64,000 bases of DNA, from positions 682,001 to 746,000 of the forward strand of contig NZ_JAMXMV010000001.1 of NCBI RefSeq assembly GCF_024055715.1, written 5' to 3'. Made by a program: the position numbers and the translations under genes. The first letter of the stretch is position 1, and every line of letters starts with the position of its first letter. Shown piece after piece: positions 1 through 64,000 of the stretch. The DNA is from Actinoallomurus soli (lineage in GTDB: Bacteria > Actinomycetota > Actinomycetes > Streptosporangiales > Streptosporangiaceae). The notes beneath the pieces were generated by a model, which saw only the letters and a list, made by a program, of their open reading frames with translations, made no database searches and was not told the DNA's origin.

Positions 1-378
1 CTGCTCGGCCTGGGGCCGGAGGCGTTCGCGGGCCTGGCCGCCCGCGCCCTGGCGCCCAAGCGCCCGCCGACCGTGTCCATCGAGCACATGTACTCCCCGC
101 AGGCCAGCGTGCGGGAGCAGGCGAGCATCCTCGTGGAGCGGTTGCGTAAGCTGGAGCGCGCGACCTTCCAGGTGCTGACCGCCGACTGTGCGGGCACTTT
201 CGAGGTCGTCGCCCGGTTCCTGGCCCTCCTGGAGCTCTACCGCGAGAAGGCCGTCGCCTTCGAGCAGGACGAGCCCCTCGGTGAGCTGCACGTCACCTGG
301 ACCGGTGCGGCCGAGGGTGAGATCAAGGTCGGCGACGACTACACCGGCCGACCGACGGAGTCCGACGACGATGACTGA
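1..378 (+). CDS. scpA: Segregation and condensation protein A, C-terminal part (cut by left edge)
   Basis: The open frame runs from base 1 without a start, so the N-terminal half lies outside the window. The visible 125 residues match the C-terminal winged-helix part of kleisin ScpA, which bridges SMC heads in the SMC-ScpAB condensin. Recognition rests on the acidic, Asp-rich tail, on the helix around FEVVARFLALLELYREK, which is typical of ScpA C-termini, and on the following scpB, whose ATG overlaps the scpA stop by 8 nt. The overlap implies translational coupling of the two subunits. Confidence 0.9.
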   Translation: MLGLGPEAFAGLAARALAPKRPPTVSIEHMYSPQASVREQASILVERLRKLERATFQVLTADCAGTFEVVARFLALLELYREKAVAFEQDEPLGELHVTWTGAAEGEIKVGDDYTGRPTESDDDD

Positions 379-1099
379 CACGCCGCCCCACGAGTCCGAG
401 CCGGCCTCCCGGCCGGACGCCTTCGCACCGGCCTCCGGGCCGGGAGAGCCGCCCTTCGAGGCGGGCGAGCCGACCCCCGGGCCCGGCGAGCCGACCTCAC
501 GGCCGGGCGGGTCCGAGACGCACGGCGGGCCGTACGACGAGGTTTCCGGCGCCCCGGAGCCGTCGCTGCGGGCGGGGCTGGAGGCGATCCTGCTCGTGGT
601 CGACGAGCCGGTGCCGGAGGTCACGCTCGCGCAGATCCTCGAGCGGCCCCGCCACGAGGTCGCCGCGACGCTGCGCGAGCTCGCCGCGGAATACACCGCC
701 CAGGGGCGCGGGTTCGACCTGAGAGAGATCGCCGGTGGGTGGCGCTTCTACACGCGTGACGTCTGCGCGCCGCTCGTCGAGCGGTTCGTCCGGGACGGCC
801 AGCAGGCCCGCCTGACCCAGGCCGCCCTGGAGACGCTCGCCGTGGTGGCGTACCGCCAGCCGGTGAGCCGGGCACGGGTCTCGGCCATCCGCGGGGTCAA
901 CAGCGACGGCGTGATCCGCACGCTGACCCTGCGGGGCCTCATCGAGGAGGCGGGCCACGACCCGGAGCACCAGGCGGTGCTCTACCGTACGACCGGTTAC
1001 TTCCTCGAGCGGCTGGGTCTCAACAGCCTGGAGGAGCTGCCCGATCTCGCCCCGTATCTACCTGACGACGTGGAAGGCATAGAGGAACTCCAGCAGTGA
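371..1099 (+). CDS. scpB: Segregation and condensation protein B
   Basis: The 242-residue protein is the winged-helix dimer partner of ScpA in the SMC complex. I start at ATG 371, which overlaps the scpA stop; the frame is open further upstream (to 188), but that part lies inside scpA. The first about 60 residues are a Pro/Gly/Glu-rich low-complexity extension with repeated PGEP-like units. The conserved ScpB core begins near residue 65 (LRAGLEAILLVVDEPV) and includes the VVAYRQPVSRA and IRTLTLRGLIEE segments. The gene is coupled to rluB by a 4-nt overlap. Confidence 0.93.
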   Translation: MTDTPPHESEPASRPDAFAPASGPGEPPFEAGEPTPGPGEPTSRPGGSETHGGPYDEVSGAPEPSLRAGLEAILLVVDEPVPEVTLAQILERPRHEVAATLRELAAEYTAQGRGFDLREIAGGWRFYTRDVCAPLVERFVRDGQQARLTQAALETLAVVAYRQPVSRARVSAIRGVNSDGVIRTLTLRGLIEEAGHDPEHQAVLYRTTGYFLERLGLNSLEELPDLAPYLPDDVEGIEELQQ

Positions 1100-1833
1100 A
1101 CCAGACCAATGAGGGCGTCCGACTGCAGAAGGTGCTCGCCGACGCGGGCATCGCGAGCCGGCGCGCCTGTGAGGACCTGATCGCCGCCGGCCGGGTCACC
1201 GTGGACGGCGAGAAGGTGACGTGGTTCGGCGCTCGCGTCGATCCGGAGACCGCCGTCATCCACGTCGACGGCAAGCGGATCCCGACCCGCACCGAGCTGC
1301 GCTACTACGCCCTGAACAAGCCCAGGGGCGTCGTCAGCACGATGTCGGACCCGCGCGGGCGCAAGACCCTCGCCGAGTACGTCGGGGACGTTCCCGAGCG
1401 TCTGTACCACGTGGGACGCCTCGACACCGAGACCGAGGGCCTGATCCTGCTGACCAACGACGGGGAGCTGGCCAACCGGCTGATGCATCCGCGGTACGGC
1501 GTCAGCAAGACCTACCTCGCGGAGGTGCACGGCCCGATCGAGCGGGACCTGGGCCGCCGGCTGAAGAAGGGCGTCGAGCTCGCGGACGGGTTCGCCAAGG
1601 CGGACGCGTTCCGGATCTTCGACCAGGTCGGCAAGCGCGTCCTGGTCGAGGTGACGCTGCACGAGGGCCGCAAGCACATCGTCCGGCGCCTGCTGGCGGA
1701 GGTCGGCTACCCGGTCCAGCAGCTCGCGCGTACGGAGTTCGGCCCGGTCAAGCTCGGCAGGCTCAAGTCCGGCACGATCCGGGCGCTGAGCACCAAGGAG
1801 ATCGGCGAGCTGTACGCCGCCGTCGAGCTGTAG
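1096..1833 (+). CDS. rluB: 23S rRNA pseudouridine synthase B
   Basis: The 245-residue RsuA/RluB-family enzyme isomerises a uridine in 23S rRNA helix 89. An S4 RNA-binding domain occupies about residues 6-65 (LQKVLADAGIASRRACE). It is followed by the catalytic domain, with the GRLDTETEGL motif carrying the catalytic Asp and the GRKHIVRRLL motif. The GTG start overlaps the scpB stop. The scpA-scpB-rluB order is standard in Actinobacteria and supports the assignment. Confidence 0.94.
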   Translation: MNQTNEGVRLQKVLADAGIASRRACEDLIAAGRVTVDGEKVTWFGARVDPETAVIHVDGKRIPTRTELRYYALNKPRGVVSTMSDPRGRKTLAEYVGDVPERLYHVGRLDTETEGLILLTNDGELANRLMHPRYGVSKTYLAEVHGPIERDLGRRLKKGVELADGFAKADAFRIFDQVGKRVLVEVTLHEGRKHIVRRLLAEVGYPVQQLARTEFGPVKLGRLKSGTIRALSTKEIGELYAAVEL

Positions 1834-1871
1834 AGCGCACCGTTCGCGGGCGGGATATCGAGGAAGGTTCC

Positions 1872-2240
1872 ATGGGACGAGCAGTACGAGCGGTACGCGG
1901 TGCCACGCAGATCGAGGACAACGACCGGGACCAGATCCTGGAGGCGACGGGCGAGCTGGTCGCCGAGGTGATGAGCCGCAACTCTCTCACGACCGATGAC
2001 GTCATCAGCGTCATCTTCACGGCGACCCCGGACCTGACCGCGGAGTTCCCGGCGCTGGCCGCGCGCAAGATGGGCTTCAACGAGGTCCCGCTGATCTGCG
2101 CGACCGAGATCGACGTACCGCACGCGCTGCCCCGGGTGATCCGCCTGATGGCCTACGTCGAGACGGACCGGCCGCGCTCGGAGATCCAGCACGTCTATCT
2201 GCGCGGAGCCGTCGCCCTGCGCCTCGACATCGTCCAGTAA
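1872..2240 (+). CDS. aroH: Chorismate mutase, AroH class
   Basis: This 122-residue protein is a monofunctional AroH-type chorismate mutase (trimeric Bacillus type), converting chorismate to prephenate. Visible hallmarks are the N-terminal VRAVRGATQIEDND stretch with the active-site Arg, the SVIFTATPDL segment, and CATEIDVPHALPR followed by HVYLRGA near the end. ATG 1872 is preceded by AGGAAGG. The next gene, tyrA, uses its product. A longer frame upstream lies inside rluB and was discarded. Confidence 0.94.
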   Translation: MGRAVRAVRGATQIEDNDRDQILEATGELVAEVMSRNSLTTDDVISVIFTATPDLTAEFPALAARKMGFNEVPLICATEIDVPHALPRVIRLMAYVETDRPRSEIQHVYLRGAVALRLDIVQ

Positions 2241-2381
2241 CGCCCGTCCGGCCGCGCCGGGCCACGGCCGGGACCGGCGTCTCCGCACCTGCGGAGGCGG
2301 CGGGAGACCCGGCCGTACGCCCTCGTCCGCTCGATCGCCGGGCTCCGCGCGAGCGGCGGAGTCGATACGCTGGTAACTCGC

Positions 2382-3464
2382 GTGGAGGTGAGACCAATCG
2401 GCGGATTCCGGCGGATCGTCGTCATCGGCACCGGACTGATCGGCACGTCCGTGGCCCTGGCGCTGCGTGAGCGCGGCGTCGAGGTGGCGCTCGCCGACCG
2501 CGACCCCGCCTCCGTACGCCTGGCGGCCGAGCTGGGAGCCGGGACGCCGCTGCGCGACGATGACGGACCGGCCGACGTGGCGGTGCTGGCGGTTCCGCCG
2601 GCGGCGGTCGCGGCCACGCTCCTGGACGCGCAGAAACGCGGCCTGGCCCGCGTCTACACCGACGTGGCGAGCGTCAAGACCCGGCCGCTGCGCGAGGCCG
2701 CCGAGCTGGGCTGCGACCTGGCCTGCTTCGTCGCCGGGCATCCGCTGGCCGGCCGGGAGCGGTCCGGGCCCGCCGCCGCGCGCGCCGACCTGTTCCTCGG
2801 CCGGCCGTGGGCGCTGTGCCCGACGGACGACACCGACGTGGCCGCCGTCGAGACCGTGACCGCCCTGGCGCGGGAGTGCGGGGCGCAGACCGTCGTCGTG
2901 GACGCCGAGGAGCACGACCAGGCCGTCGCGCTGGTCTCGCACGCGCCCCACGTCGTCGCCGCCGCGGTCGCCGCGCGCCTGCGGGACGCGCCGAAGGTCG
3001 CGCTCGGCCTCGCCGGCCAGGGCGTACGCGACGTGACCCGGATCGCGGCCGGCGATCCGGATCTGTGGATCGGGATTCTCGGGTCGAACGCCCTGCCGGT
3101 GGCGGAGGTGATCGACGAGGTCGCCTCGGATCTGACCGCCGTGGCCGCCGCGCTGCGTGCGGGCGCGGGGCCGGACGTCACCGACCTCCTCGAGCGCGGT
3201 GGCGCGGGCCGCCGCCGGCTGCCCGGCAAGCACGGCGGGCGGCCGGGCGCGTACACCGTCGTGTCCGTCGTCATTCCCGACCGGCCGGGTGAGCTGGCGC
3301 TGCTGTTCCAGGCGGCGGGGGTCGCCGGGGTCAACATCGAGGACGTCACGATCGAGCACTCCCCGGGCCGCCCGGTCGGTGTCGTCGAGCTGAGCGTCGA
3401 TCCCGCCGCGGCGGAGCGGCTCGCCGACGAGCTCCGGGCCCGGGGCTGGTCCGTTCCCCGCTGA
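2382..3464 (+). CDS. tyrA: Prephenate dehydrogenase
   Basis: The protein (about 360 residues) oxidatively decarboxylates prephenate on the route to tyrosine. It has a Rossmann fold with GTGLIG near residues 16-21, the GHPLAG catalytic motif near residue 120 and SHAPH further on. A C-terminal ACT domain from about residue 285 (VVIPDRPGELALLFQAAG) suggests feedback control by an aromatic amino acid. The GTG at 2382 is used here; GTG 2388 is an equally possible start because GGAG lies at 2384. It sits 141 bp after aroH and meets a convergent MFS gene 9 bp beyond its stop. Confidence 0.93.
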   Translation: MEVRPIGGFRRIVVIGTGLIGTSVALALRERGVEVALADRDPASVRLAAELGAGTPLRDDDGPADVAVLAVPPAAVAATLLDAQKRGLARVYTDVASVKTRPLREAAELGCDLACFVAGHPLAGRERSGPAAARADLFLGRPWALCPTDDTDVAAVETVTALARECGAQTVVVDAEEHDQAVALVSHAPHVVAAAVAARLRDAPKVALGLAGQGVRDVTRIAAGDPDLWIGILGSNALPVAEVIDEVASDLTAVAAALRAGAGPDVTDLLERGGAGRRRLPGKHGGRPGAYTVVSVVIPDRPGELALLFQAAGVAGVNIEDVTIEHSPGRPVGVVELSVDPAAAERLADELRARGWSVPR

Positions 3465-3473
3465 GCGGGCCGC

Positions 3474-4781
3474 CTAGCGGCCGGGGCGCGACCGGCGCAT
3501 GAGCATCGTCACGCGCACCGCGCCGATGACGACCAGGCCGGTGATCGGGATGAACGCCACCTGGAAGGCGGTCGGGCCGTAGCCGCCGCCGGTGGCGTCG
3601 AGCAGGACCCCGGCGGTGAGCAGGCCGGCGATGGTGGACGAGAACCCGCCGAGGTTGACGATGCCCGAGACGATGCCGCCGCGTTCCGGCGGGTTCGAGT
3701 CCCGCGCGAGGTCGAAGGCGAGCATGGAGGCCGCGCTGCCGACCGCGTTGATCAGGACGAGGAGCAGGGCGAGCGGAGCGGGCAGGTGACCACCCGGCCA
3801 GGTGATGGCGACGAGCCAGGCGACCGCGAGGGTGATGACCGCCGAGGTGATCAGCCGGCCGCGCAGGTCGGGACGGCGGCCGGCGAACCAGCCGAGCAGC
3901 GGGGCCGCCGCCATGGGCGTCGCCGCGCCGAGCGTGAGGATGAGCCGGGCCGGGCCGGGCGCCATGCCCAGCCCCTTGACCAGGTAGGGGTAGCCCCACA
4001 GGGTGGCGAGCACGGTGAACGACGACAGCGTGAAGTGCGTCCACAGGCCGGTGCGGGTGCCGCGCGCGGCGAAGACCGCCCGGATGTCGGCGAGCGCCGA
4101 GCCCTTCTTCTCATCGGAGGTGCCGGAGAGGGAGATGGAGCGTTCCATGGGAGCGCCCGGGTGGTTGCGCACGAAGAGCCACACGACCACCGCCATCGCG
4201 CCGCTGATCACACTGATGCCGACGAACGTCCTCGTCCACCCGTACGCGTGCAGCCCGGCGGACAGCGGCACCGTGCCGACGACCTGGCCGAGCGACCCGA
4301 CCATCGCGGTCATCGCGGTGAGCAGCGCGAACCGCCGGCGGGGGAACCACGCGGCGATCAGGCGAATGATGTTGAGGAACGTCATCGCATCGCCCAGCCC
4401 GACCAGCACCCGGCCGGCGATGGCGAGCGGCATCGCGGTCGCGAACGCGAACACCGTCTCGCCGAGCGCCATGATGACGAGGGCCACACCGATCATCCGG
4501 CGTGGCCCGAACCGGTCGGCCATCAGCCCGCCCGGGATCTGCATCGCCAGGTACACGCCGAGCTGCAGGATCACGAACATCGACAGCGCCGTCGCGCCGA
4601 CTCCGAAGCGCTGCTGGGCGGCGAGCGACGCGACGCCGAGGCTGGTCCGGTGGAAGAAGGCGATCAGGTAGGCCAGAGCCGCGACGCCCCACACGGTCCA
4701 GGCGCGGCGGCCGCCGAGCGGATGAGAGGGGGGCCGCGGTGCGGACGCTTCGGCGGGAACGGTCAGTACCGCGGGTTTCAA
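3474..4781 (-). CDS. MFS transporter (D-galactonate/nitrate-type, substrate unknown)
   Basis: The 435-residue protein has about 12 hydrophobic segments and belongs to the major facilitator superfamily. The loop between TM2 and TM3 carries the family signature (GGLMADRFGPRR). The N-terminus has a ~30-residue soluble Pro/Ala-rich stretch. It is transcribed after the GntR regulator at 4824-5447 with a 42-bp gap, so the two probably form an autoregulated operon. This operon lies antisense between tyrA and cmk, genes that are often neighbours in actinomycetes, which suggests an insertion. Substrate is not predictable. Confidence 0.85.
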   Translation of the reverse strand: MKPAVLTVPAEASAPRPPSHPLGGRRAWTVWGVAALAYLIAFFHRTSLGVASLAAQQRFGVGATALSMFVILQLGVYLAMQIPGGLMADRFGPRRMIGVALVIMALGETVFAFATAMPLAIAGRVLVGLGDAMTFLNIIRLIAAWFPRRRFALLTAMTAMVGSLGQVVGTVPLSAGLHAYGWTRTFVGISVISGAMAVVVWLFVRNHPGAPMERSISLSGTSDEKKGSALADIRAVFAARGTRTGLWTHFTLSSFTVLATLWGYPYLVKGLGMAPGPARLILTLGAATPMAAAPLLGWFAGRRPDLRGRLITSAVITLAVAWLVAITWPGGHLPAPLALLLVLINAVGSAASMLAFDLARDSNPPERGGIVSGIVNLGGFSSTIAGLLTAGVLLDATGGGYGPTAFQVAFIPITGLVVIGAVRVTMLMRRSRPGR

Positions 4782-4823
4782 GGGGGCAGCCTTTCGGGGG
4801 TGGTGCTTCGATCGGTATGGCGG

Positions 4824-5447
4824 TCACGCGTGCCCGCGCAGCGCCGTCACCGCGACGCGCAGGTGACGGTGGACCGCGGCGCGGATCCGCTCGCGGTCGC
4901 CGGTTCGTACGGCCTCGAGGATCTCGGCGTGGTCCTGGATCGCGGTCGCCGTGCGTTCCGGATCGTCGGCCGTCAGCCGTGCCATGCGCAGTTGACGGTC
5001 GCGCAACGCGTCGTAGAGCTGCGTAATGATCTCGTTGCCCGCCGCGGCGACCATTGTTCGGTGGAAACAACGGTCCGCGCGCGCGAATTCCCGGGCGTCG
5101 CCGGCGGCGGCGTGGGCGCGCATCGCCTCGAGCCACCGGGCCAGCTCGTCGACCTGCTCCGGGCGGAGCGTCGCCTTGTCGGCGGCGAAGGTCTCCACGA
5201 GCTCCCGCGCCTCGAAGACGTCGGAGATCTCCTGGGACGAGACCGGCAGCACCAGCGCGCCCCGCTTGGGATAGAGCCGGACCAGGCCCTCCGCCTCCAG
5301 CCGGAGCAGCGCCTCGCGTACGGGAGTACGGGAGACGCCGACCGCCGAGGCGATCTCACCCTCGCTGAGCAGCGCGCCGCCCGGGTAGGTGCGGTCGAGG
5401 ATGGCCTGCTTGACGTGATCGTAGGCCCGGGAGGTTGCCGAGGTCAT
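4824..5447 (-). CDS. GntR-family regulator, FCD (FadR) subfamily
   Basis: The 207-residue protein has an N-terminal winged helix (EIASAVGVSRTPVREALLRLEAEG, residues ~30-55, then YPKRGALVLPVS) and a C-terminal all-helical FCD ligand domain with metal-binding Asp/His candidates (DRCFHRTMV, DHAEILEA). It closely resembles the regulator at 35046-35711, especially in the recognition helix. The ATG abuts a palindrome at 5448-5470 and no Shine-Dalgarno is visible, so the mRNA may be leaderless. It probably represses its own gene and the downstream MFS gene. Confidence 0.88.
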   Translation of the reverse strand: MTSATSRAYDHVKQAILDRTYPGGALLSEGEIASAVGVSRTPVREALLRLEAEGLVRLYPKRGALVLPVSSQEISDVFEARELVETFAADKATLRPEQVDELARWLEAMRAHAAAGDAREFARADRCFHRTMVAAAGNEIITQLYDALRDRQLRMARLTADDPERTATAIQDHAEILEAVRTGDRERIRAAVHRHLRVAVTALRGHA

Positions 5448-5470
5448 CTTGTATCTATCTTACATACAAG
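5448..5470. promoter_or_regulatory. Probable GntR operator
   Basis: CTTGTAT (5448-5454) and ATACAAG (5464-5470) form a perfect 7-bp inverted repeat with a 9-bp spacer, directly in front of the GntR start codon. The 11-mer CTTGTATCTAT at 5448-5458 recurs exactly at 35741-35751 before the paralogous regulator. TTGTAT/ATACAA half-sites are typical for FadR/VanR-type GntR proteins. Confidence 0.7.
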
Positions 5471-5567
5471 TCGTATGGGACCGCCGACGGCCACGGCGGC
5501 GGCCGCGGACCGGTAGCCTCATTCGTTGGCCGGTCGGTTATCGAAACAGGCAGATAAGGAAGCGAAC

Positions 5568-6296
5568 GTGACGCTCGTCATCGCCATGGACGGTCCCTCC
5601 GGGTCGGGTAAGTCCAGCGTCTCCAAGGGCGTGGCGCGCGCCCTCGGGCTGCGCTACCTCGACACGGGCGCGATGTACCGCGCCATGACCTGGTGGATGC
5701 TGCGCGCGGGCGTCCCCGTCGATGACCCCGCGGCGGTCGCGGCCCGGGCCGGCGAGCCCGAGCTGGCCTCCGGCACCGACCCGGCCGCGCCGACGATCAC
5801 GGTCGACGGCGTCGACGTGTCCGGCCCGATCCGGGGTTCGGAGGTCACCGGCGCGGTCAGCGCCGTCGCGGCCGTGCCCGCCGTCCGTGAGCGGCTCGTC
5901 GCCCTGCAGCGAGAGATCATCGGCGCGGGCGGCATCGTCGTCGAGGGCCGCGACATCGGCACCGCCGTCGCCCCCGGCGCCCAGGTCAAGATCTACCTCA
6001 CCGCGAGCGCCGAGGCACGAGCCCAGCGCCGCAACGCCGAGCTCACCGGTGCCACGGTCACCGCGACGCAGGCCGACCTGGCCCGCCGCGACCACCTCGA
6101 CTCCACCCGCAAGGTCGACCCGCTCGCGCAGGCGGCCGACGCGATCGAGGTCGACACCACCAGCCTCGGCCTCGACGAGGTCATCGAGGAGGTCCTGCGC
6201 ATCGCGCGCAAGCACCTCGCCGCAGCCGACGGCGATTCGGCATCACCGGCGCGCTCCCTGACGGGTGAGCCGCCCCACGAGGAGCGAGACGAGTGA
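5568..6296 (+). CDS. cmk: Cytidylate kinase
   Basis: The 242-residue enzyme phosphorylates CMP and dCMP with ATP. It shows the P-loop GPSGSGKSS at residues 9-17, the [12 protein letters not shown] substrate motif and the GRDIGT segment. The GTG at 5568 is preceded by AAGGAAG, so I prefer it over a TTG at 5526 that would add 14 unconserved residues. The 3' end overlaps der by 4 nt, the usual cmk-der arrangement in this phylum. The C-terminal ~20 residues are hydrophilic and poorly conserved. Confidence 0.95.
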
Positions 6297-7669
6297 GTGA
6301 GTTCCAGCACGCGGAGGCGATCGACGTCGCCATCGAGCACGACGTCGCGCCGCCGCCGGTCGTGGCCATCGTCGGACGGCCGAACGTCGGCAAGTCCACC
6401 CTGGTCAACCGCATCCTGGGCCGCCGTGAGGCGGTCGTGGAGGACGTCCCCGGCGTGACACGGGACCGGGTGGCGTACGACGCCACCTGGAGCGGGCGGC
6501 GCTTCACCGTCGTCGACACGGGCGGCTGGGAGCCGAACGCCGAGGGCCTGGCGGCCGCCGTCGCCGACCAGGCGCGGCTCGCCGTGGACGCCGCCGACGC
6601 GGTCCTGTTCGTCGTCGACGCCACGGTCGGCTCGACCGACACCGACGAGGCCGTCGCCGACGTCCTGCGGCGCGCCAAGAAGCCGGTCGTCCTGGCCGCC
6701 AACAAGGTCGACGACGCCCGGGCCGAGGCGGACGCGACCGCCCTGTGGTCGCTCGGCCTCGGCGAGCCGCGCCCCGTCTCCGCCCTGCACGGGCGGGGGA
6801 GCGGTGACCTCCTCGACGCCGTCCTGGAGGCCCTGCCGGAGGAGGCGCCGCCGGAGACGTACGGCGCGGCGGGCGGTCCGCGGCGCGTCGCGCTGCTCGG
6901 GCGGCCCAACGTCGGCAAGTCGAGCCTGCTCAACAAGCTCGCGGGGGAGAACCGCGTCGTCGTCGACTCGGTCGCCGGCACCACCCGCGACCCGGTCGAC
7001 GAGCTCATCGAGCTGGGTGGCGAGACCTGGCGGTTCATCGACACGGCCGGCATCCGCCGCCGGGTCCGCGAGTCCCAGGGCGCCGACTTCTACGCCACCC
7101 TGCGCACGCGTTCGGCGCTGGAGCGTTCCGAGGTCGCGGTCGTGCTCGTGGACGCCAGCGAGCCGCTCGCCGAGCAGGACCTGCGGATCATCTCCATGGT
7201 GATCGAGTCCGGCCGCGCGCTCGTCCTCGCATACAACAAGTGGGACCTCGTCGACGAGGAGCGCCGCCACTTCCTGGACCGTGAGATCGACCGGCAGCTG
7301 CACCACGCCCGCTGGGCGCCGCGCGTCAACATCTCGGCCCGTACGGGCCGGCACGTGGAGAAGCTGGTTCCGGCCATCGACACGGCGCTGGCGGGCTGGG
7401 GCGAGCGGGTGCCGACGGCCCGGCTCAACTCGTTCATGACGGACCTGGTCGCCGCCCGGCCGCACCCCGTACGGGGCGGCAAGCAGCCCAAGGTCCTGTT
7501 CGCCACGCAGGCGGGCGTGCAGCCGCCGAGGTTCGTGTTGTTCACGAGCGGGTTCCTGGAGGTCGGCTACCGCCGCTTCGTCGAGCGGCGGCTGCGCGAG
7601 GACTTCGGCTTCGAGGGCACCCCGATCGAGATCAGCATGAAGATCCGGGAGAAGCGCCCGCGCAAGTGA
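6293..7669 (+). CDS. der: Ribosome-associated GTPase Der (EngA)
   Basis: The 458-residue protein carries two tandem GTPase domains, as expected for Der, which acts in 50S subunit maturation. The first P-loop GRPNVGKST is at residues ~28-36 and the second GRPNVGKSS near 204-212. Each is followed by a DTGGW or DTAGI switch II motif and NKVD or NKWD specificity motif. A C-terminal KH-like domain ends the protein ([17 protein letters not shown]). GTG 6293 overlaps the cmk stop. Confidence 0.96.
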
Positions 7670-7679
7670 GCCCGGCCTG

Positions 7680-7830
7680 CACGCTCGGATGACCCGCCGT
7701 CCCGCCGCAGATGCGGCGGCGTCGGCGGAGTCGCCGGCCCACCCGCTCGGGTGATCCGCCGTCCCGCCGCCGCAGGTGTGGCGGCCGCGTCGGCGGAGGC
7801 GCCGCCGGCCTCATTCGCTCGGGCGACCCG
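7680..7830. repeat. Degenerate tandem repeat between convergent genes
   Basis: About 60-70-bp units, each containing a CGCTCGG-TGAYCCGCCG-like block and then a GCGGCG-rich block, begin near 7680 and 7747, with a shorter third unit near 7816. They fill most of the 235-bp gap between der and the convergent STAS gene. No ORF with recognisable content is seen here. Confidence 0.55.
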
Positions 7831-7904
7831 CCGCCCACCCGGCTCTTCCGGAGCTCGGGCGCGGCGGCCGAACCCGGCCGGGCTCGGCCGCCGCGCCGTC
7901 GGCG

Positions 7905-8315
7905 TCACCGTCGTGGCTTGCGCCCGCGCCCGCGTACACCGGCGGTCGAGCACGACCGTGGCGCGACCGCGCCGAGCCGCCGGGGCAGTCCGACCGTGGT
8001 GGGGACGAGCCGCGACAGGCCCGTGAGGTCGAAGACCCGGCGTACGTTCCCCTGTTCCGGGATCGCCACGGACAGGGGGACCCGAAGGGCGGTGCTGCGG
8101 CCGTGGGCCCGCACGATGATGTGGATGCCCGCCGAGTCGAGGAACCTCGTGCCGGTCAGGTCCAGGAGCATCTCCGTCACGCCGCTGTTGAGGAGCCGGA
8201 GCACGCGCTCCCGGATCGCCGCGGCGTTGACCACGTCGACCTCTTCCGGGAAATGGACGACGGTCACTCCGGAGACCTGCTCCACCTCGAGATCGACCGT
8301 GGACAGATGTCGCAT
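7905..8315 (-). CDS. STAS-domain anti-sigma factor antagonist
   Basis: The 136-residue protein is a SpoIIAA/RsbV-like STAS protein: a beta-rich start (VEQVSGVTVVHFPEEVDVVNAAAI) and the key loop LTGTRFLDSAGI, whose Ser is the usual phosphorylation site of an anti-sigma kinase. The C-terminal ~25 residues are basic and low in complexity. It stands alone and has no anti-sigma kinase or sigma gene beside it, so its partner must be encoded elsewhere. Upstream 8316-8506 contains no recognisable gene. Confidence 0.85.
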   Translation of the reverse strand: MRHLSTVDLEVEQVSGVTVVHFPEEVDVVNAAAIRERVLRLLNSGVTEMLLDLTGTRFLDSAGIHIIVRAHGRSTALRVPLSVAIPEQGNVRRVFDLTGLSRLVPTTVGLPRRLGAVAPRSCSTAGVRGRGRKPRR

Positions 8316-8506
8316 CGAGATTCCACCTCACGGCTGGCCGGGAACGGGGCGACACCGCAACTGACGAGATGACAGTCAGTCAGAAGCGCTGTGTCGGGAC
8401 TATCCATGTACCCGGAATGAGTGGATGAAACCCTCGATGCCCTCTGGCCTGCGGTTACGCCGGTATTGTGGGCGACCGTCCATTCAGCGGGGTGGCCTAA
8501 GTTGAA

Positions 8507-8528
8507 GGACGTTGGATATCCTACGTCC
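8507..8528. promoter_or_regulatory. 22-bp palindromic operator, nan-type (site 1)
   Basis: The core GGATATCC (8514-8521) is flanked by GGACGT on the left and ACGTCC on the right, giving a palindrome broken only at one symmetric T/T pair. It ends 11 bp before the ATG of the alpha/beta hydrolase. The same design occurs at 18078, 18961 and 59824 in front of sugar uptake and sialidase genes. Confidence 0.75.
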
Positions 8529-8539
8529 GAGGTGAGGGT

Positions 8540-9505
8540 ATGCCGGTGAATGAGAGCGCGTTCGACCCCGACATCGCCGCATGGCTGCGGCGGCGTGCCG
8601 CGGATCCCACCGCCGCCGACACTTCGGTGCGAGGAGCGCGGATCCACTCGCGGGCCGTGAACGAACGGTCCCGCGCGCTGCTGGCCGATCCGCCGGTCCC
8701 GTCCGCGGAGTACGACACCGTCCTGGAGACGGCGACCGGCCCACTGCCCGCGCGTGTCACCGAGCCGCCCGTACGGAGCGACGCCACGGTCGTGTTCTTC
8801 CACGGCGGCGGCTGGATCGCCGGCGACCTGCGGACCCATCTCCAGCACATGCGCAGGCTCGCCGTGGAGGCCGGCGCGACGGTGATCGGCGTGGACTACC
8901 GGCTGGCGCCCGAGCACCCGTTCCCAGCGGCGTTCGACGACTGCCTCGCCGCGACGCTGCACGTCGCCGGAGGCCGGAGCGGGCCGCTCGCCGTGGCCGG
9001 CGACAGCGCCGGCGGCCAGCTCGCGGCTTCGGTCGCCCTCGCCTGCCGCGACGAGGGGGTCGAACTGGCCGGGCAGCTGCTGGTCGTCCCGGTCACCGAC
9101 GTGTCGGGGGGATACGCCGATCCGGACGTGAACGCGCGCTACCCGTCGCGGGCCGAGCGCGCCGAAGGGTACGGGCTGACCATGGAGGGGATGCGCTGGT
9201 TCGCCGAGTTGTACCGCCCGCCCGGGCGCGGCGACGACTGGCGGGTGTCGCCGCTGCGCGCGGACGACCACACCGGTGCGGCCCCCGCCGTGATCCACAC
9301 CGCGGGTTTCGACCCGCTGCGCGATGAGGGCGACGCCTACGCGGTCGCGCTGCGTGCCGCCGGGGTGCCCGTCGTGCACCGTCAGTGGGCCACCCTCAAC
9401 CACGGGTTCTTCGGGTTGGGCGGCGTGTCGGCGTCGGCCGACCGCGCGGCGCGGCAGGCCGCCACCGACCTGCGCGCGCTGCTCACGGGGGTCAGAACGC
9501 CGTGA
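8540..9505 (+). CDS. Alpha/beta hydrolase, hormone-sensitive-lipase family (possible sugar-ester deacylase)
   Basis: The 321-residue esterase has the oxyanion motif HGGGW near residue 90 and the nucleophile motif GDSAGG near 154. The remaining triad candidates are Asp in AGFDPLRDEGDAY and His in LNHGF. ATG 8540 has AGGTGAGGG upstream. The nan-type operator just before the start places it under the FadR-type regulator of the sialic acid operon. From that context I infer a role on acylated sialic acids or a related sugar ester; the family alone does not show substrate. No signal peptide is visible, so it acts in the cytoplasm. Confidence 0.85.
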   Translation: MPVNESAFDPDIAAWLRRRAADPTAADTSVRGARIHSRAVNERSRALLADPPVPSAEYDTVLETATGPLPARVTEPPVRSDATVVFFHGGGWIAGDLRTHLQHMRRLAVEAGATVIGVDYRLAPEHPFPAAFDDCLAATLHVAGGRSGPLAVAGDSAGGQLAASVALACRDEGVELAGQLLVVPVTDVSGGYADPDVNARYPSRAERAEGYGLTMEGMRWFAELYRPPGRGDDWRVSPLRADDHTGAAPAVIHTAGFDPLRDEGDAYAVALRAAGVPVVHRQWATLNHGFFGLGGVSASADRAARQAATDLRALLTGVRTP

Positions 9506-9672
9506 GGCGCCGCGGACCGGGGCCGGAACGCCGTGAGGCATCGCCGGCCGGCGAGCGCCGCCGACCGGCCTCGGAACGCCGTCAGGCATCGCCGATCTAT
9601 GCGCCTCGCCGACTCAGAACGGCCGGAGGCACCGCTGACCGGGCGCGTGCCGCCGATCGGGTCATGACGCCG
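9495..9672. repeat. Reiterated gene-end repeat between convergent genes
   Basis: A block like GAACGCCGTGAGGC-TCGCCG, which covers the stop codon of the hydrolase gene, recurs in degenerate form near 9522, 9572, 9615 and 9663. The copies fill the 156-bp gap before the convergent nanE gene and run slightly into its 3' end. Confidence 0.55.
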
Positions 9673-10354
9673 TGACGGCGGCGGCGAACCGGGTGGTGAT
9701 CCAGCGTGGATCGGTGATCGCCGTACCGACCACCACACAGCTCGCGCCCGCCTGGATCGCGGCCGCCGCGGTCTCCGGCGAGTGGTATCGACCCTCGGCG
9801 ATGATCAGCGCGTCGGGGAGCCTGCGGCGCAGCGCCCGTACGAGTCCCAGGTCGGGACCTTCGGGCAGCGGGCCCGGCGCGGTGTAGCCGGACAGAGTGG
9901 TGGCGATGGCGTCGGCGCCCGCCTCGGCGGCGGTCACGCCCTCCTCCACCGTCGCCACGTCCGCCATGAACAGCGCGCCCTCCGCGTGGACCGCCGCGAT
10001 CGACTCGGCGAGCGGCCGGCCGTCCGGGCGCGGACGGAACGTGGCGTCGGCCGCCACGACCTGCGCGCCGGCCCTGACGACGGCGCGGGCCGCCTCGACG
10101 GTGGGGGTGATGTAGACGCCCTCCGCGCCGTCCTTGGTCAGGCCGATGACGGGGACGTCCACGGCGGCGGCGACCGCGGCCACGTCGGGGATTCCGCCGA
10201 CCCCGCCGCAGCGGATCGCGGCGGCGCCTCCGCCGACCGCGGCCTCGGCCATCCGGACCAGCGTGCCCGTGTCGCGCAGCGGGTGCCCGTCCGGAGCCTG
10301 GCAGGACACGACCAGCCGGCCCGTCACGGCGGCGGCGAAGGTCTCGGCGTTCAT
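9662..10354 (-). CDS. nanE: N-acetylmannosamine-6-phosphate 2-epimerase
   Basis: The 230-residue NanE-family TIM barrel converts ManNAc-6-P to GlcNAc-6-P. Family marks are VSCQAPDGHPLRD at the N-terminus, IRCGGVGGI, VIGLTKDG with the catalytic Lys, VYITPT, AADATFRPRPDG and IIAEGRY. ATG 10354 overlaps the nanK stop by 4 nt. The frame is open well upstream, but that part lies inside nanK. It is the last gene of the sialic acid operon, so its product enters amino-sugar metabolism through NagA/NagB encoded elsewhere. Confidence 0.93.
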   Translation of the reverse strand: MNAETFAAAVTGRLVVSCQAPDGHPLRDTGTLVRMAEAAVGGGAAAIRCGGVGGIPDVAAVAAAVDVPVIGLTKDGAEGVYITPTVEAARAVVRAGAQVVAADATFRPRPDGRPLAESIAAVHAEGALFMADVATVEEGVTAAEAGADAIATTLSGYTAPGPLPEGPDLGLVRALRRRLPDALIIAEGRYHSPETAAAAIQAGASCVVVGTAITDPRWITTRFAAAVTAS

Positions 10355-11418
10355 CGGAGGCTCCCTGGGGACGTGGCGGTCTCGGCGGCGGGGGTGGGCG
10401 GCGCGTCGTGAGCGAGCAGGGCGTCGTGAGCGAGCAGGGCGTCGTGAGCGAGCAGGGCGTTGTGGGCGAGCAGGGCGGCGCCGACCAGCGGCGCGTCCGT
10501 GCCCAGCCGGGCGGGGAGGATCGGTGTCGCGCGCAGCGGCGGAAGCGCCTCGTGACGGAACGCGGTGGTGACGGCGTCGAGGAACGGCGCGCCGATCTGC
10601 GCGACTCCGCCACCGATCACGACGGCGTCGGGGTCCAGGACGGCCAGCAGTCCGGCCAGCGCACGCCCCAGCAGCGCCCCGGCGCGGGGCGTGTCGCCGG
10701 TGACGGCGATGGCGGGGCCGGACGCCACCGCCTCCAGGTGATCGCGGCGACCGCAGCCGCACGGTATCGGCCCTTCTTCGGGAACGAGCAGGTGAGCGAG
10801 TTCCCCCGCCGTGCCGTGCGCCCCGTGTTCGAGGCGCCCGCCCACGGTCAGGGCGCCGCCGACACCGGTCCCGACCGAGACGTGCAGGACGCGGTGGTGC
10901 CCCGCGCCGGCACCCGCCCGTGCCTCGCCGTAGGCCATGGCCCGGACGTCGTTGACCACGGTGACGGGCAGGCCGGTGAGGGCGGCGAGTGTTCCGCGGA
11001 CGTCCGCCCCCGCCCAGCCCGGCAGCACGTCGGTGGCCGAGACGACGCGTCCGGTGGCCGGGTCGACCACTCCGGGCGCGCCGACGCCGAGGCCGCGGAC
11101 GGCCGTACGACCGAGCCCACGGCCGGCGGCACCGCCGGGCCGGCGGACGGCCGCGTCGTCTCGGCCGCGGTCGGCTGCGCCGTCTCGCCCGTAGGGGGTG
11201 ACGCCGTCCCGGCCGCGGTCCGCCGCGTCGCGTCGGTCGTGGTCGGTGGTGCCGCTGAGGTCGTTCAGCAGGCGGGCCGCCGCCCTGAGCACGGCGTCGG
11301 CGCCTTCGCGGGGCGTCGGCACCCGGTCGCGCCGCAGGACCGTTCCATCCTCGTCCACCAGCGCGGCGGCGATTTTGGTGCCACCGACGTCCAGGGCGGC
11401 GAACACCGGGCCGTTCAC
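10351..11418 (-). CDS. nanK: N-acetylmannosamine kinase, ROK family
   Basis: The 355-residue ROK sugar kinase phosphorylates ManNAc in this pathway. It shows the phosphate motif DVGGTKIAAAL at the N-terminus, GLGVGAPGVVD, and the zinc/ROK signature region EHGAHGTAGELAH followed by PCGCGRRDHLEA. The usual third Cys of the zinc site is replaced by Asp-His. Two oddities make it longer than typical ROK kinases (~300): an Arg/Asp-rich insertion at about residues 54-105, and a C-terminal stretch of four LLAHDA units encoded by an 18-bp tandem repeat. Overlaps of 4 nt with nanA and nanE show co-translation. Confidence 0.9.
   Translation of the reverse strand: MNGPVFAALDVGGTKIAAALVDEDGTVLRRDRVPTPREGADAVLRAAARLLNDLSGTTDHDRRDAADRGRDGVTPYGRDGAADRGRDDAAVRRPGGAAGRGLGRTAVRGLGVGAPGVVDPATGRVVSATDVLPGWAGADVRGTLAALTGLPVTVVNDVRAMAYGEARAGAGAGHHRVLHVSVGTGVGGALTVGGRLEHGAHGTAGELAHLLVPEEGPIPCGCGRRDHLEAVASGPAIAVTGDTPRAGALLGRALAGLLAVLDPDAVVIGGGVAQIGAPFLDAVTTAFRHEALPPLRATPILPARLGTDAPLVGAALLAHNALLAHDALLAHDALLAHDAPPTPAAETATSPGSLR
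10403..10474. repeat. 4 x 18-bp tandem repeat inside nanK
   Basis: Four units of 18 bp run from 10403 to 10474. The first three are identical and the fourth (10457-10474) has two changes. In the gene they encode (LLAHDA)x3 plus LLAHNA in the C-terminal tail, outside the kinase motifs. The identity of the units points to recent or ongoing slippage. Confidence 0.92.
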
Positions 11419-12371
11419 AGCAGCCCGGCGGCGGCCAGGACGCGGCGGACGTGCTCGGCCTCCGCGGCGTCCAGCTGGATCTGCGGCGGCGCGGTGACCG
11501 GGCAGTCGATGACCCCGCGCAGGTGCAGAGCGGCCTTGAACGAGCCGAGCGCCGAGGAGCCGCGTCCCATCCGGGCCGTCGCGCCCGCGTTGACGATGTC
11601 GAACAGGCGCATCAGCCGCTCCTGCTCGGCGCGGGCCTCGTCCCAGCGCCCGGCGCGGCAGAGCCGGTACAGGCGGACGTAACCCTCCGGGTCGACGTTG
11701 CCCAGGCCGGGGACGACGCCGTTGGCGCCCATGGCCAGCGCCGCGTCCACGGTCAGCTCGGAGCCGGTCAGGACGCTGAACCCGCCGGTGTCCGCGTCGC
11801 GGAGCGCGACGAGCAGCCCGCGCAGCCCGGCGTCGTCGCCGCTGGAGTCCTTCACGCCGGCGAGGACGCCCTCGGACGCCAGCCGGAGCAGCATCGCGGC
11901 GTCCAGTTTGCAGTGCACCGAGACCGGGAGGTCGTAGGCGTAGACGGGAACCGGGACGGCGGCGGCGACCCGGCGCAGGTGCGCCTCGATCTCCACCGGA
12001 TGGGTGCGGGTGTAGAACGGCGCGGTGACGACGACACCGTCACAGCCGATCGAGGCGGCGGCCCGCGCGTGCTCGATCACCCGCAGGGTGGTCATGTCGA
12101 TCGCGCCGGCGAGCACCGGGACCTGCCCGGCGACGTGCTTGACGACCGTCTCCAGGACCGTACGGCGGTGCGCGTCGGGCAGGAACGCGACCTCGCTGGT
12201 GGAGCCGAGCACGAACAGTCCGTCCACGCCGGCGCCGACGAGATGGTCGACGAGCCGTTCGAGGGACGGGACGTCCACGTCCAGTTCGGGGGTCAGCGGC
12301 GTGCAGACGGGCGGTACGACACCGCACAGCGCCGGTGCGGTTCCGGTGGGTTCGGGGGGAGCGGCGGTCAC
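11415..12371 (-). CDS. nanA: N-acetylneuraminate lyase, DapA/NAL family
   Basis: The 318-residue aldolase cleaves sialic acid to ManNAc and pyruvate. Carboxylate-binding GSTSE is at residues 56-60, the catalytic Tyr is probably Y146 in YAYDLP, and the Schiff-base lysine is K174 in GVKDSSG. GTG 12371 has AGGAG upstream and overlaps the preceding ATPase stop by 4 nt. GSTSE replaces the more usual GSTGE, so substrate range could differ. The family also contains DapA and other 2-keto acid aldolases; adjacency to nanK, nanE and a sialidase makes NAL the best reading. Confidence 0.88.
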   Translation of the reverse strand: MTAAPPEPTGTAPALCGVVPPVCTPLTPELDVDVPSLERLVDHLVGAGVDGLFVLGSTSEVAFLPDAHRRTVLETVVKHVAGQVPVLAGAIDMTTLRVIEHARAAASIGCDGVVVTAPFYTRTHPVEIEAHLRRVAAAVPVPVYAYDLPVSVHCKLDAAMLLRLASEGVLAGVKDSSGDDAGLRGLLVALRDADTGGFSVLTGSELTVDAALAMGANGVVPGLGNVDPEGYVRLYRLCRAGRWDEARAEQERLMRLFDIVNAGATARMGRGSSALGSFKAALHLRGVIDCPVTAPPQIQLDAAEAEHVRRVLAAAGLL

Positions 12372-13384
12372 GGGATCTCCTGGGAAACGCTGGAAAGGGC
12401 GAGGTCTGACGGTCCGGTGACCGGGTGCAGGCAGCGGTACCGGTGCGCGGCGTCGTCCGCCGTGGTGAAGCCGGGCATCGCGGCGCCGCACTCGTCGGTG
12501 GCGCGCCAGCAGCGGGTACGGAACGGGCATCCGCTGGGCGGATGGACGGCGGACGGGACGGGCCCCTCGAGCCGGATCGGCTCCATCGGATCGAGCAGGC
12601 TGGGTGTGGCGGACAGCAACGCCCGGGTGTACGGGTGACGGGCTTCGCCGCCGGCGACGACGGAGGCCGGGGCGTCCTCGATGATCCGGCCGAGGTACAT
12701 GGTGACGACCCGGTCGGACATGCGCCGTACGGTCTGGATGTCGTGCGAGACGAACACCATCGACAGCCCGAGCCGGTCCTTCAGATCCAGCAGAAGGTTG
12801 AGGATCTGGGCCCGAACCGATACGTCGAGCGCGGAGGTCGGCTCGTCCGCGACCAGGAGCGAGGGGTCGAGCGCGAGGGCGCGGGCGATCGCGACACGCT
12901 GCCGCTGCCCGCCCGAGAGCTGGCCGGGGAGCGCGGAGGCGAGGTGCGGGGGCAGGCCGACCAGGGACATCAGCTCGCGGACCCGCGCGTCGCGCTCGGC
13001 GGGCGTGCCACGTCGGTGCACGTCGAGCGGGTCCCGCAGGATCGCCCGTACGGTCAGCCGCCGGTTCAGCGCCGTGGCCGGATCCTGGAACACCATCCCG
13101 ACGGACGCGCCGAGCCGCACGGCGCGCTCACGGGACCGCAGCGGCCCGAGGTCGGTGCCCTCGAACAGCACCGTTCCCTCGGTGGGCCGGGCCAGCCCGA
13201 CCAGCACCTTCGCCAGCGTGGACTTGCCGCAGCCGGACTCACCGACGATCCCGACCGTCTCGCCGCGCCCGATGGCGAGGTCGGCGCCGGTCAGCGCGTG
13301 CACCACGTCACGGCGCAGCGGGTTCCCGCCGCGTACGGGCAGCCGTACGTGCACGCCGCGCAGTTCCATGAGGGGCTCGTTCAT
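12368..13384 (-). CDS. ABC transporter ATPase, Opp/Dpp F type (sialic acid importer)
   Basis: The 338-residue ATPase contains Walker A GESGCGKST, the signature LSGGQRQR and Walker B LLVADEPTSALD. The C-terminal OligoHPY tail has spaced cysteines (CPFRTRC, then ECG and YRC) as in Dpp ATPases. ATG 13384 has GGAGG upstream and overlaps the fusion gene stop. It pairs with the ATPase half of the fusion protein to energise import. The SBP/permease/fusion/ATPase set resembles the SatABCD-type sialic acid importers described in Haemophilus ducreyi and Corynebacterium (from memory, not checked). Confidence 0.88.
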   Translation of the reverse strand: MNEPLMELRGVHVRLPVRGGNPLRRDVVHALTGADLAIGRGETVGIVGESGCGKSTLAKVLVGLARPTEGTVLFEGTDLGPLRSRERAVRLGASVGMVFQDPATALNRRLTVRAILRDPLDVHRRGTPAERDARVRELMSLVGLPPHLASALPGQLSGGQRQRVAIARALALDPSLLVADEPTSALDVSVRAQILNLLLDLKDRLGLSMVFVSHDIQTVRRMSDRVVTMYLGRIIEDAPASVVAGGEARHPYTRALLSATPSLLDPMEPIRLEGPVPSAVHPPSGCPFRTRCWRATDECGAAMPGFTTADDAAHRYRCLHPVTGPSDLALSSVSQEIP

Positions 13385-15420
13385 CGCGGTCCTCCCGCCG
13401 TGGCCGGGACCTGGCCGGACGGATCGGCGGGTGCGCCGATCGGGTGGTGGCAGGCGAAGGCGTGCCGGTGTGGCTCGCCGGACGCCTCGGGACGGGTCGT
13501 GGCGCACAGGTCGGTGGCGGCGGCGCATCGGTCGGCGAACCGGCAGCCCGCCGGGAAGCGCGCCGGTGACGGGACGACACCGGGGATCTGCACGGGCCGC
13601 TCGCCCGCCGCCTCCAGCGAGACGACCGCGCCGAGCAGGCCGCGCGCGTAGTGGTGCCGGGGGGAGGCGATCAGCTCGGCGGTGACGCCGGCCTCGGCGA
13701 CCTGCCCGCCGTACATCACGACGACGCGGTCGGTGACGTCGGCGACGAGCGCCAGGTCGTGCGAGACGAGGATCAGCGCGAATCCGAGTTCGGCGCGCAG
13801 CCGCAGCAGCAGCCGCATGACCGCCGCCTGGACGGTGACGTCCAGCGCGGTCGTCGGCTCGTCGGCGACGACCAGCCGGGGGTCGCGGGACAGCGCCATC
13901 GCGATCAGCACCCGCTGCCGCTGCCCGCCCGACAGCTCGTGCGGGTAGCTGCGCAGCGTACGGTCCGGGTCGAGACCGACGAGTCCGAGCAGCTCGGCGG
14001 GGGTACGGGTGCCGCCGCGCCGGGTGAACTGACGGAGCTGGGCGCGGATCGTCATCGCCGGGTTCAGCGAGGACAGTGCGTCCTGGTAGACCATCGCCAT
14101 GTCGTGGCCGAGGAGTCCGCGCCGCTCCCGGGCCGGCATGGCGCGCAGGTCGCGGCCGTCGAACAGCAGCCGCCCGCCGATCCGTGCGCCGGGCGGCTCC
14201 AGCCCCATGATGGCCAGGCTGGTGAGGCTCTTGCCGCAGCCGCTCTCGCCGACGAGCCCGACGACCTCGCCGGGCCGTACCTCCAGGGACACCCGGTCGA
14301 CCACGTCGACGCCGCCGTACCGTCCTGGGAAGCCGATGGTGAGGTCCTCGACGCGCAGCAGAGGCTCACCCGTGGGGAGGGGGCGGGCCCGTCCGGCCAG
14401 CCGCCGCCCGGCCTCGCGGAGATCGTCGTCCATCCGCGCGGCCGACGCCGCCGCGGCGGCCGCGGCCGGCCGGACGTCCTCCTCGGCGTCGGCTGCGGCC
14501 TCGGACTCCGCAGCGGTGCCCGCCCCGGCTCCGGTGGCCGGGCCCGCGGCGGTGTCCGCGTCGGAGCCGGACCGGGCGGCCGGGGCGGCCCAGGCGTCCG
14601 ACACGCCCTCGGACAGGACGTTCAGCACCAGCACCGTGGCGAGGATGAACAGACCGGGGAAGAAGGTCGCCCACCAGCCGCCCGCCAGCACGAGGGCCTT
14701 GCCGTACGCGATGACGCTGCCCCACGACGGGTCGGGGTCCTGGACGCCCGCGCCCACGAACGACAGGCTCGCCTCGAACACGATCGCGTTGGCGACGACG
14801 ATCGTGCAGAACACCAGGATCGGCGCGGCGCAGTTGATCAGGACGTGCCGCCACAGGATGTGGCCGCGCCCGGCGCCGATGACGCGTTCCGCCGCGACGT
14901 AGTCCTCGCCGTACTGCGACAGCACGTTGCCCCGCACCACCCGCGCGATCTGCGGGACGTACAGGAATGCGATCGTGCAGATCAGCACCGGCAGGCTCTT
15001 GCCGAACACGGTGACGAGCACGGCCGCGAGCGCGACCGCAGGGAACGCCATGATCACGTCCAGGCAGCGCATGACGACCTCGTCGACGACGCGGTGCGCG
15101 GTCGCGGCGATCGAGCCGAGCAGCGCGCCGGCGACCAGCGCCAGCGCCGCCGCGCCGAGACCGATCGCCAGCGACCAGCGCGCCCCGTACAGCACCCGCG
15201 CGAACACGTCGCGGCCGACGCGGTCGGTGCCGAACCAGTGGTCGGCGGACGGTCCCTGCCCGGCCACCCCGGTGGTCAGCGGGTCGTGCCCGGCGATCAG
15301 CGGCGCGGCCAGCGCCGTCACGATGATCAGCAGCAGTACCGCCAGCGCGGTGCGGGACGCCGGGCGCAGCCGCCGCCATCCCCGCAGCAGGGCGGCCGCC
15401 GGATGCGGCTTCGCGGTCAT
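13381..15420 (-). CDS. Fused ABC permease-ATPase (DppC-DppD type, sialic acid importer)
   Basis: The 679-residue protein joins two subunits normally encoded separately. Residues 1-280 are a DppC-like permease (about six TM segments, EAA-like loop at YVAAERVIGA). Residues 281-350 are an Ala/Glu-rich linker. Residues 351-679 are an ATPase with Walker A GESGCGKS at 391-398, signature LSGGQRQR and VVADEPTTALD. A Cys-containing OligoHPY tail follows (CRFADRC). No frameshift is needed. The parallel operon at 59.9-64 kb has the same fusion, so the design is ancestral to both. ATG 15420 is chosen; overlaps link it to both neighbours. Confidence 0.9.
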   Translation of the reverse strand: MTAKPHPAAALLRGWRRLRPASRTALAVLLLIIVTALAAPLIAGHDPLTTGVAGQGPSADHWFGTDRVGRDVFARVLYGARWSLAIGLGAAALALVAGALLGSIAATAHRVVDEVVMRCLDVIMAFPAVALAAVLVTVFGKSLPVLICTIAFLYVPQIARVVRGNVLSQYGEDYVAAERVIGAGRGHILWRHVLINCAAPILVFCTIVVANAIVFEASLSFVGAGVQDPDPSWGSVIAYGKALVLAGGWWATFFPGLFILATVLVLNVLSEGVSDAWAAPAARSGSDADTAAGPATGAGAGTAAESEAAADAEEDVRPAAAAAAASAARMDDDLREAGRRLAGRARPLPTGEPLLRVEDLTIGFPGRYGGVDVVDRVSLEVRPGEVVGLVGESGCGKSLTSLAIMGLEPPGARIGGRLLFDGRDLRAMPARERRGLLGHDMAMVYQDALSSLNPAMTIRAQLRQFTRRGGTRTPAELLGLVGLDPDRTLRSYPHELSGGQRQRVLIAMALSRDPRLVVADEPTTALDVTVQAAVMRLLLRLRAELGFALILVSHDLALVADVTDRVVVMYGGQVAEAGVTAELIASPRHHYARGLLGAVVSLEAAGERPVQIPGVVPSPARFPAGCRFADRCAAATDLCATTRPEASGEPHRHAFACHHPIGAPADPSGQVPATAGGPR

Positions 15421-16376
15421 CGCGTCGCTCCCTTCAGACGGGGGTTCGCGAACAGGTACAGCACGTCCACGAGCAGGTTGACGACGAGGAACGTCAGCGC
15501 GATGCACAGCACGACGCCCTGCACCAGCGCCGGGTCACCGGCGGTGACGCCCTGCATGATCAGGGTGCCGAGGCCGGGCAGCCCGAAGATCGCCTCGACT
15601 ACGACGGCGCCGCTGAGCAGGTAGCCGATCTGCAGGCCGAGCACGGTCAGCGGAGTGATCAGGGCGTTGCGCAGGACGTTGCGGCCGACTACGACGAAGC
15701 GCGGCAGCCCGCCGCCGATCGCGGTCCGTACGTAGTCGCGGTCCAGTTCCTCGACCATCGCGGTGCGCACCACACGGGCCAGCAGCGAACCGACCGGGAA
15801 GCCGACGGCGAGCGCGGGCAGCGCGAGGCTGCGCAGCCAGCCGCCGACCGAGTCGCCGGGGTTGACGTACCCGCCGGTGGGGAACCAGCCGAGGCGCAGC
15901 GCGAACCACTGGATCAGCAGGATGCCGAGCCAGAACGACGGCATCGCGACGCCCGCCATGGACAACACCCGGATGACCTGGTCCGGCCAGCGGTCCCGGA
16001 ACAGCGCCGCGGTCACGCCGAGGACCACGGCGAACACCACACCGAAGAGCACCGCCAGCAGGGTCAGTTGCAGCGTGAGCGGGAACGCCGTCCCGATCGC
16101 GCTGGTGACCGGCCGGCTCGGCGGCGCGGTCAGCCCCAGGTCCCCGTGCAGCAGGTCGCCCAGGAATCGGACGTACCGCACCGGCAGCGGGTCGGTGAGC
16201 CCGTGCGCGACCGCGTACGCGTGTCGCGCCTCGGGCGTCGCGCCCTCGCCGAGCGCGTTGTAGGCGGGGTCGTTGGGGGAGAAGCGCAGTACGACGAACA
16301 CGAACAGCGTGATCCCCAGCACCATCGGCACGAGGGTCAGCAGCCGTCGCAGCGCCATGCGCAGGATCGTTGCCAT
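15417..16376 (-). CDS. ABC transporter permease, DppB type (sialic acid importer)
   Basis: The 319-residue integral membrane protein has an N-terminal TM (LLTLVPMVLGITLFVFVVL), the typical periplasmic segment with FSPNDPA, and the EAA-like cytoplasmic loop DYVRTAIGGGLPR before the last TMs. It pairs with the permease half of the fusion protein to form the pore. The 3' end overlaps the fusion gene by 4 nt; 34 bp separate it from the SBP gene. No strong Shine-Dalgarno precedes ATG 16376. Confidence 0.9.
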   Translation of the reverse strand: MATILRMALRRLLTLVPMVLGITLFVFVVLRFSPNDPAYNALGEGATPEARHAYAVAHGLTDPLPVRYVRFLGDLLHGDLGLTAPPSRPVTSAIGTAFPLTLQLTLLAVLFGVVFAVVLGVTAALFRDRWPDQVIRVLSMAGVAMPSFWLGILLIQWFALRLGWFPTGGYVNPGDSVGGWLRSLALPALAVGFPVGSLLARVVRTAMVEELDRDYVRTAIGGGLPRFVVVGRNVLRNALITPLTVLGLQIGYLLSGAVVVEAIFGLPGLGTLIMQGVTAGDPALVQGVVLCIALTFLVVNLLVDVLYLFANPRLKGATR

Positions 16377-16410
16377 CCGGGTGGAGTCCCTTCTTCGCGG
16401 CCCGGGACGG

Positions 16411-18015
16411 TCAGGCGCGGCCGACGTTCAGGAACGACAGCCCCGTGGTCGCCATCGGCCGGAAGCCCGGCAGCCTGTCGGCCTTCCAGCCGGTGTCGAG
16501 CTTGCGGTGGAGGATCGGGTACAGCGCGGCCTGCTCGGCGACGATGTCGATGGCCTGCCCCCACAGCTTCTTGCGCGCGGCGTCGTCCGCTTCGCGGGCG
16601 GCCTGGTCGAGCAGGCCGACGACCTTCTTGGCCTCGGGGGTCGAGGCGTTGTAGCTGCGGTGCTCGGGCCAGGTGCCGACGTAGAACCAGCGCATCAGCA
16701 GGTCCACGTCGTTGCCGAACACCGACGGGTCGCCGGGCGCGGCCATGACCTGGTACTTGCCGGTGTCGACGAGGTTGGAGTACTGCCCGCCGGACTGGCC
16801 GATGTTGAGGCTGGTGGCGACGCCGATCGCGTCCCAGCTCTGCTTGATCAGCGGCGCGCAGTCCTTCACGAAGTCGGTGTCGGTGGTGACGAGCTCGACC
16901 TTGAGGCCGCTGACGCCGGCCTGGGACAGCAGCTGCCTGGCCTTGGCCGGGTCGTAGCCGTAGACGGTGGAGGCCTGGACATAGTCGGGGTGAGCGGAGG
17001 GCAGGAAGCTGGTCGCGGCGGCGGCGTTGCCGAGCAGCGCGGTCTTGATCAGCTTGTCGGTGTCGAGGGCGTAGTGCAGCGCCTGGCGCACCCGCACGTC
17101 GTCGAACGGCCTGGCCTTGCAGTTGAACATCAGGAACAGCAGGCCGAAGCTCTGCACGGCCTCGACGGTCGCGGACCTCTTGAGCTCGTCGGCGTTGAGG
17201 TACGGGACGGCTTCGATCGCCTGGACGCGTCCGGACTGCAGCGCGGTGACCCGTGCGGACGGGTCGGCCAGCAGGAGCCAGTTCATCCTGGCGGCCTTCG
17301 CGGGGCGCGGCCCGTTGTAGGCGTCGTACTTGGCGAACGACAGGCCGTTGGTGGCGCTCGCGGCGGTCAGCCGGTACGGGCCGGACCCGACCGGCAGCGC
17401 GTCGAACTTCTTCTGGTCCGCCTGGACGATCTTCTTCGGCACGATCCGTACGACGGCGAGCCGCTCGGCGAACAGCGCGAACGCGTACTTGAGGGCGAAC
17501 TCGACCGTGCTGTCGTCGACCTTCTTCACGCCGTCCAGGAACGGCAGGAACTGCACGAACAGGGAGGCGTTCGTCGGATCCAGGACCCGCTCGAAGCTGA
17601 AGACGACGTCGTCCGCGGTGACCTTCGACCCGTCGTGGAACGTGGCGCCGTCGCGGATCGCGACCCGGTAGGTCGTGTCGTCGACCTTGACGGGCGCCGC
17701 CTTGGCCAGCGCGTTGTAAGGCCGCCGGGTGACCGGGTCGAGATCGACGAGCGACTCCAGCACGTGGAAGTTGGCGGCGACGGCGACCGCGCTGGAGGAC
17801 GTCATCGGGTCGAAGCCGCCCGACAGCGCGTAGGCGAGGGCCGCCTGGATCGTGTCCTTCGAACCGCCCGAACCGCCGGAACCACCGGAGCCGGTGGAGG
17901 AGGGGCCGCCGCACGCGGACACCCCGGCGGTGATCGCGGCGGCCGCGCCGAGCAGGCCGGAATAGCGCAGGAAGTCGCGGCGGTGCAGACCGCGTCCCGG
18001 CTGGAGATCGGTCAC
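16411..18015 (-). CDS. ABC substrate-binding lipoprotein, SBP family 5 (sialic acid importer)
   Basis: The 534-residue protein is an extracytoplasmic solute-binding protein of the peptide/nickel family 5. It starts with a Tat motif RRDFLRYSG and ends its signal with the lipobox VSAC, followed by a Ser/Gly-rich linker, so it is a Tat-exported lipoprotein. GTG 18015 has GGAG upstream; the longer open frame runs through the promoter and operator and is rejected. It is the first gene of the operon and follows the operator at 18078-18099. Family 5 proteins also bind peptides; the linked catabolic genes argue for sialic acid. Confidence 0.9.
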   Translation of the reverse strand: MTDLQPGRGLHRRDFLRYSGLLGAAAAITAGVSACGGPSSTGSGGSGGSGGSKDTIQAALAYALSGGFDPMTSSSAVAVAANFHVLESLVDLDPVTRRPYNALAKAAPVKVDDTTYRVAIRDGATFHDGSKVTADDVVFSFERVLDPTNASLFVQFLPFLDGVKKVDDSTVEFALKYAFALFAERLAVVRIVPKKIVQADQKKFDALPVGSGPYRLTAASATNGLSFAKYDAYNGPRPAKAARMNWLLLADPSARVTALQSGRVQAIEAVPYLNADELKRSATVEAVQSFGLLFLMFNCKARPFDDVRVRQALHYALDTDKLIKTALLGNAAAATSFLPSAHPDYVQASTVYGYDPAKARQLLSQAGVSGLKVELVTTDTDFVKDCAPLIKQSWDAIGVATSLNIGQSGGQYSNLVDTGKYQVMAAPGDPSVFGNDVDLLMRWFYVGTWPEHRSYNASTPEAKKVVGLLDQAAREADDAARKKLWGQAIDIVAEQAALYPILHRKLDTGWKADRLPGFRPMATTGLSFLNVGRA

Positions 18016-18077
18016 GTCGTCTCCTGGAGGAAGTGGGAGAGGGGCGGGTCGCAGAATAGGCGACCGCAGGTCAGAGG

Positions 18078-18099
18078 GGATGTAGGACATCCAACATCC
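18078..18099. promoter_or_regulatory. 22-bp palindromic operator, nan-type (site 2)
   Basis: Core GGACATCC (18085-18092) lies between left arm GGATGT and right arm ACATCC. It sits just downstream of the minus-strand promoter at 18112-18140 and between the divergent SBP and FadR-type regulator genes, so a repressor bound here would block the uptake operon and could autoregulate. Confidence 0.8.
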
Positions 18100-18111
18100 T
18101 TCGTGGGGTGT

Positions 18112-18140
18112 ACCGTAGGCTCCGGCAGCGGCCGGGTCAA
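18112..18140 (-). promoter_or_regulatory. Promoter of the sialic acid uptake operon
   Basis: On the minus strand TTGACC (18140-18135), a 17-nt spacer and TACGGT (18117-18112) form a good sigma70/HrdB-type promoter. The predicted transcript start falls near 18105, immediately before operator site 2. Confidence 0.65.
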
Positions 18141-18184
18141 GTGGCGGGCCGCGGGCAACCGACGTGATGGGGAGTGTGAACCGA

Positions 18185-18931
18185 ATGACCGCAGCTCGGA
18201 CTCGGGGGCGCGCGACGCGCGGCCGCAGCGGCCGCAGCAGCCGTACCGAGCAGGTGCAGCAGCGGATCAAGCAGCTGATCCTGGAGCGCGGCCTCGCCGC
18301 CGGCGACCCGATGCCGACCGAGTTCGAACTCGTCGATGAGCTGGACATCAGCCGCAACTCGCTACGCGAGGCGCTCAAGGCGCTTGAGGCCGTCGGCATC
18401 GTGGAGATCCGGCACGGCTTCGGGATGTACGTCGGCAGCATGTCGCTCAGCGCGCTGGTCGATGAGCTGACCTTTCACGCCCGCATGTCCAAGCGCCAGG
18501 GCCGCGACGATCTCGCCCATCTGGTCGACGTCCGCGAGGTTCTGGAGCGCGGCCTGGTCGAGCAGGTCATCGACCGCGGCCTGGCGTCCGACACGTCCGA
18601 GCTGGACGAGGTCATGCGCCGGATGGAGGCCGAGGCCGAGGCGGGCGAGGTGACCCCCGAGACGGACCGGCTCTTTCACGAGCTGCTCTACCGGCCGCTC
18701 GCCAATCCGATCGTCAACCAGCTGCTCGGGGCGTTCTGGGACGTCTACCGCAGCCTGCAGCACGACCTGGCGCCCGTCCGGCAGGAGGCGGCCGACGTCG
18801 CGCAGCGGCACCGCGACATCTACGACGCGCTCGTCGCCGGGGACTGCGCGGCCGCCGCCGAGGCGATGGCCGCGCACTTCCACGGCATCCGCACCCGCCT
18901 GGGTACGGCCCGCGGTGGCGCGGGGGCTTGA
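18185..18931 (+). CDS. FadR-type GntR regulator of sialic acid genes (NanR-like)
   Basis: The protein (about 248 residues) has an N-terminal winged helix (PTEFELVDELDISRNSLREALKALEAVG, then IRHGFGMYVG) and a C-terminal FCD domain (DRLFHELLYR, AQRHRDIYDAL, AAHFHGIRTRL) with His/Asp residues for a metal-bound ligand. ATG 18185 with GGGGAG upstream is preferred over GTG 18164. It lies between the divergent uptake operon and the sialidase, and closely resembles the regulator at 58991-59761. I infer that it binds the 22-bp sites and is released by a pathway sugar. Confidence 0.88.
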   Translation: MTAARTRGRATRGRSGRSSRTEQVQQRIKQLILERGLAAGDPMPTEFELVDELDISRNSLREALKALEAVGIVEIRHGFGMYVGSMSLSALVDELTFHARMSKRQGRDDLAHLVDVREVLERGLVEQVIDRGLASDTSELDEVMRRMEAEAEAGEVTPETDRLFHELLYRPLANPIVNQLLGAFWDVYRSLQHDLAPVRQEAADVAQRHRDIYDALVAGDCAAAAEAMAAHFHGIRTRLGTARGGAGA

Positions 18932-18956
18932 CGGCCCCCGGCCTCGCGCCTACCTT
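18928..18956 (+). promoter_or_regulatory. Sialidase promoter
   Basis: TTGACG (18928-18933), a 17-nt spacer and TACCTT (18951-18956) precede the sialidase gene. The -35 box overlaps the stop codon of the regulator gene. The start point would fall inside operator site 3. Confidence 0.65.
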
Positions 18957-18960
18957 CGTC

Positions 18961-18982
18961 CGCGACAGGACATCCTACGTCC
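18961..18982. promoter_or_regulatory. Nan-type operator before the sialidase (site 3, left arm degenerate)
   Basis: Core GGACATCC (18968-18975) and right arm TACGTCC (18976-18982) match the other sites exactly, but the left arm is lost. A further GATGTCC-like half-site follows near 18990. The position at the transcript start suits repression. Confidence 0.65.
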
Positions 18983-19010
18983 GATGTTCGATGTCCGATG
19001 AAGGAGGGTC

Positions 19011-20735
19011 ATGCTCCCGTCCTCGCGTTCCCGGCCCGCCGCCCTCACCGCCGTGACCACGATCGGCGCCGTGACCACGATCGGCGCGGCCGCCGCGGCG
19101 GTCGCCGTCCCCGCGGCCGCTCGCGCCGACACCGCGCAGACCGCGATCGTCACCACCGACTGCACGTCCAGCCGCCTCCAGGAGACCGTGGTCAACCGGA
19201 CGTCCTCGGCCACCACCTTCACGCTGACCTGGCCCGGCATGGGCACCTGGACGGCCTCCGTCGCCGCCGGCGACAGCGGCCACTTCTTCTTCACCAAGCC
19301 GTCCGGCACCCCGTACACGCTCCACACGACCACTCCACAGGGCCTCGACCAGACCGACACCGGCACCCTGGACTGCTCGAACGCCCTCACCGCCCGTGCC
19401 GCCATGGACTGCGGAAGCACCCACCGGCTCCGCCTCATCCTGGACAACCGGTCGCCGGCCGCCCGCACCTTCACGGTCGCCTGGCCGGGACGATCCGGCT
19501 CGCCCTGGACCGTCACCGTCCCCGCCGGTTCCGGCGACGACACCCTCTACTGGACGGTCCCGGACGGCACCCCCTACACCTTCCAGGCCTCCTCCGGAAC
19601 CTGGAACCGCACCCTGTCGGGGACGTCCGGCTGCGGTCTCGGCTCCGGACGACCCGGGATGAACGCGCAGACGGTCCTGACGACCTCCACGGTCATCGAC
19701 GGGCTCGGCACGGCGGCCAAGTCCGTCCGGATTCCCGCGCTGGCCGTGGCGAATGACGGTACGGTCGTCGCCGCCATGGACGCGCGGGTGGACGGCAGCG
19801 CCGACCTCGGCGGCGGAACCAACGACATCCAGGTGGCGATGGTGCGCAGCACCGACGGCGGTGCCACCTTCTCAACGCCGAAGATCATTGCGCATGCCCC
19901 GACCACGTCCGAGGGTTACGGTGACCCGAGCCTTCTCGTGGACCGCACCACCGGGAAGATCTTCTGCTTCTTCACCTATTCCCCCAAGCCGGGCGTCGGC
20001 TACGCCGGCTCCACCGCGGGCGACACCTCGGCGACCGCCACGACGAACACCCACATCCGCTACGTCACCTCGGCCGACGGGGGTGCGACCTGGAGCGCCG
20101 CGACCGACCTCAACCCGCAGGTCCGCGACACGGCTTGGGCCGGCATGTTCGCCTCCTCCGGCCACGGCGTCCAGCTCGCGTCCGGGCGCCTCGTCCAGCC
20201 GATCGTCTACCACGACGCCGACGGCGACCACGCGTCGAACATCTACTCCGACGACCACGGCGCGACCTGGCACAACGGCACGACCGCCGGCACCGGCGTC
20301 AATGAGAGCAAGATCATCCAACGCTCCACCGGCCGCGTCGCGCAGAACATGCGCTCCAACGCCGGCGGCAACCGCTGGTACGCCACGGCGGCCGATGTCA
20401 CGGCGCCCTACGGCACCGCCTGGAACAGCGGCCTGATCGACCCGGGCTGCAACGGCGACGAGATCTCCTATCTGACGCCCATCTCCGGCGCGCCGGCTCT
20501 GACGAACGTCGCCCTGCACAGCAACAACGCCGCCACAGGCCGGACCGACCTCACCGTCCGGCTGAGCCGTGACGACGGCTCCAGCTGGCCACAGGAGGCA
20601 CTCCTCAAGCCGGGAGCCGCGGGGTACTCCACCATGGCGGTCCTTCCCGACGGCTCGGTCGCGGACCTCTACGAGATCGGCGACACCGGCGGGATCGTCT
20701 TCACCCGCTTCACCGTCCCCTGGCTGGCCCCCTGA
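19011..20735 (+). CDS. Secreted sialidase, GH33, with duplicated N-terminal domain
   Basis: The 574-residue enzyme releases terminal sialic acids. A signal peptide ends near ARA-D (residue 39/40). Two similar ~75-residue domains follow, each bounded by a Cys pair (C51-C122 and C134-C208) and each with a TFTxxWPG and PxGTPYT segment. The catalytic beta-propeller starts near 220, with the RIP arginine motif (240-242). Four Asp boxes are visible: STDGGATF (280-287), SADGGATW, SDDHGATW and SRDDGSSW. The nucleophile Tyr is probably in DLYEIGD. ATG 19011 has AAGGAGG. The paired N-terminal domains are unassigned and may bind glycans. Confidence 0.92.
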   Translation: MLPSSRSRPAALTAVTTIGAVTTIGAAAAAVAVPAAARADTAQTAIVTTDCTSSRLQETVVNRTSSATTFTLTWPGMGTWTASVAAGDSGHFFFTKPSGTPYTLHTTTPQGLDQTDTGTLDCSNALTARAAMDCGSTHRLRLILDNRSPAARTFTVAWPGRSGSPWTVTVPAGSGDDTLYWTVPDGTPYTFQASSGTWNRTLSGTSGCGLGSGRPGMNAQTVLTTSTVIDGLGTAAKSVRIPALAVANDGTVVAAMDARVDGSADLGGGTNDIQVAMVRSTDGGATFSTPKIIAHAPTTSEGYGDPSLLVDRTTGKIFCFFTYSPKPGVGYAGSTAGDTSATATTNTHIRYVTSADGGATWSAATDLNPQVRDTAWAGMFASSGHGVQLASGRLVQPIVYHDADGDHASNIYSDDHGATWHNGTTAGTGVNESKIIQRSTGRVAQNMRSNAGGNRWYATAADVTAPYGTAWNSGLIDPGCNGDEISYLTPISGAPALTNVALHSNNAATGRTDLTVRLSRDDGSSWPQEALLKPGAAGYSTMAVLPDGSVADLYEIGDTGGIVFTRFTVPWLAP

Positions 20736-20742
20736 CCGCACC

Positions 20743-20832
20743 ACGCGGCGCCCGCCGGGAAACACGGCACCGGCTGAAAACACGGCGCCCGCCGGAAGAG
20801 CGCACGGCGCCCGCCGGGCGATGACGGCGGGC
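20743..20832. repeat. Short GC-rich repeats between convergent genes
   Basis: A block ACGGCGCCCGCCGG and close variants recurs near 20747, 20783 and 20804, followed by an inverted copy GGCGGGCGCC near 20825. They occupy the gap between the sialidase and the convergent hemerythrin gene, and the final pair could form a hairpin terminator. Confidence 0.55.
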
Positions 20833-20859
20833 GCCTCGGCCTTCGTTACCTGTGAGACG

Positions 20860-21435
20860 TCAGGACGAGTGCTGGTGGTCGACCGCCTCGGCCAGTTCGT
20901 CCTTGTTCATCGTGGAACGACCGTGGACGTCGAGTTCCTTGGCCTCCTCGTACAGGTCGTCCTTGGTCCGCTCCTCAGAACCGGAGCCGGAGCCACTGCT
21001 GCCGTCGGTGAGCTCCTGGCGGCGCCGCTCGGCGAAGGCCGTGCCGAGCTCCTTGAGGCGTTCGGCGGAGACCGCGTCGCGGAGCGCGGGGAGGATGTCG
21101 CTCTCCTCCTCCTCGACATGGTGCTTGACCGCGTCGATGAACTCCTTCAGCTTCTCCTCGAACTCCTTGCCCTCCGGTGACATCCCGCGGAGCTTCTCGA
21201 GCATCTCCTCGGCCTCGTGATGCTCCTCGGCCCCATGGTGGGCCTCGTCCCGCTCGCCGGCGTCCTTCGCCACCACGGGGTAGACCCGCTCCTCCTCGGC
21301 GCGAGAGTGCGCGGTCAGCAGCGCCGCGACCTTGTCGAGCAGCTCAGGGCGCCGCCCGGCGTCCTGCCGCAGCTCGTCGAACAGCTTCTCCAGCGTGCGG
21401 TGGTCCTGCATGATGAGTTCGACGACGTCGGCCAT
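20860..21435 (-). CDS. Hemerythrin HHE-domain protein with C-terminal Rho-N/SAP-like motif
   Basis: The 191-residue protein has an HHE four-helix bundle with di-iron ligand candidates: H12 in MQDHRTLE, HSRAEEERVYP, HHGAEEHHEAEE and KHHVEEEESDILP. A Ser/Gly linker near 145-155 leads to a helix-extended-helix motif (KDDLYEEAKELDVHG, then MNKDELAEAV) like Rho N-terminal or SAP modules that contact nucleic acid. A role in iron/oxygen or nitrosative stress is inferred from the family. ATG 21435 starts the frame; the divergent neighbour begins at 21602. Confidence 0.85.
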   Translation of the reverse strand: MADVVELIMQDHRTLEKLFDELRQDAGRRPELLDKVAALLTAHSRAEEERVYPVVAKDAGERDEAHHGAEEHHEAEEMLEKLRGMSPEGKEFEEKLKEFIDAVKHHVEEEESDILPALRDAVSAERLKELGTAFAERRRQELTDGSSGSGSGSEERTKDDLYEEAKELDVHGRSTMNKDELAEAVDHQHSS

Positions 21436-21601
21436 GCGCTCTTCCTGTTCCTGTCCGTGCCTGTGAGTGACCCGGTCCTTACCCGAAGAGCGGCGCTCAA
21501 TCCTCCTCGTCGCGGTGCGGTGTCACGGGGTGAGCATCGTGGTCCCCGCCGAGGCGGCCGAGGGGCGTCTCATCCGGGCGGCCCGCCCGGTCGGCGGACG
21601 C

Positions 21602-22111
21602 ATGAAACCGCTGTTCGGGTGGCACAGACCCGGCATGAACCTTCTGGGCATCTATCTCAACGACCATCTGGCCGGCGCCACCGCCGGCGTCGAACTCGCC
21701 CGCCGGGTCGCCGGGACGCACAAGGGAAAGACGAGCGGGGAGACCTTCCGGCATCTCGCCACGGAGATCGCCGAAGACCGCGACGCGCTGCTACGGATCA
21801 TGCGGGCGCTCGGCGTACCGGTGCAGCAGTACAAGGTGTACGCGGGCTGGATCGCCGAGAAGATCGGCAGGTTCAAGCCGAACGGGCACCTGACGAGCCG
21901 GTCGCCGCTCAGCGACCTGGTCGAGCTGGAGGCGATGCGGCTCGGCATCGAGGGCAAGGCCTCGGGATGGCGTTCGCTCCGGGCGGTCGCCGACCACGAC
22001 GACCGGCTGAGCGGCGAGGAGCTCGACGAGCTCCTCGCGCGCGCTCGCCGTCAGGCCGAGACCGTGGAGGAGCTGCGGACCGAGATCGCCGGGGCGGTCT
22101 TCGGCGGGTGA
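21602..22111 (+). CDS. Conserved helical protein of unknown function (ferritin-like look)
   Basis: The ~169-residue protein is predicted almost wholly helical and rich in Arg, Glu and Ala. It contains repeated acidic/His helices (LNDHLAGATAGVELARR, ETFRHLATEIAEDRDAL, LSDLVELEAMRLGIEGK, VADHDDRLSGEELDEL) reminiscent of a ferritin-like four-helix bundle, though I cannot name a family. The start at ATG 21602 or 21635 is uncertain; the open frame extends back to 21467 with unconserved-looking sequence. Its position divergent from hemerythrin suggests a shared iron or oxidative stress context. Confidence 0.65.
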   Translation: MKPLFGWHRPGMNLLGIYLNDHLAGATAGVELARRVAGTHKGKTSGETFRHLATEIAEDRDALLRIMRALGVPVQQYKVYAGWIAEKIGRFKPNGHLTSRSPLSDLVELEAMRLGIEGKASGWRSLRAVADHDDRLSGEELDELLARARRQAETVEELRTEIAGAVFGG

Positions 22112-22121
22112 CGGCCGGCGG

Positions 22122-22355
22122 TCAGCTCGTCTCGACCGACCGCTGCTGCCCCGGATAGCCGGGACGCTGCTCCGGGAGACCGACTCGCCGGCCCGGTTCG
22201 GTGGCGAGCAGGTCGACGGGCTCGGGCGGCGCGCCCTCGGCGGGGGTGCCGTCGTCTCGCGCCACGAAGGTCTCCTCATCGGCGTCCGGAGACGCGTTGA
22301 CGCCCTGATCCTCGACGAGATCCTGGTCGGTGCTGTGCTGCTGGTGACGGGTCAT
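22122..22355 (-). CDS. Small hydrophilic protein of unknown function
   Basis: This 77-residue frame has a GGAG box 4-5 nt before its ATG and normal third-position GC. The product is acidic, Asp/Glu/Pro-rich and has no TM or recognised domain. It is convergent with the gene at 21602-22111 (10-bp gap) and divergent from mscR. It may be an intrinsically disordered protein or a spurious frame. Confidence 0.45.
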
Positions 22356-22516
22356 GCCACTCCATTACCCCTGAAATCAGGCGACATCCCGGGCACCGGG
22401 CTTCCGGCCACCGGAACCGCCTGGTAGAGAGGGGAGCGGGCGCGCGTACGATCGGCGCACAGCCCCCGAGGCCGACCGGGCCGCACCAGGCCCCACCATC
22501 GGAAGGACACGCAGGC

Positions 22517-23602
22517 ATGGCGCAGGAAGTACGCGGAGTCATCGCCCGGGCCAAAGGCGCGCCGGTGGAGACGACGACGATTCTCGTGCCGGACCCAGGT
22601 CCCGGTGAGGCCGTCGTGAAGATACAGGCCTGCGGGGTCTGCCACACGGACCTGCACTACCGCGAGGGCGGGATCAACGACGAGTTCCCGTTCCTGCTCG
22701 GCCATGAGGCCGCGGGCATCGTGGAGTCGGTCGGCGAGGGCGTCACCGACGTCGCCCCCGGCGACTTCGTCATCCTCAACTGGCGCGCGGTCTGCGGTCA
22801 GTGCCGGGCCTGCCTGCGCGGCCGTCCCTGGTACTGCTTCAACACGCACAACGCCGCCCAGAAGATGACCCTGACCGACGGCACCGAGCTCTCGCCCGCC
22901 CTGGGCATCGGCGCGTTCGCCGAGAAGACCCTGGTCGCCTCGGGCCAGTGCACGAAGGTCGACCCGGCGGCCTCACCGGCCGCCGCCGGGCTGCTCGGCT
23001 GCGGCGTGATGGCGGGAATCGGGGCCGCGATCAACACCGGGGGAGTGGGACGCGGCGACTCGGTCGCCGTGATCGGCTGCGGTGGCGTGGGCAACGCGGC
23101 CGTCGCCGGCGCCCGGCTGGCCGGCGCCGCGAAGATCATCGCCGTCGACCTGGACGACCGGAAGCTGGACCAGGCCAAGAAGCTCGGCGCCACTCACACG
23201 GTCAACTCCGGCGGCACCGACCCCGTCGAGGCCATCCGCGACCTGACCGGCGGCTTCGGCGCCGACGTCGTCATCGAGGCCGTCGGCCGCCCCGAGACGT
23301 ACCAGCAGGCCTTCTACGCGCGGGACCTGGCCGGCACGGTCGTCCTCGTCGGGGTCCCGACGCCGGAGATGCGCCTCGAACTCCCGCTGCTGGACGTCTT
23401 CGGCCGCGGCGGCGCGCTCAAGTCCTCCTGGTACGGCGACTGCCTGCCGTCCCGGGACTTCCCGATGCTGATCGACCTGTACCTCCAGGGCCGGCTCGAC
23501 CTGGACGCCTTCGTCTCCGAGACGATCCCGCTGGACGACGTCGAGGGCGCGTTCGAGCGCATGGGGCGGGGCGACGTCCTGCGTTCGGTGGTGACGCTGT
23601 GA
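22517..23602 (+). CDS. mscR: S-(hydroxymethyl)mycothiol dehydrogenase
   Basis: The 361-residue zinc alcohol dehydrogenase oxidises the formaldehyde-mycothiol adduct (and can act as nitrosomycothiol reductase) with NAD. Catalytic zinc residues lie in CGVCHTDLH and LGHEAAG, structural zinc cysteines in [15 protein letters not shown], and the NAD-binding [10 protein letters not shown] near residue 190. ATG 22517 has GGAAGGA upstream. The metallo-beta-lactamase gene follows with a 4-nt overlap, an arrangement known from mycobacteria (mscR with its MBL neighbour), which strengthens the specific name. Confidence 0.9.
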
Positions 23603-24231
23603 CGACCGCGCGTCTCGACCACATCGTCACCTCCGGCACGTTCTCCCTCGACGGCGGCACCTGGGACGTCGACAACAACGTCTGGATCATCGGCGACGAC
23701 GCAGAGGCGCTGGTCATCGATGCGGCGCACGACGCCGACGCGATCGCCGCGGCGGTCGGCGACCGCCGCCTCGTCGCCATCGTCTGCACCCACGCCCACG
23801 ACGACCACGTCGACGCGGCCCCGGCCCTGGCCGCCCGCACCGGAGCGCCGATCCTGCTGCACCCCGCCGACCGGCCGCTGTGGGACCTCACGCACCCGGA
23901 TCGCACACCCGACGCCGACCTGGCCGACGGGCAGACGGTGCGGGTCGCCGGCGTCGAGCTGACCGTCCTGCACACGCCGGGCCACAGCCCCGGCGCGGTC
24001 TGCCTGTACGCCCCGGCGCTGGGCGCGGTCTTCTCCGGCGACACCCTGTTCCAGGGCGGGCCCGGCGCGACGGGCCGGTCGTTCTCCGACTTCCCGACCA
24101 TCATCGACTCGATCCGCGGCCGCCTGCTGACCCTGCCGCAGGACACGGTCGTCCACACCGGCCACGGCGACGACACCACGATCGGCGCCGAGACCCCTCA
24201 CCTGGAGGAATGGATCGCCCGCGGCCACTGA
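23599..24231 (+). CDS. Metallo-beta-lactamase-fold hydrolase, mycothiol pathway partner
   Basis: The 210-residue hydrolase has the metal motif THAHDDHVD near residue 65, HTPGHSPG and a later SGDTLF, then HTGHGDDT. This fits a glyoxalase II-like thioesterase. Coupled to mscR by a GTGA overlap, it likely hydrolyses S-formylmycothiol to formate and mycothiol; this is inferred from context and from the mycobacterial pair. The stop-codon region is reiterated downstream (24221-24336). Confidence 0.85.
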
Positions 24232-24336
24232 CCGCCGGGCGAGCCGGGCCGTCCGCGGCCGCCGCCGAACGGATCCGGCCGTCTGCGGCCACTGACCGCC
24301 GAGCGGGGTTCGGCGGTCTTCGGCCACTGACGGCCG
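24221..24336. repeat. Reiterated gene-end repeat
   Basis: The 17-mer ending the MBL gene, containing GCGGCCACTGACCGCCG, is repeated exactly at 24285-24301 and with two changes at 24320-24336. The copies span the gap to the convergent TetR gene, so each carries the TGA of the original stop. Confidence 0.8.
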
Positions 24337-24343
24337 ACGGGGT

Positions 24344-25096
24344 CTAGTCGTTCGCGGCCAGGCGGCCGAGCCATTCGCCGAGCAGGTGTTCCTCCGCGCC
24401 GCTCAGTGTCGTCTGCCCGGGCAGCAGGGCACGCAGGGCCCGGGCCGCACCGGCGAGCCCCGGCTCCCGTACGGCGGGCTCTTCGTAGGTGACGGCGGCG
24501 ACCATCGACTCGCGCATGGTCGTGAGCAGAGCGGGGTCGCGCCGCGGCTCGGGCAGTGACAGCCAGGTGAGCACCGCACCACGCGTGGTCGCGTGGATGA
24601 GGGCGACGGCGAGTTCCTCGTCGACGCGGAGCCGGCCGGCGGTGGCGAGACGGCGGATGCGTCCGCTCAGGATCCGCATGCCGGCCTGAAAGGCGGCCGA
24701 GGTCGTGCCGCGTCCCGGGTCGCCGTACATCAGCGTGAACAACTCCGGATTGGCGAGCCCGAACTCGACGGCGATGTTCCAGCCCGTGCGCAGGTCCTCG
24801 ACGGGGTCGTCGGGGGCGGCGTCCTGGTGCTTGGCCGCGAGGAACACCGCATAGCCGTGCCCGGCGACCGCTTCGAGCAGCCCGTCCTTGTCGCCGAACA
24901 GCCGGTAGATCACCGGGGCCTGCACTCCGGCGGCCGCCGCGACCGCGCGGGTGGTCACCGCGTCGCGCCCCTGGCGCGCGAGCAGATCCGCCGCTGCCTC
25001 GACGATCCGCTGCCGGGTCAGTTCACGGGCGTCGCCCGCCGTCTCCGGCGCGGTCTCGGCCCCGGCACCCGCGTCACCTCTCGCTTCGTCATCCAC
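24344..25096 (-). CDS. TetR-family regulator
   Basis: The 250-residue protein has a TetR HTH at about residues 30-75 (IVEAAADLLARQGRDAVTTRAVAAAAG, then APVIYRLFGDKDGLLEAV). The effector domain is of the WHG-like type (NPELFTLMYGDPG). It lies downstream of and parallel to the FAD monooxygenase (145-bp gap with no clear palindrome). A long Ala/Glu/Gly N-terminal extension precedes the HTH. Target and ligand are unknown. Confidence 0.85.
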   Translation of the reverse strand: MDDEARGDAGAGAETAPETAGDARELTRQRIVEAAADLLARQGRDAVTTRAVAAAAGVQAPVIYRLFGDKDGLLEAVAGHGYAVFLAAKHQDAAPDDPVEDLRTGWNIAVEFGLANPELFTLMYGDPGRGTTSAAFQAGMRILSGRIRRLATAGRLRVDEELAVALIHATTRGAVLTWLSLPEPRRDPALLTTMRESMVAAVTYEEPAVREPGLAGAARALRALLPGQTTLSGAEEHLLGEWLGRLAAND

Positions 25097-25241
25097 GAAT
25101 CAATGATATCGGCCGCATGTTGCCATCGATGTTCGATCGGCACCCCGGGACCGCGATCACCGACGATCGGCCGGCGCACGAGGGCGGCGGACGCCGGGTG
25201 GCCTGAGGCGGTGGGAGAGCCCGGCGACGCGTCACCCCGCC

Positions 25242-26939
25242 TCAGCGCAGCCTGGGACGGTCGATTCCCCGTGCCCGTCGCGCGGCGGCGGCGAGGGCCG
25301 TATGGGGGTCGGGGGCGGCGTGGGGCGCGCGCCACGCGATCACGTGATCGGGGCGGACCAGCAGGGCGCCGTGATCGCCGATGCCGCAGGCGTCGGCGGG
25401 CCGTGTCGTCGCCGAGGCGATCCGGTGGGGCAGGAGCGCCGCGTCGAGGAAGGCGCCGTGCGGATCCAGTCGCCGTGCGGCCCGTACCCAAGCGTGTCCT
25501 TCGGGTCCGGCGAGGAGCAGGTACCGGCCCTCGCGGACCAGGTCGAGCGTCGATGCGGGCTCGTCCTGGCCCGTGAGGGGCAGGTGCGGCAGCCGGGTGC
25601 CGGGCTCGCCGCGCCGGCGGTCCGGTTCGTCGGCCATCGCCGGGTCGCCTTCGGTCGTGGCGGGGTCGCCTTCGGCCGTCGCCGGGCCGCTGTCGGCCGG
25701 GTCCGTGCCCGGCATGGGGTAGCGGTAGCCGATGGCCACCGCCGCCTCACTGAGCAGCGGACGATCCTCGACCGGAACGCGGGCGCGGTGGCGGGCGCGC
25801 AGGAGCGCCTGGTCCACCGTGATCCGGCCAATCGCTCGGCGCTCGGGCTCGTAGTCCTCCAGCAGCCGCGGGTCGGCGTGGCCGCGCAGGACCGAGACCA
25901 GTTTGGCGGTGAGGTTCCAGGCGTCCTGGATCCCCGTGTTGGCGCCGAAGCCGCCGGTCGGCGGGGTGACGTGGACCGCGTCGCCGAGCAGGAAGACCCG
26001 GCCGGCGCGGTAGGAGTCGGCCACCCAGGCGCCCATCTGCCAGGGGCGGCTCCCGGTGAGCGTGAAACGCGACGGCGGCAGCCCGAGGGCGCGGGAGACG
26101 ATCCCACCGCATCGCCGGGCGTCGAACGCCGCCGGATCGGTGAGTGCGGGATCGTAGGTCACCGACACGGTCCCGCGGTCCTGCGCGGTGTTCCAGGACA
26201 GGAACGCCTGCTCGGGCGGGCCGGTGAAGGCCAGGGCGAGCCGACGGCCCTCGAGCAGCCGGCGCAGGTCGGCCTCGAAGCCGATCTCCATGATGTGCGC
26301 GATCACCTCGGTGCCGCTGCGCCCGATGCCCAGGCTCTCGCGTACGGCGCTGCCGTTCCCGTCCGCGGCCAGCAGGTAGTCGGCCGTCACGGTGTACGTG
26401 CTGCCGTCGGCGTGGCGTATCGACGCCTCGACGTGGTCCTCGTGCCGGCGCAGTCGGAGGAGGCGGTGGCCGAACCGCAGGTCGGCCCCTGCGGCGAGGG
26501 CGTGCGCGCGAACCACCTCCTCCAGGTCGGCCTGCTTGACGAAGGCGCTGGGGCAGGGGGAGACGCCGCTGAAGTCCTCCGCGGCCGGCAGCCGCCAGCG
26601 CCGCAACTCCGGACCGGCGAGCGAGGCGACCACCGCGGCGTGGTCGGCCGGCGGGAGGCGGCGTTGGACGGCATAGACGTCCTGGTCGGCCCCGACGGAG
26701 CGGTACGCCTCCATCGTGCGCGGATAGAACAGCTTGGCGCGCGGCCGGGTCGAGACCGCGGTGTGCTTCTCGACCAGGACGGGGCTGATGCCGCGGGCCG
26801 CGAGGAACAGCGCGGCCGAAGCCCCCACGATGCTGCCGCCCACGATCAGAACGGGAACACGGGCGGGCGACGGCGGATCGGCGGTGACCGGAGCGGTCCC
26901 GCTCCCCGCCCTGGCCGCCGCGCTGCCGGGTTCGGACAT
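25242..26939 (-). CDS. FAD-dependent aromatic monooxygenase (PheA/TfdB-like)
   Basis: The 565-residue flavoprotein hydroxylase has the dinucleotide motif VLIVGGSIVGASAALFLAARG near residue 30, a DG-type loop (LLAADGNGSAVRESLG) and the flavin motif GRVFLLGDAVHVTPPTGGFGANTG. The C-terminal thioredoxin-like domain of this family follows a Pro/Asp/Glu-rich insertion with repeated EGDPA units near residue 425. Substrate may be a phenol or polyketide. It is divergent from a TetR gene with an operator between, so it is probably repressed by it and induced by an aromatic compound. Confidence 0.87.
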   Translation of the reverse strand: MSEPGSAAARAGSGTAPVTADPPSPARVPVLIVGGSIVGASAALFLAARGISPVLVEKHTAVSTRPRAKLFYPRTMEAYRSVGADQDVYAVQRRLPPADHAAVVASLAGPELRRWRLPAAEDFSGVSPCPSAFVKQADLEEVVRAHALAAGADLRFGHRLLRLRRHEDHVEASIRHADGSTYTVTADYLLAADGNGSAVRESLGIGRSGTEVIAHIMEIGFEADLRRLLEGRRLALAFTGPPEQAFLSWNTAQDRGTVSVTYDPALTDPAAFDARRCGGIVSRALGLPPSRFTLTGSRPWQMGAWVADSYRAGRVFLLGDAVHVTPPTGGFGANTGIQDAWNLTAKLVSVLRGHADPRLLEDYEPERRAIGRITVDQALLRARHRARVPVEDRPLLSEAAVAIGYRYPMPGTDPADSGPATAEGDPATTEGDPAMADEPDRRRGEPGTRLPHLPLTGQDEPASTLDLVREGRYLLLAGPEGHAWVRAARRLDPHGAFLDAALLPHRIASATTRPADACGIGDHGALLVRPDHVIAWRAPHAAPDPHTALAAAARRARGIDRPRLR

Positions 26940-26960
26940 GAGAACTCCTAAAACGAATCA

Positions 26961-27015
26961 GAACAGGTCTGTTCCATTATTGCCGCATACCCGGAACCGA
27001 ACGCAACAGCTCTGT
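26961..27015. promoter_or_regulatory. TetR operators between monooxygenase and regulator
   Basis: GAACAG and CTGTTC form a perfect palindrome around GT at 26961-26974. A related weaker copy (ACAG-CT-CTGT) lies at 27006-27015. Both sit in the 88-bp divergent gap between 26939 and 27028, the usual place for TetR autoregulation and repression of the neighbour. Confidence 0.65.
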
Positions 27016-27027
27016 ATCGTTACCGGG

Positions 27028-27636
27028 GTGAACGCGGAGACTCCGGGCCGTCGCGGCGGACGGCGGCGCGACCCTGCCACCGACTCGGCCATCATCGACG
27101 CGGTCCTCGACATGGTCGCCGCGGGCGCCACCCTCACCGGTCTGTCCCTTGTGGCCATCGCCAAGCAGGCCGGAGTCTCACGCAACAGCGTCTACCGGCG
27201 CTGGAAGACCAAGGACGAGCTCTACCTCGACGTGCTGGAGACGATCAACGAGCGACGGCCCGCGCCGACCGGCTCCGACCTCCGTGAAGACCTGGCCGTC
27301 CTTCTGCGGGCACTGGCCGAACGCGTCGTCGACGAGCGGGCCAGCAGCATGCTGCGCGCCCTCAACGCCGAGGCCGCGGCCTTCCCCCGGCTGCACAGCC
27401 GCTACTTCGAGGAGATCGTCGCTCCCCGCCGGGAGGCCATGAACCAGGTCCTGCGGCGCGGCGTGGAGCGAGGAGAGATCCGCGCGGACGTCGACCCGGA
27501 CCTGATCTCCGAACTCCTCGTCTCACCTCTCCTCGCCCGCATGGCCTCGGGCAGCACCGACCGGCTCGACCCCGAGCGGACCGGCCGGCAGATCATCGCT
27601 CTCGTCCTCGACGGCGCGGCGGCCCCGCGGAGCTAG
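27028..27636 (+). CDS. TetR-family regulator of the FAD monooxygenase
   Basis: The 202-residue protein starts with a basic arm (RRGGRRRDP) and a TetR HTH (LTGLSLVAIAKQAGVSRNSVYRRWKTKDELYLDVL). Its C-terminal domain is of the TetR_C_11/AcrR-like type (RYFEEIVAPRREAMNQVLRRGVERGEIRADVD). GTG 27028 is chosen because the operator region lies upstream. Divergence from 25242-26939 suggests it controls that gene and itself. Confidence 0.85.
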   Translation: MNAETPGRRGGRRRDPATDSAIIDAVLDMVAAGATLTGLSLVAIAKQAGVSRNSVYRRWKTKDELYLDVLETINERRPAPTGSDLREDLAVLLRALAERVVDERASSMLRALNAEAAAFPRLHSRYFEEIVAPRREAMNQVLRRGVERGEIRADVDPDLISELLVSPLLARMASGSTDRLDPERTGRQIIALVLDGAAAPRS

Positions 27637-27682
27637 ACCCGGGCGGCCCCAGGGGCGCCGTCACATTCCCCCGCCGGGATCA

Positions 27683-27697
27683 GTCATTCCCAATGAC
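27683..27697. promoter_or_regulatory. Inverted repeat before the AhpD-like gene
   Basis: GTCATT and AATGAC form a perfect 6-bp inverted repeat around CCC, 35 bp before ATG 27733. It looks like an operator for a small dimeric regulator, which is not identified. Confidence 0.45.
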
Positions 27698-27732
27698 CGC
27701 ACACCTGCGCGAGCGCGACCAAGGAGAACATC

Positions 27733-28185
27733 ATGGAAGCTCGCATGAAGAACCCGGCGATGGTCCTCGACGCCGTCCCCTCCATCCAGGAGATGAACAA
27801 GGCCATCTACTCCGGCGGGGTTCCGCCGACGATCCTGGAGCTCGTCCACCTGCGCGCCAGCCAGATCAACGGCTGCGCCGCCTGCGTCGACTCGGGCACC
27901 AAGGGCGCCAGAAGGGCCGGCGAGAGCGAGGAGCGGCTCTTCGCCGTCTCCGTCTGGCGGGACTCGCCGCTGTTCACGGACGCCGAGCGGGCCGCGCTGG
28001 CGCTCGCCGAATCCGCCACCCGCCTCGCCGACACCCCCGACGCCGTCCCGGACCAGGTGTGGGAGACGGCCGCCGAGCACTTCGACGAGCGGGGTCTCGC
28101 GTCCCTGGTGCTGATGATCGCCCTGACCAACTTCTACAACCGGCTCAACGTCACCACGAAACAGGTGCCGGGGGCCTGGGGCTGA
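27733..28185 (+). CDS. Carboxymuconolactone decarboxylase/AhpD-like protein
   Basis: The 150-residue protein has the CMD/AhpD fold with the redox motif NGCAACVDSGTK (CxxC) near residue 50 and the family helix LELVHLRASQINGC. Such proteins are thiol peroxidase/reductase components rather than true decarboxylases when CxxC is present. ATG 27733 has AAGGAG upstream. The gene stands alone between a TetR gene and a convergent hydrolase. Oxidative defence is inferred from the motif. Confidence 0.87.
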   Translation: MEARMKNPAMVLDAVPSIQEMNKAIYSGGVPPTILELVHLRASQINGCAACVDSGTKGARRAGESEERLFAVSVWRDSPLFTDAERAALALAESATRLADTPDAVPDQVWETAAEHFDERGLASLVLMIALTNFYNRLNVTTKQVPGAWG

Positions 28186-28308
28186 GCCCCGCCGGGCGCG
28201 ACCGGGCCCCGTCGAGGTGCCCGGCCGCGTTCGCAGGCGTGCGCCGAGGCTCTCCGTCGTGTCGATGACGAGGATCCTCGGCGCCGACCCCGGAGCCGGT
28301 GGCGATCG

Positions 28309-29037
28309 TCAGCACAGATGCCGCGTGAAGAACCTCAGCGAGTCCTCCAATTCGAACGACGGCACCTCCCCGTGCCCACCGGGGTTGGCGTGCAGTGTCT
28401 TCTCCGCCGAGGCCAAAGCGTCGAACAGGGCCAGGCTCTGATCCCGGGGCACCATCCGGTCGTCCCACTGGACCAGGAACCGCACCGGCACAGTGATCCG
28501 CGCGGCGTCTTCGGCCAGCCCGTGAACACCGAGCAGGCCCAGCAGCGCGGCGCGGATCCGAGGCTCTGCGGCGACGAGCGGGATGCCGAGCCCGCAGCCC
28601 ATCGACATGCCGCAGTAGCCCACCGGGCCGGCGCCGACCTGGTCGAGGCGCTGGACGGCGGTCAGGACCGCCTGCCAGTCCGCGACGGCCCGACCGGCCA
28701 GATGGGCGTGCATGCCGGCGACCAGCGCGCCCAGATCCTCACCGGCGGCCATCCCGGATCGCAGCGCGGCTGCGATCCGGCCGAACTCCTCGGTCCTGGG
28801 CCGCTCGCCGTGGTCGGGCGCGTCGATCGCGACGACCGCGAAACCCTCGGCGGCGTAGCGACGCGCGCGGGTCACGACGCCGGGGGCCGTCTTGTGCCGG
28901 CCGCCGCCGTGGCCGATCAGAATCAGGGCGCGAGCACCGCGGGAGTCTTCCGGCGTCCACAGCACGCCGGGAATCTCGTCGAGGATGAAGAACCGTTCGG
29001 TGACGCCGTCCGACGACGCCTGGGAGGTGAAGCGCAT
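28309..29037 (-). CDS. Dienelactone hydrolase/acyl-peptidase-like alpha/beta hydrolase
   Basis: The 242-residue hydrolase has an oxyanion-type GHGGGRHK, the nucleophile elbow GYCGMSMGCGLG (Ser in GMSMG), an Asp in QWDDRMVP and a His in GGHGEVP. This is the full triad order of the DLH clan. ATG 29037 is chosen because the family core begins soon after; the longer frame to 29178 is unconserved and no strong Shine-Dalgarno is visible. No signal peptide. Substrate unknown. Confidence 0.83.
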   Translation of the reverse strand: MRFTSQASSDGVTERFFILDEIPGVLWTPEDSRGARALILIGHGGGRHKTAPGVVTRARRYAAEGFAVVAIDAPDHGERPRTEEFGRIAAALRSGMAAGEDLGALVAGMHAHLAGRAVADWQAVLTAVQRLDQVGAGPVGYCGMSMGCGLGIPLVAAEPRIRAALLGLLGVHGLAEDAARITVPVRFLVQWDDRMVPRDQSLALFDALASAEKTLHANPGGHGEVPSFELEDSLRFFTRHLC

Positions 29038-29188
29038 CAGCGTTCCACGCCTTTCGGGATGCCTTGCGCGGGCGCTCCCTAGGCCATGCGAAGGAGGGAG
29101 CCCCGACCTGTCACAGCGTTGATCGGTCTCACCTCCTCGAATGCGCAGTGGTGCACGGCGACGCCGAAGGTACCACAAAGATCAGCCT

Positions 29189-30850
29189 TCACACCTTGCC
29201 CGGATGAACGTCGTCCGATGGGTCTACGTGCCCGGACTCGTCGGCCGGGGCCGCCGCGCTCTTGGGAGATGCCTTGACGGCCGGGCGGGCGGGGATCGCG
29301 GCGGAGGACAGGGACTGCTGCATCCGAGACAGGGGCCGTCCCTCAGACAGGGGTCGCGCCGGGGACGTCTTCACCGGCGACAGGGCGACGGTCGTGTCCG
29401 CCCGGCGCAGCGGCGTGGCCGGCGTCCCCGGTGTGGTCCGCACCCTCCAGGGCACGGTGCCGTCCGGGGCACGCAGCTCGACGCCGTCGTCGCTCACGGT
29501 GAGCACGCTCCCCGGATGACCCGCCGTGCCGGTGGACCACACCACACGGCCCCGCCTGTCATAGAGGATGAGGTCGCCGTCCGCCTGCAGCACGCAGCAG
29601 GCGGTCTCGCGCCCATCGGTGCCGGAGGCCCATACGGCGCCCCGGCCCTCGTTGTCGTAGAGCACGATGTTGCCGTCGTCCTGGTGGACGAGCGTGTGGC
29701 GCCCGGACGGGGAGGTGAGCGACTGGCGGCCCAGGGTCTGCCCGGGCAGCATCCGGTCGCCGATCGCCGCCGGCCCCGCCGGCACCGTGACCTCGGCGGT
29801 GCCGGACGACCAGACCTCCGCGCCGGCGGCGTCCTCGATGGCGATGTCGCCGTCGTCGCGTACCACCAGCCGGGCGGCGGGCCCCCTGGCACCGGTGCAC
29901 CAGATCCGCCGGCCGTCGGAGCCGAGCAGGGCCAGCCCATCGCTCGCGCGCAGCACGCAGTACGACCCGTACGCGCCGTCGGTGCCCGACGCCCACCACG
30001 GGTGCAGCCGCACGTTGTCGTAGAGCACGATGTTGCCGTCGTCCTGGTGGACGAGCGTGTAGCGCCCGGCCGGGGAGGTGAGCGACTGACGGCGCAGCGT
30101 CTGCCCGGCCCGCATCTCGTGGCCCTGCGCGAAGTCGCTCAGCGCGTGACCCGCCCTATCGCCCGGGGGCGTCTTGTCGTCCTCGCCGGCCTCATCGTCC
30201 TCGTCGTCGGTCAGGATGAAGAAGTCGGTGATGAAACAGGCGACCTCCCCGTCGGCGGTACGCCCGACCCAGGTCGGGTAGTGCCCGTCTCCGTCACCGG
30301 AGGAGAACACCACCAGGCGCGGCCTGCCCTCCTCATCGGTCAGCGTGCCGGGCGCGGTGGGGTCGGTGTCCCGGGCGTGGAGACTCGCCATCACCCGGTC
30401 GAGGTAGTCCTCGCCGTCCTCGCACAGCGCCGCGATACTCGCCGCGTCGACGAATCCGCCGGTGCCCCCATCGACGGGGTAGCCGAAGAACTCGTCGTCG
30501 CCCAGGGTGGAGACGTCCTGGCCCTCGTACACCGCCATCTCCCAGGAGACGACGGGCTCGTCCCGGATGACCAGCCGCGCCGCCGCGATCATGTCGTACG
30601 CGGCCGGGTCATCCGGCTCGCCGAACACGGCGAGCACCAGCTCCAGCGGGTAGCGGCCCGGCGGCACCCGCTGGACGAACCCGCCGTCCATCGCATCGAA
30701 CATGAACGGCTCGCCGGCGACGACCCGGCCGGACGGCAGCCACAGCGATGCGTCCCGCCGCAGCCGGACGGTGGCGACGTCGCCGCCGGGCAGCGTGTGA
30801 CGTGTGCCGGGGGCGAAGAGCCGTTCGAAGTCGGGGGCGGGCAACGGCAT
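29189..30850 (-). CDS. DUF4241 protein fused to bulb-type (mannose) lectin repeats
   Basis: The 553-residue protein starts with a DUF4241 domain (about 1-215; AYDMIAAARLVIRDEP, GDGDGHYPTWVGR, CFITDFFIL). An acidic linker follows. Bulb-lectin modules (about 230-480) carry the monocot mannose-binding signature HQDDGNIVLYDN twice plus a degenerate third. The end is a Pro/Ser/Ala-rich tail. ATG 30850 has AAGGAG 5 nt upstream. There is no signal peptide, so either it stays in the cytoplasm or leaves by another route. The two lectin signatures derive from a near-identical 95-bp duplication. A TetR remnant lies just upstream. Confidence 0.8.
   Translation of the reverse strand: MPLPAPDFERLFAPGTRHTLPGGDVATVRLRRDASLWLPSGRVVAGEPFMFDAMDGGFVQRVPPGRYPLELVLAVFGEPDDPAAYDMIAAARLVIRDEPVVSWEMAVYEGQDVSTLGDDEFFGYPVDGGTGGFVDAASIAALCEDGEDYLDRVMASLHARDTDPTAPGTLTDEEGRPRLVVFSSGDGDGHYPTWVGRTADGEVACFITDFFILTDDEDDEAGEDDKTPPGDRAGHALSDFAQGHEMRAGQTLRRQSLTSPAGRYTLVHQDDGNIVLYDNVRLHPWWASGTDGAYGSYCVLRASDGLALLGSDGRRIWCTGARGPAARLVVRDDGDIAIEDAAGAEVWSSGTAEVTVPAGPAAIGDRMLPGQTLGRQSLTSPSGRHTLVHQDDGNIVLYDNEGRGAVWASGTDGRETACCVLQADGDLILYDRRGRVVWSTGTAGHPGSVLTVSDDGVELRAPDGTVPWRVRTTPGTPATPLRRADTTVALSPVKTSPARPLSEGRPLSRMQQSLSSAAIPARPAVKASPKSAAAPADESGHVDPSDDVHPGKV
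29651..30108. repeat. 95-bp direct repeat pair in the lectin gene
   Basis: 29651-29745 and 30014-30108 are about 94% identical; the first ~48 bases are the same in both. The 363-bp offset keeps the frame (121 residues), so the copies are lectin modules from a recent duplication or gene conversion. Confidence 0.9.
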
Positions 30851-30951
30851 GAGCGCTCCTTCGGGGACGGAACCGGTACCGGTGACGCATGGCGGGGGCC
30901 GCCATCGGCTCGGGACCCTAGCGCCGGACTCCGACAGGCGCCGGGATCCGG

Positions 30952-31255
30952 CTAACCGGCGGCCGGTGTCCTCGCGACGAGAAGCCGGATCGCGTCGTCG
31001 ATGAGCGCCTCGCCCTGAGACGGCGAGACCCGCCGGGACGCGACGAGGGATGCGATGCCCTGGACGGTCGCGGAGAGCGGCAGCGTCAGCCGGCCCACGT
31101 CGCGTGCGTCGTACGCGCCGGCTTCGACGCCCCGCGTTCATCAGGTCGGTCATGGTGCCGAACAGGCGCTCCGCAGCGCTGTGAACCGTTTCCGAGGAGT
31201 CCTCCGGTCGAGCAGCGCCGGCTCCCTCACCGCGAACCTCAGGTACGCGGAGGCC
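30952..31255 (-). pseudogene. TetR regulator remnant, C-terminal part only
   Basis: Reading the minus strand, segments typical of a TetR WHG-type C-terminus appear in different frames. AYLRFAVREPALL comes first; SSETVHSAAERLFGTMTDLMNAG is in a second frame; EAGAYDARDVGRLTLPLSATVQGIASLVAS then runs to a TAG at 30952. At least two frameshifts separate them (near 31200 and 31130) and the DNA-binding N-terminus is absent. The 5' side ends at the inverted repeat 31256-31304. It may once have controlled the lectin gene. Confidence 0.7.
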
Positions 31256-31304
31256 GCCGCGTGGAGGGCGCGTACGGGGTCTTCGGACGCGCCCTCCACG
31301 CGGC
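31256..31304. repeat. Perfect 18-bp inverted repeat
   Basis: Two arms of 18 bp (31256-31273 and 31287-31304; arm contains GTGGAGGGCGCGT) are perfectly complementary around a 13-nt loop. There is no T-tract. One arm belongs to TetR-remnant coding sequence, so the other looks like an inverted copy made by a fold-back event rather than a designed terminator. Confidence 0.85.
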
Positions 31305-31521
31305 AGCAAGCGGGTCGCGTCGGCTCAGCCCGCGTCGGTCACGCGCCTCCGGGGCCCGCAGGCGCGGCGACCCGGGGTGCGGGTGTGCCAGTGCATCGAT
31401 CTCGAAGCCCAGATCGACGACACGACCCAGACCGACAACGGCTACGCGTTGGAGACCAACGTGCACTGCGGCTGAGTCATGAGCGCATCACTCAGGGCCG
31501 CCCGCAACAGGTGGGCGGACG
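31305..31521. other. Gap without a supported gene
   Basis: No intact gene is visible. On the plus strand a short frame ends at 31475 with NGYALETNVHCG before its TGA and reads like the tail of a lost protein, but no family is recognised. The start region of the next gene has AGGTGGG near 31510. Confidence 0.4.
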
Positions 31522-33453
31522 ATGGTGCGGATCAGTGATGATGTCGCCATGGCCGTCCACCTTCGGAGCCGACTGCAGCAGACCGCCGCCGCCGGAACAC
31601 TCCTCGACCTGCGAACCGGCGATGCCCGGCAGGACGATCCCGCTCGCGGAACGATCTGGGGGGCCGAGCGGTCCGTGCACGCCGATGTGCTGATCGACCT
31701 GCTCACGGGACAACGGACGCCCCCAGGCGGCCGGCTGCGGGCGGTGAAGCTGCGCGGTGCCCGCATCACCGGCAGCCTCGATCTCTCGGCGGTGGAGTCG
31801 CCCTGCCAGCTGGCGCTGGCCGACTGCCATTTCGAGCAGCCGGTCAGCCTGCGTGAGGCCGGCGCACCGGCGATCCGCCTGCCCGGCTGCCACCTTCCCG
31901 GACTCACCGCCGACCAGGTGCGCACCACCGGTGATCTCGATCTCGACGGCATCATCGCCGAAGGCGCCGTCACCCTGAACGGCGCCCGCATCGGCGGCCG
32001 GCTCTCTTTGGCCGGTGCCCGGTTGTCCAACCCCGGCGGATACGCGCTGACCGCCGACGGACTCACCGTCGACCACGATCTGGACTGCAAGGGCGGGTTC
32101 AGCGCCGACGGGAAGGTCAACCTGCGCGGTGCCGCGATCGGCGGCACTCTCTACCTGACGGGGGCGCATCTCAGCGCTTCCGGCACCGAAGCACTGACCG
32201 CCGCCAGGCTCACCGTCGGTCACGACATGTTCTGCGAAGAGCTCACCGCGGACGGAGAGGTCCGTCTCCCCGGTGCCCGCATCGGCGGCCGACTCGACCT
32301 GAGCCGGGCGCGCCTGACCAACTCCGGCGCCACCGCACTGACCGCCGATCGGCTCAGCGTCGACGACGGCGTGCTGAGCGAAGGGCTCACGGCCGAGGGC
32401 CGGGTACGCCTTCCCGGCGCCCGCATCGGCGGGGATCTGGTCCTGGCCGGTGCCCGTCTGGCCAACCCCGGCGCGACCGCGTTGTTCGCCGACTCCCTCA
32501 CCGTTGAGGGGGGCATGTCCTGCGCGAACGGATTCACGGCCCAGGGAGAGGTCCGCATGCTCAGCGCCCGCATCGGCGAGGTGTTCTCCCTCGAAGGCGC
32601 CACCATCTCCAACCCGGGCGGCCGGGCCTTCTACGCCTTCCGGCTGACCGTGGGCAACGACCTGTACTGCCGACGTGGGTTCAGCGCGGAAGGCGAGATC
32701 CAACTGTCCGGCGCCCGCATCGGCGGCCTGCTCCACCTGGCCGAATCCAGCCTGTCCAACCCGGGTGGGCAGGCGCTGGACCTGGAAGGCGTCAGGGCCA
32801 CGGGGCTGTTGCTGCTGCCGCGCCGGCGACCCGACGGCATCATCAACCTCACCAACGCCCAGGTCGACATCCTCTACGACGAGCCGGGATCATGGCCCAC
32901 CACCGTGCGCTTGCACGGATTCGCCTACAACGCCCTCGCGAACCACGAGATCGACGTACGGGATCGGCTCCGCTGGCTGACCCGGCACCCCGGCGGTTAC
33001 GTCCCCCAGATCTACGACCAGCTCGCCGCCGCCTACCGGCGCGCCGGAGACGAACAGGCGGCGCGCAAGGTCGCGGTCGCCAAGCAGCGGCGGCGCCGCG
33101 CGGTGCTCAACCCGGCGGGCAGGCTGGCGAACTGGCTGCTGTATCTCACCGTCGGCTACGGCTACCGCACCTGGCTGGCCGCCATCTGGCTGGCCGGCCT
33201 GCTCGCCTTCGGCACCGGGGTCTTCACCGACGCCTACCCCCACGACCTGACCCGCGTCGATGCGCACGCCTCGGGCTTCAACGCCTTCGGCTACACCCTC
33301 GACACGTTGTTGCCGATCGTGGACCTCGGCCAGCAGAAGGGCTGGCAGGCCCACGGCGCCGCCATGTACTGGTCGTGGGGGTTCACCGCGGCCGGATGGA
33401 TCCTCACCACCGCGGTCGTCGCCGGACTGACCGGCATTCTGAAACGCGACTAG
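31522..33453 (+). CDS. Large repeat-rich membrane protein (beta-helix-like repeats plus C-terminal TMs)
   Basis: The 643-residue protein has six or so ~45-residue repeats from about residue 65 to 430. Each holds VxLxGARIGGxLxLxGARLxNPGGxALxAD-like elements, resembling pentapeptide-type right-handed beta helices. After a basic cytoplasmic-looking stretch (near 520), hydrophobic segments follow (LLYLTVGYGYRTWLAAIWLAGLLAFG and a final one at the C-terminus). Similar actinomycete proteins are labelled membrane-associated oxidoreductase, but I see no redox motif and do not adopt that name. ATG 31522 or 31549 are possible starts. It stands alone. Confidence 0.8.
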   Translation: MVRISDDVAMAVHLRSRLQQTAAAGTLLDLRTGDARQDDPARGTIWGAERSVHADVLIDLLTGQRTPPGGRLRAVKLRGARITGSLDLSAVESPCQLALADCHFEQPVSLREAGAPAIRLPGCHLPGLTADQVRTTGDLDLDGIIAEGAVTLNGARIGGRLSLAGARLSNPGGYALTADGLTVDHDLDCKGGFSADGKVNLRGAAIGGTLYLTGAHLSASGTEALTAARLTVGHDMFCEELTADGEVRLPGARIGGRLDLSRARLTNSGATALTADRLSVDDGVLSEGLTAEGRVRLPGARIGGDLVLAGARLANPGATALFADSLTVEGGMSCANGFTAQGEVRMLSARIGEVFSLEGATISNPGGRAFYAFRLTVGNDLYCRRGFSAEGEIQLSGARIGGLLHLAESSLSNPGGQALDLEGVRATGLLLLPRRRPDGIINLTNAQVDILYDEPGSWPTTVRLHGFAYNALANHEIDVRDRLRWLTRHPGGYVPQIYDQLAAAYRRAGDEQAARKVAVAKQRRRRAVLNPAGRLANWLLYLTVGYGYRTWLAAIWLAGLLAFGTGVFTDAYPHDLTRVDAHASGFNAFGYTLDTLLPIVDLGQQKGWQAHGAAMYWSWGFTAAGWILTTAVVAGLTGILKRD

Positions 33454-33628
33454 CCATCCCCGGATCGCGCGGCACCCGAGACCCGATGCACGGAGCAGCG
33501 CCTTCAAGCCGTCTCCGACCACCACGAGCGTGATCAGGCGCACGCATGGGCTGGGCGCTGGACGCGACGGGCCGCTCGACCGGCAGAGTCATCGTCCCGT
33601 CCGCCCTCCTTCCTCGATGAGCCCGGCG

Positions 33629-34954
33629 TCACCCGCGCCCGGCCCGGCGGTGCTCCCACGGCGCGGGCGCCGGCCCCCGCTGTGACCGCTCCTCCTCGGT
33701 GGCCGTTGTCGCCGCCGTGACACGGGTGCCGGTCGCGACGAGTGCGAGGCAGAGCAGGGCCGCGGCGGCGACCGCGGTCAGCATGACCGGGTACGACAGC
33801 CAGGCCGACAGGGTGGCGAGGACGGTGGGGAGCAGGAAGCCCGCGTACGCGAGCGTGTAGTAGACGCCCGTCAGGCCGGCCAGGTCGTCGGCGCCGGCCA
33901 TGCGCTGGATCTCCAGCAGCCCGGAGACCACCGCGATGCCGTAGCCGGCGCCCAGGATCGCCGCGGTGGCGGCCGCGAGCCAGGGCGACAGCAGCACCGC
34001 GTTCGCCGCGCACAGCGCCGCGCCGAGGAGCATCACCGCCATCGCCGCCACGGGAGCCCGCCCCGCGCGGGCTCCCGCTCCCCGCTGCAGCCTCTTGGCC
34101 ACCGGCTGCACGGCCGCGCCCATGCCCAGGGTCAGCACGGTGAGCCCGGTCGCGTACGCGAGCCCCCAGTGCCCCGCACGGGAGCCGACCAGCTGCGGCA
34201 TGACCGCGTACGCCAGTCCGGCCGCGCCGAACACCCACGGCGCCATCGGCAGCACGACCAGCCGGAACCGCCTGCGGGCGGGCGCGGGGACGCGCAGGTC
34301 GGCCGCCGGTCCCGTGAGGAGCCCTCGAAGGGAACCGCCCTCGTACGGAAGCGGCGGCCGGGTCTCCGGCACCCGCAGGAGCAGCACGGGTATCGCCACG
34401 GTCAGCAGGACATGGACGGCGTACGGGGTCACCATGGGCCACGGTCCCCACTGGGCGAGCGCGCCCGCGACACCCGCGCCGAGCCCGAATCCCGCCGTCT
34501 GGCACAGGGAGGCCCGTCGCGCGGCCAGTCCGCCGTCCGCGCCGGACGAGAGCTCCTTCACCCAGCTGCTGCCCACCGCCATGGCGACGCCGACCGCGAC
34601 ACCGGTGATCAGCCGGCCCGCGTAGAGAGGCCAGGGGCTCTGGCCGCCGAAGCAGAGGACCAGGCTCGCGACGGCCGAGGCGACGGCGCCGGCCACGAGC
34701 ACGGGACGCCGCCCGCGCCGGTCCGAGACCGGTCCGGCCAGCAGCAACCCCGGGACGAGCCCGACGACGTACGCGCCGAGGAAGGCGTCGACGCTGAGCG
34801 TGGAATAGCCGCCGAGCCGGCGATACATGAGCAGAAGCGGGGTGAACTGGTTGCCGCCCCAGCCGCAGACGAACATCGCCGCGGCGACGATCCGCCAGGC
34901 GTCCGGCCGGGACGCGGTGGCAGGGGGGTGGGCGGCTTTCCGGGTTCCAAGCAT
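33629..34954 (-). CDS. MFS transporter (second GntR-MFS operon)
   Basis: The 441-residue transporter has 12 likely TM segments, the TM2-TM3 signature GPVSDRRGRRPVL and an arginine-rich central loop. It differs from the MFS protein at 3474-4781 in sequence class (drug/sugar efflux type). It lies 91 bp after the FadR-type GntR gene at 35046, matching the order in the other operon. ATG 34954 is preferred over the long upstream frame, which is low complexity and overlaps the regulator. Substrate unknown. Confidence 0.84.
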   Translation of the reverse strand: MLGTRKAAHPPATASRPDAWRIVAAAMFVCGWGGNQFTPLLLMYRRLGGYSTLSVDAFLGAYVVGLVPGLLLAGPVSDRRGRRPVLVAGAVASAVASLVLCFGGQSPWPLYAGRLITGVAVGVAMAVGSSWVKELSSGADGGLAARRASLCQTAGFGLGAGVAGALAQWGPWPMVTPYAVHVLLTVAIPVLLLRVPETRPPLPYEGGSLRGLLTGPAADLRVPAPARRRFRLVVLPMAPWVFGAAGLAYAVMPQLVGSRAGHWGLAYATGLTVLTLGMGAAVQPVAKRLQRGAGARAGRAPVAAMAVMLLGAALCAANAVLLSPWLAAATAAILGAGYGIAVVSGLLEIQRMAGADDLAGLTGVYYTLAYAGFLLPTVLATLSAWLSYPVMLTAVAAAALLCLALVATGTRVTAATTATEEERSQRGPAPAPWEHRRAGRG

Positions 34955-35045
34955 GAAGAGGGACAGACCTTCGCGTACTGGGTGCTGGGCACGGTCGACG
35001 CCGCCGGTGAGGGCGCGGGACCGTCGAGATCGGGCCGGAGCGGCT

Positions 35046-35711
35046 TCAGCCGCCGTCGCGGACGGCAGGGTTCGGCGAGCCGTGCGTCGCGGTGAGATGA
35101 CCGAGCAGGGCCGAGGCGAAGCCGGCGTCGTCGCCGCGACGGAGGAGGTCCAGCAGGGCCTCATGCTCGTCGGCGAGCAGAGGCAGCCGCTCCGGCCGCG
35201 GGCGCAGCGCGGAGATGCTCATCCGCCGCTGACGGTCACCGAGCGTGGTGTAGAACCGGACGGCCAGCCGGTTCGCCGACGCCTCGACGATGCACCGGTG
35301 GAACGCCTCGTCCGCGTCGGCGAAGCCGGCGACGTCCGCGACCTCGGCGAGAGCGCGCTGGCGCGCCAGCAGGGCCCGCATCCTCGCGTGGTGTTCGTCC
35401 GGCAGGCCGGTCCGCGCGATGCGCTCCGCGGCGGATCGCTCGAGCGCCAGGCGCAGCTCCAGCACGTCCGCCGCCTCTCCGGGGGACACCGGTACGACCA
35501 CCGCGCCGCGCTTGGGATGGAGCGCCAGCAGTTCCTCCGACTCCAGGCGCAGGAACGCCTCCCGCACCGGCGTCCTGCTCACGCACACCCGCTCGGCGAT
35601 CTCTCCCTCGCTGATGAGGCTCCCGCCGGGGAGCTCCCCGGACAGGATGAGCTCCTTGGTCACCGTGTACGCGGTGTGAGCGGCGGACGGACGCTTCGCG
35701 GGATCGGCCAT
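35046..35711 (-). CDS. GntR-family regulator, FCD subfamily (paralogue of 4824-5447)
   Basis: The 221-residue protein has a winged helix (SEGEIAERVCVSRTPVREAFLRLESEE, then HPKRGAVVVPVS) and an FCD domain (ADEAFHRCIVEA, ADEHEALLDLL). The helix region is nearly the same as in the regulator at 4824-5447, including SRTPVREA. No Shine-Dalgarno is seen before ATG 35711. A 22-bp palindrome lies 18 bp upstream, so autoregulation and control of the following MFS gene are likely. Confidence 0.87.
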   Translation of the reverse strand: MADPAKRPSAAHTAYTVTKELILSGELPGGSLISEGEIAERVCVSRTPVREAFLRLESEELLALHPKRGAVVVPVSPGEAADVLELRLALERSAAERIARTGLPDEHHARMRALLARQRALAEVADVAGFADADEAFHRCIVEASANRLAVRFYTTLGDRQRRMSISALRPRPERLPLLADEHEALLDLLRRGDDAGFASALLGHLTATHGSPNPAVRDGG

Positions 35712-35729
35712 GCCGAGGAGCGTAGCGTC

Positions 35730-35751
35730 ATAGATGCAAGCTTGTATCTAT
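35730..35751. promoter_or_regulatory. GntR operator (second copy)
   Basis: ATAGATGCAAG (35730-35740) and CTTGTATCTAT (35741-35751) are inverted with a single mismatch, a 22-bp palindrome. The right half is identical to 5448-5458. Confidence 0.78.
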
Positions 35752-35839
35752 GAGAATCGTCACTGATTCACCGATGAGTTCCGGTCTCCCGGGCCGTTAC
35801 AGGACCGTTCGTTCGACAGCAGCACCACGGGAGGTCCGC

Positions 35840-36421
35840 ATGGCCGTGTACTCGCACATGACGATGTCGCTGGACGGATACATCGCCGATCCGCAGGACG
35901 GGATCGGTGAGCTGTTCGGCTGGTACGGCGCCGGTGACGTCACCGTGCCCAGCGCGAACGAGCAGATCTCGTTCCAGGTCGACGCCGGCAGCGCGGAGAT
36001 GCTGCGCGGCGTCCTCGCGGGCGCCGGTGCGCTGGTCTGCGGCCGCCGGTTGTTCGATATGACCGACGGCTGGGGCGAGAACCACCCGATCGGCGCGCCG
36101 GTCGTCGTCGTGACCCACAATCCGCCCGCCGACACGGCGAAGTGGCGGCGTACGACGTTCGCCGACGGCGTCGCGGAGGGCATCGCCCGCGCCAAGGAGA
36201 TCGCGGGGGAGAAGGACGTCAGCATCGCGAGCGCGGACATCGCGCGGCAGGCCCTGGACCTGGGGCTGGTGGACGAGGTCGTCGTCAGCCTCGTGCCGGT
36301 CCTGCTCGGCGCGGGAATCCCCTACTTCGCCGGCCTCACCGGCGCGCCGCACCGCTTCGACGACCCGGTGGTGATCCAGGGCAGGGGTGCGACCCACCTG
36401 CGCTACCGCGTACGCCGCTGA
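35840..36421 (+). CDS. Dihydrofolate-reductase-family protein (RibD C-terminal type)
   Basis: The 193-residue protein has the family start MTMSLDGYIADPQDGIG, the CGRRLFDMTDGW motif, IASADIARQALDLGLVDEVVVSLVPVLLGAGIPYF, and an overall length like YfjR/YwjB proteins. These bind NADPH and reduce unknown folate- or pteridine-like substrates. ATG 35840 has GGGAGG 5 nt upstream. It is divergent from the GntR gene, so the palindrome at 35730 could also affect it. Confidence 0.87.
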   Translation: MAVYSHMTMSLDGYIADPQDGIGELFGWYGAGDVTVPSANEQISFQVDAGSAEMLRGVLAGAGALVCGRRLFDMTDGWGENHPIGAPVVVVTHNPPADTAKWRRTTFADGVAEGIARAKEIAGEKDVSIASADIARQALDLGLVDEVVVSLVPVLLGAGIPYFAGLTGAPHRFDDPVVIQGRGATHLRYRVRR

Positions 36422-36499
36422 GTCGCCTGCCGCCTGCCCGAACGGTGGATGCGGCGGCCTACGCGAGGAGCCGCCGGCGTCGAAAGGACGCGTCCGTAC

Positions 36500-38359
36500 T
36501 CACCGGTGCCGGTAGTAGTCGACGGCGATCTTCGCGGCGTAATTGCCGTCGTCGGTGTCGATGACCTTGATCACGGCGGTCTCGCCGGTCTTCCGGGAGC
36601 GGAGGCAGAACACGCGTCCGGGCGGAGCCTGACGGAAGCGCACGATGGAGGCGGGAGCGCCGGCGATCCGCGCGGCGCACTGGTCCGGCGTCAACGAGCC
36701 GCTGGGGGAGACGTACGCGTCGGCCCCGTCGGGGAGCTCGAAGGCGCCGTGCCCGTCGCCGCCGCTGTTCGTGCTCATCGAGAAGGGGCCGTCCCCCTCG
36801 GCCACCGTGCCGGTCTGAAGGTCGAAGTAGTAGTTGTAGTTCGGCAGGTCCAGGCGCCGGTTCTGGTAGACCGCGACGTACGCGGACGGTGTCGCGGGGA
36901 CCGATGGGGTCACGCTCGTACGGGCGTTGGCGCGGGCGCGGTCGTCGGAGCCGGAGGGATACAGCAGCACCGCGGTCAGGACCGCGGCGGCGGCGACCGC
37001 CGTGATCATCGCGGCGACGGCCGCTCTGCGCCCGCGGCGCGTGCGGCGGGCGGCCGCCGTGCCGAGCAGGGCGAAGAACTCCTCGACGCTCCGCCCGACC
37101 CGGGTCCGGGCGGCGGCGGGCAGCCAGTCCGTGGTCGGCGCGTGGTCGCCGCAGGCGTCGATGATCTGAGCCGGGGTCGGCCGGCGTTCGGGGTCCTTGT
37201 CCAGGCAGGCGGTGATGAGCGCGCGCAGCCGGTCGTCGCCGCAGTCGAGGGCGGCCGGATCCGGGTCCGTGTGGATGATGCGGTAGAGCACTTCGCCGGT
37301 CGTCCCGTCGCCGAAGGGCGGGACGCCGGTGGCGGCGTAGGCGAGCACGGACCCCAGGGAGAAGACGTCGGCGGCCGCGGTGACCGGGCGGCCGTCGGCC
37401 TGTTCGGGGGCCATGAAGGGGACCGTCCCGACGCGTACCCCGGTCTCGGTCAGACGCGTGGCGTCCTCCGCCTGCGCGACGCCGAAGTCGATGACCTTGG
37501 GACCGGTGGCGTCGAGCAGCACGTTGACCGGCTTCAGGTCGCGGTGCAGCACGCCGGCCGCGTGGATGCTCGCGAGGGCCTCGGCGATCCCGCCGGCCAG
37601 CCGGAACACCGTGTCCGGCGGCAGCGGGCCCTCTTCGTCGATCACCTCGCCGAGGGACGGCCCGGGGATGTAGGTCGTGGCCATCCACGGCTGCTCGGCG
37701 TCGGGCGCGGCGTCGACGACCTCCGGGGTGTAGGGGCTGCGCACGCGGCGCACGGCGGCCACCTCCGCCGCGAACCGCCGCCGGAAGTGCGGGCTCTCCG
37801 CCAGATGGCTCCGGACGACTTTGACCGCGACGGGCCGCCCGGTCTTCGACGTGCCCAGGTACACCTGGCCCATCGCGCCCCCGCCCAGGCGCCCGAGCAG
37901 CCGGAACGGCCCGGCGCTCGCGGGGTCCGTGCGGGTCAGCGGCGCGATCGCCGGCGACATGTCGTCCACGGCGGACGGGTCCCGCCACGGCACCGTCTCG
38001 GGCCCGCCGGGATCCCGCGCGGCGTCGTCCGCGACCTCCGGCGGCCCGGCCTGCGGCGCGGCGTCGTCCGCGGTGATGAGCTCCGGGTGCTCGGCCTGGA
38101 GCGCGGCGTGCAACCCGCTCCACCGCTCCCGCCACTCGTCGGCGTCGCCGCCGCAGGCCGTGACGAACGCGAGGGTGACGTTCAGCGTCGGCAGCCGGCG
38201 TCCGGCGGCGGCGACCGACAGGACGGACGCCGAGTAGTGCGCTCTGCGGGCGAGCTCCCGGTAGGTGGGTGCTCCGGGCGCGTTCGTCCGTAGTTCGCGA
38301 AGCGCGACGGCGAACTCCTTGAGCGGCCCGTCCGGAACCGGCGCCTCTCGCCTGCCCAT
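36500..38359 (-). CDS. Membrane Ser/Thr protein kinase with N-terminal HTH
   Basis: The protein (about 619 residues) begins with an XRE-like helix-turn-helix (residues ~14-75; TYRELARRAHYSASVLSVAAAGRRLP). A Hanks kinase domain from about 151 has GRLGGGAMGQVY, Lys180 in AVKVV, HRDLKPVNVLL, DFGVAQ and APEQ. One TM lies near 445-467, then an extracytoplasmic C-terminal domain without PASTA repeats. ATG 38359 with GGAG is chosen; GTG 38428 would add 23 residues. The HTH-kinase fusion is a known actinomycete theme. Substrates are unknown. Confidence 0.88.
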   Translation of the reverse strand: MGRREAPVPDGPLKEFAVALRELRTNAPGAPTYRELARRAHYSASVLSVAAAGRRLPTLNVTLAFVTACGGDADEWRERWSGLHAALQAEHPELITADDAAPQAGPPEVADDAARDPGGPETVPWRDPSAVDDMSPAIAPLTRTDPASAGPFRLLGRLGGGAMGQVYLGTSKTGRPVAVKVVRSHLAESPHFRRRFAAEVAAVRRVRSPYTPEVVDAAPDAEQPWMATTYIPGPSLGEVIDEEGPLPPDTVFRLAGGIAEALASIHAAGVLHRDLKPVNVLLDATGPKVIDFGVAQAEDATRLTETGVRVGTVPFMAPEQADGRPVTAAADVFSLGSVLAYAATGVPPFGDGTTGEVLYRIIHTDPDPAALDCGDDRLRALITACLDKDPERRPTPAQIIDACGDHAPTTDWLPAAARTRVGRSVEEFFALLGTAAARRTRRGRRAAVAAMITAVAAAAVLTAVLLYPSGSDDRARANARTSVTPSVPATPSAYVAVYQNRRLDLPNYNYYFDLQTGTVAEGDGPFSMSTNSGGDGHGAFELPDGADAYVSPSGSLTPDQCAARIAGAPASIVRFRQAPPGRVFCLRSRKTGETAVIKVIDTDDGNYAAKIAVDYYRHR

Positions 38360-38742
38360 CCGTACTCCGATCACAGCGTCCGGGTCGCCTCCCGGCGGGT
38401 GAGGCGGCGGACCCACGGTATTGATCACTGACGAGGCGGGTCAACGGCCTGTCATGGCCGATCCCGGAAGGCCGCGCCGGTGACCGCCGCGAGACGCCGG
38501 GCACCGCGGGACACACGCGGCACGGGTCGCGGCCCGATGACGGCGATACGCCGCCGACCTGCGGAGAAAGGGCGCCGAACAAACCATCAAAGCCGCGAAC
38601 GAAAGATCAACGCGGAACTCTGTTCCGGCCGTCTGCGCCGGTCGAACCTGTGGGTGTCCGGCCCCGGGCGGAACGGGGTCCCTCTCCCGGAGACGAGATC
38701 CCAGGGCCCGGCGGTAGATCCCCGATATGGAGGACCACGCTC
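38360..38742. other. Divergent gap between kinase and glycosidase genes
   Basis: This 383-bp stretch holds the alternative kinase start (GTG 38428) and the GGAGG site at 38729-38733 of the glycosidase. I see no RNA gene, no other ORF with support and no convincing operator; promoters of both genes must lie here. Confidence 0.5.
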
Positions 38743-41142
38743 ATGTACGGACCGTCCCCTGGCGCGTCGCGCCGGCTCGGCGCCCGCCTCACGCTCGTTC
38801 TCGCGCTCCTGGTCGCCGTCGCCGCGGCGGTGATGTCCAGCGCCCGCGGCACCACGGCACCGGCCACCGCCGATCCGCTCTTCGGCGTCAACATGTCGTT
38901 CTACGGCCCCGACGACGCGTTCGTCACCCGGCCGCAGACACGTGAACTGTTCCGCTCCTGGGGCGTGCCGATCGTACGGGTGCCGCTGCGCGATCGCTTC
39001 GAGGACGGCACCCCGGTCGGCGACGACCAGTGGTTGTCGGCCATGCGCGCCGTACGGGACATCGGCGCGACACCGATGCTGATCATCCGCGGACCAGGCC
39101 ATCGCCGGACCGTCGACGACCTGAAGCAGACCGACCTGCACCTGCTCGACCTGATCCACCAGGTCTTCGGGGACGGCACCGCCTACCTGGAGTTCGGCAG
39201 CGAGCCCGATCTGCCGGGCGTCGACGTGCCCGCCGCCGACTACACGGTGGCCTGGAACACGGTGGTGCCCGCGCTGAAGAGCCGTTATCCGAAGGCGAAG
39301 TACCGCTATGTCGGGCCTGCCTCCTGGCGGGTCGACCACGACTACGTCAAGTACCTCGGCGCCTTCGTCGCCGGAGCGACGCCCGAGCCGGACTTCCTGT
39401 CCTGGCACGAATACGTCTGCGGCACCACCGGCGGCTCCGACTGGAAGCAGACCTGCGAGAGCCATCTGGCCAACTGGCAGACGCACGTCACCGACGTCGA
39501 GATGACCGTCCAGGGCGAGATCGGCAGGCAACTGCCGTACTTCATCTCCGAGTGGAACGCCGACTCCGACGCCAAGGGCTCCGTCTACACGGAGGCGAAC
39601 GCCGGCTACCTCGCGTCGTGGACGACCACGGCGATCGAGCGGCTGCGCGCGCTCCGCCCCGCCCCGTCCGGAGCGATGATCTACACCGCCACCGACCACC
39701 GGGGATTCGGCCTGGTCACCGGCGCCGACCAGGTCACCGCCCAGGGCCGGGCGTTCCAGGCGGCGATGACGGGCTCGGCCACGGTGACGCAGCCGAAGAC
39801 CGACTCACCGTCGCAGCCCGCATCACCGATCCCCGCCACCGGGCCCGCATCCGGCACGACGCCCGGCACGGACTCGTCCCCCGGCACGGATTCGCCCTCA
39901 AGTTCGGATTCGTCCTCCGGGGCGGACTCGTCCCCCGGCACGGATCCGTCCTCCGGGGCGGACTCGTCATCCGGCCACGACTCTTCCTCCGGCGACGCTT
40001 CGCCCCCGGCGTCACCGCCGACCGGGACCCCGTCACCCGACTCGGAGTCGTCCTCCGCCACTCCCGGCGGGCCCGGGGCCACCGGGAACCGGTACTACGT
40101 CACTCCCGGCGGTGACGACGCGAAGGGAGACGGGACGAGCGCCCACCCGTGGGCCACGATCCAGCACGCCGCGGACACGCTCACGGTAGGGAACGCCGGT
40201 GCCACCGTGCACGTCGCCGACGGCACCTACGCCGAGTCCGTCAGCACCACGAAGAGCGGGCACGCGGGCGGATACCTGACGTTCGAGGCCGAGCACCCGG
40301 GCAAGGCGGTCATCGCTCCGAAGACCTCGAAGTTCCCCTTCGAGAGCAAGGGGGACTACGTGCGCATCACCGGGTTCGACATCAGCGGCGCGGGAGGCGC
40401 GTGGAGCGGCATCCTTCTCTGGGGACATCACAACGTCGTCCAGGGGAACCACGTGCACGACGTGCTGACGCACCTCGCGCCGAAGGACTGCGACGGCAGC
40501 CCGGGCGGGCAGGCCATCGGCGACGACGCGTCGGCCTCCGACAACGCCTTCCTCGGCAACCGCGTCGACCACATCGGCCCCTACCCGACCGCCTGCGAGT
40601 ACGTCCACGGCATCTACCCGTCCGGCGGCGCGGACCTCATCCAGAACAACATCGTGTCGCAGACGTCGGGCAGCGGCATCCGCTTCAACCACAACGCGAA
40701 GGGCGCCACGATCGCGAACAACCTGTCGTTCGCCAACGCGAACCACGGGATCTACATCACGGGCGGCGACTCGACGGCGGACCACTTCGTGATCACGAAC
40801 AACATCGTGCGCGACAACGCGATGTACGGCATCAACGTGCGCAGTGACGCGAACGGCCCGCACAACCAGTACCGGAACAACCTCTTCTTCGACAACCACA
40901 AGGGCGGGTACGGGCTGGACAACAGCGAGGAGTTCACGCCGCCGAACACCTCGGGAACGCTCGACGCCGACCCCCGGCTCGTGCGCTACGCGACGGACGG
41001 CACGGGTGACTACCACCTGACCGCGGACAGCCCGTGCGTCGACGCCGGAACCACCACCGGCGCCCCGTCCGACGATCTCGACGGCGTCGAACGCCCCGCC
41101 GGCCGCGGCGTCGACATCGGACCGTACGAGTTCACCCGCTGA
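38743..41142 (+). CDS. Secreted glycosidase (GH39-like clan A) fused to beta-helix domain
   Basis: The 799-residue protein has a signal peptide (about 1-43). A TIM-barrel glycosidase domain (about 45-350) follows, with acid/base Glu154 in FGSEPD and nucleophile Glu270 in FISEWN. A Ser/Asp/Pro-rich linker (about 350-445) then leads to a right-handed beta-helix, lyase-like domain (about 450-799; repeated N-rich strands such as IVSQTSGSGIRFNHN). GGAGG lies 9 nt before ATG 38743. The two glycan-active folds could together attack a complex polysaccharide, or the beta-helix could be the binding part. The exact GH family is not certain. Confidence 0.82.
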   Translation: MYGPSPGASRRLGARLTLVLALLVAVAAAVMSSARGTTAPATADPLFGVNMSFYGPDDAFVTRPQTRELFRSWGVPIVRVPLRDRFEDGTPVGDDQWLSAMRAVRDIGATPMLIIRGPGHRRTVDDLKQTDLHLLDLIHQVFGDGTAYLEFGSEPDLPGVDVPAADYTVAWNTVVPALKSRYPKAKYRYVGPASWRVDHDYVKYLGAFVAGATPEPDFLSWHEYVCGTTGGSDWKQTCESHLANWQTHVTDVEMTVQGEIGRQLPYFISEWNADSDAKGSVYTEANAGYLASWTTTAIERLRALRPAPSGAMIYTATDHRGFGLVTGADQVTAQGRAFQAAMTGSATVTQPKTDSPSQPASPIPATGPASGTTPGTDSSPGTDSPSSSDSSSGADSSPGTDPSSGADSSSGHDSSSGDASPPASPPTGTPSPDSESSSATPGGPGATGNRYYVTPGGDDAKGDGTSAHPWATIQHAADTLTVGNAGATVHVADGTYAESVSTTKSGHAGGYLTFEAEHPGKAVIAPKTSKFPFESKGDYVRITGFDISGAGGAWSGILLWGHHNVVQGNHVHDVLTHLAPKDCDGSPGGQAIGDDASASDNAFLGNRVDHIGPYPTACEYVHGIYPSGGADLIQNNIVSQTSGSGIRFNHNAKGATIANNLSFANANHGIYITGGDSTADHFVITNNIVRDNAMYGINVRSDANGPHNQYRNNLFFDNHKGGYGLDNSEEFTPPNTSGTLDADPRLVRYATDGTGDYHLTADSPCVDAGTTTGAPSDDLDGVERPAGRGVDIGPYEFTR
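39850..40000. repeat. Linker repeat in the glycosidase gene
   Basis: Degenerate repeats of ~30 bp encode SSGADSSPGTD-like units of the Ser/Asp/Pro linker between the TIM barrel and beta-helix. They mark a flexible, length-variable spacer. Confidence 0.75.
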
Positions 41143-41157
41143 CCGACGCGCGGACCA

Positions 41158-41189
41158 CCGCGCCGCCGGTCCATCGACCGGCGGCGCGG
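41158..41189. terminator. Bidirectional hairpin terminator
   Basis: CCGCGCCGCCGGT (41158-41170) and ACCGGCGGCGCGG (41177-41189) form a perfect 13-bp stem with a 6-nt loop in the 80-bp gap between convergent genes. No U-tract follows, which is common in actinomycetes. Confidence 0.8.
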
Positions 41190-41222
41190 CCGCCTGCGCC
41201 GGGGTCCGGATCCGCGGTCCCG

Positions 41223-41708
41223 TCAGGCGTCGTACTCGAGTTTGAACTCGGCGATCACGAGGTCCAGTGGCCGGTCGGCGTTGTGAGCGACCCGGAGGGC
41301 GAGCGGCACGTCCGGGGACACGAAGATGGCCCATGCCTTGGCGAAGCACTGCATCCCGGGAGAGGGCGGGCGGTGCTCCGTGCAGGTCGTGTCCGCCACC
41401 CCGAAGGGATCGCGGACGAACTGGTCGCGGAGCTCCGTCGCCGCGTCGCCCGACGCGGACTCCCACTGGACCATCGCGTACAGCCGGCCCCACGCCTCGT
41501 GCGCCGGCCAGATCAGCCCGCTCTCCGGGTCGGAGGGGAAGGGATGGTCGACGCCGTTCCGCGTCTGGGCGTGCATGTTCTCCGCGTCGTAGGACTCGGC
41601 CGCCCCGTACGGGAAGCGGACGACGTGGTACGAGTCGCCGGACGGGACGGACTGCGGGCCACCGTCACGGTCGGCGTCGAACTTCAGCGAGCACACCCGT
41701 ACTGCCAT
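41223..41708 (-). CDS. Conserved protein of unknown function
   Basis: The 161-residue protein starts at ATG 41708 with GGAGGAG upstream, good evidence of a real gene. It is acidic and rich in Trp and His, without signal peptide or TM, and has stretches such as SYHVVRFPYGAAESYDAE, GLIWPAHEAWGRLYAMVQW and LALRVAHNADRPLDLVIAEFKLEYDA. The last part looks like a beta-sandwich or lectin-like strand pair, but I do not recognise a family. Its 3' end faces the hairpin terminator. Confidence 0.72.
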   Translation of the reverse strand: MAVRVCSLKFDADRDGGPQSVPSGDSYHVVRFPYGAAESYDAENMHAQTRNGVDHPFPSDPESGLIWPAHEAWGRLYAMVQWESASGDAATELRDQFVRDPFGVADTTCTEHRPPSPGMQCFAKAWAIFVSPDVPLALRVAHNADRPLDLVIAEFKLEYDA

Positions 41709-41839
41709 GGCTCCTCCAGCGCATCCCGGCGATCTTTCGAGGTCGGCATGATCGCGGCGGAGCGCCCGGCGGGTCAACCGGCGGGGACCACCTCCGGCGT
41801 CGTCCCCGCCGACAGCGGCGGGGCGCCCCCGCGGCCGCC

Positions 41840-42520
41840 TCAGGCCACGACGGGCGCGGACAGGTTCCGCTTGACGTTCCGGCTCACCTCGTCGGCGAGG
41901 ATCTCCGCGGTGTCCGCGGCGAGCCCGTCCAGCGCGACCTCGGCGATCACGGCCGGGTCGGACTTGGGGGCGGTGACCCCCGAGGCCATGTCGGTGTCCA
42001 TGTACCCGACGTGCAGGCCGGCGACGTGGATCCCCTTCGGGGCCAGCTCCTGGCGCAGCGCGTTGGTCATCGCCCAGCCGGCGGCCTTGGCCGCGGCGTA
42101 CGCACCGATGGACGGGGCGTGCCATCAGGAGAGCACGGACAGGACGTTCAGGATCGCGCCGCCGCCGTTGGCCTCGATGATCGGCGCGAACGCCCGTGTC
42201 ACGTCCAGCGTGCCGAAGTAGTGCGTCTCCATCTCGCGGCGGATGTCCCCGACGTCGCCGTCGATCAGGGACGTGCTGGTGAAGATGCCGGCGTTGTTGA
42301 TCAGCAGGGTGGCGTCCGTCGCCACGGCGGCCGCCTCCCGCACCGAGGCCGGGTCGGTGATGTCCAGCCGCAGCGGCACGGCGCCGGGGACGTCCACCGC
42401 CTCGGGGCGCCGGGCGGCGGCGTACACCTTGGCCCCGCGCTCGACGAGCCGGGTGACCAGGTGCCGCCCGAACCCCCGGTTTCCGCCGGTCACCACCGCC
42501 ACCGAACCTTCGATCTTCAT
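41840..42520 (-). pseudogene. Short-chain dehydrogenase/reductase broken by one in-frame TGA
   Basis: Reading from ATG 42520 (AAGGAG upstream), the SDR motifs VTGGNRGFGRHL and LINNAGIF are intact. After VLSVLS the frame meets TGA at 42127-42125, then continues in the same frame as W-H-APSIGAYAAAKAAGWAMTNALR, with the catalytic YxxxK in YAAAK, to a stop at 41840. One base change (TGG to TGA) would explain it. So this is a recent pseudogene, a sequencing error, or a read-through case. Normal length would be 226 residues. A TetR remnant is divergent. Confidence 0.8.
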
Positions 42521-42552
42521 CATCTTCTCCTTCCGCCCGATCTCGATGGGGT

Positions 42553-42790
42553 GAATATGACCGGGCGCTCGCCGTCGTCGCCCTCCAGCGGTACGGCGCC
42601 CGGCATCCCGCACGGGAGCTGGCCACCGGGGACGGCGAGCCCCTGGCCCGGCTGCGGGCGCACTTCGAGTCGCGCCTGGGAGGGCAGCCTCATCAGGGCC
42701 CGCGCCGACCGCTCGGCCGAGGCGTTCGCGTCCTTCTTCGCCCTCGTCTTCGGCGCGCTCCTCCCGGCCGGCGACCGCGAGCCGGCCTGA
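42553..42790 (+). pseudogene. TetR regulator remnant next to the SDR
   Basis: Plus-strand sequence reads ALAVVALQRYGARHPARELATGDGEPLARLRAHFESRL in one frame, then after about 42685 a second frame gives RARADRSAEAFASFFALVFGALLPAGD and a TGA at 42790. This resembles the effector domain of a TetR protein, with a frameshift and no HTH. SDR genes commonly sit divergent from a TetR repressor, so both partners have decayed. Confidence 0.6.
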
Positions 42791-42835
42791 TCGAGGCGGT
42801 CCTCGGCCCGGCAGGCCCGGCGAGGTCCTTCCGGC

Positions 42836-43588
42836 TCAGCGCTCGACGAGGGTGAGGGTGAAGAAGTAGCGGCCGGCGCGGTAGACGTGGCTGCCGTACT
42901 CCACCGGGCGGCCCTTGTCGTCGTACGCGAGCCGGGTCATGGTCAGCAGCGGGACGCCACGGCGCTCGTCGAGCAGCCGGGCCTCGGCGGCGGTGGCGCC
43001 CCGGGCCCCGATCGTCTGGTGGGCGATCCGCAGGTTGACCCCTGCCGCGCGCAGCACCTCGTAAAGGCCGCGGGCCGCCAGGTCGTCGTCGGTCAGGGCG
43101 ACGAGGCCGGCCGGGAGGTAGTTGGTGAGCAGGGCCAGCGGCTCCTCGCCGGTCAGCCGGAGCCGCCGCAGCCGTACCACCTCCGTGCCGGGCGCCACGT
43201 CGAGCTCGCGGGCCACCGCCTCGTCGGCGGGCAGCGTACCGAGCTCCAGCACGCGGGTGGCGGGGCTGCGGCCGGCGGCGAGCAGGTCGTCGTACAGACT
43301 GGTCAGCTCGATCGAACGGCGCACCTGGGCCTGGACGACCTGGGTGCCGACGCCGCGCTTGCGCACCAGCAGGCCCTTGTCGACCAGGTGCTGGATCGCC
43401 CGCCGGATCGTCGGCCGGGACAGGCCGTAGCGGTCGGCGAGCTGGAGTTCGTTCTCCAGGCGGCTTCCGGGGGGCAGCCTGCCGTCGTGGACGGCCTCCT
43501 CGAGCTGCCGCGCCACCTGGTAATAGAGCGGAACCGGGCTGGCGCGATCCACCCGCACCACCGGGCGGTGCACGGCCGCTCTGCCCAT
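42836..43588 (-). CDS. GntR-family (HutC/UTRA) regulator of inositol catabolism, IolR-like
   Basis: The 250-residue protein has a GntR winged helix (residues ~22-80; ELQLADRYGLSRPTIRRAIQHLVDKGLLVRKRGVGTQVV) and a UTRA effector domain (RLTGEEPLALLTNYLP, LTMTRLAYDDKGRPVEYGSHVYRAGRYFF). ATG 43588 with GGAGG is chosen. It is divergent from iolC, with an inverted repeat between. I infer that it represses the iol operon and is released by an inositol-derived signal, by analogy with C. glutamicum IolR; direct evidence is lacking. Confidence 0.85.
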   Translation of the reverse strand: MGRAAVHRPVVRVDRASPVPLYYQVARQLEEAVHDGRLPPGSRLENELQLADRYGLSRPTIRRAIQHLVDKGLLVRKRGVGTQVVQAQVRRSIELTSLYDDLLAAGRSPATRVLELGTLPADEAVARELDVAPGTEVVRLRRLRLTGEEPLALLTNYLPAGLVALTDDDLAARGLYEVLRAAGVNLRIAHQTIGARGATAAEARLLDERRGVPLLTMTRLAYDDKGRPVEYGSHVYRAGRYFFTLTLVER

Positions 43589-43671
43589 GCCGCACCTCCG
43601 GGCATCCGCTCCGAAGCCCGCTCGCCGGCGGCATCGTCGAGCGGTCGCTGCCTCCACGGTAATACGTTCTT

Positions 43672-43694
43672 ATGTCAGGACAAACTCTTGACAT
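43672..43694. promoter_or_regulatory. Inverted repeat in the iol control region
   Basis: ATGTCA (43672-43677) and TGACAT (43689-43694) are inverted around 11 bp. The left part also contains TGTC-AG-GACA. The right arm overlaps the iolC -35 box, a good position for repression by the divergent GntR protein. Confidence 0.6.
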
Positions 43695-43716
43695 GCGGTC
43701 ATCCCCTGCGGAGGCT
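43688..43716 (+). promoter_or_regulatory. Probable iol operon promoter
   Basis: TTGACA at 43688-43693 is a consensus -35 box. With a 17-nt spacer, GAGGCT at 43711-43716 matches only two -10 positions. The box overlaps the inverted repeat. Confidence 0.45.
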
Positions 43717-43779
43717 GGGAGCGCCGGTGAACGAACCGTGAACCGGCGACACGCCGGCGTGCCGGAGGTGGTCCGTTCC

Positions 43780-44751
43780 GTGAGTCCGCACGATCTGATC
43801 ACGATGGGGCGGGTTAGTGTCGACGTCTACCCCCTGCAGGTCGGCGTCCGGCTGGAGGACGTCGAGACGTTCGGCAAGTACCTCGGCGGCAGCCCCACCA
43901 ACGTGGCGGTCGCGGCCGCGCGGCACGGTCACCGGACCGCGGTGATCACCCGGACCGGCGCCGACCCGTTCGGCCGGTACGTCCACACGGCGCTGCGGGA
44001 GTACGGCGTGGACGACCGGTTCGTCACGGCCGTTCCCGGGCTGCCCACCCCGCTGGCCTTCTGTGAGATCTTCCCGCCGGACGACTTCCCGCTGTACTTC
44101 TACCGGTATCCCAAGGCCCCGGACCTGCAGATCGAGGCCGACGAGCTGGACCTGCCGTCGATCCGCGCAGCCCGGATGTTCTGGGCCACCGTCACGGGCC
44201 TGTGCGACGAGCCGAGCCGTACGGCGACCCTCGCCGCGCTGGCCGCCCGGTCCCGGCGGCGGGACACCGTGCTCGACCTGGACTACCGGCCGATGTTCTG
44301 GCCGTCGCCGGAGGAGGCGGGCGGCCGGATCCGCGCGGCCCTGGAGCACGTCACCGTGGCGGTCGGCAACGTCGAGGAGTGCGCGGTCGCCGTGGGGGAG
44401 CGGGAGCCGTACGCGGCGGCCGAGGCGCTGCTGGCCCGCGGCGTGCGCCTGGCGATCGTCAAACGCGGGCCGAAGGGCGTGCTGGCGGCGACCCGTTCGG
44501 CGTCCGGGGGCGTGGACGCGGTCGAGGTGCCGCCGGTGGAGGTCGAGGTCGTCAACGGACTCGGCGCCGGGGACGCGTTCGGCGGGGCGCTGTGCCACGG
44601 CCTGCTCGCCGGCTGGGACGTCGAGCGGACCGTGCGGTTCGCGAACGCCGCGGGCGCGATCGTCGCCTCCCGCCTCGCCTGCTCGCCCGCGATGCCGGCC
44701 ACCGCCGAGGTCGAGGAGCTCATGGCGGCGGCGCGGGGAGGCGGCGAGTGA
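43780..44751 (+). CDS. iolC: 5-dehydro-2-deoxygluconokinase
   Basis: The PfkB-family kinase (323 residues from GTG 43780, GGAGG at 43764) phosphorylates 5-dehydro-2-deoxygluconate in myo-inositol breakdown. Family signs are DLITMGRVSVDVYPLQ at the start, GGSPTNVAVAAARHG, and the PfkB motif NGLGAGDAFGGALCHG near the end. In-frame starts at 43672 or 43738 exist but the family begins near 43780. It is the first gene of the operon and overlaps the next by 4 nt. Confidence 0.92.
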   Translation: MSPHDLITMGRVSVDVYPLQVGVRLEDVETFGKYLGGSPTNVAVAAARHGHRTAVITRTGADPFGRYVHTALREYGVDDRFVTAVPGLPTPLAFCEIFPPDDFPLYFYRYPKAPDLQIEADELDLPSIRAARMFWATVTGLCDEPSRTATLAALAARSRRRDTVLDLDYRPMFWPSPEEAGGRIRAALEHVTVAVGNVEECAVAVGEREPYAAAEALLARGVRLAIVKRGPKGVLAATRSASGGVDAVEVPPVEVEVVNGLGAGDAFGGALCHGLLAGWDVERTVRFANAAGAIVASRLACSPAMPATAEVEELMAAARGGGE

Positions 44752-45638
44752 TCACTGAGGCGTTCGCCGAACGGGTCGCGGCGCTGACCGAGGTCCGGGC
44801 CTCGCGGCCCCTGGCGGTCGCCGAGGCGGCGGCGCGGCGCGTACGGCGCGGGACGCTGCTCGGCCCGAACGGCCGCCTGATGATCGTGGCCGCCGACCAC
44901 CCGGCGCGCGGGTCCCTCGGCGCGGGCGACCGGCCGCTGGCCATGGCGGACCGCCCGGACCTGCTCGAACGCGTCTGCCTCGCGCTCAGCCGCCCCGGCG
45001 TCGACGGCGTGCTCGCCGCCCCCGACGTCATCGAGGACCTGCTGCTGCTCGGCGCGCTCGACGAGAAGGTCGTGCTCGGCTCGATGAACCGCGGCGGCCT
45101 GGCCGGGTCGGCGTTCGAGATCGACGACCGGTTCACCGCGTACGACGCGCGCGCCATCGCCGCCCGTCGCCTCGACGGCGGCAAGATGCTGCTGCGCATC
45201 GACGAGACCGACCCCGCGACCGCCCGCACGCTGGAGTCCTGCGCGCGGGCCGTGTCGGAGCTGGCCGGCGGCGGGCTGATGGCGCTGGTCGAGCCGTTCA
45301 TCTCGCGCCGCGTCGACGGCCGGGTGCGCAACGTCCTCACGCCCGAGGCCATGACCCGGGCGATCGCGATCGCCGCGGGGCTGGGGACGACCTCCGCGTA
45401 CACGTGGCTCAAGGTCCCGGTCGTCGAGGACATGGAGCGCGTGCTGGCCGCCTCGACGCTGCCCGCGCTGCTGCTCGGCGGTGAGGTGCCCGACGACCCC
45501 GGCGCCGCGCTGGCCCGCTGGGAGCGCGCCCTGCGGCTGCCGACCGTGAAGGGCCTGGTCGCCGGCCGCAGCCTGCTGTATCCGGCCGGCGACGACGTCG
45601 CCGGCGCCGTCGACGCCGCGGTGGAGGTTCTGGGATGA
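44748..45638 (+). CDS. Cgl0159-type (beta/alpha)8 protein, probable DKGP aldolase
   Basis: The 296-residue TIM-barrel protein resembles the Cgl0159 family found in actinobacterial iol operons. Visible segments are GRLMIVAADHPARGSLGAG, GSMNRGGLAGSAFEIDDRF, GGKMLLRIDETD and KVPVVEDMERV. Its place between iolC and iolB suggests that it splits 2-deoxy-5-keto-gluconate-6-phosphate into dihydroxyacetone phosphate and malonate semialdehyde, the IolJ step; this is inferred from context. GTG start, with 4-nt overlaps on both sides. Confidence 0.82.
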   Translation: MITEAFAERVAALTEVRASRPLAVAEAAARRVRRGTLLGPNGRLMIVAADHPARGSLGAGDRPLAMADRPDLLERVCLALSRPGVDGVLAAPDVIEDLLLLGALDEKVVLGSMNRGGLAGSAFEIDDRFTAYDARAIAARRLDGGKMLLRIDETDPATARTLESCARAVSELAGGGLMALVEPFISRRVDGRVRNVLTPEAMTRAIAIAAGLGTTSAYTWLKVPVVEDMERVLAASTLPALLLGGEVPDDPGAALARWERALRLPTVKGLVAGRSLLYPAGDDVAGAVDAAVEVLG

Positions 45639-46597
45639 CGCACTACCTGCCCGCGGGCGGTACGGGAGCCGGGCCGTACGCCCTGGAGATCACTCCGGAG
45701 ACCGCCGGGTGGACCTACTCCGCGCTGCGCGTCCTCGAACTCGACGGCGCGCACACCTTCGAGACCGGCCCGTACGAGACGCTCGTGCTGCCGCTGTCCG
45801 GGTCCTGCCGCGTCTCCTGCGACGGCGAGACGTTCGAGCTGCGCGGGCGGCGGAGCGTCTTCACCCGGGTCACCGACTTCGCCTACGTGCCCCGCGACGC
45901 CGCGGTGACGGTGACCGGGCGCGGCCGGTTCGCGCTGCCCGCCGCCCGGTGCGAGAACCGCCTCACCGCGCGGTACGGCCCGGCCGAGGACGTTCCAGTC
46001 GAACTGCGCGGGGCGGGGCAGATGTCACGGCAGGTGAACAACTTCTGCACGCCTGAGGCGTTCGAGGCCGACCGGCTGATCGCCTGCGAGGTGATCACGC
46101 CCGGCGGCAACTGGTCGTCCTACCCGCCGCACAAGCACGACGAGGACCGCCCCGGCGAGAGCGTGCTGGAGGAGATCTACTACTTCGAGGTGCGCGACGC
46201 CGGGAGGTCGGCCGGGGCGGGTTGGTCGGGAGAGACGCGTCCGGCCGGGGTCGGCCGGCCGGGAGAGACGCAGTCGGCCGGGGCCGGCCGGCCGGGGGAG
46301 ACCCGCCCCGCCCCGATGGCGTACCAGCGCGTGTACGGGACCGCCGACCGGCCGATCGACGTGCTGGAAGAGGTGCGGACCGGCGACACGGTGCTGATCC
46401 CGCACGGCTGGCACGGCCCGTCGATGGCGGTGCCCGGCTACGACCTGTACTACCTCAACGTGATGGCCGGTCCCTCGCCGGAGCGCGCGTGGCGGATCTG
46501 CGACGACCCCGCGCACGCCTGGGTGCGCGGCACGTGGGAGGGCCAGGAGATCGACCCCCGGCTTCCCCTCACCTCGACCACCGAGGAGGAGAGATGA
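45635..46597 (+). CDS. iolB: 5-deoxy-glucuronate isomerase
   Basis: The 320-residue cupin isomerase acts after IolD/hydrolysis in the inositol pathway. It shows the IolB core: NNFCTPEAFEADRLIACEV, YPPHKHDE with metal His, EEIYYFEV, and HGWHGPSMAVPGYDLYYLNVMAG. An unusual insertion at residues 193-225, made of three 11-residue AGxGxxGETxx units, interrupts the cupin between EIYYFEV and YQRVYG. The reading frame is kept. ATG 45635 overlaps the aldolase stop. Confidence 0.92.
   Translation: MTHYLPAGGTGAGPYALEITPETAGWTYSALRVLELDGAHTFETGPYETLVLPLSGSCRVSCDGETFELRGRRSVFTRVTDFAYVPRDAAVTVTGRGRFALPAARCENRLTARYGPAEDVPVELRGAGQMSRQVNNFCTPEAFEADRLIACEVITPGGNWSSYPPHKHDEDRPGESVLEEIYYFEVRDAGRSAGAGWSGETRPAGVGRPGETQSAGAGRPGETRPAPMAYQRVYGTADRPIDVLEEVRTGDTVLIPHGWHGPSMAVPGYDLYYLNVMAGPSPERAWRICDDPAHAWVRGTWEGQEIDPRLPLTSTTEEER
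46211..46309. repeat. 3 x 33-bp tandem repeat inside iolB
   Basis: Three 33-bp units (46211-46243, 46244-46276, 46277-46309) encode AGAGWSGETRP-like 11-mers. They sit in a loop of the cupin fold and make IolB longer than usual. Confidence 0.88.
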
Positions 46598-48474
46598 GGC
46601 TCACCGTCGGACAGGCGGTCGTCCGGTTCCTGGCGGCCCAGTGGTCGGAGCGGGACGGCCACGAGCAGCGGTTCTTCGCGGGCTGCTTCGGGATCTTCGG
46701 GCACGGCAACGTCGCGGGTCTCGGCCAGGCCCTCCTGGAGGCGCACCGTACGGGCGACGCCGACCTGCCGTACCACATGGCCCGCAACGAGCAGGCGATG
46801 GTGCACGCCGCCGTCGGCTACGCCCGCATGCGCGACCGGCTCGCCACGTTCGCGTGCACGTCCTCGATCGGGCCCGGCGCGACCAACATGGTGACCGGCG
46901 CGGCGCTCGCCACGATCAACCGGATCCCGGTGCTGCTGCTGCCCGGTGACGTCTTCGCCACCCGGGTCGCCGACCCGGTGCTGCAGCAGCTGGAGGACCC
47001 CCGGTCCGCCGACGTGTCGGTCAACGACGCGTTCCGGCCGGTGTCGCGGTACTGGGACCGGATCGATCGCCCCGAGCAGCTCCCGTCCGCGCTGCTCGCC
47101 GCGATGCGCGTGCTCACCGACCCGGCCGAGACCGGCGCGGTCACCCTCGCGCTGCCGCAGGACGTGCAGGCCGAGGCGTACGACTGGCCGGAGGAGCTGT
47201 TCGCGCGGCGGGTGTGGCACGTGCCCCGGCCGGTTCCCGAGCCCGCGCAGCTGGCGCGTGCGGTCGAGGCGCTGCGCGGGGCGGAGCGGCCGCTGGTCGT
47301 CGCGGGCGGCGGCGTGACCTACTCCGACGCCGCCGGCGACCTGCTCGCCTTCGCCGACGCGACCGGCGTCCCGGTCGCCGAGACCCACGCGGGCAAGGGC
47401 TCGCTGCCGTGGGACCATCCCTGCGCGGTCGGCGGCGTCGGCGCCACCGGCACGGCCGCCGCGAACGCCCTGGCCCGCGAGGCCGACGTGGTCCTCGGCG
47501 TCGGCACCCGCTACAGCGACTTCACCACCGCGTCCCGTACCGTCTTCGCCCACCCGGACGTTCGCTTCGTCAACCTGAACGTCGCGTCGTTCGACGCCGC
47601 GAAGCACTCCGCCGTTCCCCTGGTCGCCGACGCGCGGGAGGGGCTGCGGGCGCTCACCGAAGCCCTGGCGGGTCACCGCGTCGACGCCGCGTACGCCGGC
47701 CGCGTGCGGCGGCTCGCCGAGGACTGGGGGCGGGTCGTCGACCGGGCCTACCACCTCGGGCACGGGCCGCTGCCCGCGCAGACCGAGATCCTCGGCGTCG
47801 TCAACGAGGTCGCCGGCCCGCGCGACGTCGTCGTGAACGCCGCCGGCAGCATGCCCGGCGACCTGCACAAACTGTGGCGGGCCCGGGACCCGCGGCAGTA
47901 CCACGTCGAGTACGGCTACTCCTGCATGGGTTATGAGATCGCCGGCGGGCTGGGGATCAAGATGGCCGCCCCCGACCGGGAGGTCCACGTCCTCGTCGGG
48001 GACGGGTCCTACCTGATGATGGCCCAGGAGATCGTCACGGCGGTCGCCGAGGGGATCAAGCTCACGATCGTGCTCGTCCAGAACCACGGCTTCGCCTCGA
48101 TCGGCGGACTGTCGGAGTCCCTGGGGTCCCAGCGGTTCGGCACGAGCTACCGCTACCGGAACCCCGAGACCGGCCTGCTCGACGGCGACCTCCTCCCCGT
48201 CGACCTCGCGGCGAACGCCGCGAGCCTCGGCGCGGACGTGCTGCGCGCGACGACCGTCGCGGAGTTCCGCGCCGCGCTCGAACGCGCGCGGGAGGCGAAG
48301 GTCACGACCGTCGTCCACGTCGAGACCGACCCGCTGGCGCCCGCGCCGTCCTCGGACGCCTGGTGGGACGTTCCGGTGGCCGAGGTCTCCGCGCTCGACA
48401 GCACCCGCAAGGCCCGTGCCGAGTACGAGGCCGCCAAGGCCGCGCAACGCCCCCACCTCGGCCCGACACAGTGA
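46594..48474 (+). CDS. iolD: 3D-(3,5/4)-trihydroxycyclohexane-1,2-dione hydrolase
   Basis: The 626-residue ThDP enzyme opens the inositol-derived ring. Catalytic Glu66 is in ARNEQAMVHAA, and the ThDP motif is VGDGSYLMMAQE followed by QNHGFASIGG. ATG 46594 with GAGGAGGAG overlaps the iolB stop; the open frame further upstream is part of iolB. It is a full-length member of the family and the strongest marker of inositol catabolism in the operon. Confidence 0.95.
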   Translation: MRLTVGQAVVRFLAAQWSERDGHEQRFFAGCFGIFGHGNVAGLGQALLEAHRTGDADLPYHMARNEQAMVHAAVGYARMRDRLATFACTSSIGPGATNMVTGAALATINRIPVLLLPGDVFATRVADPVLQQLEDPRSADVSVNDAFRPVSRYWDRIDRPEQLPSALLAAMRVLTDPAETGAVTLALPQDVQAEAYDWPEELFARRVWHVPRPVPEPAQLARAVEALRGAERPLVVAGGGVTYSDAAGDLLAFADATGVPVAETHAGKGSLPWDHPCAVGGVGATGTAAANALAREADVVLGVGTRYSDFTTASRTVFAHPDVRFVNLNVASFDAAKHSAVPLVADAREGLRALTEALAGHRVDAAYAGRVRRLAEDWGRVVDRAYHLGHGPLPAQTEILGVVNEVAGPRDVVVNAAGSMPGDLHKLWRARDPRQYHVEYGYSCMGYEIAGGLGIKMAAPDREVHVLVGDGSYLMMAQEIVTAVAEGIKLTIVLVQNHGFASIGGLSESLGSQRFGTSYRYRNPETGLLDGDLLPVDLAANAASLGADVLRATTVAEFRAALERAREAKVTTVVHVETDPLAPAPSSDAWWDVPVAEVSALDSTRKARAEYEAAKAAQRPHLGPTQ

Positions 48475-48489
48475 GGACGGAAAGACACG

Positions 48490-49482
48490 ATGCTTCGAAC
48501 AGGTAGGCGTGCCGGCATCCTCCTGGCCGCCCTGGCCCTCGCCGTGACCGCGTGCAGCAGTCACGGCGGCAAGAAGGCCCAGGAGTCGGCCGCCGACACG
48601 GGCGCCGGCAAGGCGAACACCCCCCGGATGAAGATCGCCATGGTCACGCACCAGGCGCCCGGCGACACGTTCTGGGACATCGTCCGCAAGGGGGCCGAGG
48701 CCGCCGCCGCCAAGGACAACGTGCAGCTCGTCTACTCCAACGACCCGGACGGCGACAAGCAGGCCACCCTGGTGCAGAACGCCATCGACAGCAAGGTCGA
48801 CGGCATCGCGGTCACCCTCTCGCACCCGGACGCGATGGCGGGCACCGTCAAGAAGGCCTCCGGCGGCGGGATCCCGGTCGTCGTCCTGAACGCCGGTGTG
48901 GACGACTGGCAGAAGGTCGGCGCGCTGGAGTTCTTCGGCTCCGACGAGAGCCTCGCGGGGGAGAGCGCCGGCAAGCGGCTGAGCGCCGAAGGGGCCAAGC
49001 ACGTGCTGTGCGTCCTGCACGAACAGGGCTCGGTCTCGCTGGAGGCGCGCTGCGGCGGCCTGGCCAAGACGTTCTCCGGAAAGACCGACAAGGTGTACGT
49101 CCAGGGGACGAACATGCCGTCCGTGCGGTCCACCATCGCGGCCAAGCTCAAGCAGGACAAGAGCATCGACCGGGTCGTCGCGCTCGGGGCGCCGTTCGCG
49201 CTGACCGCGCTGCAGTCGGTCAAGGACGCGGGCAGCCCGGCCAAGGTCGCGGCGTTCGACATGAACCCGGCCATGGTCAAGGCGGTCCAGGACGGCACGG
49301 TCGAGTGGGCCGTCGACCAGCAGCCGTACCTGCAGGGCTACCTCGCGGTCGACTCGCTCTGGCTCTACAAGACCAACGGCAACGTCCTCGGCGGCGGCAG
49401 GGCGACGCCGACCGGCCCGTACTTCGTCGACAAGACGAACGTGGCCGCGGTCGCGAAGTACGCCTCGCGCGGCACCCGCTGA
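48490..49482 (+). CDS. Sugar ABC substrate-binding lipoprotein (probable inositol)
   Basis: The 330-residue periplasmic-binding-protein type 1 (Peripla_BP_4) has a lipoprotein signal ending VTAC-SS (residue ~22). The ligand-domain motifs are MKIAMVTHQAPGDTFW, NDPDGDKQATLVQNAIDSKVDGIAVTL and ALEFFGSDE. It belongs to the ribose/inositol class. A 15-bp gap after iolD and the following permease and ATPase genes indicate that it captures inositol for import. Confidence 0.9.
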   Translation: MLRTGRRAGILLAALALAVTACSSHGGKKAQESAADTGAGKANTPRMKIAMVTHQAPGDTFWDIVRKGAEAAAAKDNVQLVYSNDPDGDKQATLVQNAIDSKVDGIAVTLSHPDAMAGTVKKASGGGIPVVVLNAGVDDWQKVGALEFFGSDESLAGESAGKRLSAEGAKHVLCVLHEQGSVSLEARCGGLAKTFSGKTDKVYVQGTNMPSVRSTIAAKLKQDKSIDRVVALGAPFALTALQSVKDAGSPAKVAAFDMNPAMVKAVQDGTVEWAVDQQPYLQGYLAVDSLWLYKTNGNVLGGGRATPTGPYFVDKTNVAAVAKYASRGTR

Positions 49483-49502
49483 CGATGGCCCCGGAGGTCT
49501 CG

Positions 49503-50558
49503 ATGAGTCAGGCGGTGGACGCGGGCGCCGCGCCCGCCACGGCGGACGAGCGGTCCGCCCGGCGGTCCGCGCTCGCCCGGCTGCTGGCGCGGCCCGAGGC
49601 CGGCTCGCTGGCCGGCGCGGTGGTCATCTACGTGTTCTTCTTCGCCGTCGCCCCGCCGTTCCGCGGGCTCGACGCCCTCGCGACGATCCTGTACGCCAGC
49701 TCGACCATCGGCATCCCGGCGGTGGCGGTGGCGCTGCTGATGATCGGCGGTGAGTTCGACCTGTCGGCGGGCGTGGCCGTGACGAGTTCGGCGCTGGTCG
49801 CGTCCATGCTGAGCTTCCAGCTCACGCTGAACCTGTGGGTCGGGATCGCGGTCGGCCTGCTGCTGGCGCTGGGCGTCGGCGCGCTGAACGGCTACCTCGT
49901 CATGCGGACCGGGATCCCGAGCTTCCTGGTGACGCTGGCGACGTTCCTCATGCTGCAGGGCCTGAACCTGGCCATCACCAAGGTGATCACCGGCAACGTC
50001 GCCAGCCCCGACATCTCCGACATGGACGGCTTCGGGACGGCGCGGAAGGTCTTCGCCGCCGAGTGGGACCTCGGGGGCCTGTCCCTGCGGATCAGCGTGG
50101 TGTGGTGGCTGCTGTTCACCGCGGTCGCCACGTGGGTGCTGCTGCGGACGCGCGTCGGCAACTGGATCTTCGCGGTCGGGGGAGCGCAGGCGAGCGCGCG
50201 GGCGGTCGGCGTGCCGGTCCGGCGCGTGAAGATCGGCCTGTTCATGACCGTCGGGTTCCTCGCGTGGTTCACCGGCATGAACCTGCTGTTCTCCTTCACC
50301 ACCGTCCAGTCCGGCGAGGGCGTCGGCAACGAGTTCCTGTACATCATCGCGGCGGTCATCGGCGGCTGCCTGCTCACCGGCGGGTACGGCTCGGCCATCG
50401 GCGCCGCGACCGGGGCGTTCATCTTCGGGATGACCACCCAGGGCATCGTGTACGCGGGCTGGAACGCCGACTGGTTCAAGTTCTTCCTCGGCGCGATGCT
50501 GCTCCTCGCCACCCTCCTCAACCTCTGGGTCCGCCGGCGAACGGAGGCCGCCCGATGA
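49503..50558 (+). CDS. Sugar ABC permease, RbsC type (probable inositol)
   Basis: The 351-residue permease of the branched-chain/ribose class has about eight TMs. It contains the conserved [19 protein letters not shown] segment, [19 protein letters not shown], and the loop [21 protein letters not shown] that contacts the ATPase. ATG 49503 with GGAGG six nt upstream is preferred over ATG 49485. Confidence 0.9.
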
Positions 50559-51445
50559 GTGGAACGACCACGCGGGCGCCGCTCGTACGCCTCACCGGCT
50601 GCGAGAAGCGGTACGGGACGATCGTCGCGCTGACCGGCGTGTCGCTGGAGGTGGGCGCGGGCGAGGTGACCTGCGTGCTCGGCGACAACGGCGCGGGCAA
50701 GTCCACCCTCATCAAGATCATCTCCGGGATGCACCAGGCCGACGCGGGCACGTACGAGGTCGAGGGCGAGCCCGTACGCTTCGGGTCCCCGCGCGAGGCA
50801 CTCGAACGCGGCATCGCGACGGTGTACCAGGACCTCGCCGTCGTCCCGCTCATGCCGGTCTGGCGCAACTTCTTCCTCGGCTCGGAGGTCCGCAGGGGCG
50901 CCGGACCGCTCCGCCGCCTCGACATCCGGTTCATGCGCGACACGACGCGCACCGAACTGCGCAACATGGGCATCGACCTGCGCGACGTCGACCAGCCGAT
51001 CGGCACCCTGTCCGGCGGCGAACGCCAGTGCGTCGCCATCGCCCGCGCCGTCTACTTCGGCGCGAAGGTGCTCATCCTCGACGAGCCCACCGCCGCGCTC
51101 GGCGTCAAACAGGCCGGCGTCGTCCTCCGCTACATCATGCGGGCCAGGGAGCGGGGACTCGGCGTCGTGTTCATCACCCACAACCCGCACCACGCCTACC
51201 CGGTCGGCGACCGGTTCCTGCTGCTCAACCGGGGGCGACCACTCGGCACCTACGCCAAGGGCGAGATCACCCGCGAGCGGCTCACGACCCTGATGGCCGG
51301 CGGCGAGGAGCTCGAACAGCTCAGCCATGAGCTCGAAGGGACGGCCGCCGCCGACGCCGGTCTCGGCCGCGTCGCGGAAGAGCTCGAACAGGACGTCGCC
51401 GGGCTGTCCGGCGAGGCCGCCGCACCGCCCGAGCAGGGCTCCTGA
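50555..51445 (+). CDS. Sugar ABC ATPase, single-domain (probable inositol)
   Basis: The 296-residue ATPase has one nucleotide-binding domain: Walker [10 protein letters not shown], signature LSGGERQ, Walker [12 protein letters not shown] and THNPHHAYP. RbsA-type proteins usually carry two fused domains (~500 residues), so this compact form must act as a homodimer. The last ~45 residues are Glu-rich and variable. It overlaps the permease stop by 4 nt. Confidence 0.9.
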
Positions 51446-51460
51446 GAGCGGGGAGGAACG

Positions 51461-52621
51461 TTGGAGGAACGCGTGCTCGGCGTCGGGGTCATCGGCGCCG
51501 GGTGGATGGGGCACGTCCACGCCCGCGCGTACGCCCGGCTGCCCCACCACTATCCGGAGCTGCGGATCCGGACGCGCCTGGTGGCGGTGGCGGACTCCGT
51601 CCCGGCGCAGGCGGAGGACTTCGCCGCCCGTTACACCCCGGACCGCGTGTACGCCGACTGGGCGGCCCTGCTCGCGGACCCCGAGGTCGAGGCGGTCAGC
51701 ATCACCGTGCCGAACACCCTGCACCGGGACGTCGCGGTGACCGCGGCCCGCGCGGGCAGGCACCTGTGGATCGAGAAGCCGGTGGGCCTGACCGCCGACG
51801 ACGCCCGCGCGGTGGCCGAGGCCGTCGCCGGGGCGGGCGTCCAGGCGACCGTGGGGTTCAACTACCGCAACCTCCCCGCCGTCGCCCGCGCCCGGCGCCT
51901 GATCGCCGACGGCGCCATCGGCACGCCGACCCACGCCCGTGTCCACTTCCTCACCGACTACGCCGCGCATCCCGCCGGCGCGCTCAGCTGGCGGTTCCTG
52001 CGGGCGCAGGGCGGCTCCGGCGTGCTCGGCGACCTGGGCTCGCACGGGGTCGACCTCGTACGCTTCCTCCTCGGCGACCTCGAACGGGTCGTCGCCGACA
52101 CGGCCGTCTTCGTGCCCCGGCGGCCCCTCGCGGCGCCCGGTGGCAGCCACTACGCGGTCGTGGACACGCCGGACGGTCCGACGGGCGCGGTCGAGAACGA
52201 GGACTACGTCTGCGCCCTGCTGCGGACGCGCGGCGGGGTCCGCGTCACCTTCGAGGCGGGGCGCACCGAGGTCGGGTCGCAGAACGCCTACGGCTTCGCC
52301 GTGCAGGGGAGCGGGGGACTGGTCGCCTGGGACTTCCGGCGCGCCGGGGAGCTGACGGTCTCCGCGGGCGGGGACTACCTGAACCAGCCCGCGCAGACCG
52401 TGTTCCCCGGCCCCGGGGACGGCGAGTACGCGCGGTTCCAGCCCGGCGCCGGCATCGCGATGGGCTACGACGACACCAAGGTCGTCGAGGCCGCCGCCTT
52501 CCTCAGAGGCGTCGAGGAGGGCGTGCCGCACGGACCGACCCCGGAGGACGCCGTACGCGGCGCCGAGGCACTGGAGGCCATGGCCCGCTCCGCCGCCACC
52601 GGGGCCTGGATCGACCTGTGA
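51461..52621 (+). CDS. Gfo/Idh/MocA oxidoreductase (inositol dehydrogenase-like)
   Basis: The 386-residue NAD(P)-dependent dehydrogenase has GVIGAGWMGHVHARAY at the N-terminus, the EKPVGLTADDARA motif with catalytic Lys, and GDLGSHGVDLVRFLLGD with a catalytic His. TTG 51461 (GGGAGG upstream) is used; GTG 51473 also has a good GGAGG and is possible. As the last gene of the iol operon it probably oxidises myo- or scyllo-inositol, the IolG/IolX step, but the family has many sugar substrates. Confidence 0.85.
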   Translation: MEERVLGVGVIGAGWMGHVHARAYARLPHHYPELRIRTRLVAVADSVPAQAEDFAARYTPDRVYADWAALLADPEVEAVSITVPNTLHRDVAVTAARAGRHLWIEKPVGLTADDARAVAEAVAGAGVQATVGFNYRNLPAVARARRLIADGAIGTPTHARVHFLTDYAAHPAGALSWRFLRAQGGSGVLGDLGSHGVDLVRFLLGDLERVVADTAVFVPRRPLAAPGGSHYAVVDTPDGPTGAVENEDYVCALLRTRGGVRVTFEAGRTEVGSQNAYGFAVQGSGGLVAWDFRRAGELTVSAGGDYLNQPAQTVFPGPGDGEYARFQPGAGIAMGYDDTKVVEAAAFLRGVEEGVPHGPTPEDAVRGAEALEAMARSAATGAWIDL

Positions 52622-52639
52622 CGATCCGCCTCGGCGACG

Positions 52640-53194
52640 TCAGGCGTGGTCGGCGCAGCACGGGGTGGGGTCGGCGACCTCGAAGGGGACCAGCACGTCC
52701 CCGCCGCCGGGCATGGCCGCCAGGGTCAGGCGGCCGGACCGCCACTCGGGCCGTACGTGCCCGCGCGCGTCGAACCGGTCCGCCGGGCCGGGCGGGCCGC
52801 CGCCGAGCACGACCACCTCGTCGATCGCCGACGCCGTCAGCACCTCTCCGACGCTGAGCGCCCCGGTGACGCGGTCGGCGCCGGGGAAGAACACCGCGCG
52901 CCCGGCGGAACGCCCGGCGTGCTCACGGACGGCCTGAGCAGCGGCCTCGGCCAGGTCCGACGGGCCCCAGCGGCGCTCCTCGCACGCGGCTCCGAGTCCG
53001 GCCGGGACTTCTTCGGGGACGGCAGCCACGGTGAGGGAGACCGCGACGTGCGACCGGCCCAGCCGGACCAGATGGGTGCAGCCGATGGCGCCCGCCGGGC
53101 GGCCGAACTCCTCGAACAGCCGATGAAGGAGGTGTTCGGCCGCCGCGAGGGTGGGCGAGCCGTCGCTGGCGCCCACGATGAACGGAGCGGTCAT
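52640..53194 (-). CDS. Protein of unknown function coupled to PHP phosphoesterase
   Basis: The 184-residue protein has ordered alpha/beta sequence and no signal or TM. Stretches such as FIVGASDGSPTLAAAEHLLHRLFEEFG, HLVRLGRSHVAVSLTVAAVP and IDEVVVLGGGPPGP are visible, and its C-terminus ends with a Cys pair (TPCCADHA) that could bind metal. ATG 53194 overlaps the stop of the PHP gene by 4 nt, so the two are co-translated. It probably assists that enzyme, but no function can be named. Confidence 0.75.
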   Translation of the reverse strand: MTAPFIVGASDGSPTLAAAEHLLHRLFEEFGRPAGAIGCTHLVRLGRSHVAVSLTVAAVPEEVPAGLGAACEERRWGPSDLAEAAAQAVREHAGRSAGRAVFFPGADRVTGALSVGEVLTASAIDEVVVLGGGPPGPADRFDARGHVRPEWRSGRLTLAAMPGGGDVLVPFEVADPTPCCADHA

Positions 53195-54900
53195 CGCCGG
53201 GGGAGCACCCAGATCGGGTTCGTGTAGAACCACAGGTCCTTCCACGGGTCGGCGTCGCCGAGCGCGTCGATCGCCGGGCCGTGCGGGTCGACCGCGGCGC
53301 CGCGCAGGCCGACCGCGCTCCGGTTCCCGTCGGTGCCGCGCAGCCGCAGGTAGACCGGCTTGTCCACGGCGCCCAGCGCGTACGTGAACGTCACCGAGCC
53401 GGCGTTCTTGCCGACCTCGTAGGACTTGACGACCTTCGTGTTCGGCGCGACGAAGGCGTCCCTGTCCGACGCCGGGCCGGTCACGTCGCCCTGGATGACG
53501 TCGACCCGCGCGAGGGCCGGCGTGAACTGCGCCCAGTTCGGGTGCCCGGCCAGGTCGACGGTCACCGTCAGCTCGACCCGGCTGCCGTTCCGGATGTGCA
53601 GCACCCCGCCGAGCGGGACGCCTCGCTGCCCGCTCCCCGCGACACGCACCCGTACGTCCAGGCCGCTGACCAGCCCGCCGTGGTCGACCCAGACGCGGCC
53701 CTCCCGCAGCGCCTGCATGACCGCCGCGTACGAGAAGGACGTGGCGCCCACGTGGGTGCGGCTGTAGAAGCCCGGCCAGAAGTCGGTCTGGCCGAGGTTG
53801 AGGCCGCCGCCGTACACCGGGTCCTCGTAGTGGCCGTTCGTGTTGAAGTCGCTGTTCGGCCCGCGCGTGGCGGTGTCGGCGTAGACGGTGTGGGAGTCGG
53901 AGTTCGCCGTGATCCACCATGGCTTGCCCTCGGCGAGCAGGCTGTCCCACAGCCCGCCGACGGTCGCGGTCATCCAGTCGAAGCCGCCGTAGGTCCGGTA
54001 ACTCTCCAGCGGGTAGCCGGCGAAGGAGTCGGCGCTCGGGCTGTTGTCGTACAGGCCGCGCGCCGAGCCGGGGCCGTTCGGCTTGGGGATGCCGCCGGCC
54101 TGGTGACCGGGGGCGCCCTCCATGCCCACGGCGATCTGCGGCTGTGCGTCCCGCCAGCCGCGGATCTCGTGCGGAGAGTCGATGCCCTTGCGGGCCGGGT
54201 GGTTGGCCAGGAACAGCGCGTCCCCGATCTTGCGGCGGCGTACGGCGTCGGCCAGGAAGTTCACCCCGGCGATCGCGAGCGCCTCGTTGGCGGAGGTGCC
54301 GGCGGTCGCGTTCTTGACGACGCCGTCGAAGGAGTTCTCGAACTCCTTGAGCACGGCGACCTCGTTCTCGCCCGGGTGGACGAACACCGTGCCGTGCTCG
54401 GCGGCCGGGATGTTCCACTCCAGCCCCTGGAAGACCAGGGTGTCCTTGATCTGCGACCGGGCCGCGACGATGTCGGGGTTGACCTTCTCCACCCCGATCT
54501 TCGCGTGCTGGACGCTGCCGTGGTCGGTGATGACCATCCAGTCCAGCCCGAAGGCGTTCGCGTGCCGGACGTGGTCGATCACCCGGTACATGCCGTCGGA
54601 GCTGTACCGGGTGTGGATGTGGTGGTCGCCGGCCAGCCAGAGGTAGCCGCCGCGCGGCTGGTGCGACGACGACGCGACCTGGGCCGCGCTCGCGGGCGTG
54701 GCCGCGGCGGCGGCCGAGGAGCCCAGGACGGTCGTGGCGGCCGCGCCGGCGCCGAGGACGCCCGCGCCGCGCAGGAGGTTGCGCCGGGAGACCTCCGACG
54801 GCGAGAGCTCCTTGTCCGGGATCGAGGCGTCCAGCAGCGGCGGAAGCTCGCCCGGCTCGCCATCGTGGTGATCGTGATGGTGGTGGTGCCCGTGGCCCAT
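53191..54900 (-). CDS. Tat-exported PHP-domain phosphoesterase (CehA/McbA-like) with His-rich head
   Basis: The 569-residue protein starts MGHGHHHHHDHH, a natural His-rich head before a Tat motif SRRNLLRGAG and an Ala-rich h-region (signal to about 75). The PHP metal motifs follow: GDHHIHTRYSSD, VITDHGS, a central Glu/His region (WNIPAAEHGTVFVHP), NSDSHTVY and a late HVGA. A beta-sandwich C-terminal domain ends the protein. It likely hydrolyses phosphate or carboxylic esters outside the cell; substrate unknown. The His head could recruit or buffer metal. It is divergent from a polysaccharide deacetylase. Confidence 0.86.
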   Translation of the reverse strand: MGHGHHHHHDHHDGEPGELPPLLDASIPDKELSPSEVSRRNLLRGAGVLGAGAAATTVLGSSAAAAATPASAAQVASSSHQPRGGYLWLAGDHHIHTRYSSDGMYRVIDHVRHANAFGLDWMVITDHGSVQHAKIGVEKVNPDIVAARSQIKDTLVFQGLEWNIPAAEHGTVFVHPGENEVAVLKEFENSFDGVVKNATAGTSANEALAIAGVNFLADAVRRRKIGDALFLANHPARKGIDSPHEIRGWRDAQPQIAVGMEGAPGHQAGGIPKPNGPGSARGLYDNSPSADSFAGYPLESYRTYGGFDWMTATVGGLWDSLLAEGKPWWITANSDSHTVYADTATRGPNSDFNTNGHYEDPVYGGGLNLGQTDFWPGFYSRTHVGATSFSYAAVMQALREGRVWVDHGGLVSGLDVRVRVAGSGQRGVPLGGVLHIRNGSRVELTVTVDLAGHPNWAQFTPALARVDVIQGDVTGPASDRDAFVAPNTKVVKSYEVGKNAGSVTFTYALGAVDKPVYLRLRGTDGNRSAVGLRGAAVDPHGPAIDALGDADPWKDLWFYTNPIWVLPRR

Positions 54901-55059
54901 GTCAGTCCCTCGCGTCCCGCCGACCGCGGTGATCGGCTACGCGACGCACCCTGACGTGGGCCGATGAACGGCCACGGAACGCGGAGCATCCGCTTTGCCA
55001 TCCTCTTACCACTGAACGGTGATCCTGATCTCCCTTTCTCACGACCTGACGAGGAGCCG

Positions 55060-55932
55060 ATGTCCGTCAGTCGCCGTGCCGTTCTGGCAGGCGCGGTCGC
55101 CGCCGCGCTCGCCGGATGCACACGTTCACCGGCCGGTGGCCCCGCGACCCCCGGCACGCCCCGCCGCGCGTCCGAGGACGGCACGCCGCACGCGCTGCCG
55201 CGCACCACCGCGGCGACGCCGCCCGCGGTGACCCGCGCGGAGATCGTGGCCCGGTACGGCCACCGCAAGCCGCACGTCTGGAGCCTGGAGACGCCCGGGA
55301 TCATCCGCGCGTTGCCCACCACCGACCGCGTGCTCGCGCTGACCTTCGACGCCTGCGGCGGGCCGGGCGGCGCCGGCTACGACCGGCGCCTCATCGACTT
55401 CCTCCGCAAGCGGGAGGTGCCGGCGACGCTCTTTTTGAACTCGCGCTGGATCGACGCCAACCGGGCGGTCTTCCGCGAGCTGGCCCGCGAGCCGCTGTTC
55501 GAGATCGCCAACCACGGCACCCGCCACCGTCCGCTCTCGGTCACCGGGCGCTCCGCCTACGGCATCGCCGGTACGCGCAACGCCGGCGAGGTGTACGACG
55601 AGGTCGCCGGCAACCACGCCAAGCTCGCGCGGTCCCTGGGCGCGCCGCCGCGCTTCTTCCGGCCGGGAACGGCCTACTGCGACGACGTCGCGGTCCGTAT
55701 CGTCACCGACCTGGGAGAACGCGTCGTGGGCTTCACCGTCAACGGGGACGGCGGCGCGACCTTCAGCCCCGAAGAGGTCCGCCGTACCGTCACCGCGGCC
55801 CGCGCCGGCTCCATCGTCATCTGCCACATGAACCACCCCGAACACGGCACGGCCCAGGGGATCATCGCCGCCGTACCGCGCCTCCTGGCCTCGGGGCACC
55901 GCTTCGTCCGTCTCTCCGACCAGTTGCACTGA
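55060..55932 (+). CDS. Polysaccharide deacetylase (NodB homology), lipoprotein
   Basis: The 290-residue protein has an SRR Tat-like motif and lipobox LAGC, then a Thr/Pro/Ala linker. The NodB domain shows LTFDACGG (motif 1, with DA instead of DD), NHGTRHRPLS (motif 2 with two metal His) and RFFRPGTAYCDD (motif 3), and a C-terminal H in VICHMNHPEH. It should remove N-acetyl groups from a cell-envelope or external glycan. ATG 55060 has GAGGAG. It precedes tRNA-Pro by about 110 bp. Confidence 0.88.
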   Translation: MSVSRRAVLAGAVAAALAGCTRSPAGGPATPGTPRRASEDGTPHALPRTTAATPPAVTRAEIVARYGHRKPHVWSLETPGIIRALPTTDRVLALTFDACGGPGGAGYDRRLIDFLRKREVPATLFLNSRWIDANRAVFRELAREPLFEIANHGTRHRPLSVTGRSAYGIAGTRNAGEVYDEVAGNHAKLARSLGAPPRFFRPGTAYCDDVAVRIVTDLGERVVGFTVNGDGGATFSPEEVRRTVTAARAGSIVICHMNHPEHGTAQGIIAAVPRLLASGHRFVRLSDQLH

Positions 55933-56042
55933 CCACCGGAAGACCCCGACGCGGCCACCGGCGAGATCGCCCGCCGCTCCCCACGATGCGCGAAGAGGTC
56001 GCCGTCTGCGCTAGAGTTGTTCCGCTCGCTCGCGGCGGGCAC

Positions 56043-56116
56043 CGGGACGTGGCCTAGCTTGGTAAGGCGTCTGACTGGGGGTCAGAAGATCGTGGGTTCA
56101 AATCCCGCCGTCCCGA
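56043..56116 (+). tRNA. tRNA-Pro (anticodon GGG)
   Basis: A full cloverleaf is visible. The acceptor arms CGGGACG and CGTCCCG pair perfectly. The D arm is GCCTAGCTTGGTAAGGC. Anticodon stem TCTGA/TCAGA holds the loop CTGGGGG, so the anticodon is GGG. The T arm is GTGGG-TTCAAAT-CCCGC, followed by discriminator A. CCA is not encoded. Confidence 0.93.
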
Positions 56117-56141
56117 CACAGTGCGGCTAGTTCGGCCGCAG

Positions 56142-56181
56142 GTCAGGGCCCTGGATCACTTCGGTGAGACGGGGCCCTGAC
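56142..56181 (+). terminator. Hairpin terminator after tRNA-Pro
   Basis: GTCAGGGCCC (56142-56151) and GGGCCCTGAC (56172-56181) form a perfect 10-bp stem, and the loop contains a small TCAC-TTCG-GTGA hairpin. No T-tract follows. The next 180 bp to 56361 hold no supported gene and no integrase trace. Confidence 0.75.
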
Positions 56182-56361
56182 TGCTTCCCGGGGCCGGTCG
56201 GACCGCGCACGGGTGTGCGCATGGGCGATCTCGCCCGATTCGACCATCGCGAGCAGCCTGTCAGGCATCCCGTTCTTGGTCGCGATTGCAGGACTGCCGC
56301 AGGTCGAGGGCGTCACCGGCCAGGCGGGACCCCTTGAGAGGACCTCGCCGGCCCTCCGGAC

Positions 56362-57114
56362 CTACGGGTTCGGTGGATTTTCGCTTTCCGGCCCGGTCGC
56401 TGAGGGGAGAGCGGCGGCGATGCAGTCCAGGACGCGCTCCAGCCCGTGGCGGAACTGCTCGTCGCGGCTCAGGTGCAGCCGGCCCGCCTCCATCACGATC
56501 TTGGTGAAGATCGGGTACTCCCCGCTCTCCACCAGCTGCTGGATGCGCGGGTGGCTCCGCGCCATCCACTCCGACTCGCTCAGGCCGCTGCGGCGCAGCT
56601 CCTCGGCCGAGCTGACCTCCTCCCGGACGGTCCCCTCGACGTAGCCGGTGAGGATGGCCATGAGGCCCAGATTCTCATCGATGGGGACGTGGGCGTCGAG
56701 GGCTCCCATCACCCGCTCGATCAGGCGCAGCTGGTTGGGGCCGAAGCCGGGGAGCGACCGGTGCACGGTGGCGATCCACGGGTGCCGCAGCCACATGGCC
56801 CGGACCTCGGTGGCGTAGCGAGTCAGGTCCGCGCGCCAGTCGCCGGAGGGCATGCCCTCGACGTCGATCTCGCCCATCAGCCGGTCGGCCACGAGTGCGA
56901 TGAGGTCGTCGCGGCTCGGGACGTACCGGTAGAGGGACATCGCGCCGGCGCCGATCTCGGCGGCGATGCGCCGCATGGTGGCGGCCTCCAGCCCCTCGGC
57001 GTCGGCGATCCGAACCGCGGCCTCGGTGATCTGCGCGCGGCTGTAGGTCGGCTTCGGTCCGCGGGCCGGGCGCTCGGGCCGCATCCAGATGTTCACGTAC
57101 TCGGCGTCGCTCAC
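56362..57114 (-). CDS. TetR-family repressor of DrrAB-like efflux
   Basis: The 250-residue protein has a TetR HTH (residues ~27-70; AQITEAAVRIADAEGLEAATMRRIAAEIGAGAMSLYRYV) and a TetR_C_2-like effector domain (HPWIATVHRSLPGFGPNQLRLIERVMGALD). GTG 57114 is divergent from drrA, with two repeated GTACNNNGTAC sites between. It likely represses the pump and itself and is released by a drug-like ligand. Confidence 0.88.
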   Translation of the reverse strand: MSDAEYVNIWMRPERPARGPKPTYSRAQITEAAVRIADAEGLEAATMRRIAAEIGAGAMSLYRYVPSRDDLIALVADRLMGEIDVEGMPSGDWRADLTRYATEVRAMWLRHPWIATVHRSLPGFGPNQLRLIERVMGALDAHVPIDENLGLMAILTGYVEGTVREEVSSAEELRRSGLSESEWMARSHPRIQQLVESGEYPIFTKIVMEAGRLHLSRDEQFRHGLERVLDCIAAALPSATGPESENPPNP

Positions 57115-57129
57115 GATCCTCCCTCACTT

Positions 57130-57189
57130 GCGTACATCGTACCCAGTGACCTAACCTCGGCCGCATAATCGCGTACGACGTACCCAGTG
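57130..57189. promoter_or_regulatory. Paired TetR operators
   Basis: A 19-bp element is repeated at 57130-57148 and 57171-57189 with two differences. Each holds GTAC-NNN-GTAC followed by CCAGTG. The 41-bp centre spacing is about four helical turns, fitting two dimers on one face of the DNA. Confidence 0.7.
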
Positions 57190-57197
57190 GAGGGTTC

Positions 57198-58142
57198 ATG
57201 GCGGATCCGATCGTGTTCGCCGAGGGGCTGCGCAAGTCCTTCGGCGACGTTCAGGCGCTGCGCGGCCTGGACCTGAGCGTCCCGAGGGGAAGGGTCTGCG
57301 GCGTGCTCGGGCCGAACGGCGCGGGGAAGACGACCGCGGTGCGCATCCTGGCGACCCTGTCCGACCCCGACGCCGGACACGCCCGCATCGCCGGGTACGA
57401 CGTGGTCCGCCAGGCCGGGGAGGTGCGGGCCAGGATCGGGCTCGCCGGCCAGCACGCCGCCGTGGACGAGAAGCTCACCGGCCGTGGCAACCTGCGCATG
57501 TTCGGGCGCCTCTCCCACCTGCCCCGGCGCGAGGCGCACCGGCGGGCCGACGAGCTGCTCGAACGCTTCGGCCTGACGGACGCCGCCGATCGCCAGGTCG
57601 CCGGCTACTCCGGCGGGATGCGGCGCCGCCTCGACCTGATCACCAGCCTCATTCTGCGCCCCGAGGTGCTCTTCCTGGACGAGCCGACCACCGGCCTGGA
57701 CCCGCGCAGCCGCGGCGAGATCTGGGACAGCGTCCGCGAGCTGGTGGCGGACGGCACCACCGTGCTGCTCACCACGCAGTACCTGGACGAGGCCGACCGG
57801 CTCGCCGACGACATCGCCGTCGTCGACCAGGGGCGGGTGATCGCCACGGGCACTCCCGACGAGCTCAAGGCCACGATCGGGGACCGCCTCGACGTCGTCG
57901 TCGAGGATCCCGCCGCGCTGCGGTCGGCCGCCACCGTGCTGACCACCCTGGCCGGGACCGGCCCCACGACGATGGACGCCGACCGGCTGAGCGTCGCCCT
58001 GCCCGGCGGCGGCCTCCGCCTCGCCGACGTCGTGCGCGAGCTCGACCGCGCCGGGGTCGCCGCGGCCGACGTGAGGCTGCGCCGCCCCACCCTCGACGAG
58101 GTCTTCCTGCGCCTCACCGACCGGAAGGAGCCCGTCCGATGA
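57198..58142 (+). CDS. drrA: Daunorubicin-resistance-type ABC ATPase
   Basis: The 314-residue ATPase of the DrrA family has Walker A GPNGAGKTT, the signature YSGGMRRR, Walker B VLFLDEPTTGLD and the typical family C-terminal domain ending PTLDEVFLRLT. ATG 57198 has GGAGGG upstream. It overlaps drrB by 4 nt. It powers export of a hydrophobic drug or lipid; the name marks family, not proven substrate. Confidence 0.88.
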   Translation: MADPIVFAEGLRKSFGDVQALRGLDLSVPRGRVCGVLGPNGAGKTTAVRILATLSDPDAGHARIAGYDVVRQAGEVRARIGLAGQHAAVDEKLTGRGNLRMFGRLSHLPRREAHRRADELLERFGLTDAADRQVAGYSGGMRRRLDLITSLILRPEVLFLDEPTTGLDPRSRGEIWDSVRELVADGTTVLLTTQYLDEADRLADDIAVVDQGRVIATGTPDELKATIGDRLDVVVEDPAALRSAATVLTTLAGTGPTTMDADRLSVALPGGGLRLADVVRELDRAGVAAADVRLRRPTLDEVFLRLTDRKEPVR

Positions 58143-58960
58143 CCGCCCTCACCTCGCCGACGAGTCGCCGACTGCTCTGGACCTTCACCGACGGGCTGAC
58201 CCTGGTCGGCCGCGAGCTGGGGCGCCTGCGGCAGAACCCCGGGGAGCTCGTCGCCGCACTGATCTTTCCAGCCGTCATGGTCGTGCTGTTCGGGTACGTC
58301 TTCGGCAGCGCGATCCAAGTGCCGGGCGGGGGGAACTACCGCGAGTACCTCATGCCCGGGCTGTTCGCGATGGTGACCTTCCTGGCGGTGATGGGGGTCA
58401 TGACACGGATGGCCACCGACGCCGCCCGCGGTGTGATGGACCGGTTCCGGTCCATGCCGATGGCCCGGTCGGCGGTACCGTTCGGGCAGACCGGCGCCGA
58501 CTCCCTGACCGGCCTGCTGTCGCTGGCCATCATGGTCGGGGCGGGCCTGCTGGTGGGCTGGCGGCCGCATCGCGGCCTGATCCCCACGGTCGAGGCGTTC
58601 CTGCTGATGATGCTGCTGCGGTACGCGCTGAGCTGGGTGGGCGCCTTCGTGGGCCTGGTGGTGCGGGACGAACAGGCCGCCGACCAGTTCGTACCGCTGT
58701 TCCTGCCGTTCACCATGCTGTCCAACGCGTTCGTCCCGACCGGCGGCATGCCGGGGTGGCTGCGGTTCCTGTCCGACTGGAACCCGGTGAGCGCGCTCAC
58801 GGCGGCCTCCCGGAGGCTGTTCGGCAACCCCGGCGCTCCGTCCGGGGACCTGGCCTGGCCGCTCGCGCATCCGGTGGCCACCGTCCTGCTCTGGTCGGCC
58901 GCGCTGCTGCTGATCTTCGTCCCCCTGTCGGTCCGCACCTATAGGCGCAAGGGACGGTAG
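58139..58960 (+). CDS. drrB: Daunorubicin-resistance-type ABC permease
   Basis: The 273-residue ABC-2 membrane protein has six TM segments, beginning with a family-typical NPGELVAALIFPAVMVVLFGYVFG. It also shows MDRFRSMPMARSAV and a last loop FVPTGGMPGWLRFLSDWNPVSALTAA. ATG overlaps drrA. It is convergent with the FadR-type regulator 30 bp beyond its stop. Confidence 0.9.
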   Translation: MTALTSPTSRRLLWTFTDGLTLVGRELGRLRQNPGELVAALIFPAVMVVLFGYVFGSAIQVPGGGNYREYLMPGLFAMVTFLAVMGVMTRMATDAARGVMDRFRSMPMARSAVPFGQTGADSLTGLLSLAIMVGAGLLVGWRPHRGLIPTVEAFLLMMLLRYALSWVGAFVGLVVRDEQAADQFVPLFLPFTMLSNAFVPTGGMPGWLRFLSDWNPVSALTAASRRLFGNPGAPSGDLAWPLAHPVATVLLWSAALLLIFVPLSVRTYRRKGR

Positions 58961-58990
58961 GCGGGGCAGGCGGAGGCGGCTGGGCCTCGG

Positions 58991-59761
58991 TCAGTCGTCG
59001 CGGAGGCGGGCGAGGCGGGTGCGGATGCCCGCGAAGTGGGCGACCATCGCCGTCTCGACGGCGTCCCGATCTTCCGCGATCACCGCGGCGTAGATGTCGC
59101 GATGCTTGCGGGCGACGTACTCCGGGGTCTCGTCCGGGGTGCCCAGCTCGTCCCTGAGCTGGTGGAAGACCTGCCAGAACGCGCCGAGGAGCCGGCCGAC
59201 CAGCGGGTTGCCCAGCGGCCGGTAGAGCGCGTCGTGGAAGAGCCGGTCGGCCTCCGGCGAGACGGCGCCGACGAGCGCCTCGGCCTCCATCCGCTCGAGC
59301 GCCTCACGGGCGGGGGAGAGCAGGTCGGTGAGGTCCGCGCCGCCGTGCCGGTCGATCAGGCGCGCGGCCAGGCCGTTCTCCAGGAGCTCGCGAATCTCGA
59401 TCAGGTGGGCCAGGTGGCTCTGCTCGTCCTGCGGCGTGATCCGGCTGTGAAAGGCCAGTTCGTCGACCAGGCCGTTCAGTGACATCTGGCCGACGAACAT
59501 GCCGAAGCCGTGGCGGATGTCGACGATGCCGACGGCTTGGAGGGCCTTTAGCGCCTCTCGTACCGAGTTGCGCCCGATGTCCAGTTCCTGCATAAGCTCG
59601 GTCTCTGTCGGCATCGGATCCCCGGCGGTCAGCCCGCGTCGGACGATCAGTTCCTTGACCGCTTCCTGCACTTCGAGCGCCCGGCTCAGCCGACGGCCTC
59701 GGGCGGGGGCCGGCCTACCGGGCTCGGCGAGGGGGCGATCGTCGCGCAACGTCACGGACAT
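58991..59761 (-). CDS. FadR-type GntR regulator, paralogue of the nan regulator
   Basis: The protein (256 residues from ATG 59761) matches the regulator at 18185-18931 along its length. The winged helix reads PTETELMQELDIGRNSVREALKALQAVG then IRHGFGMFVG; the FCD domain includes DRLFHDALYR and ARKHRDIYAAV. The near-identical recognition helix predicts the same operator, and a perfect copy lies at 59824-59845. The Shine-Dalgarno AGGAG abuts the ATG, so the true start may differ. It is divergent from the second importer. Confidence 0.86.
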   Translation of the reverse strand: MSVTLRDDRPLAEPGRPAPARGRRLSRALEVQEAVKELIVRRGLTAGDPMPTETELMQELDIGRNSVREALKALQAVGIVDIRHGFGMFVGQMSLNGLVDELAFHSRITPQDEQSHLAHLIEIRELLENGLAARLIDRHGGADLTDLLSPAREALERMEAEALVGAVSPEADRLFHDALYRPLGNPLVGRLLGAFWQVFHQLRDELGTPDETPEYVARKHRDIYAAVIAEDRDAVETAMVAHFAGIRTRLARLRDD

Positions 59762-59778
59762 CTCCTGGTCATCTGCTC

Positions 59779-59808
59779 TTGACGCCAAACGTAACCGACT
59801 TCTAGTCT
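59779..59808 (+). promoter_or_regulatory. Promoter of the second uptake operon
   Basis: TTGACG (59779-59784), an 18-nt spacer and TAGTCT (59803-59808) precede the operon, with the operator 15 bp further on. This is the same arrangement as at the sialidase and the nan operon. Confidence 0.62.
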
Positions 59809-59823
59809 CCGACGCTATCAGAT

Positions 59824-59845
59824 GGACGTGGGACGTCCCACGTCC
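59824..59845. promoter_or_regulatory. 22-bp palindromic operator, nan-type (site 4, perfect)
   Basis: The palindrome is perfect: core GGACGTCC (59831-59838) with arms GGACGTG and CACGTCC. It lies between the divergent FadR-type regulator and the second SBP gene, downstream of the promoter. Confidence 0.82.
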
Positions 59846-59892
59846 TCCGTCGAATCTCGTGCCTGCCTGACAGCCCCCCACCGGGAGACACC

Positions 59893-61500
59893 GTGAGCGC
59901 TCCTCGATCCGCCTTCAGCCGCCGCGAATTCCTGCGCTACAGCGGGATAATGAGCGCCGCGGCCGCCCTCTCCACCACGGTCTCCGCGTGCGGGGGCCCC
60001 GCCTCGACCGGCTCGGCCGGCTCCGGTGGCGACAAGGACCTCGTCACCGTGGTCATCGGCTACGGCAACGACCAGACCTGGGACCCGACGATGACCGCGT
60101 CGGCGTTCGCCATGGCCGGCAACAACCACATCTACGAGGGGCTGGTCGACACCGACCCGATCACCCGCGCGCCGTACCCGGCACTGGCCACGGCCCTCCC
60201 GGCGGACCCCTCCGCGACCACCTGGAAGTTCACGCTGCGGCCTGGCGCCAAGTGGCACGACGGGCAGCCGGTCACCGTCGACGACGTGCTGTTCACCTTC
60301 GACCGCGTGCAGGACGGTTCCACGCTGGTGTCCTCCTTCTTCACCACCTGGCTGAAGGAGGTCCGCAAGGTCGACGAGACCTCGGTCGAGCTCGTCTTCA
60401 CGTTCTCCTTCCCCGACGCGCTGCAGCGGCTGACCATCGCCAAGATCATGCCCAAGCACGTCTTCGGACAGCCGGGCGGCTGGGACGCGGCCAAGAACGG
60501 CAAGGCCGTCGGCTCCGGCCCGTACAAGATGACCGCGCACCACCCGAAGTCCAACACCACCTTCGAGGCGTTCGCCGACTACAACGGCCCCCGCAAGCCG
60601 GCGATCAGGAAGATGAACTGGCTGTCGATCGTGGACGCCTCGGCCCGGGTCGCGAAGATCTCCGGCGGCGGCGCCGAGGCGCAGATCGCCGACAACGTGC
60701 CGTACGCCAACATCGACCAGCTCCGCAAGCAGGGGCTGACCGTCGAGGGCGGCAAGGGCATGAACCACATGTTCCTGATGTTCAACACCGCCCAGAAGCC
60801 GTTCGACGACATGCGGGTGCGCCAGGCGCTGCTCTACGCCATCGACACCAAGAAGATGATCGACGTGGCGCTCAAGGGCCACGGCACGCCGGCCAGCAGC
60901 TTCCTCAACAAGGAGAACCCGGCGTACGCCCCGGCCAAGACGGTCTACGACTACAACCCGGACAAGGCCAAGTCGCTGCTCGCCGCCGCCGGCGTGAAGA
61001 ACCTGTCGATCAACCTGATGGCGGTCAACGTCAGCTGGATCGCCGACTGCCTGCCGACCATCGCCAACTCCTGGAACGCCATCGGGGTCAAGACCTCGCT
61101 CGAGCCACAGGACACCAGCGCGCTGTTCACCAAGATGGACCAGTCGCAGAACTACCAGGTCGTCGCGGCCGCCTCGAACCCCAACCAGTTCGGCCTCGAC
61201 GCCGACCTGATCCTCCGCTACAACTACACGTCCGGCGGCACCTGGATGAAGTACACCAAGTGGGACAAGAGCTCGGACGCCAAGTCCCTGTTCGCGCTGA
61301 TGGACCGGGCGACCCGGGAGCCGGACAAGACCAAGAAGCTCGAGCTGCTGCACCAGTACCTCGACGTCATCGCCGAGCAGGCCGTGCTCTACCCGGTCCT
61401 GCACACCGAGCTGATGACCGCGTGGAACCCCAAGAAGCTCACCGGCGTCCGGGCCCAGGCGTACCCCGGCGTCAACCTGCTGCAGGCCAAGCGCGTCTGA
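59893..61500 (+). CDS. ABC substrate-binding lipoprotein, family 5 (second importer)
   Basis: The 535-residue Tat lipoprotein has motif RREFLRYSG, lipobox VSAC and a Ser/Gly linker. It resembles the SBP at 16411-18015 over its whole length, for example the FDDMRVRQALLYAIDT region. GTG 59893 has GGGAG upstream. Because operator and regulator are shared in type, it should bind a related sugar, perhaps another sialic acid form or oligosaccharide; the substrate is inferred only. Confidence 0.88.
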   Translation: MSAPRSAFSRREFLRYSGIMSAAAALSTTVSACGGPASTGSAGSGGDKDLVTVVIGYGNDQTWDPTMTASAFAMAGNNHIYEGLVDTDPITRAPYPALATALPADPSATTWKFTLRPGAKWHDGQPVTVDDVLFTFDRVQDGSTLVSSFFTTWLKEVRKVDETSVELVFTFSFPDALQRLTIAKIMPKHVFGQPGGWDAAKNGKAVGSGPYKMTAHHPKSNTTFEAFADYNGPRKPAIRKMNWLSIVDASARVAKISGGGAEAQIADNVPYANIDQLRKQGLTVEGGKGMNHMFLMFNTAQKPFDDMRVRQALLYAIDTKKMIDVALKGHGTPASSFLNKENPAYAPAKTVYDYNPDKAKSLLAAAGVKNLSINLMAVNVSWIADCLPTIANSWNAIGVKTSLEPQDTSALFTKMDQSQNYQVVAAASNPNQFGLDADLILRYNYTSGGTWMKYTKWDKSSDAKSLFALMDRATREPDKTKKLELLHQYLDVIAEQAVLYPVLHTELMTAWNPKKLTGVRAQAYPGVNLLQAKRV

Positions 61501-61543
61501 CCGCCCGCCTCCGTCCCCCGATCCGAATCCTCAGGAGGCACCC

Positions 61544-62467
61544 GTGGCAGCGATCGCCAGAATGCTGGTGCGCCGCGTCCTCATCCTGATCCCCCTGTTG
61601 CTGGGCGTGGTCCTGTTCGTCTTCATCGTCATGCGGTTCTCCGACAACAAGCCGGAGTACGCCTACTTCCAGGGCGCCAACCCGACCGCGGAGCAGATCC
61701 ACCGGTTCCAGGTGGAGAACGGCCTGCTCGACCCCCTGCCCGTGCGGTACGTGCGGTTCGTCGGCCGGCTGCTGCACGGCGACATGGGCACGAGCGCGCT
61801 CACCAAGGCGCCGGTGCGCAGCTCCATCGCCACCGCCCTGCCGCTGACCCTCCAGCTGACCCTGTTCGGCGTCATCGCCGCGATCTTCCGGGACCGCTGG
61901 CCGGATCAGGTCATCCGGCTGGTGTCGCTGGTCGGGGTCGCCTCACCGGCCTTCTGGCTGGCGCTGCTGATGATCCAGTACCTGGCGGTCGACCGCGGCT
62001 GGTTCCCGACCGGCGGGTACATCAACCCGGCCGACTCGGTCAGCGGCTGGCTGCGGTCGCTGACGCTGCCGGCGCTCGCCCTGTCGCTGCCCATCGCGGC
62101 CTACCTCACCCGGATCATCCGCACGTCGATGGTCGAGGAGCTCGACAAGGACTACGTGCGGACCGCCATCGGCAGCGGCCTGCCGCCGGTCGTCGTGGTC
62201 GGTCGCAACGTGCTGCGCAACGCGCTGATCAACCCGCTGACCGTGCTCGGCCTGCGGGTCGGCTACCTGCTCGGCGGCGCGGTCGTCATCGAGACGATCT
62301 TCGCGCTGCCCGGCATGGGCCAGCTCATGATCACCGCGGTGCGCAACGGCGACCCGGCGGTCGTGCAGGGCGTCGTGATCACCATCGCGGTCGGCTTCGT
62401 GGTCGTCAACCTCCTCATCGACGTCCTGTACATGCTGGTCAACCCCCGACTGAGGAGCGCCGCCTGA
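61544..62467 (+). CDS. ABC transporter permease, DppB type (second importer)
   Basis: The 307-residue permease has an N-terminal TM, cytoplasmic EAA-like loop DYVRTAIGSGLPPVVVVGRNVLRN and GGAVVIETIFALPGMGQL. It is the paralogue of the permease at 15417-16376, with a shortened TM2-TM3 loop. GTG 61544 has AGGAGG. Its stop overlaps the next start by one base (TGATG). Confidence 0.9.
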   Translation: MAAIARMLVRRVLILIPLLLGVVLFVFIVMRFSDNKPEYAYFQGANPTAEQIHRFQVENGLLDPLPVRYVRFVGRLLHGDMGTSALTKAPVRSSIATALPLTLQLTLFGVIAAIFRDRWPDQVIRLVSLVGVASPAFWLALLMIQYLAVDRGWFPTGGYINPADSVSGWLRSLTLPALALSLPIAAYLTRIIRTSMVEELDKDYVRTAIGSGLPPVVVVGRNVLRNALINPLTVLGLRVGYLLGGAVVIETIFALPGMGQLMITAVRNGDPAVVQGVVITIAVGFVVVNLLIDVLYMLVNPRLRSAA

Positions 62468-64000
62468 TGCGCAGTGGACTGGCGACGCGACTGTCGCGTG
62501 CGGGCATCGGCTTCCGGCGCCTCGGCCCGGCGTCCTGGATCTCCCTGGGCGTCGTGGTCGTCATCATCCTCGCCGCGGTGCTCGCCCCGGTGCTCGCGCC
62601 GCACTCGCCGTACGTCCAGGAGGCCGCCGGCGGCGGCCCGAGTGCGTCCCACTGGATGGGTCTGGACAGCGCCAACCGCGACATCTTCTCGCGCCTGCTG
62701 TACGGCGCGCGCTGGTCGCTGGTGATCGGGCTCGGCGCGACCGCGATCGCCCTCGTCTGCGGGGGCGTCATCGGCGCCGTCGCCGCGACCTCGCGAAGGT
62801 CCGTCGACGAGGCGATCATGCGCACGCTCGACGTCATCATGGCCTTCCCCGGCATCGCGCTCGCCGCCGTGCTGGTGGCCGTCTTCGGCGGGAGCATCCC
62901 CGTCCTGGTCCTGGCCATCGCCTTCCTCTACATGCCGTCGGTGGCCCGCGTCGTCCGGGCGAACGTCCTGGCCCAGTACGGCGAGGACTACGTCGCGGCC
63001 GAGCGGGTCATCGGCGCCCGCGCCCCGCACATCCTGCTCCGGCACGTGGCCATCAACTGCGCCGCGCCGGTCCTGGTGTTCTGCACGGTGATGGTGGCCG
63101 ACGCGATCGTGTTCGAGGCGTCCCTGTCGTTCGTCGGCGCGGGCGTGCGCCCGCCGGACCCCTCGTGGGGCAGCGTCATCGCCGACGGCCGGAACATGGT
63201 GCTCACCGGCGGATGGTGGGCGACCGTCTTCCCCGGCCTGCTCATCCTGATCACGGTCCTCGCCCTGAACGTCCTCGCCGAGGGCGTCTCCGACGCCTGG
63301 GCCGCGCCGGCCGCGCGCCGGGCGGAGACGACGCGGACCGGCACCACGCGGCGGGCGGCGCCCGGCCCGGTGATCGAGCTGAAGGGCCTCGCGGAGGCCG
63401 GCCGTCGCCTGGCCGAACGCGCCCGGCCACTGCCGGACGGCGACCCCATCGTGCGGGTGAAGGACCTGAGGATCGGTTTCGAAGGCCGCCACGACGGCGT
63501 CGACATCGTGGACGGCATCTCCTTCGACGTACGGGCGGGGGAGGTGCTCGGCCTGGTCGGCGAGTCCGGCTGCGGCAAGTCCCTGACCGCACTGACGGTC
63601 ATGGGCCTGCAGCCGCGCGGCGCGCGGGTGGGCGGCGAGATCGTCTTCGACGGCCGCGACCTGCTGTCGATGTCCGCGCGGGACCGGCGGCGGCTGCTCG
63701 GCCACGACATGGCGATGATCTACCAGGACGCGCTGTCGTCGCTGAACCCGGCGATGACCGTACGGGCCCAGCTCAAGCAGGTCGTCCGGCGCGGCGGCCG
63801 GCGCACGCCGGAGGGGTTGCTGGAGCTCGTCGGCCTCGACCCCGCACGCACGCTGTCCTCGTATCCGCACGAGCTGTCCGGCGGGCAGCGCCAGCGGGTG
63901 CTCATCGCGATGGCCCTCTCCCGGGATCCCAAGCTGATCATCGCGGACGAGCCGACGACGGCGCTGGACGTGACCGTCCAGGCCCAGGTGATCGAGCTGC
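62467..64000 (+). CDS. Fused ABC permease-ATPase (second importer, cut by right edge)
   Basis: The frame is open from ATG 62467 to the window end (511 codons visible), so the C-terminus is missing. The permease half (about 1-280) has VFEASLSFVGAGV and YVAAERVIGARAP. A linker follows, then an ATPase with Walker A GESGCGKS, LSGGQRQR and IIADEPTTALD close to the edge. It has the same permease-ATPase fusion as the gene at 13381-15420, but with a shorter linker. A separate ATPase gene may follow outside the window. Confidence 0.9.
   Translation, partial: MRSGLATRLSRAGIGFRRLGPASWISLGVVVVIILAAVLAPVLAPHSPYVQEAAGGGPSASHWMGLDSANRDIFSRLLYGARWSLVIGLGATAIALVCGGVIGAVAATSRRSVDEAIMRTLDVIMAFPGIALAAVLVAVFGGSIPVLVLAIAFLYMPSVARVVRANVLAQYGEDYVAAERVIGARAPHILLRHVAINCAAPVLVFCTVMVADAIVFEASLSFVGAGVRPPDPSWGSVIADGRNMVLTGGWWATVFPGLLILITVLALNVLAEGVSDAWAAPAARRAETTRTGTTRRAAPGPVIELKGLAEAGRRLAERARPLPDGDPIVRVKDLRIGFEGRHDGVDIVDGISFDVRAGEVLGLVGESGCGKSLTALTVMGLQPRGARVGGEIVFDGRDLLSMSARDRRRLLGHDMAMIYQDALSSLNPAMTVRAQLKQVVRRGGRRTPEGLLELVGLDPARTLSSYPHELSGGQRQRVLIAMALSRDPKLIIADEPTTALDVTVQAQVIEL

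Follow-up and report, generated by a model that had tools for sequence, protein, structure and literature searches.

The window examined here, a stretch of 64,000 nucleotides from Actinoallomurus soli, contains four short repeat arrays that are, with a probability of about 0.88, the operators of one sialic-acid (nan) regulon under two NanR-like GntR/FCD repressors that sialic acid releases. Computation established where the sites lie, how specific they are genome-wide, that they are conserved, which pathway genes are present and that the sites are linked to the regulator family. The operators (no strand assigned), regulators and promoters are:

8507..8528, operator copy 1: palindromic three-unit array, 22-mer match without mismatch, with the hydrolase start 11 bp downstream
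18078..18099, operator copy 2: between the operon of solute-binding protein 1 (SBP1) and regulator 1
18968..19000 (end approximate), operator copy 3: four AYRT units in a directional array with 7-bp spacing
59824..59845, operator copy 4: perfect palindrome between regulator 2 and solute-binding protein 2 (SBP2)
18167..18931 (start 18167 or 18185), plus strand: regulator 1, GntR/FCD, NanR-like (PF00392, PF07729)
58991..59761, minus strand: regulator 2, GntR/FCD, NanR-like (PF00392, PF07729)
At 18078, minus strand: promoter TTGACC-17-TACGGT, ending 12 bp before operator copy 2
At 18968: promoter TTGACG-17-TACCTT, with operator copy 3 beginning 11 bp after it
At 59824: promoter TTGACG-18-TAGTCT, with operator copy 4 beginning 15 bp after it

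All four sequences were present where the original prediction had placed them. The shared motif attributed to them holds for the copies at 8507, 18078 and 59824, which are near-perfect or perfect palindromes, and only from 18968 onwards for the copy placed at 18961. The interpretation of the latter as a 22-mer that had lost its left arm was rejected: the left 7 bases lie outside the array, which extends to about 19000. The rule common to all sites is that AYRT units stand exactly 7 bp apart, and exactly four places in the window, the four sites themselves, contain at least three units at this spacing.

The 9.42-Mb genome (9,422,568 bases) was scanned with the 22-mer GGAYRTNGGAYRTCCNACRTCC. At one mismatch or less, the pattern occurs in four places across the whole genome, namely, window positions 8507, 18078 and 59824 and contig C27; this search for equal-scoring random matches yielded none beyond the regulon. 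With up to three mismatches, 8 forward places were found, including the 4 with at most one mismatch, compared to 1 for the reversed-pattern control. The loose array AYRT-N3-AYRT-N3-AYRT, without mismatch, likewise gave 8 forward places in the whole genome, 6 of them in the regulon (control, 1). Two further loose-array places (L080 and L081) were viewed by sequence alone and are not counted as regulon members. The direct-repeat pattern of the 18968 array, without mismatch, is unique in the genome. These genome-wide counts against controls exclude chance, already called unlikely in the original prediction, as the source of the repeated geometry. The C27 match is a new, fifth site (C27:35909), outside the window and immediately 5' of sialidase 3. 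No regulator gene adjoins the sites at 8507 and C27.

The predicted TTGACN-17/18-TANNNT promoters just upstream of three window sites were found at 18078, 18968 and 59824. On both strands of the window, the broader pattern TTGACN-16..19-TANNNT occurs four times, in three cases ending 11-15 bp before a site. The 8507 site is the only one in this genome at which no TTGAC-type promoter was found. Overall, a promoter lies 4-19 bp upstream of 4/5 own sites and 15/19 tested sites of relatives, the pattern being absent at the other 4/19.

Both regulators score above the Pfam cut-offs (66 bits for PF00392, 73-81 bits for PF07729), which assigns them to the GntR family, FadR/FCD subfamily. FadR-type regulators do adjoin the sites at 18078 and 59824, as proposed, but they are not near-identical: overall identity is 55%, and within the DNA-binding domain 48 of 67 residues agree. 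The NCBIfam NanR model (NF003011) is the best NCBIfam match of both, at 110.6 and 110.2 bits, with neither reaching the curated cut-off of 260 bits. Residue comparison with Escherichia coli NanR showed that both proteins retain all four metal ligands as well as Arg128 and that two more N-acetylneuraminate contacts are replaced by similar residues; the contacts Asn165, Phe168, Arg203, His214, Asn215, Ser218 and Gln221 are absent from both. A search of viral contigs for the regulator found no relative.

The putative target genes in the window are:

8540..9505, plus strand: alpha/beta hydrolase of the hormone-sensitive-lipase type (PF07859, 207 bits; motifs HGGG and GDSAG)
9662..10354, minus strand: NanE, N-acetylmannosamine-6-phosphate 2-epimerase (PF04131, 168 bits, single match in the genome)
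10351..11418, minus strand: ROK sugar kinase, NanK-like (PF00480)
11415..12371, minus strand: NanA, N-acetylneuraminate lyase, DHDPS family (PF00701)
12368..13528 (start uncertain), minus strand: ABC importer 1 ATPase (PF00005, PF08352)
13381..15507 (start uncertain), minus strand: ABC importer 1 permease-ATPase fusion (PF00528 and PF00005)
15417..16376, minus strand: ABC importer 1 permease (PF00528)
16411..18015, minus strand: SBP1, SBP_bac_5 (PF00496, 257 bits; lipoprotein-like start, GTG read from sequence)
19011..20735, plus strand: sialidase 1, BNR repeats (PF13088, PF13859; four Asp boxes)
59893..61500, plus strand: SBP2, SBP_bac_5, 43% identical to SBP1
61544..62467, plus strand: ABC importer 2 permease (PF00528)
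62467..64000, reaching the window end, plus strand: ABC importer 2 permease-ATPase

Judging from sequence, the minus-strand stretch 9662-18015 encodes the canonical nan pathway, that is, NanA, NanK and NanE together with a putative sialic-acid importer. Because this operon carries NanA, a NanK-like kinase and NanE, sialic acid would be the natural substrate. The kinase and the lyase are named from family membership combined with context: the kinase falls below the NCBIfam N-acetylmannosamine kinase cut-offs and the lyase below those for nanA and dapA. The lyase open reading frame (ORF) matches PDB 5c54 with an E-value of 9.8e-92 over ORF residues 67-362. This ORF extends to 12530, and the start taken, inferred from the translation, is a GTG overlapping the ATPase stop. 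An ORF at 9597-10613 on the minus strand had no Pfam match and was discarded, NanE sitting there in another frame. The second gene row continues past the window (L017:281-6211) with an ATPase, a second NanA, sialidase 2 and a GH42 beta-galactosidase; the N-terminal part of the sialidase 2 ORF (L017:1371-4214) was rejected as a wrong-frame extension over this NanA (L017:1456-2376). The full pathway set thus comprises two ABC importers, two NanA, NanK, NanE, three sialidases, the GH42 galactosidase and the esterase-like hydrolase. The last, which has no obvious signal peptide by eye, is a candidate sialate esterase, as judged from its hydrolase fold and catalytic motifs. In Streptomyces sp. NRRL F-5126 (L033), a relative (62%) has importer and sialidase genes as neighbours. 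At E ≤ 1e-70, there was no match in the other 344 sampled genomes of the class (1/345, the own genome only), so that the linkage of the hydrolase to the regulon comes from the window site and this one relative.

Outside this genome, 13 of the 14 sites with at most one mismatch adjoin a sialidase, NanA, importer or regulator gene (8/8 in the genus and 5/6 in the class), and in several genera the adjoining gene encodes an FCD regulator. Three of the 8 genus genomes lack a site at this threshold. A regulator homologue (E ≤ 1e-45) is present in 5/6 site-bearing class genomes versus 17/345 overall; the P values for this co-occurrence (9e-7, or 1.5e-5 with the own genome left out) are too small because of relatedness among the loci and because three or more of the named loci duplicate genus genomes. 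Arrays of at least three units were found at 5/28 NanA loci (3.9 kb each), their absence from the other 23 being due in part to the position of NanA inside operons. Genome specificity, the fifth site before a sialidase, the placement of the foreign sites and the co-occurrence with the regulator all support the original proposal of one regulon.

The 7-bp register is also evident upstream of the regulator genes. In the upstream regions of 31 regulator homologues outside the own genome, 44 AYRT pairs are spaced at 7 bp versus 0.72 ± 0.86 in shuffles, with 21 further pairs at 14 bp and 7 at 21 bp; 9 of the 31 have no unit pair upstream. RT-N3-AY recurs at every 7-bp step, in agreement with the GT-N3-AC core spacing given for FadR-subfamily operators in the available part of PMC4494728. 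The register also holds in the directional repeats of the sialidase 1 array and of several relatives (types =<< and >>=).

We infer that the regulators bind the sites, that several dimers stack on them, that the effect is repression and not activation, and that N-acetylneuraminate is the effector. The two paralogous NanR-like repressors probably share one code, AYRT units at exactly 7 bp, in which each pair of neighbouring units would form one FadR-type RT-N3-AY dimer site, so that n units would provide n-1 overlapping dimer sites. With the array just downstream of the -10 box, bound dimers would block initiation. Sialic acid, once taken up, would be bound by the FCD domain and cause the dimers to leave, whereupon the importers, sialidases, NanA, NanK, NanE and the esterase would be made.

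Alternatively, some other protein, such as a global sugar regulator, might read the sites, with the adjoining FCD genes merely sharing the locus. The sites at 8507 and C27, which are not beside a regulator gene, fit this explanation, yet it appears quite improbable given the adjacency of FCD genes to sites in several genera, the co-occurrence of sites with the FCD family among 345 genomes, and the fit to the FadR-subfamily spacing in the part of PMC4494728 consulted. Hairpins in the RNA are still harder to credit. If the palindromes acted in 5' leaders to control translation or termination, one would expect what is seen wherever a promoter was recognized, namely, a site between promoter and start codon, and all three full copies in the window are indeed near-perfect or perfect palindromes; however, the directional repeats cannot form the same hairpin and nevertheless keep the 7-bp register, and no loop would remain in a perfect palindrome.

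The mode of action is where an alternative carries the most weight, even though it too is unlikely: the regulators might be mainly activators, or respond to a later product (ManNAc-6-P or GlcNAc-6-P) rather than to N-acetylneuraminate. Most of the E. coli NanR contacts to N-acetylneuraminate beyond the metal site are not retained, as this option would have it. Against it, the sites downstream of the -10 box occupy a repressor position, the metal ligands and Arg128 are retained, and the accessible text of PMC4746261 describes NanR of Bifidobacterium breve, a GntR-type protein, as an N-acetylneuraminate-responsive repressor.

Returning to repression by the two NanR-like proteins, we tentatively consider, at somewhat less than even odds, a more general scheme for a class of actinomycete NanR-like regulators that would read a grammar with a symmetric centre. 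The centre, GGAYRTCC, would be flanked by outward AYRT arms every 7 bp, with spacers NGG on the left and CCN on the right, never reversed. Overlapping sites might let more dimers join a nucleating one, with the number of arms setting the strength of repression and the code common to both paralogues. The hydrolase could then represent a new kind of intracellular sialate esterase, of the hormone-sensitive-lipase type, brought in by the regulon. No operator of this kind was found in the open-access papers searched, which is weak evidence of novelty.

FadR-type genes beside actinomycete nan clusters were known before, with no operator named for them in the literature searched. The present results give a testable regulon for sialic-acid use in actinomycetes, and with the operator code one can locate dispersed members (sialidases, esterase) which searches for gene clusters overlook. 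The 7-bp arrays also offer a simple system for FCD repressor stacking on overlapping sites.

The system resembles the E. coli NanR sialoregulon, whose (GGTATA)3 operator holds several dimers side by side according to the portion of PMC8012715 available, as predicted here. Common to both are a repressor family (GntR/FCD) with the same metal ligands, nan genes as targets, putative ones here, and a repeat operator that follows the RNA polymerase site; the two appear to work alike with different operator codes. The (GGTATA)3 operator itself was not matched, both unit and period being different: here, AYRT units flanked by GG/CC recur strictly every 7 bp, whereas in E. coli K-12 the starts of successive repeats are separated by 9 and 8 bp. 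Unlike in E. coli, the regulon includes sialidases and ABC importers, has two paralogous regulators, and differs in most other N-acetylneuraminate contacts. The NanR of B. breve, likewise actinobacterial and GntR-type, responds to N-acetylneuraminate and represses nanBCDFA-nagB1-nanH (Egan 2015, cited in PMC4746261); the part of that article at hand names one regulator and one gene set, compared to two regulators here. Li and Huang 2022 report a COG2186 (FadR) regulator in 226/234 Actinomycetia nan clusters, in which ABC importers are common, and the words operator, binding site, motif and promoter are absent from the available text (PMC8754123). That work, as far as this text goes, treats clusters, whereas the regulon described here includes scattered members.

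All four sites predicted in the window are present, at 8507, 18078, 18961 and 59824, and the window contains exactly four runs of at least three AYRT units, one at each of them. The original prediction of four copies of one 22-mer held for three sites, which are full copies of GGAYRTNGGAYRTCCNACRTCC, whereas the site at 18961 has the right part only. Rather than as a variant of the 22-mer, this site makes more sense as a directional array that starts at 18968 and contains four AYRT units at 7-bp intervals; its direct-repeat pattern had no other mismatch-free place in the genome and one more at a single mismatch. Across the whole genome (9,422,568 bases, 60 contigs, with the window at C11:682001-746000), GGAYRTNGGAYRTCCNACRTCC was found at 8 forward places with up to three mismatches (reversed-pattern control, 1 place), and four of the 8, the three full window copies and a new site on contig C27, differ from it by at most one mismatch. 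The general array AYRT-N3-AYRT-N3-AYRT occurs at 8 forward places, 6 of them inside the five regulon sites (control, 1). The genes and the new site are as follows:

Downstream of the 8507 site: hydrolase
From 18015, minus strand: importer 1/nan operon (solute-binding protein, permease, permease-ATPase, ATPase, NanA, ROK kinase, NanE)
Plus strand: regulator 1, followed by sialidase 1, which has an array of its own
From 59893, divergent from regulator 2: gene row 2 (solute-binding protein, permease, permease-ATPase, ATPase, second NanA, sialidase 2, GH42 beta-galactosidase)
C27:35909-35930 (locus L011:286-1522), far from the window: fifth operator, directly before sialidase 3

Among solved structures, the operon's NanA is closest to 5c54 (E 9.8e-92), which bears the name dihydrodipicolinate synthase/N-acetylneuraminate lyase. 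The second NanA shows 65-66% identity. Because the operon's NanA and ROK kinase did not reach the NCBIfam cut-offs for nanA and N-acetylmannosamine kinase, their names rest on family and context. For NanE, the whole genome gave a single match. Sialidase 2 carries a laminin-G-like domain; sialidase 3 has BNR_2 repeats, a FRIP motif and four Asp boxes, and its best matches among sialidases of solved structure, 6mnj and 1eur included, give E values of 9e-33 to 1e-31. Past the window edge (L017:1456-6211; C11:747456 onward), row 2 continues with the second NanA, sialidase 2 and the GH42 beta-galactosidase, a sialoglycan-degrading set. A tRNA-Pro (ggg) gene lies at 56043-56117, about 3 kb from regulator 2.

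The hydrolase contains HGGG and GDSAG motifs and, at E<=1e-70, is found in 1 of 345 genomes of the class, namely that of A. soli. A relative with 62% identity over 321 residues, in Streptomyces sp. NRRL F-5126, stands last in a row of genes for importers and sialidases that follows an array of matching kind (L033). We consider the 8507 hydrolase a candidate sialate O-acetylesterase.

The promoter pattern TTGACN-16..19-TANNNT occurs four times in the window, both strands included, and three occurrences end 11-15 bp before sites, in agreement with the promoters predicted just upstream of three of them; the window scan found none at 8507. The C27 site shows the same geometry, with the pattern 4 bp upstream. 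Among 19 target-side sites tested in relatives, 15 have the promoter 4-19 bp upstream, and L046, L047, L048 and L050 have no such promoter.

Five of eight genomes of the genus, A. soli included, contain the site with at most one mismatch, and three have none; all 8 foreign sites adjoin a sialidase, importer or regulator gene. Six of the 345 class genomes carry the site, and 5 of 6 foreign sites adjoin NanA, sialidase, importer or regulator genes, the exception being L045. A regulator homologue (E<=1e-45) is encoded in 5 of the 6 site-bearing genomes vs 17 of 345 overall (P 9e-7; 1.5e-5 with A. soli left out). In each of the eight named relatives of at least 57% identity, the 22-mer (<=2 mismatches) or an exact GGAYRTCCNACRTCC lies no more than about 250 bp from where the regulator match starts. 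Three of these loci (L035, L036 and L037) repeat genus genomes G002, G006 and G007 and are not independent.

Upstream regions (up to 320 bases) of 31 homologous regulators outside the A. soli genome, from 9 of 13 named loci (the four most distant, L039-L042, excluded) and 22 foreign loci, contain 44 AYRT pairs 7 bp apart, vs 0.72+-0.86 in shuffles, counts that are not independent events because the loci are related. There are 21 pairs at 14 bp and 7 at 21 bp, and no other distance within 4-30 bp exceeds 4 pairs. Runs of at least two units precede 22 of the 31 genes and are absent from 9. In 28 distinct arrays of at least three units (5 from A. soli, 23 from relatives, duplicate fetches removed), 26 have a single symmetric centre, GGAYRTCC, two have no centre, none has two, and arm order is never broken. 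The 63 spacers comprise 23 NGG, 34 CCN and 6 neither; NGG precedes CCN 18 times, vs 6.9 on shuffling, and the reverse order occurs 0 times, vs 7.0 (minimum 1 in 2000 shuffles), figures that kinship among the loci makes too strong. The rule is kept across loci named Actinoallomurus, Actinomadura, Actinoplanes and Streptomyces.

Some arrays are paired about 150 bp apart near regulon genes: at L026 (1348 and 1501), a weaker array without the symmetric centre lies beside the sialidase 3 operator, and in L055, L057, L058 and L069 the regions upstream of four regulator homologues contain pairs spaced by 146-157 bp. Such pairs could support looping. Separately, a repeat, TGACACGTC, with its complement about 30 bp further on, near L081:1500 (C11:1219917), resembles an operator for a different regulator.

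In sites of the FadR subfamily, GT and AC are described as usually 3 bases apart (PMC4494728). Each neighboring AYRT pair in the arrays has the form RT-N3-AY, so that n units in an array provide n-1 overlapping sites for dimers. Escherichia coli NanR is described as binding (GGTATA)3 as three neighboring dimers, downstream of the polymerase site, with a DNA grip weakened by Neu5Ac (PMC8012715). In K-12, the starts of successive repeats are separated by 9 and 8 bp, in contrast to the 7-bp period here. Regulators 1 and 2 both retain the Zn ligands of E. coli NanR (Asp172, His176, His222 and His244) and the carboxylate-binding Arg128, but neither keeps the seven other Neu5Ac contacts. Judging from this geometry, the likeness to E. 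coli NanR and the pattern of kept and lost ligands, several regulator dimers most likely stack on an array, where they would repress at initiation until released by a sialic acid; the putative effector is the weakest step. That the sites exist, are specific and conserved, and which genes go with them, is established computationally; the two regulators presumably bind these operators and may divide the labor between them. FadR-type genes at actinobacterial nan clusters (PMC8754123) and a GntR-type, N-acetylneuraminate-responsive NanR in Bifidobacterium breve (PMC4746261) have been reported already; what is added here, as far as the literature searched shows, is the operator code together with the scattered regulon.
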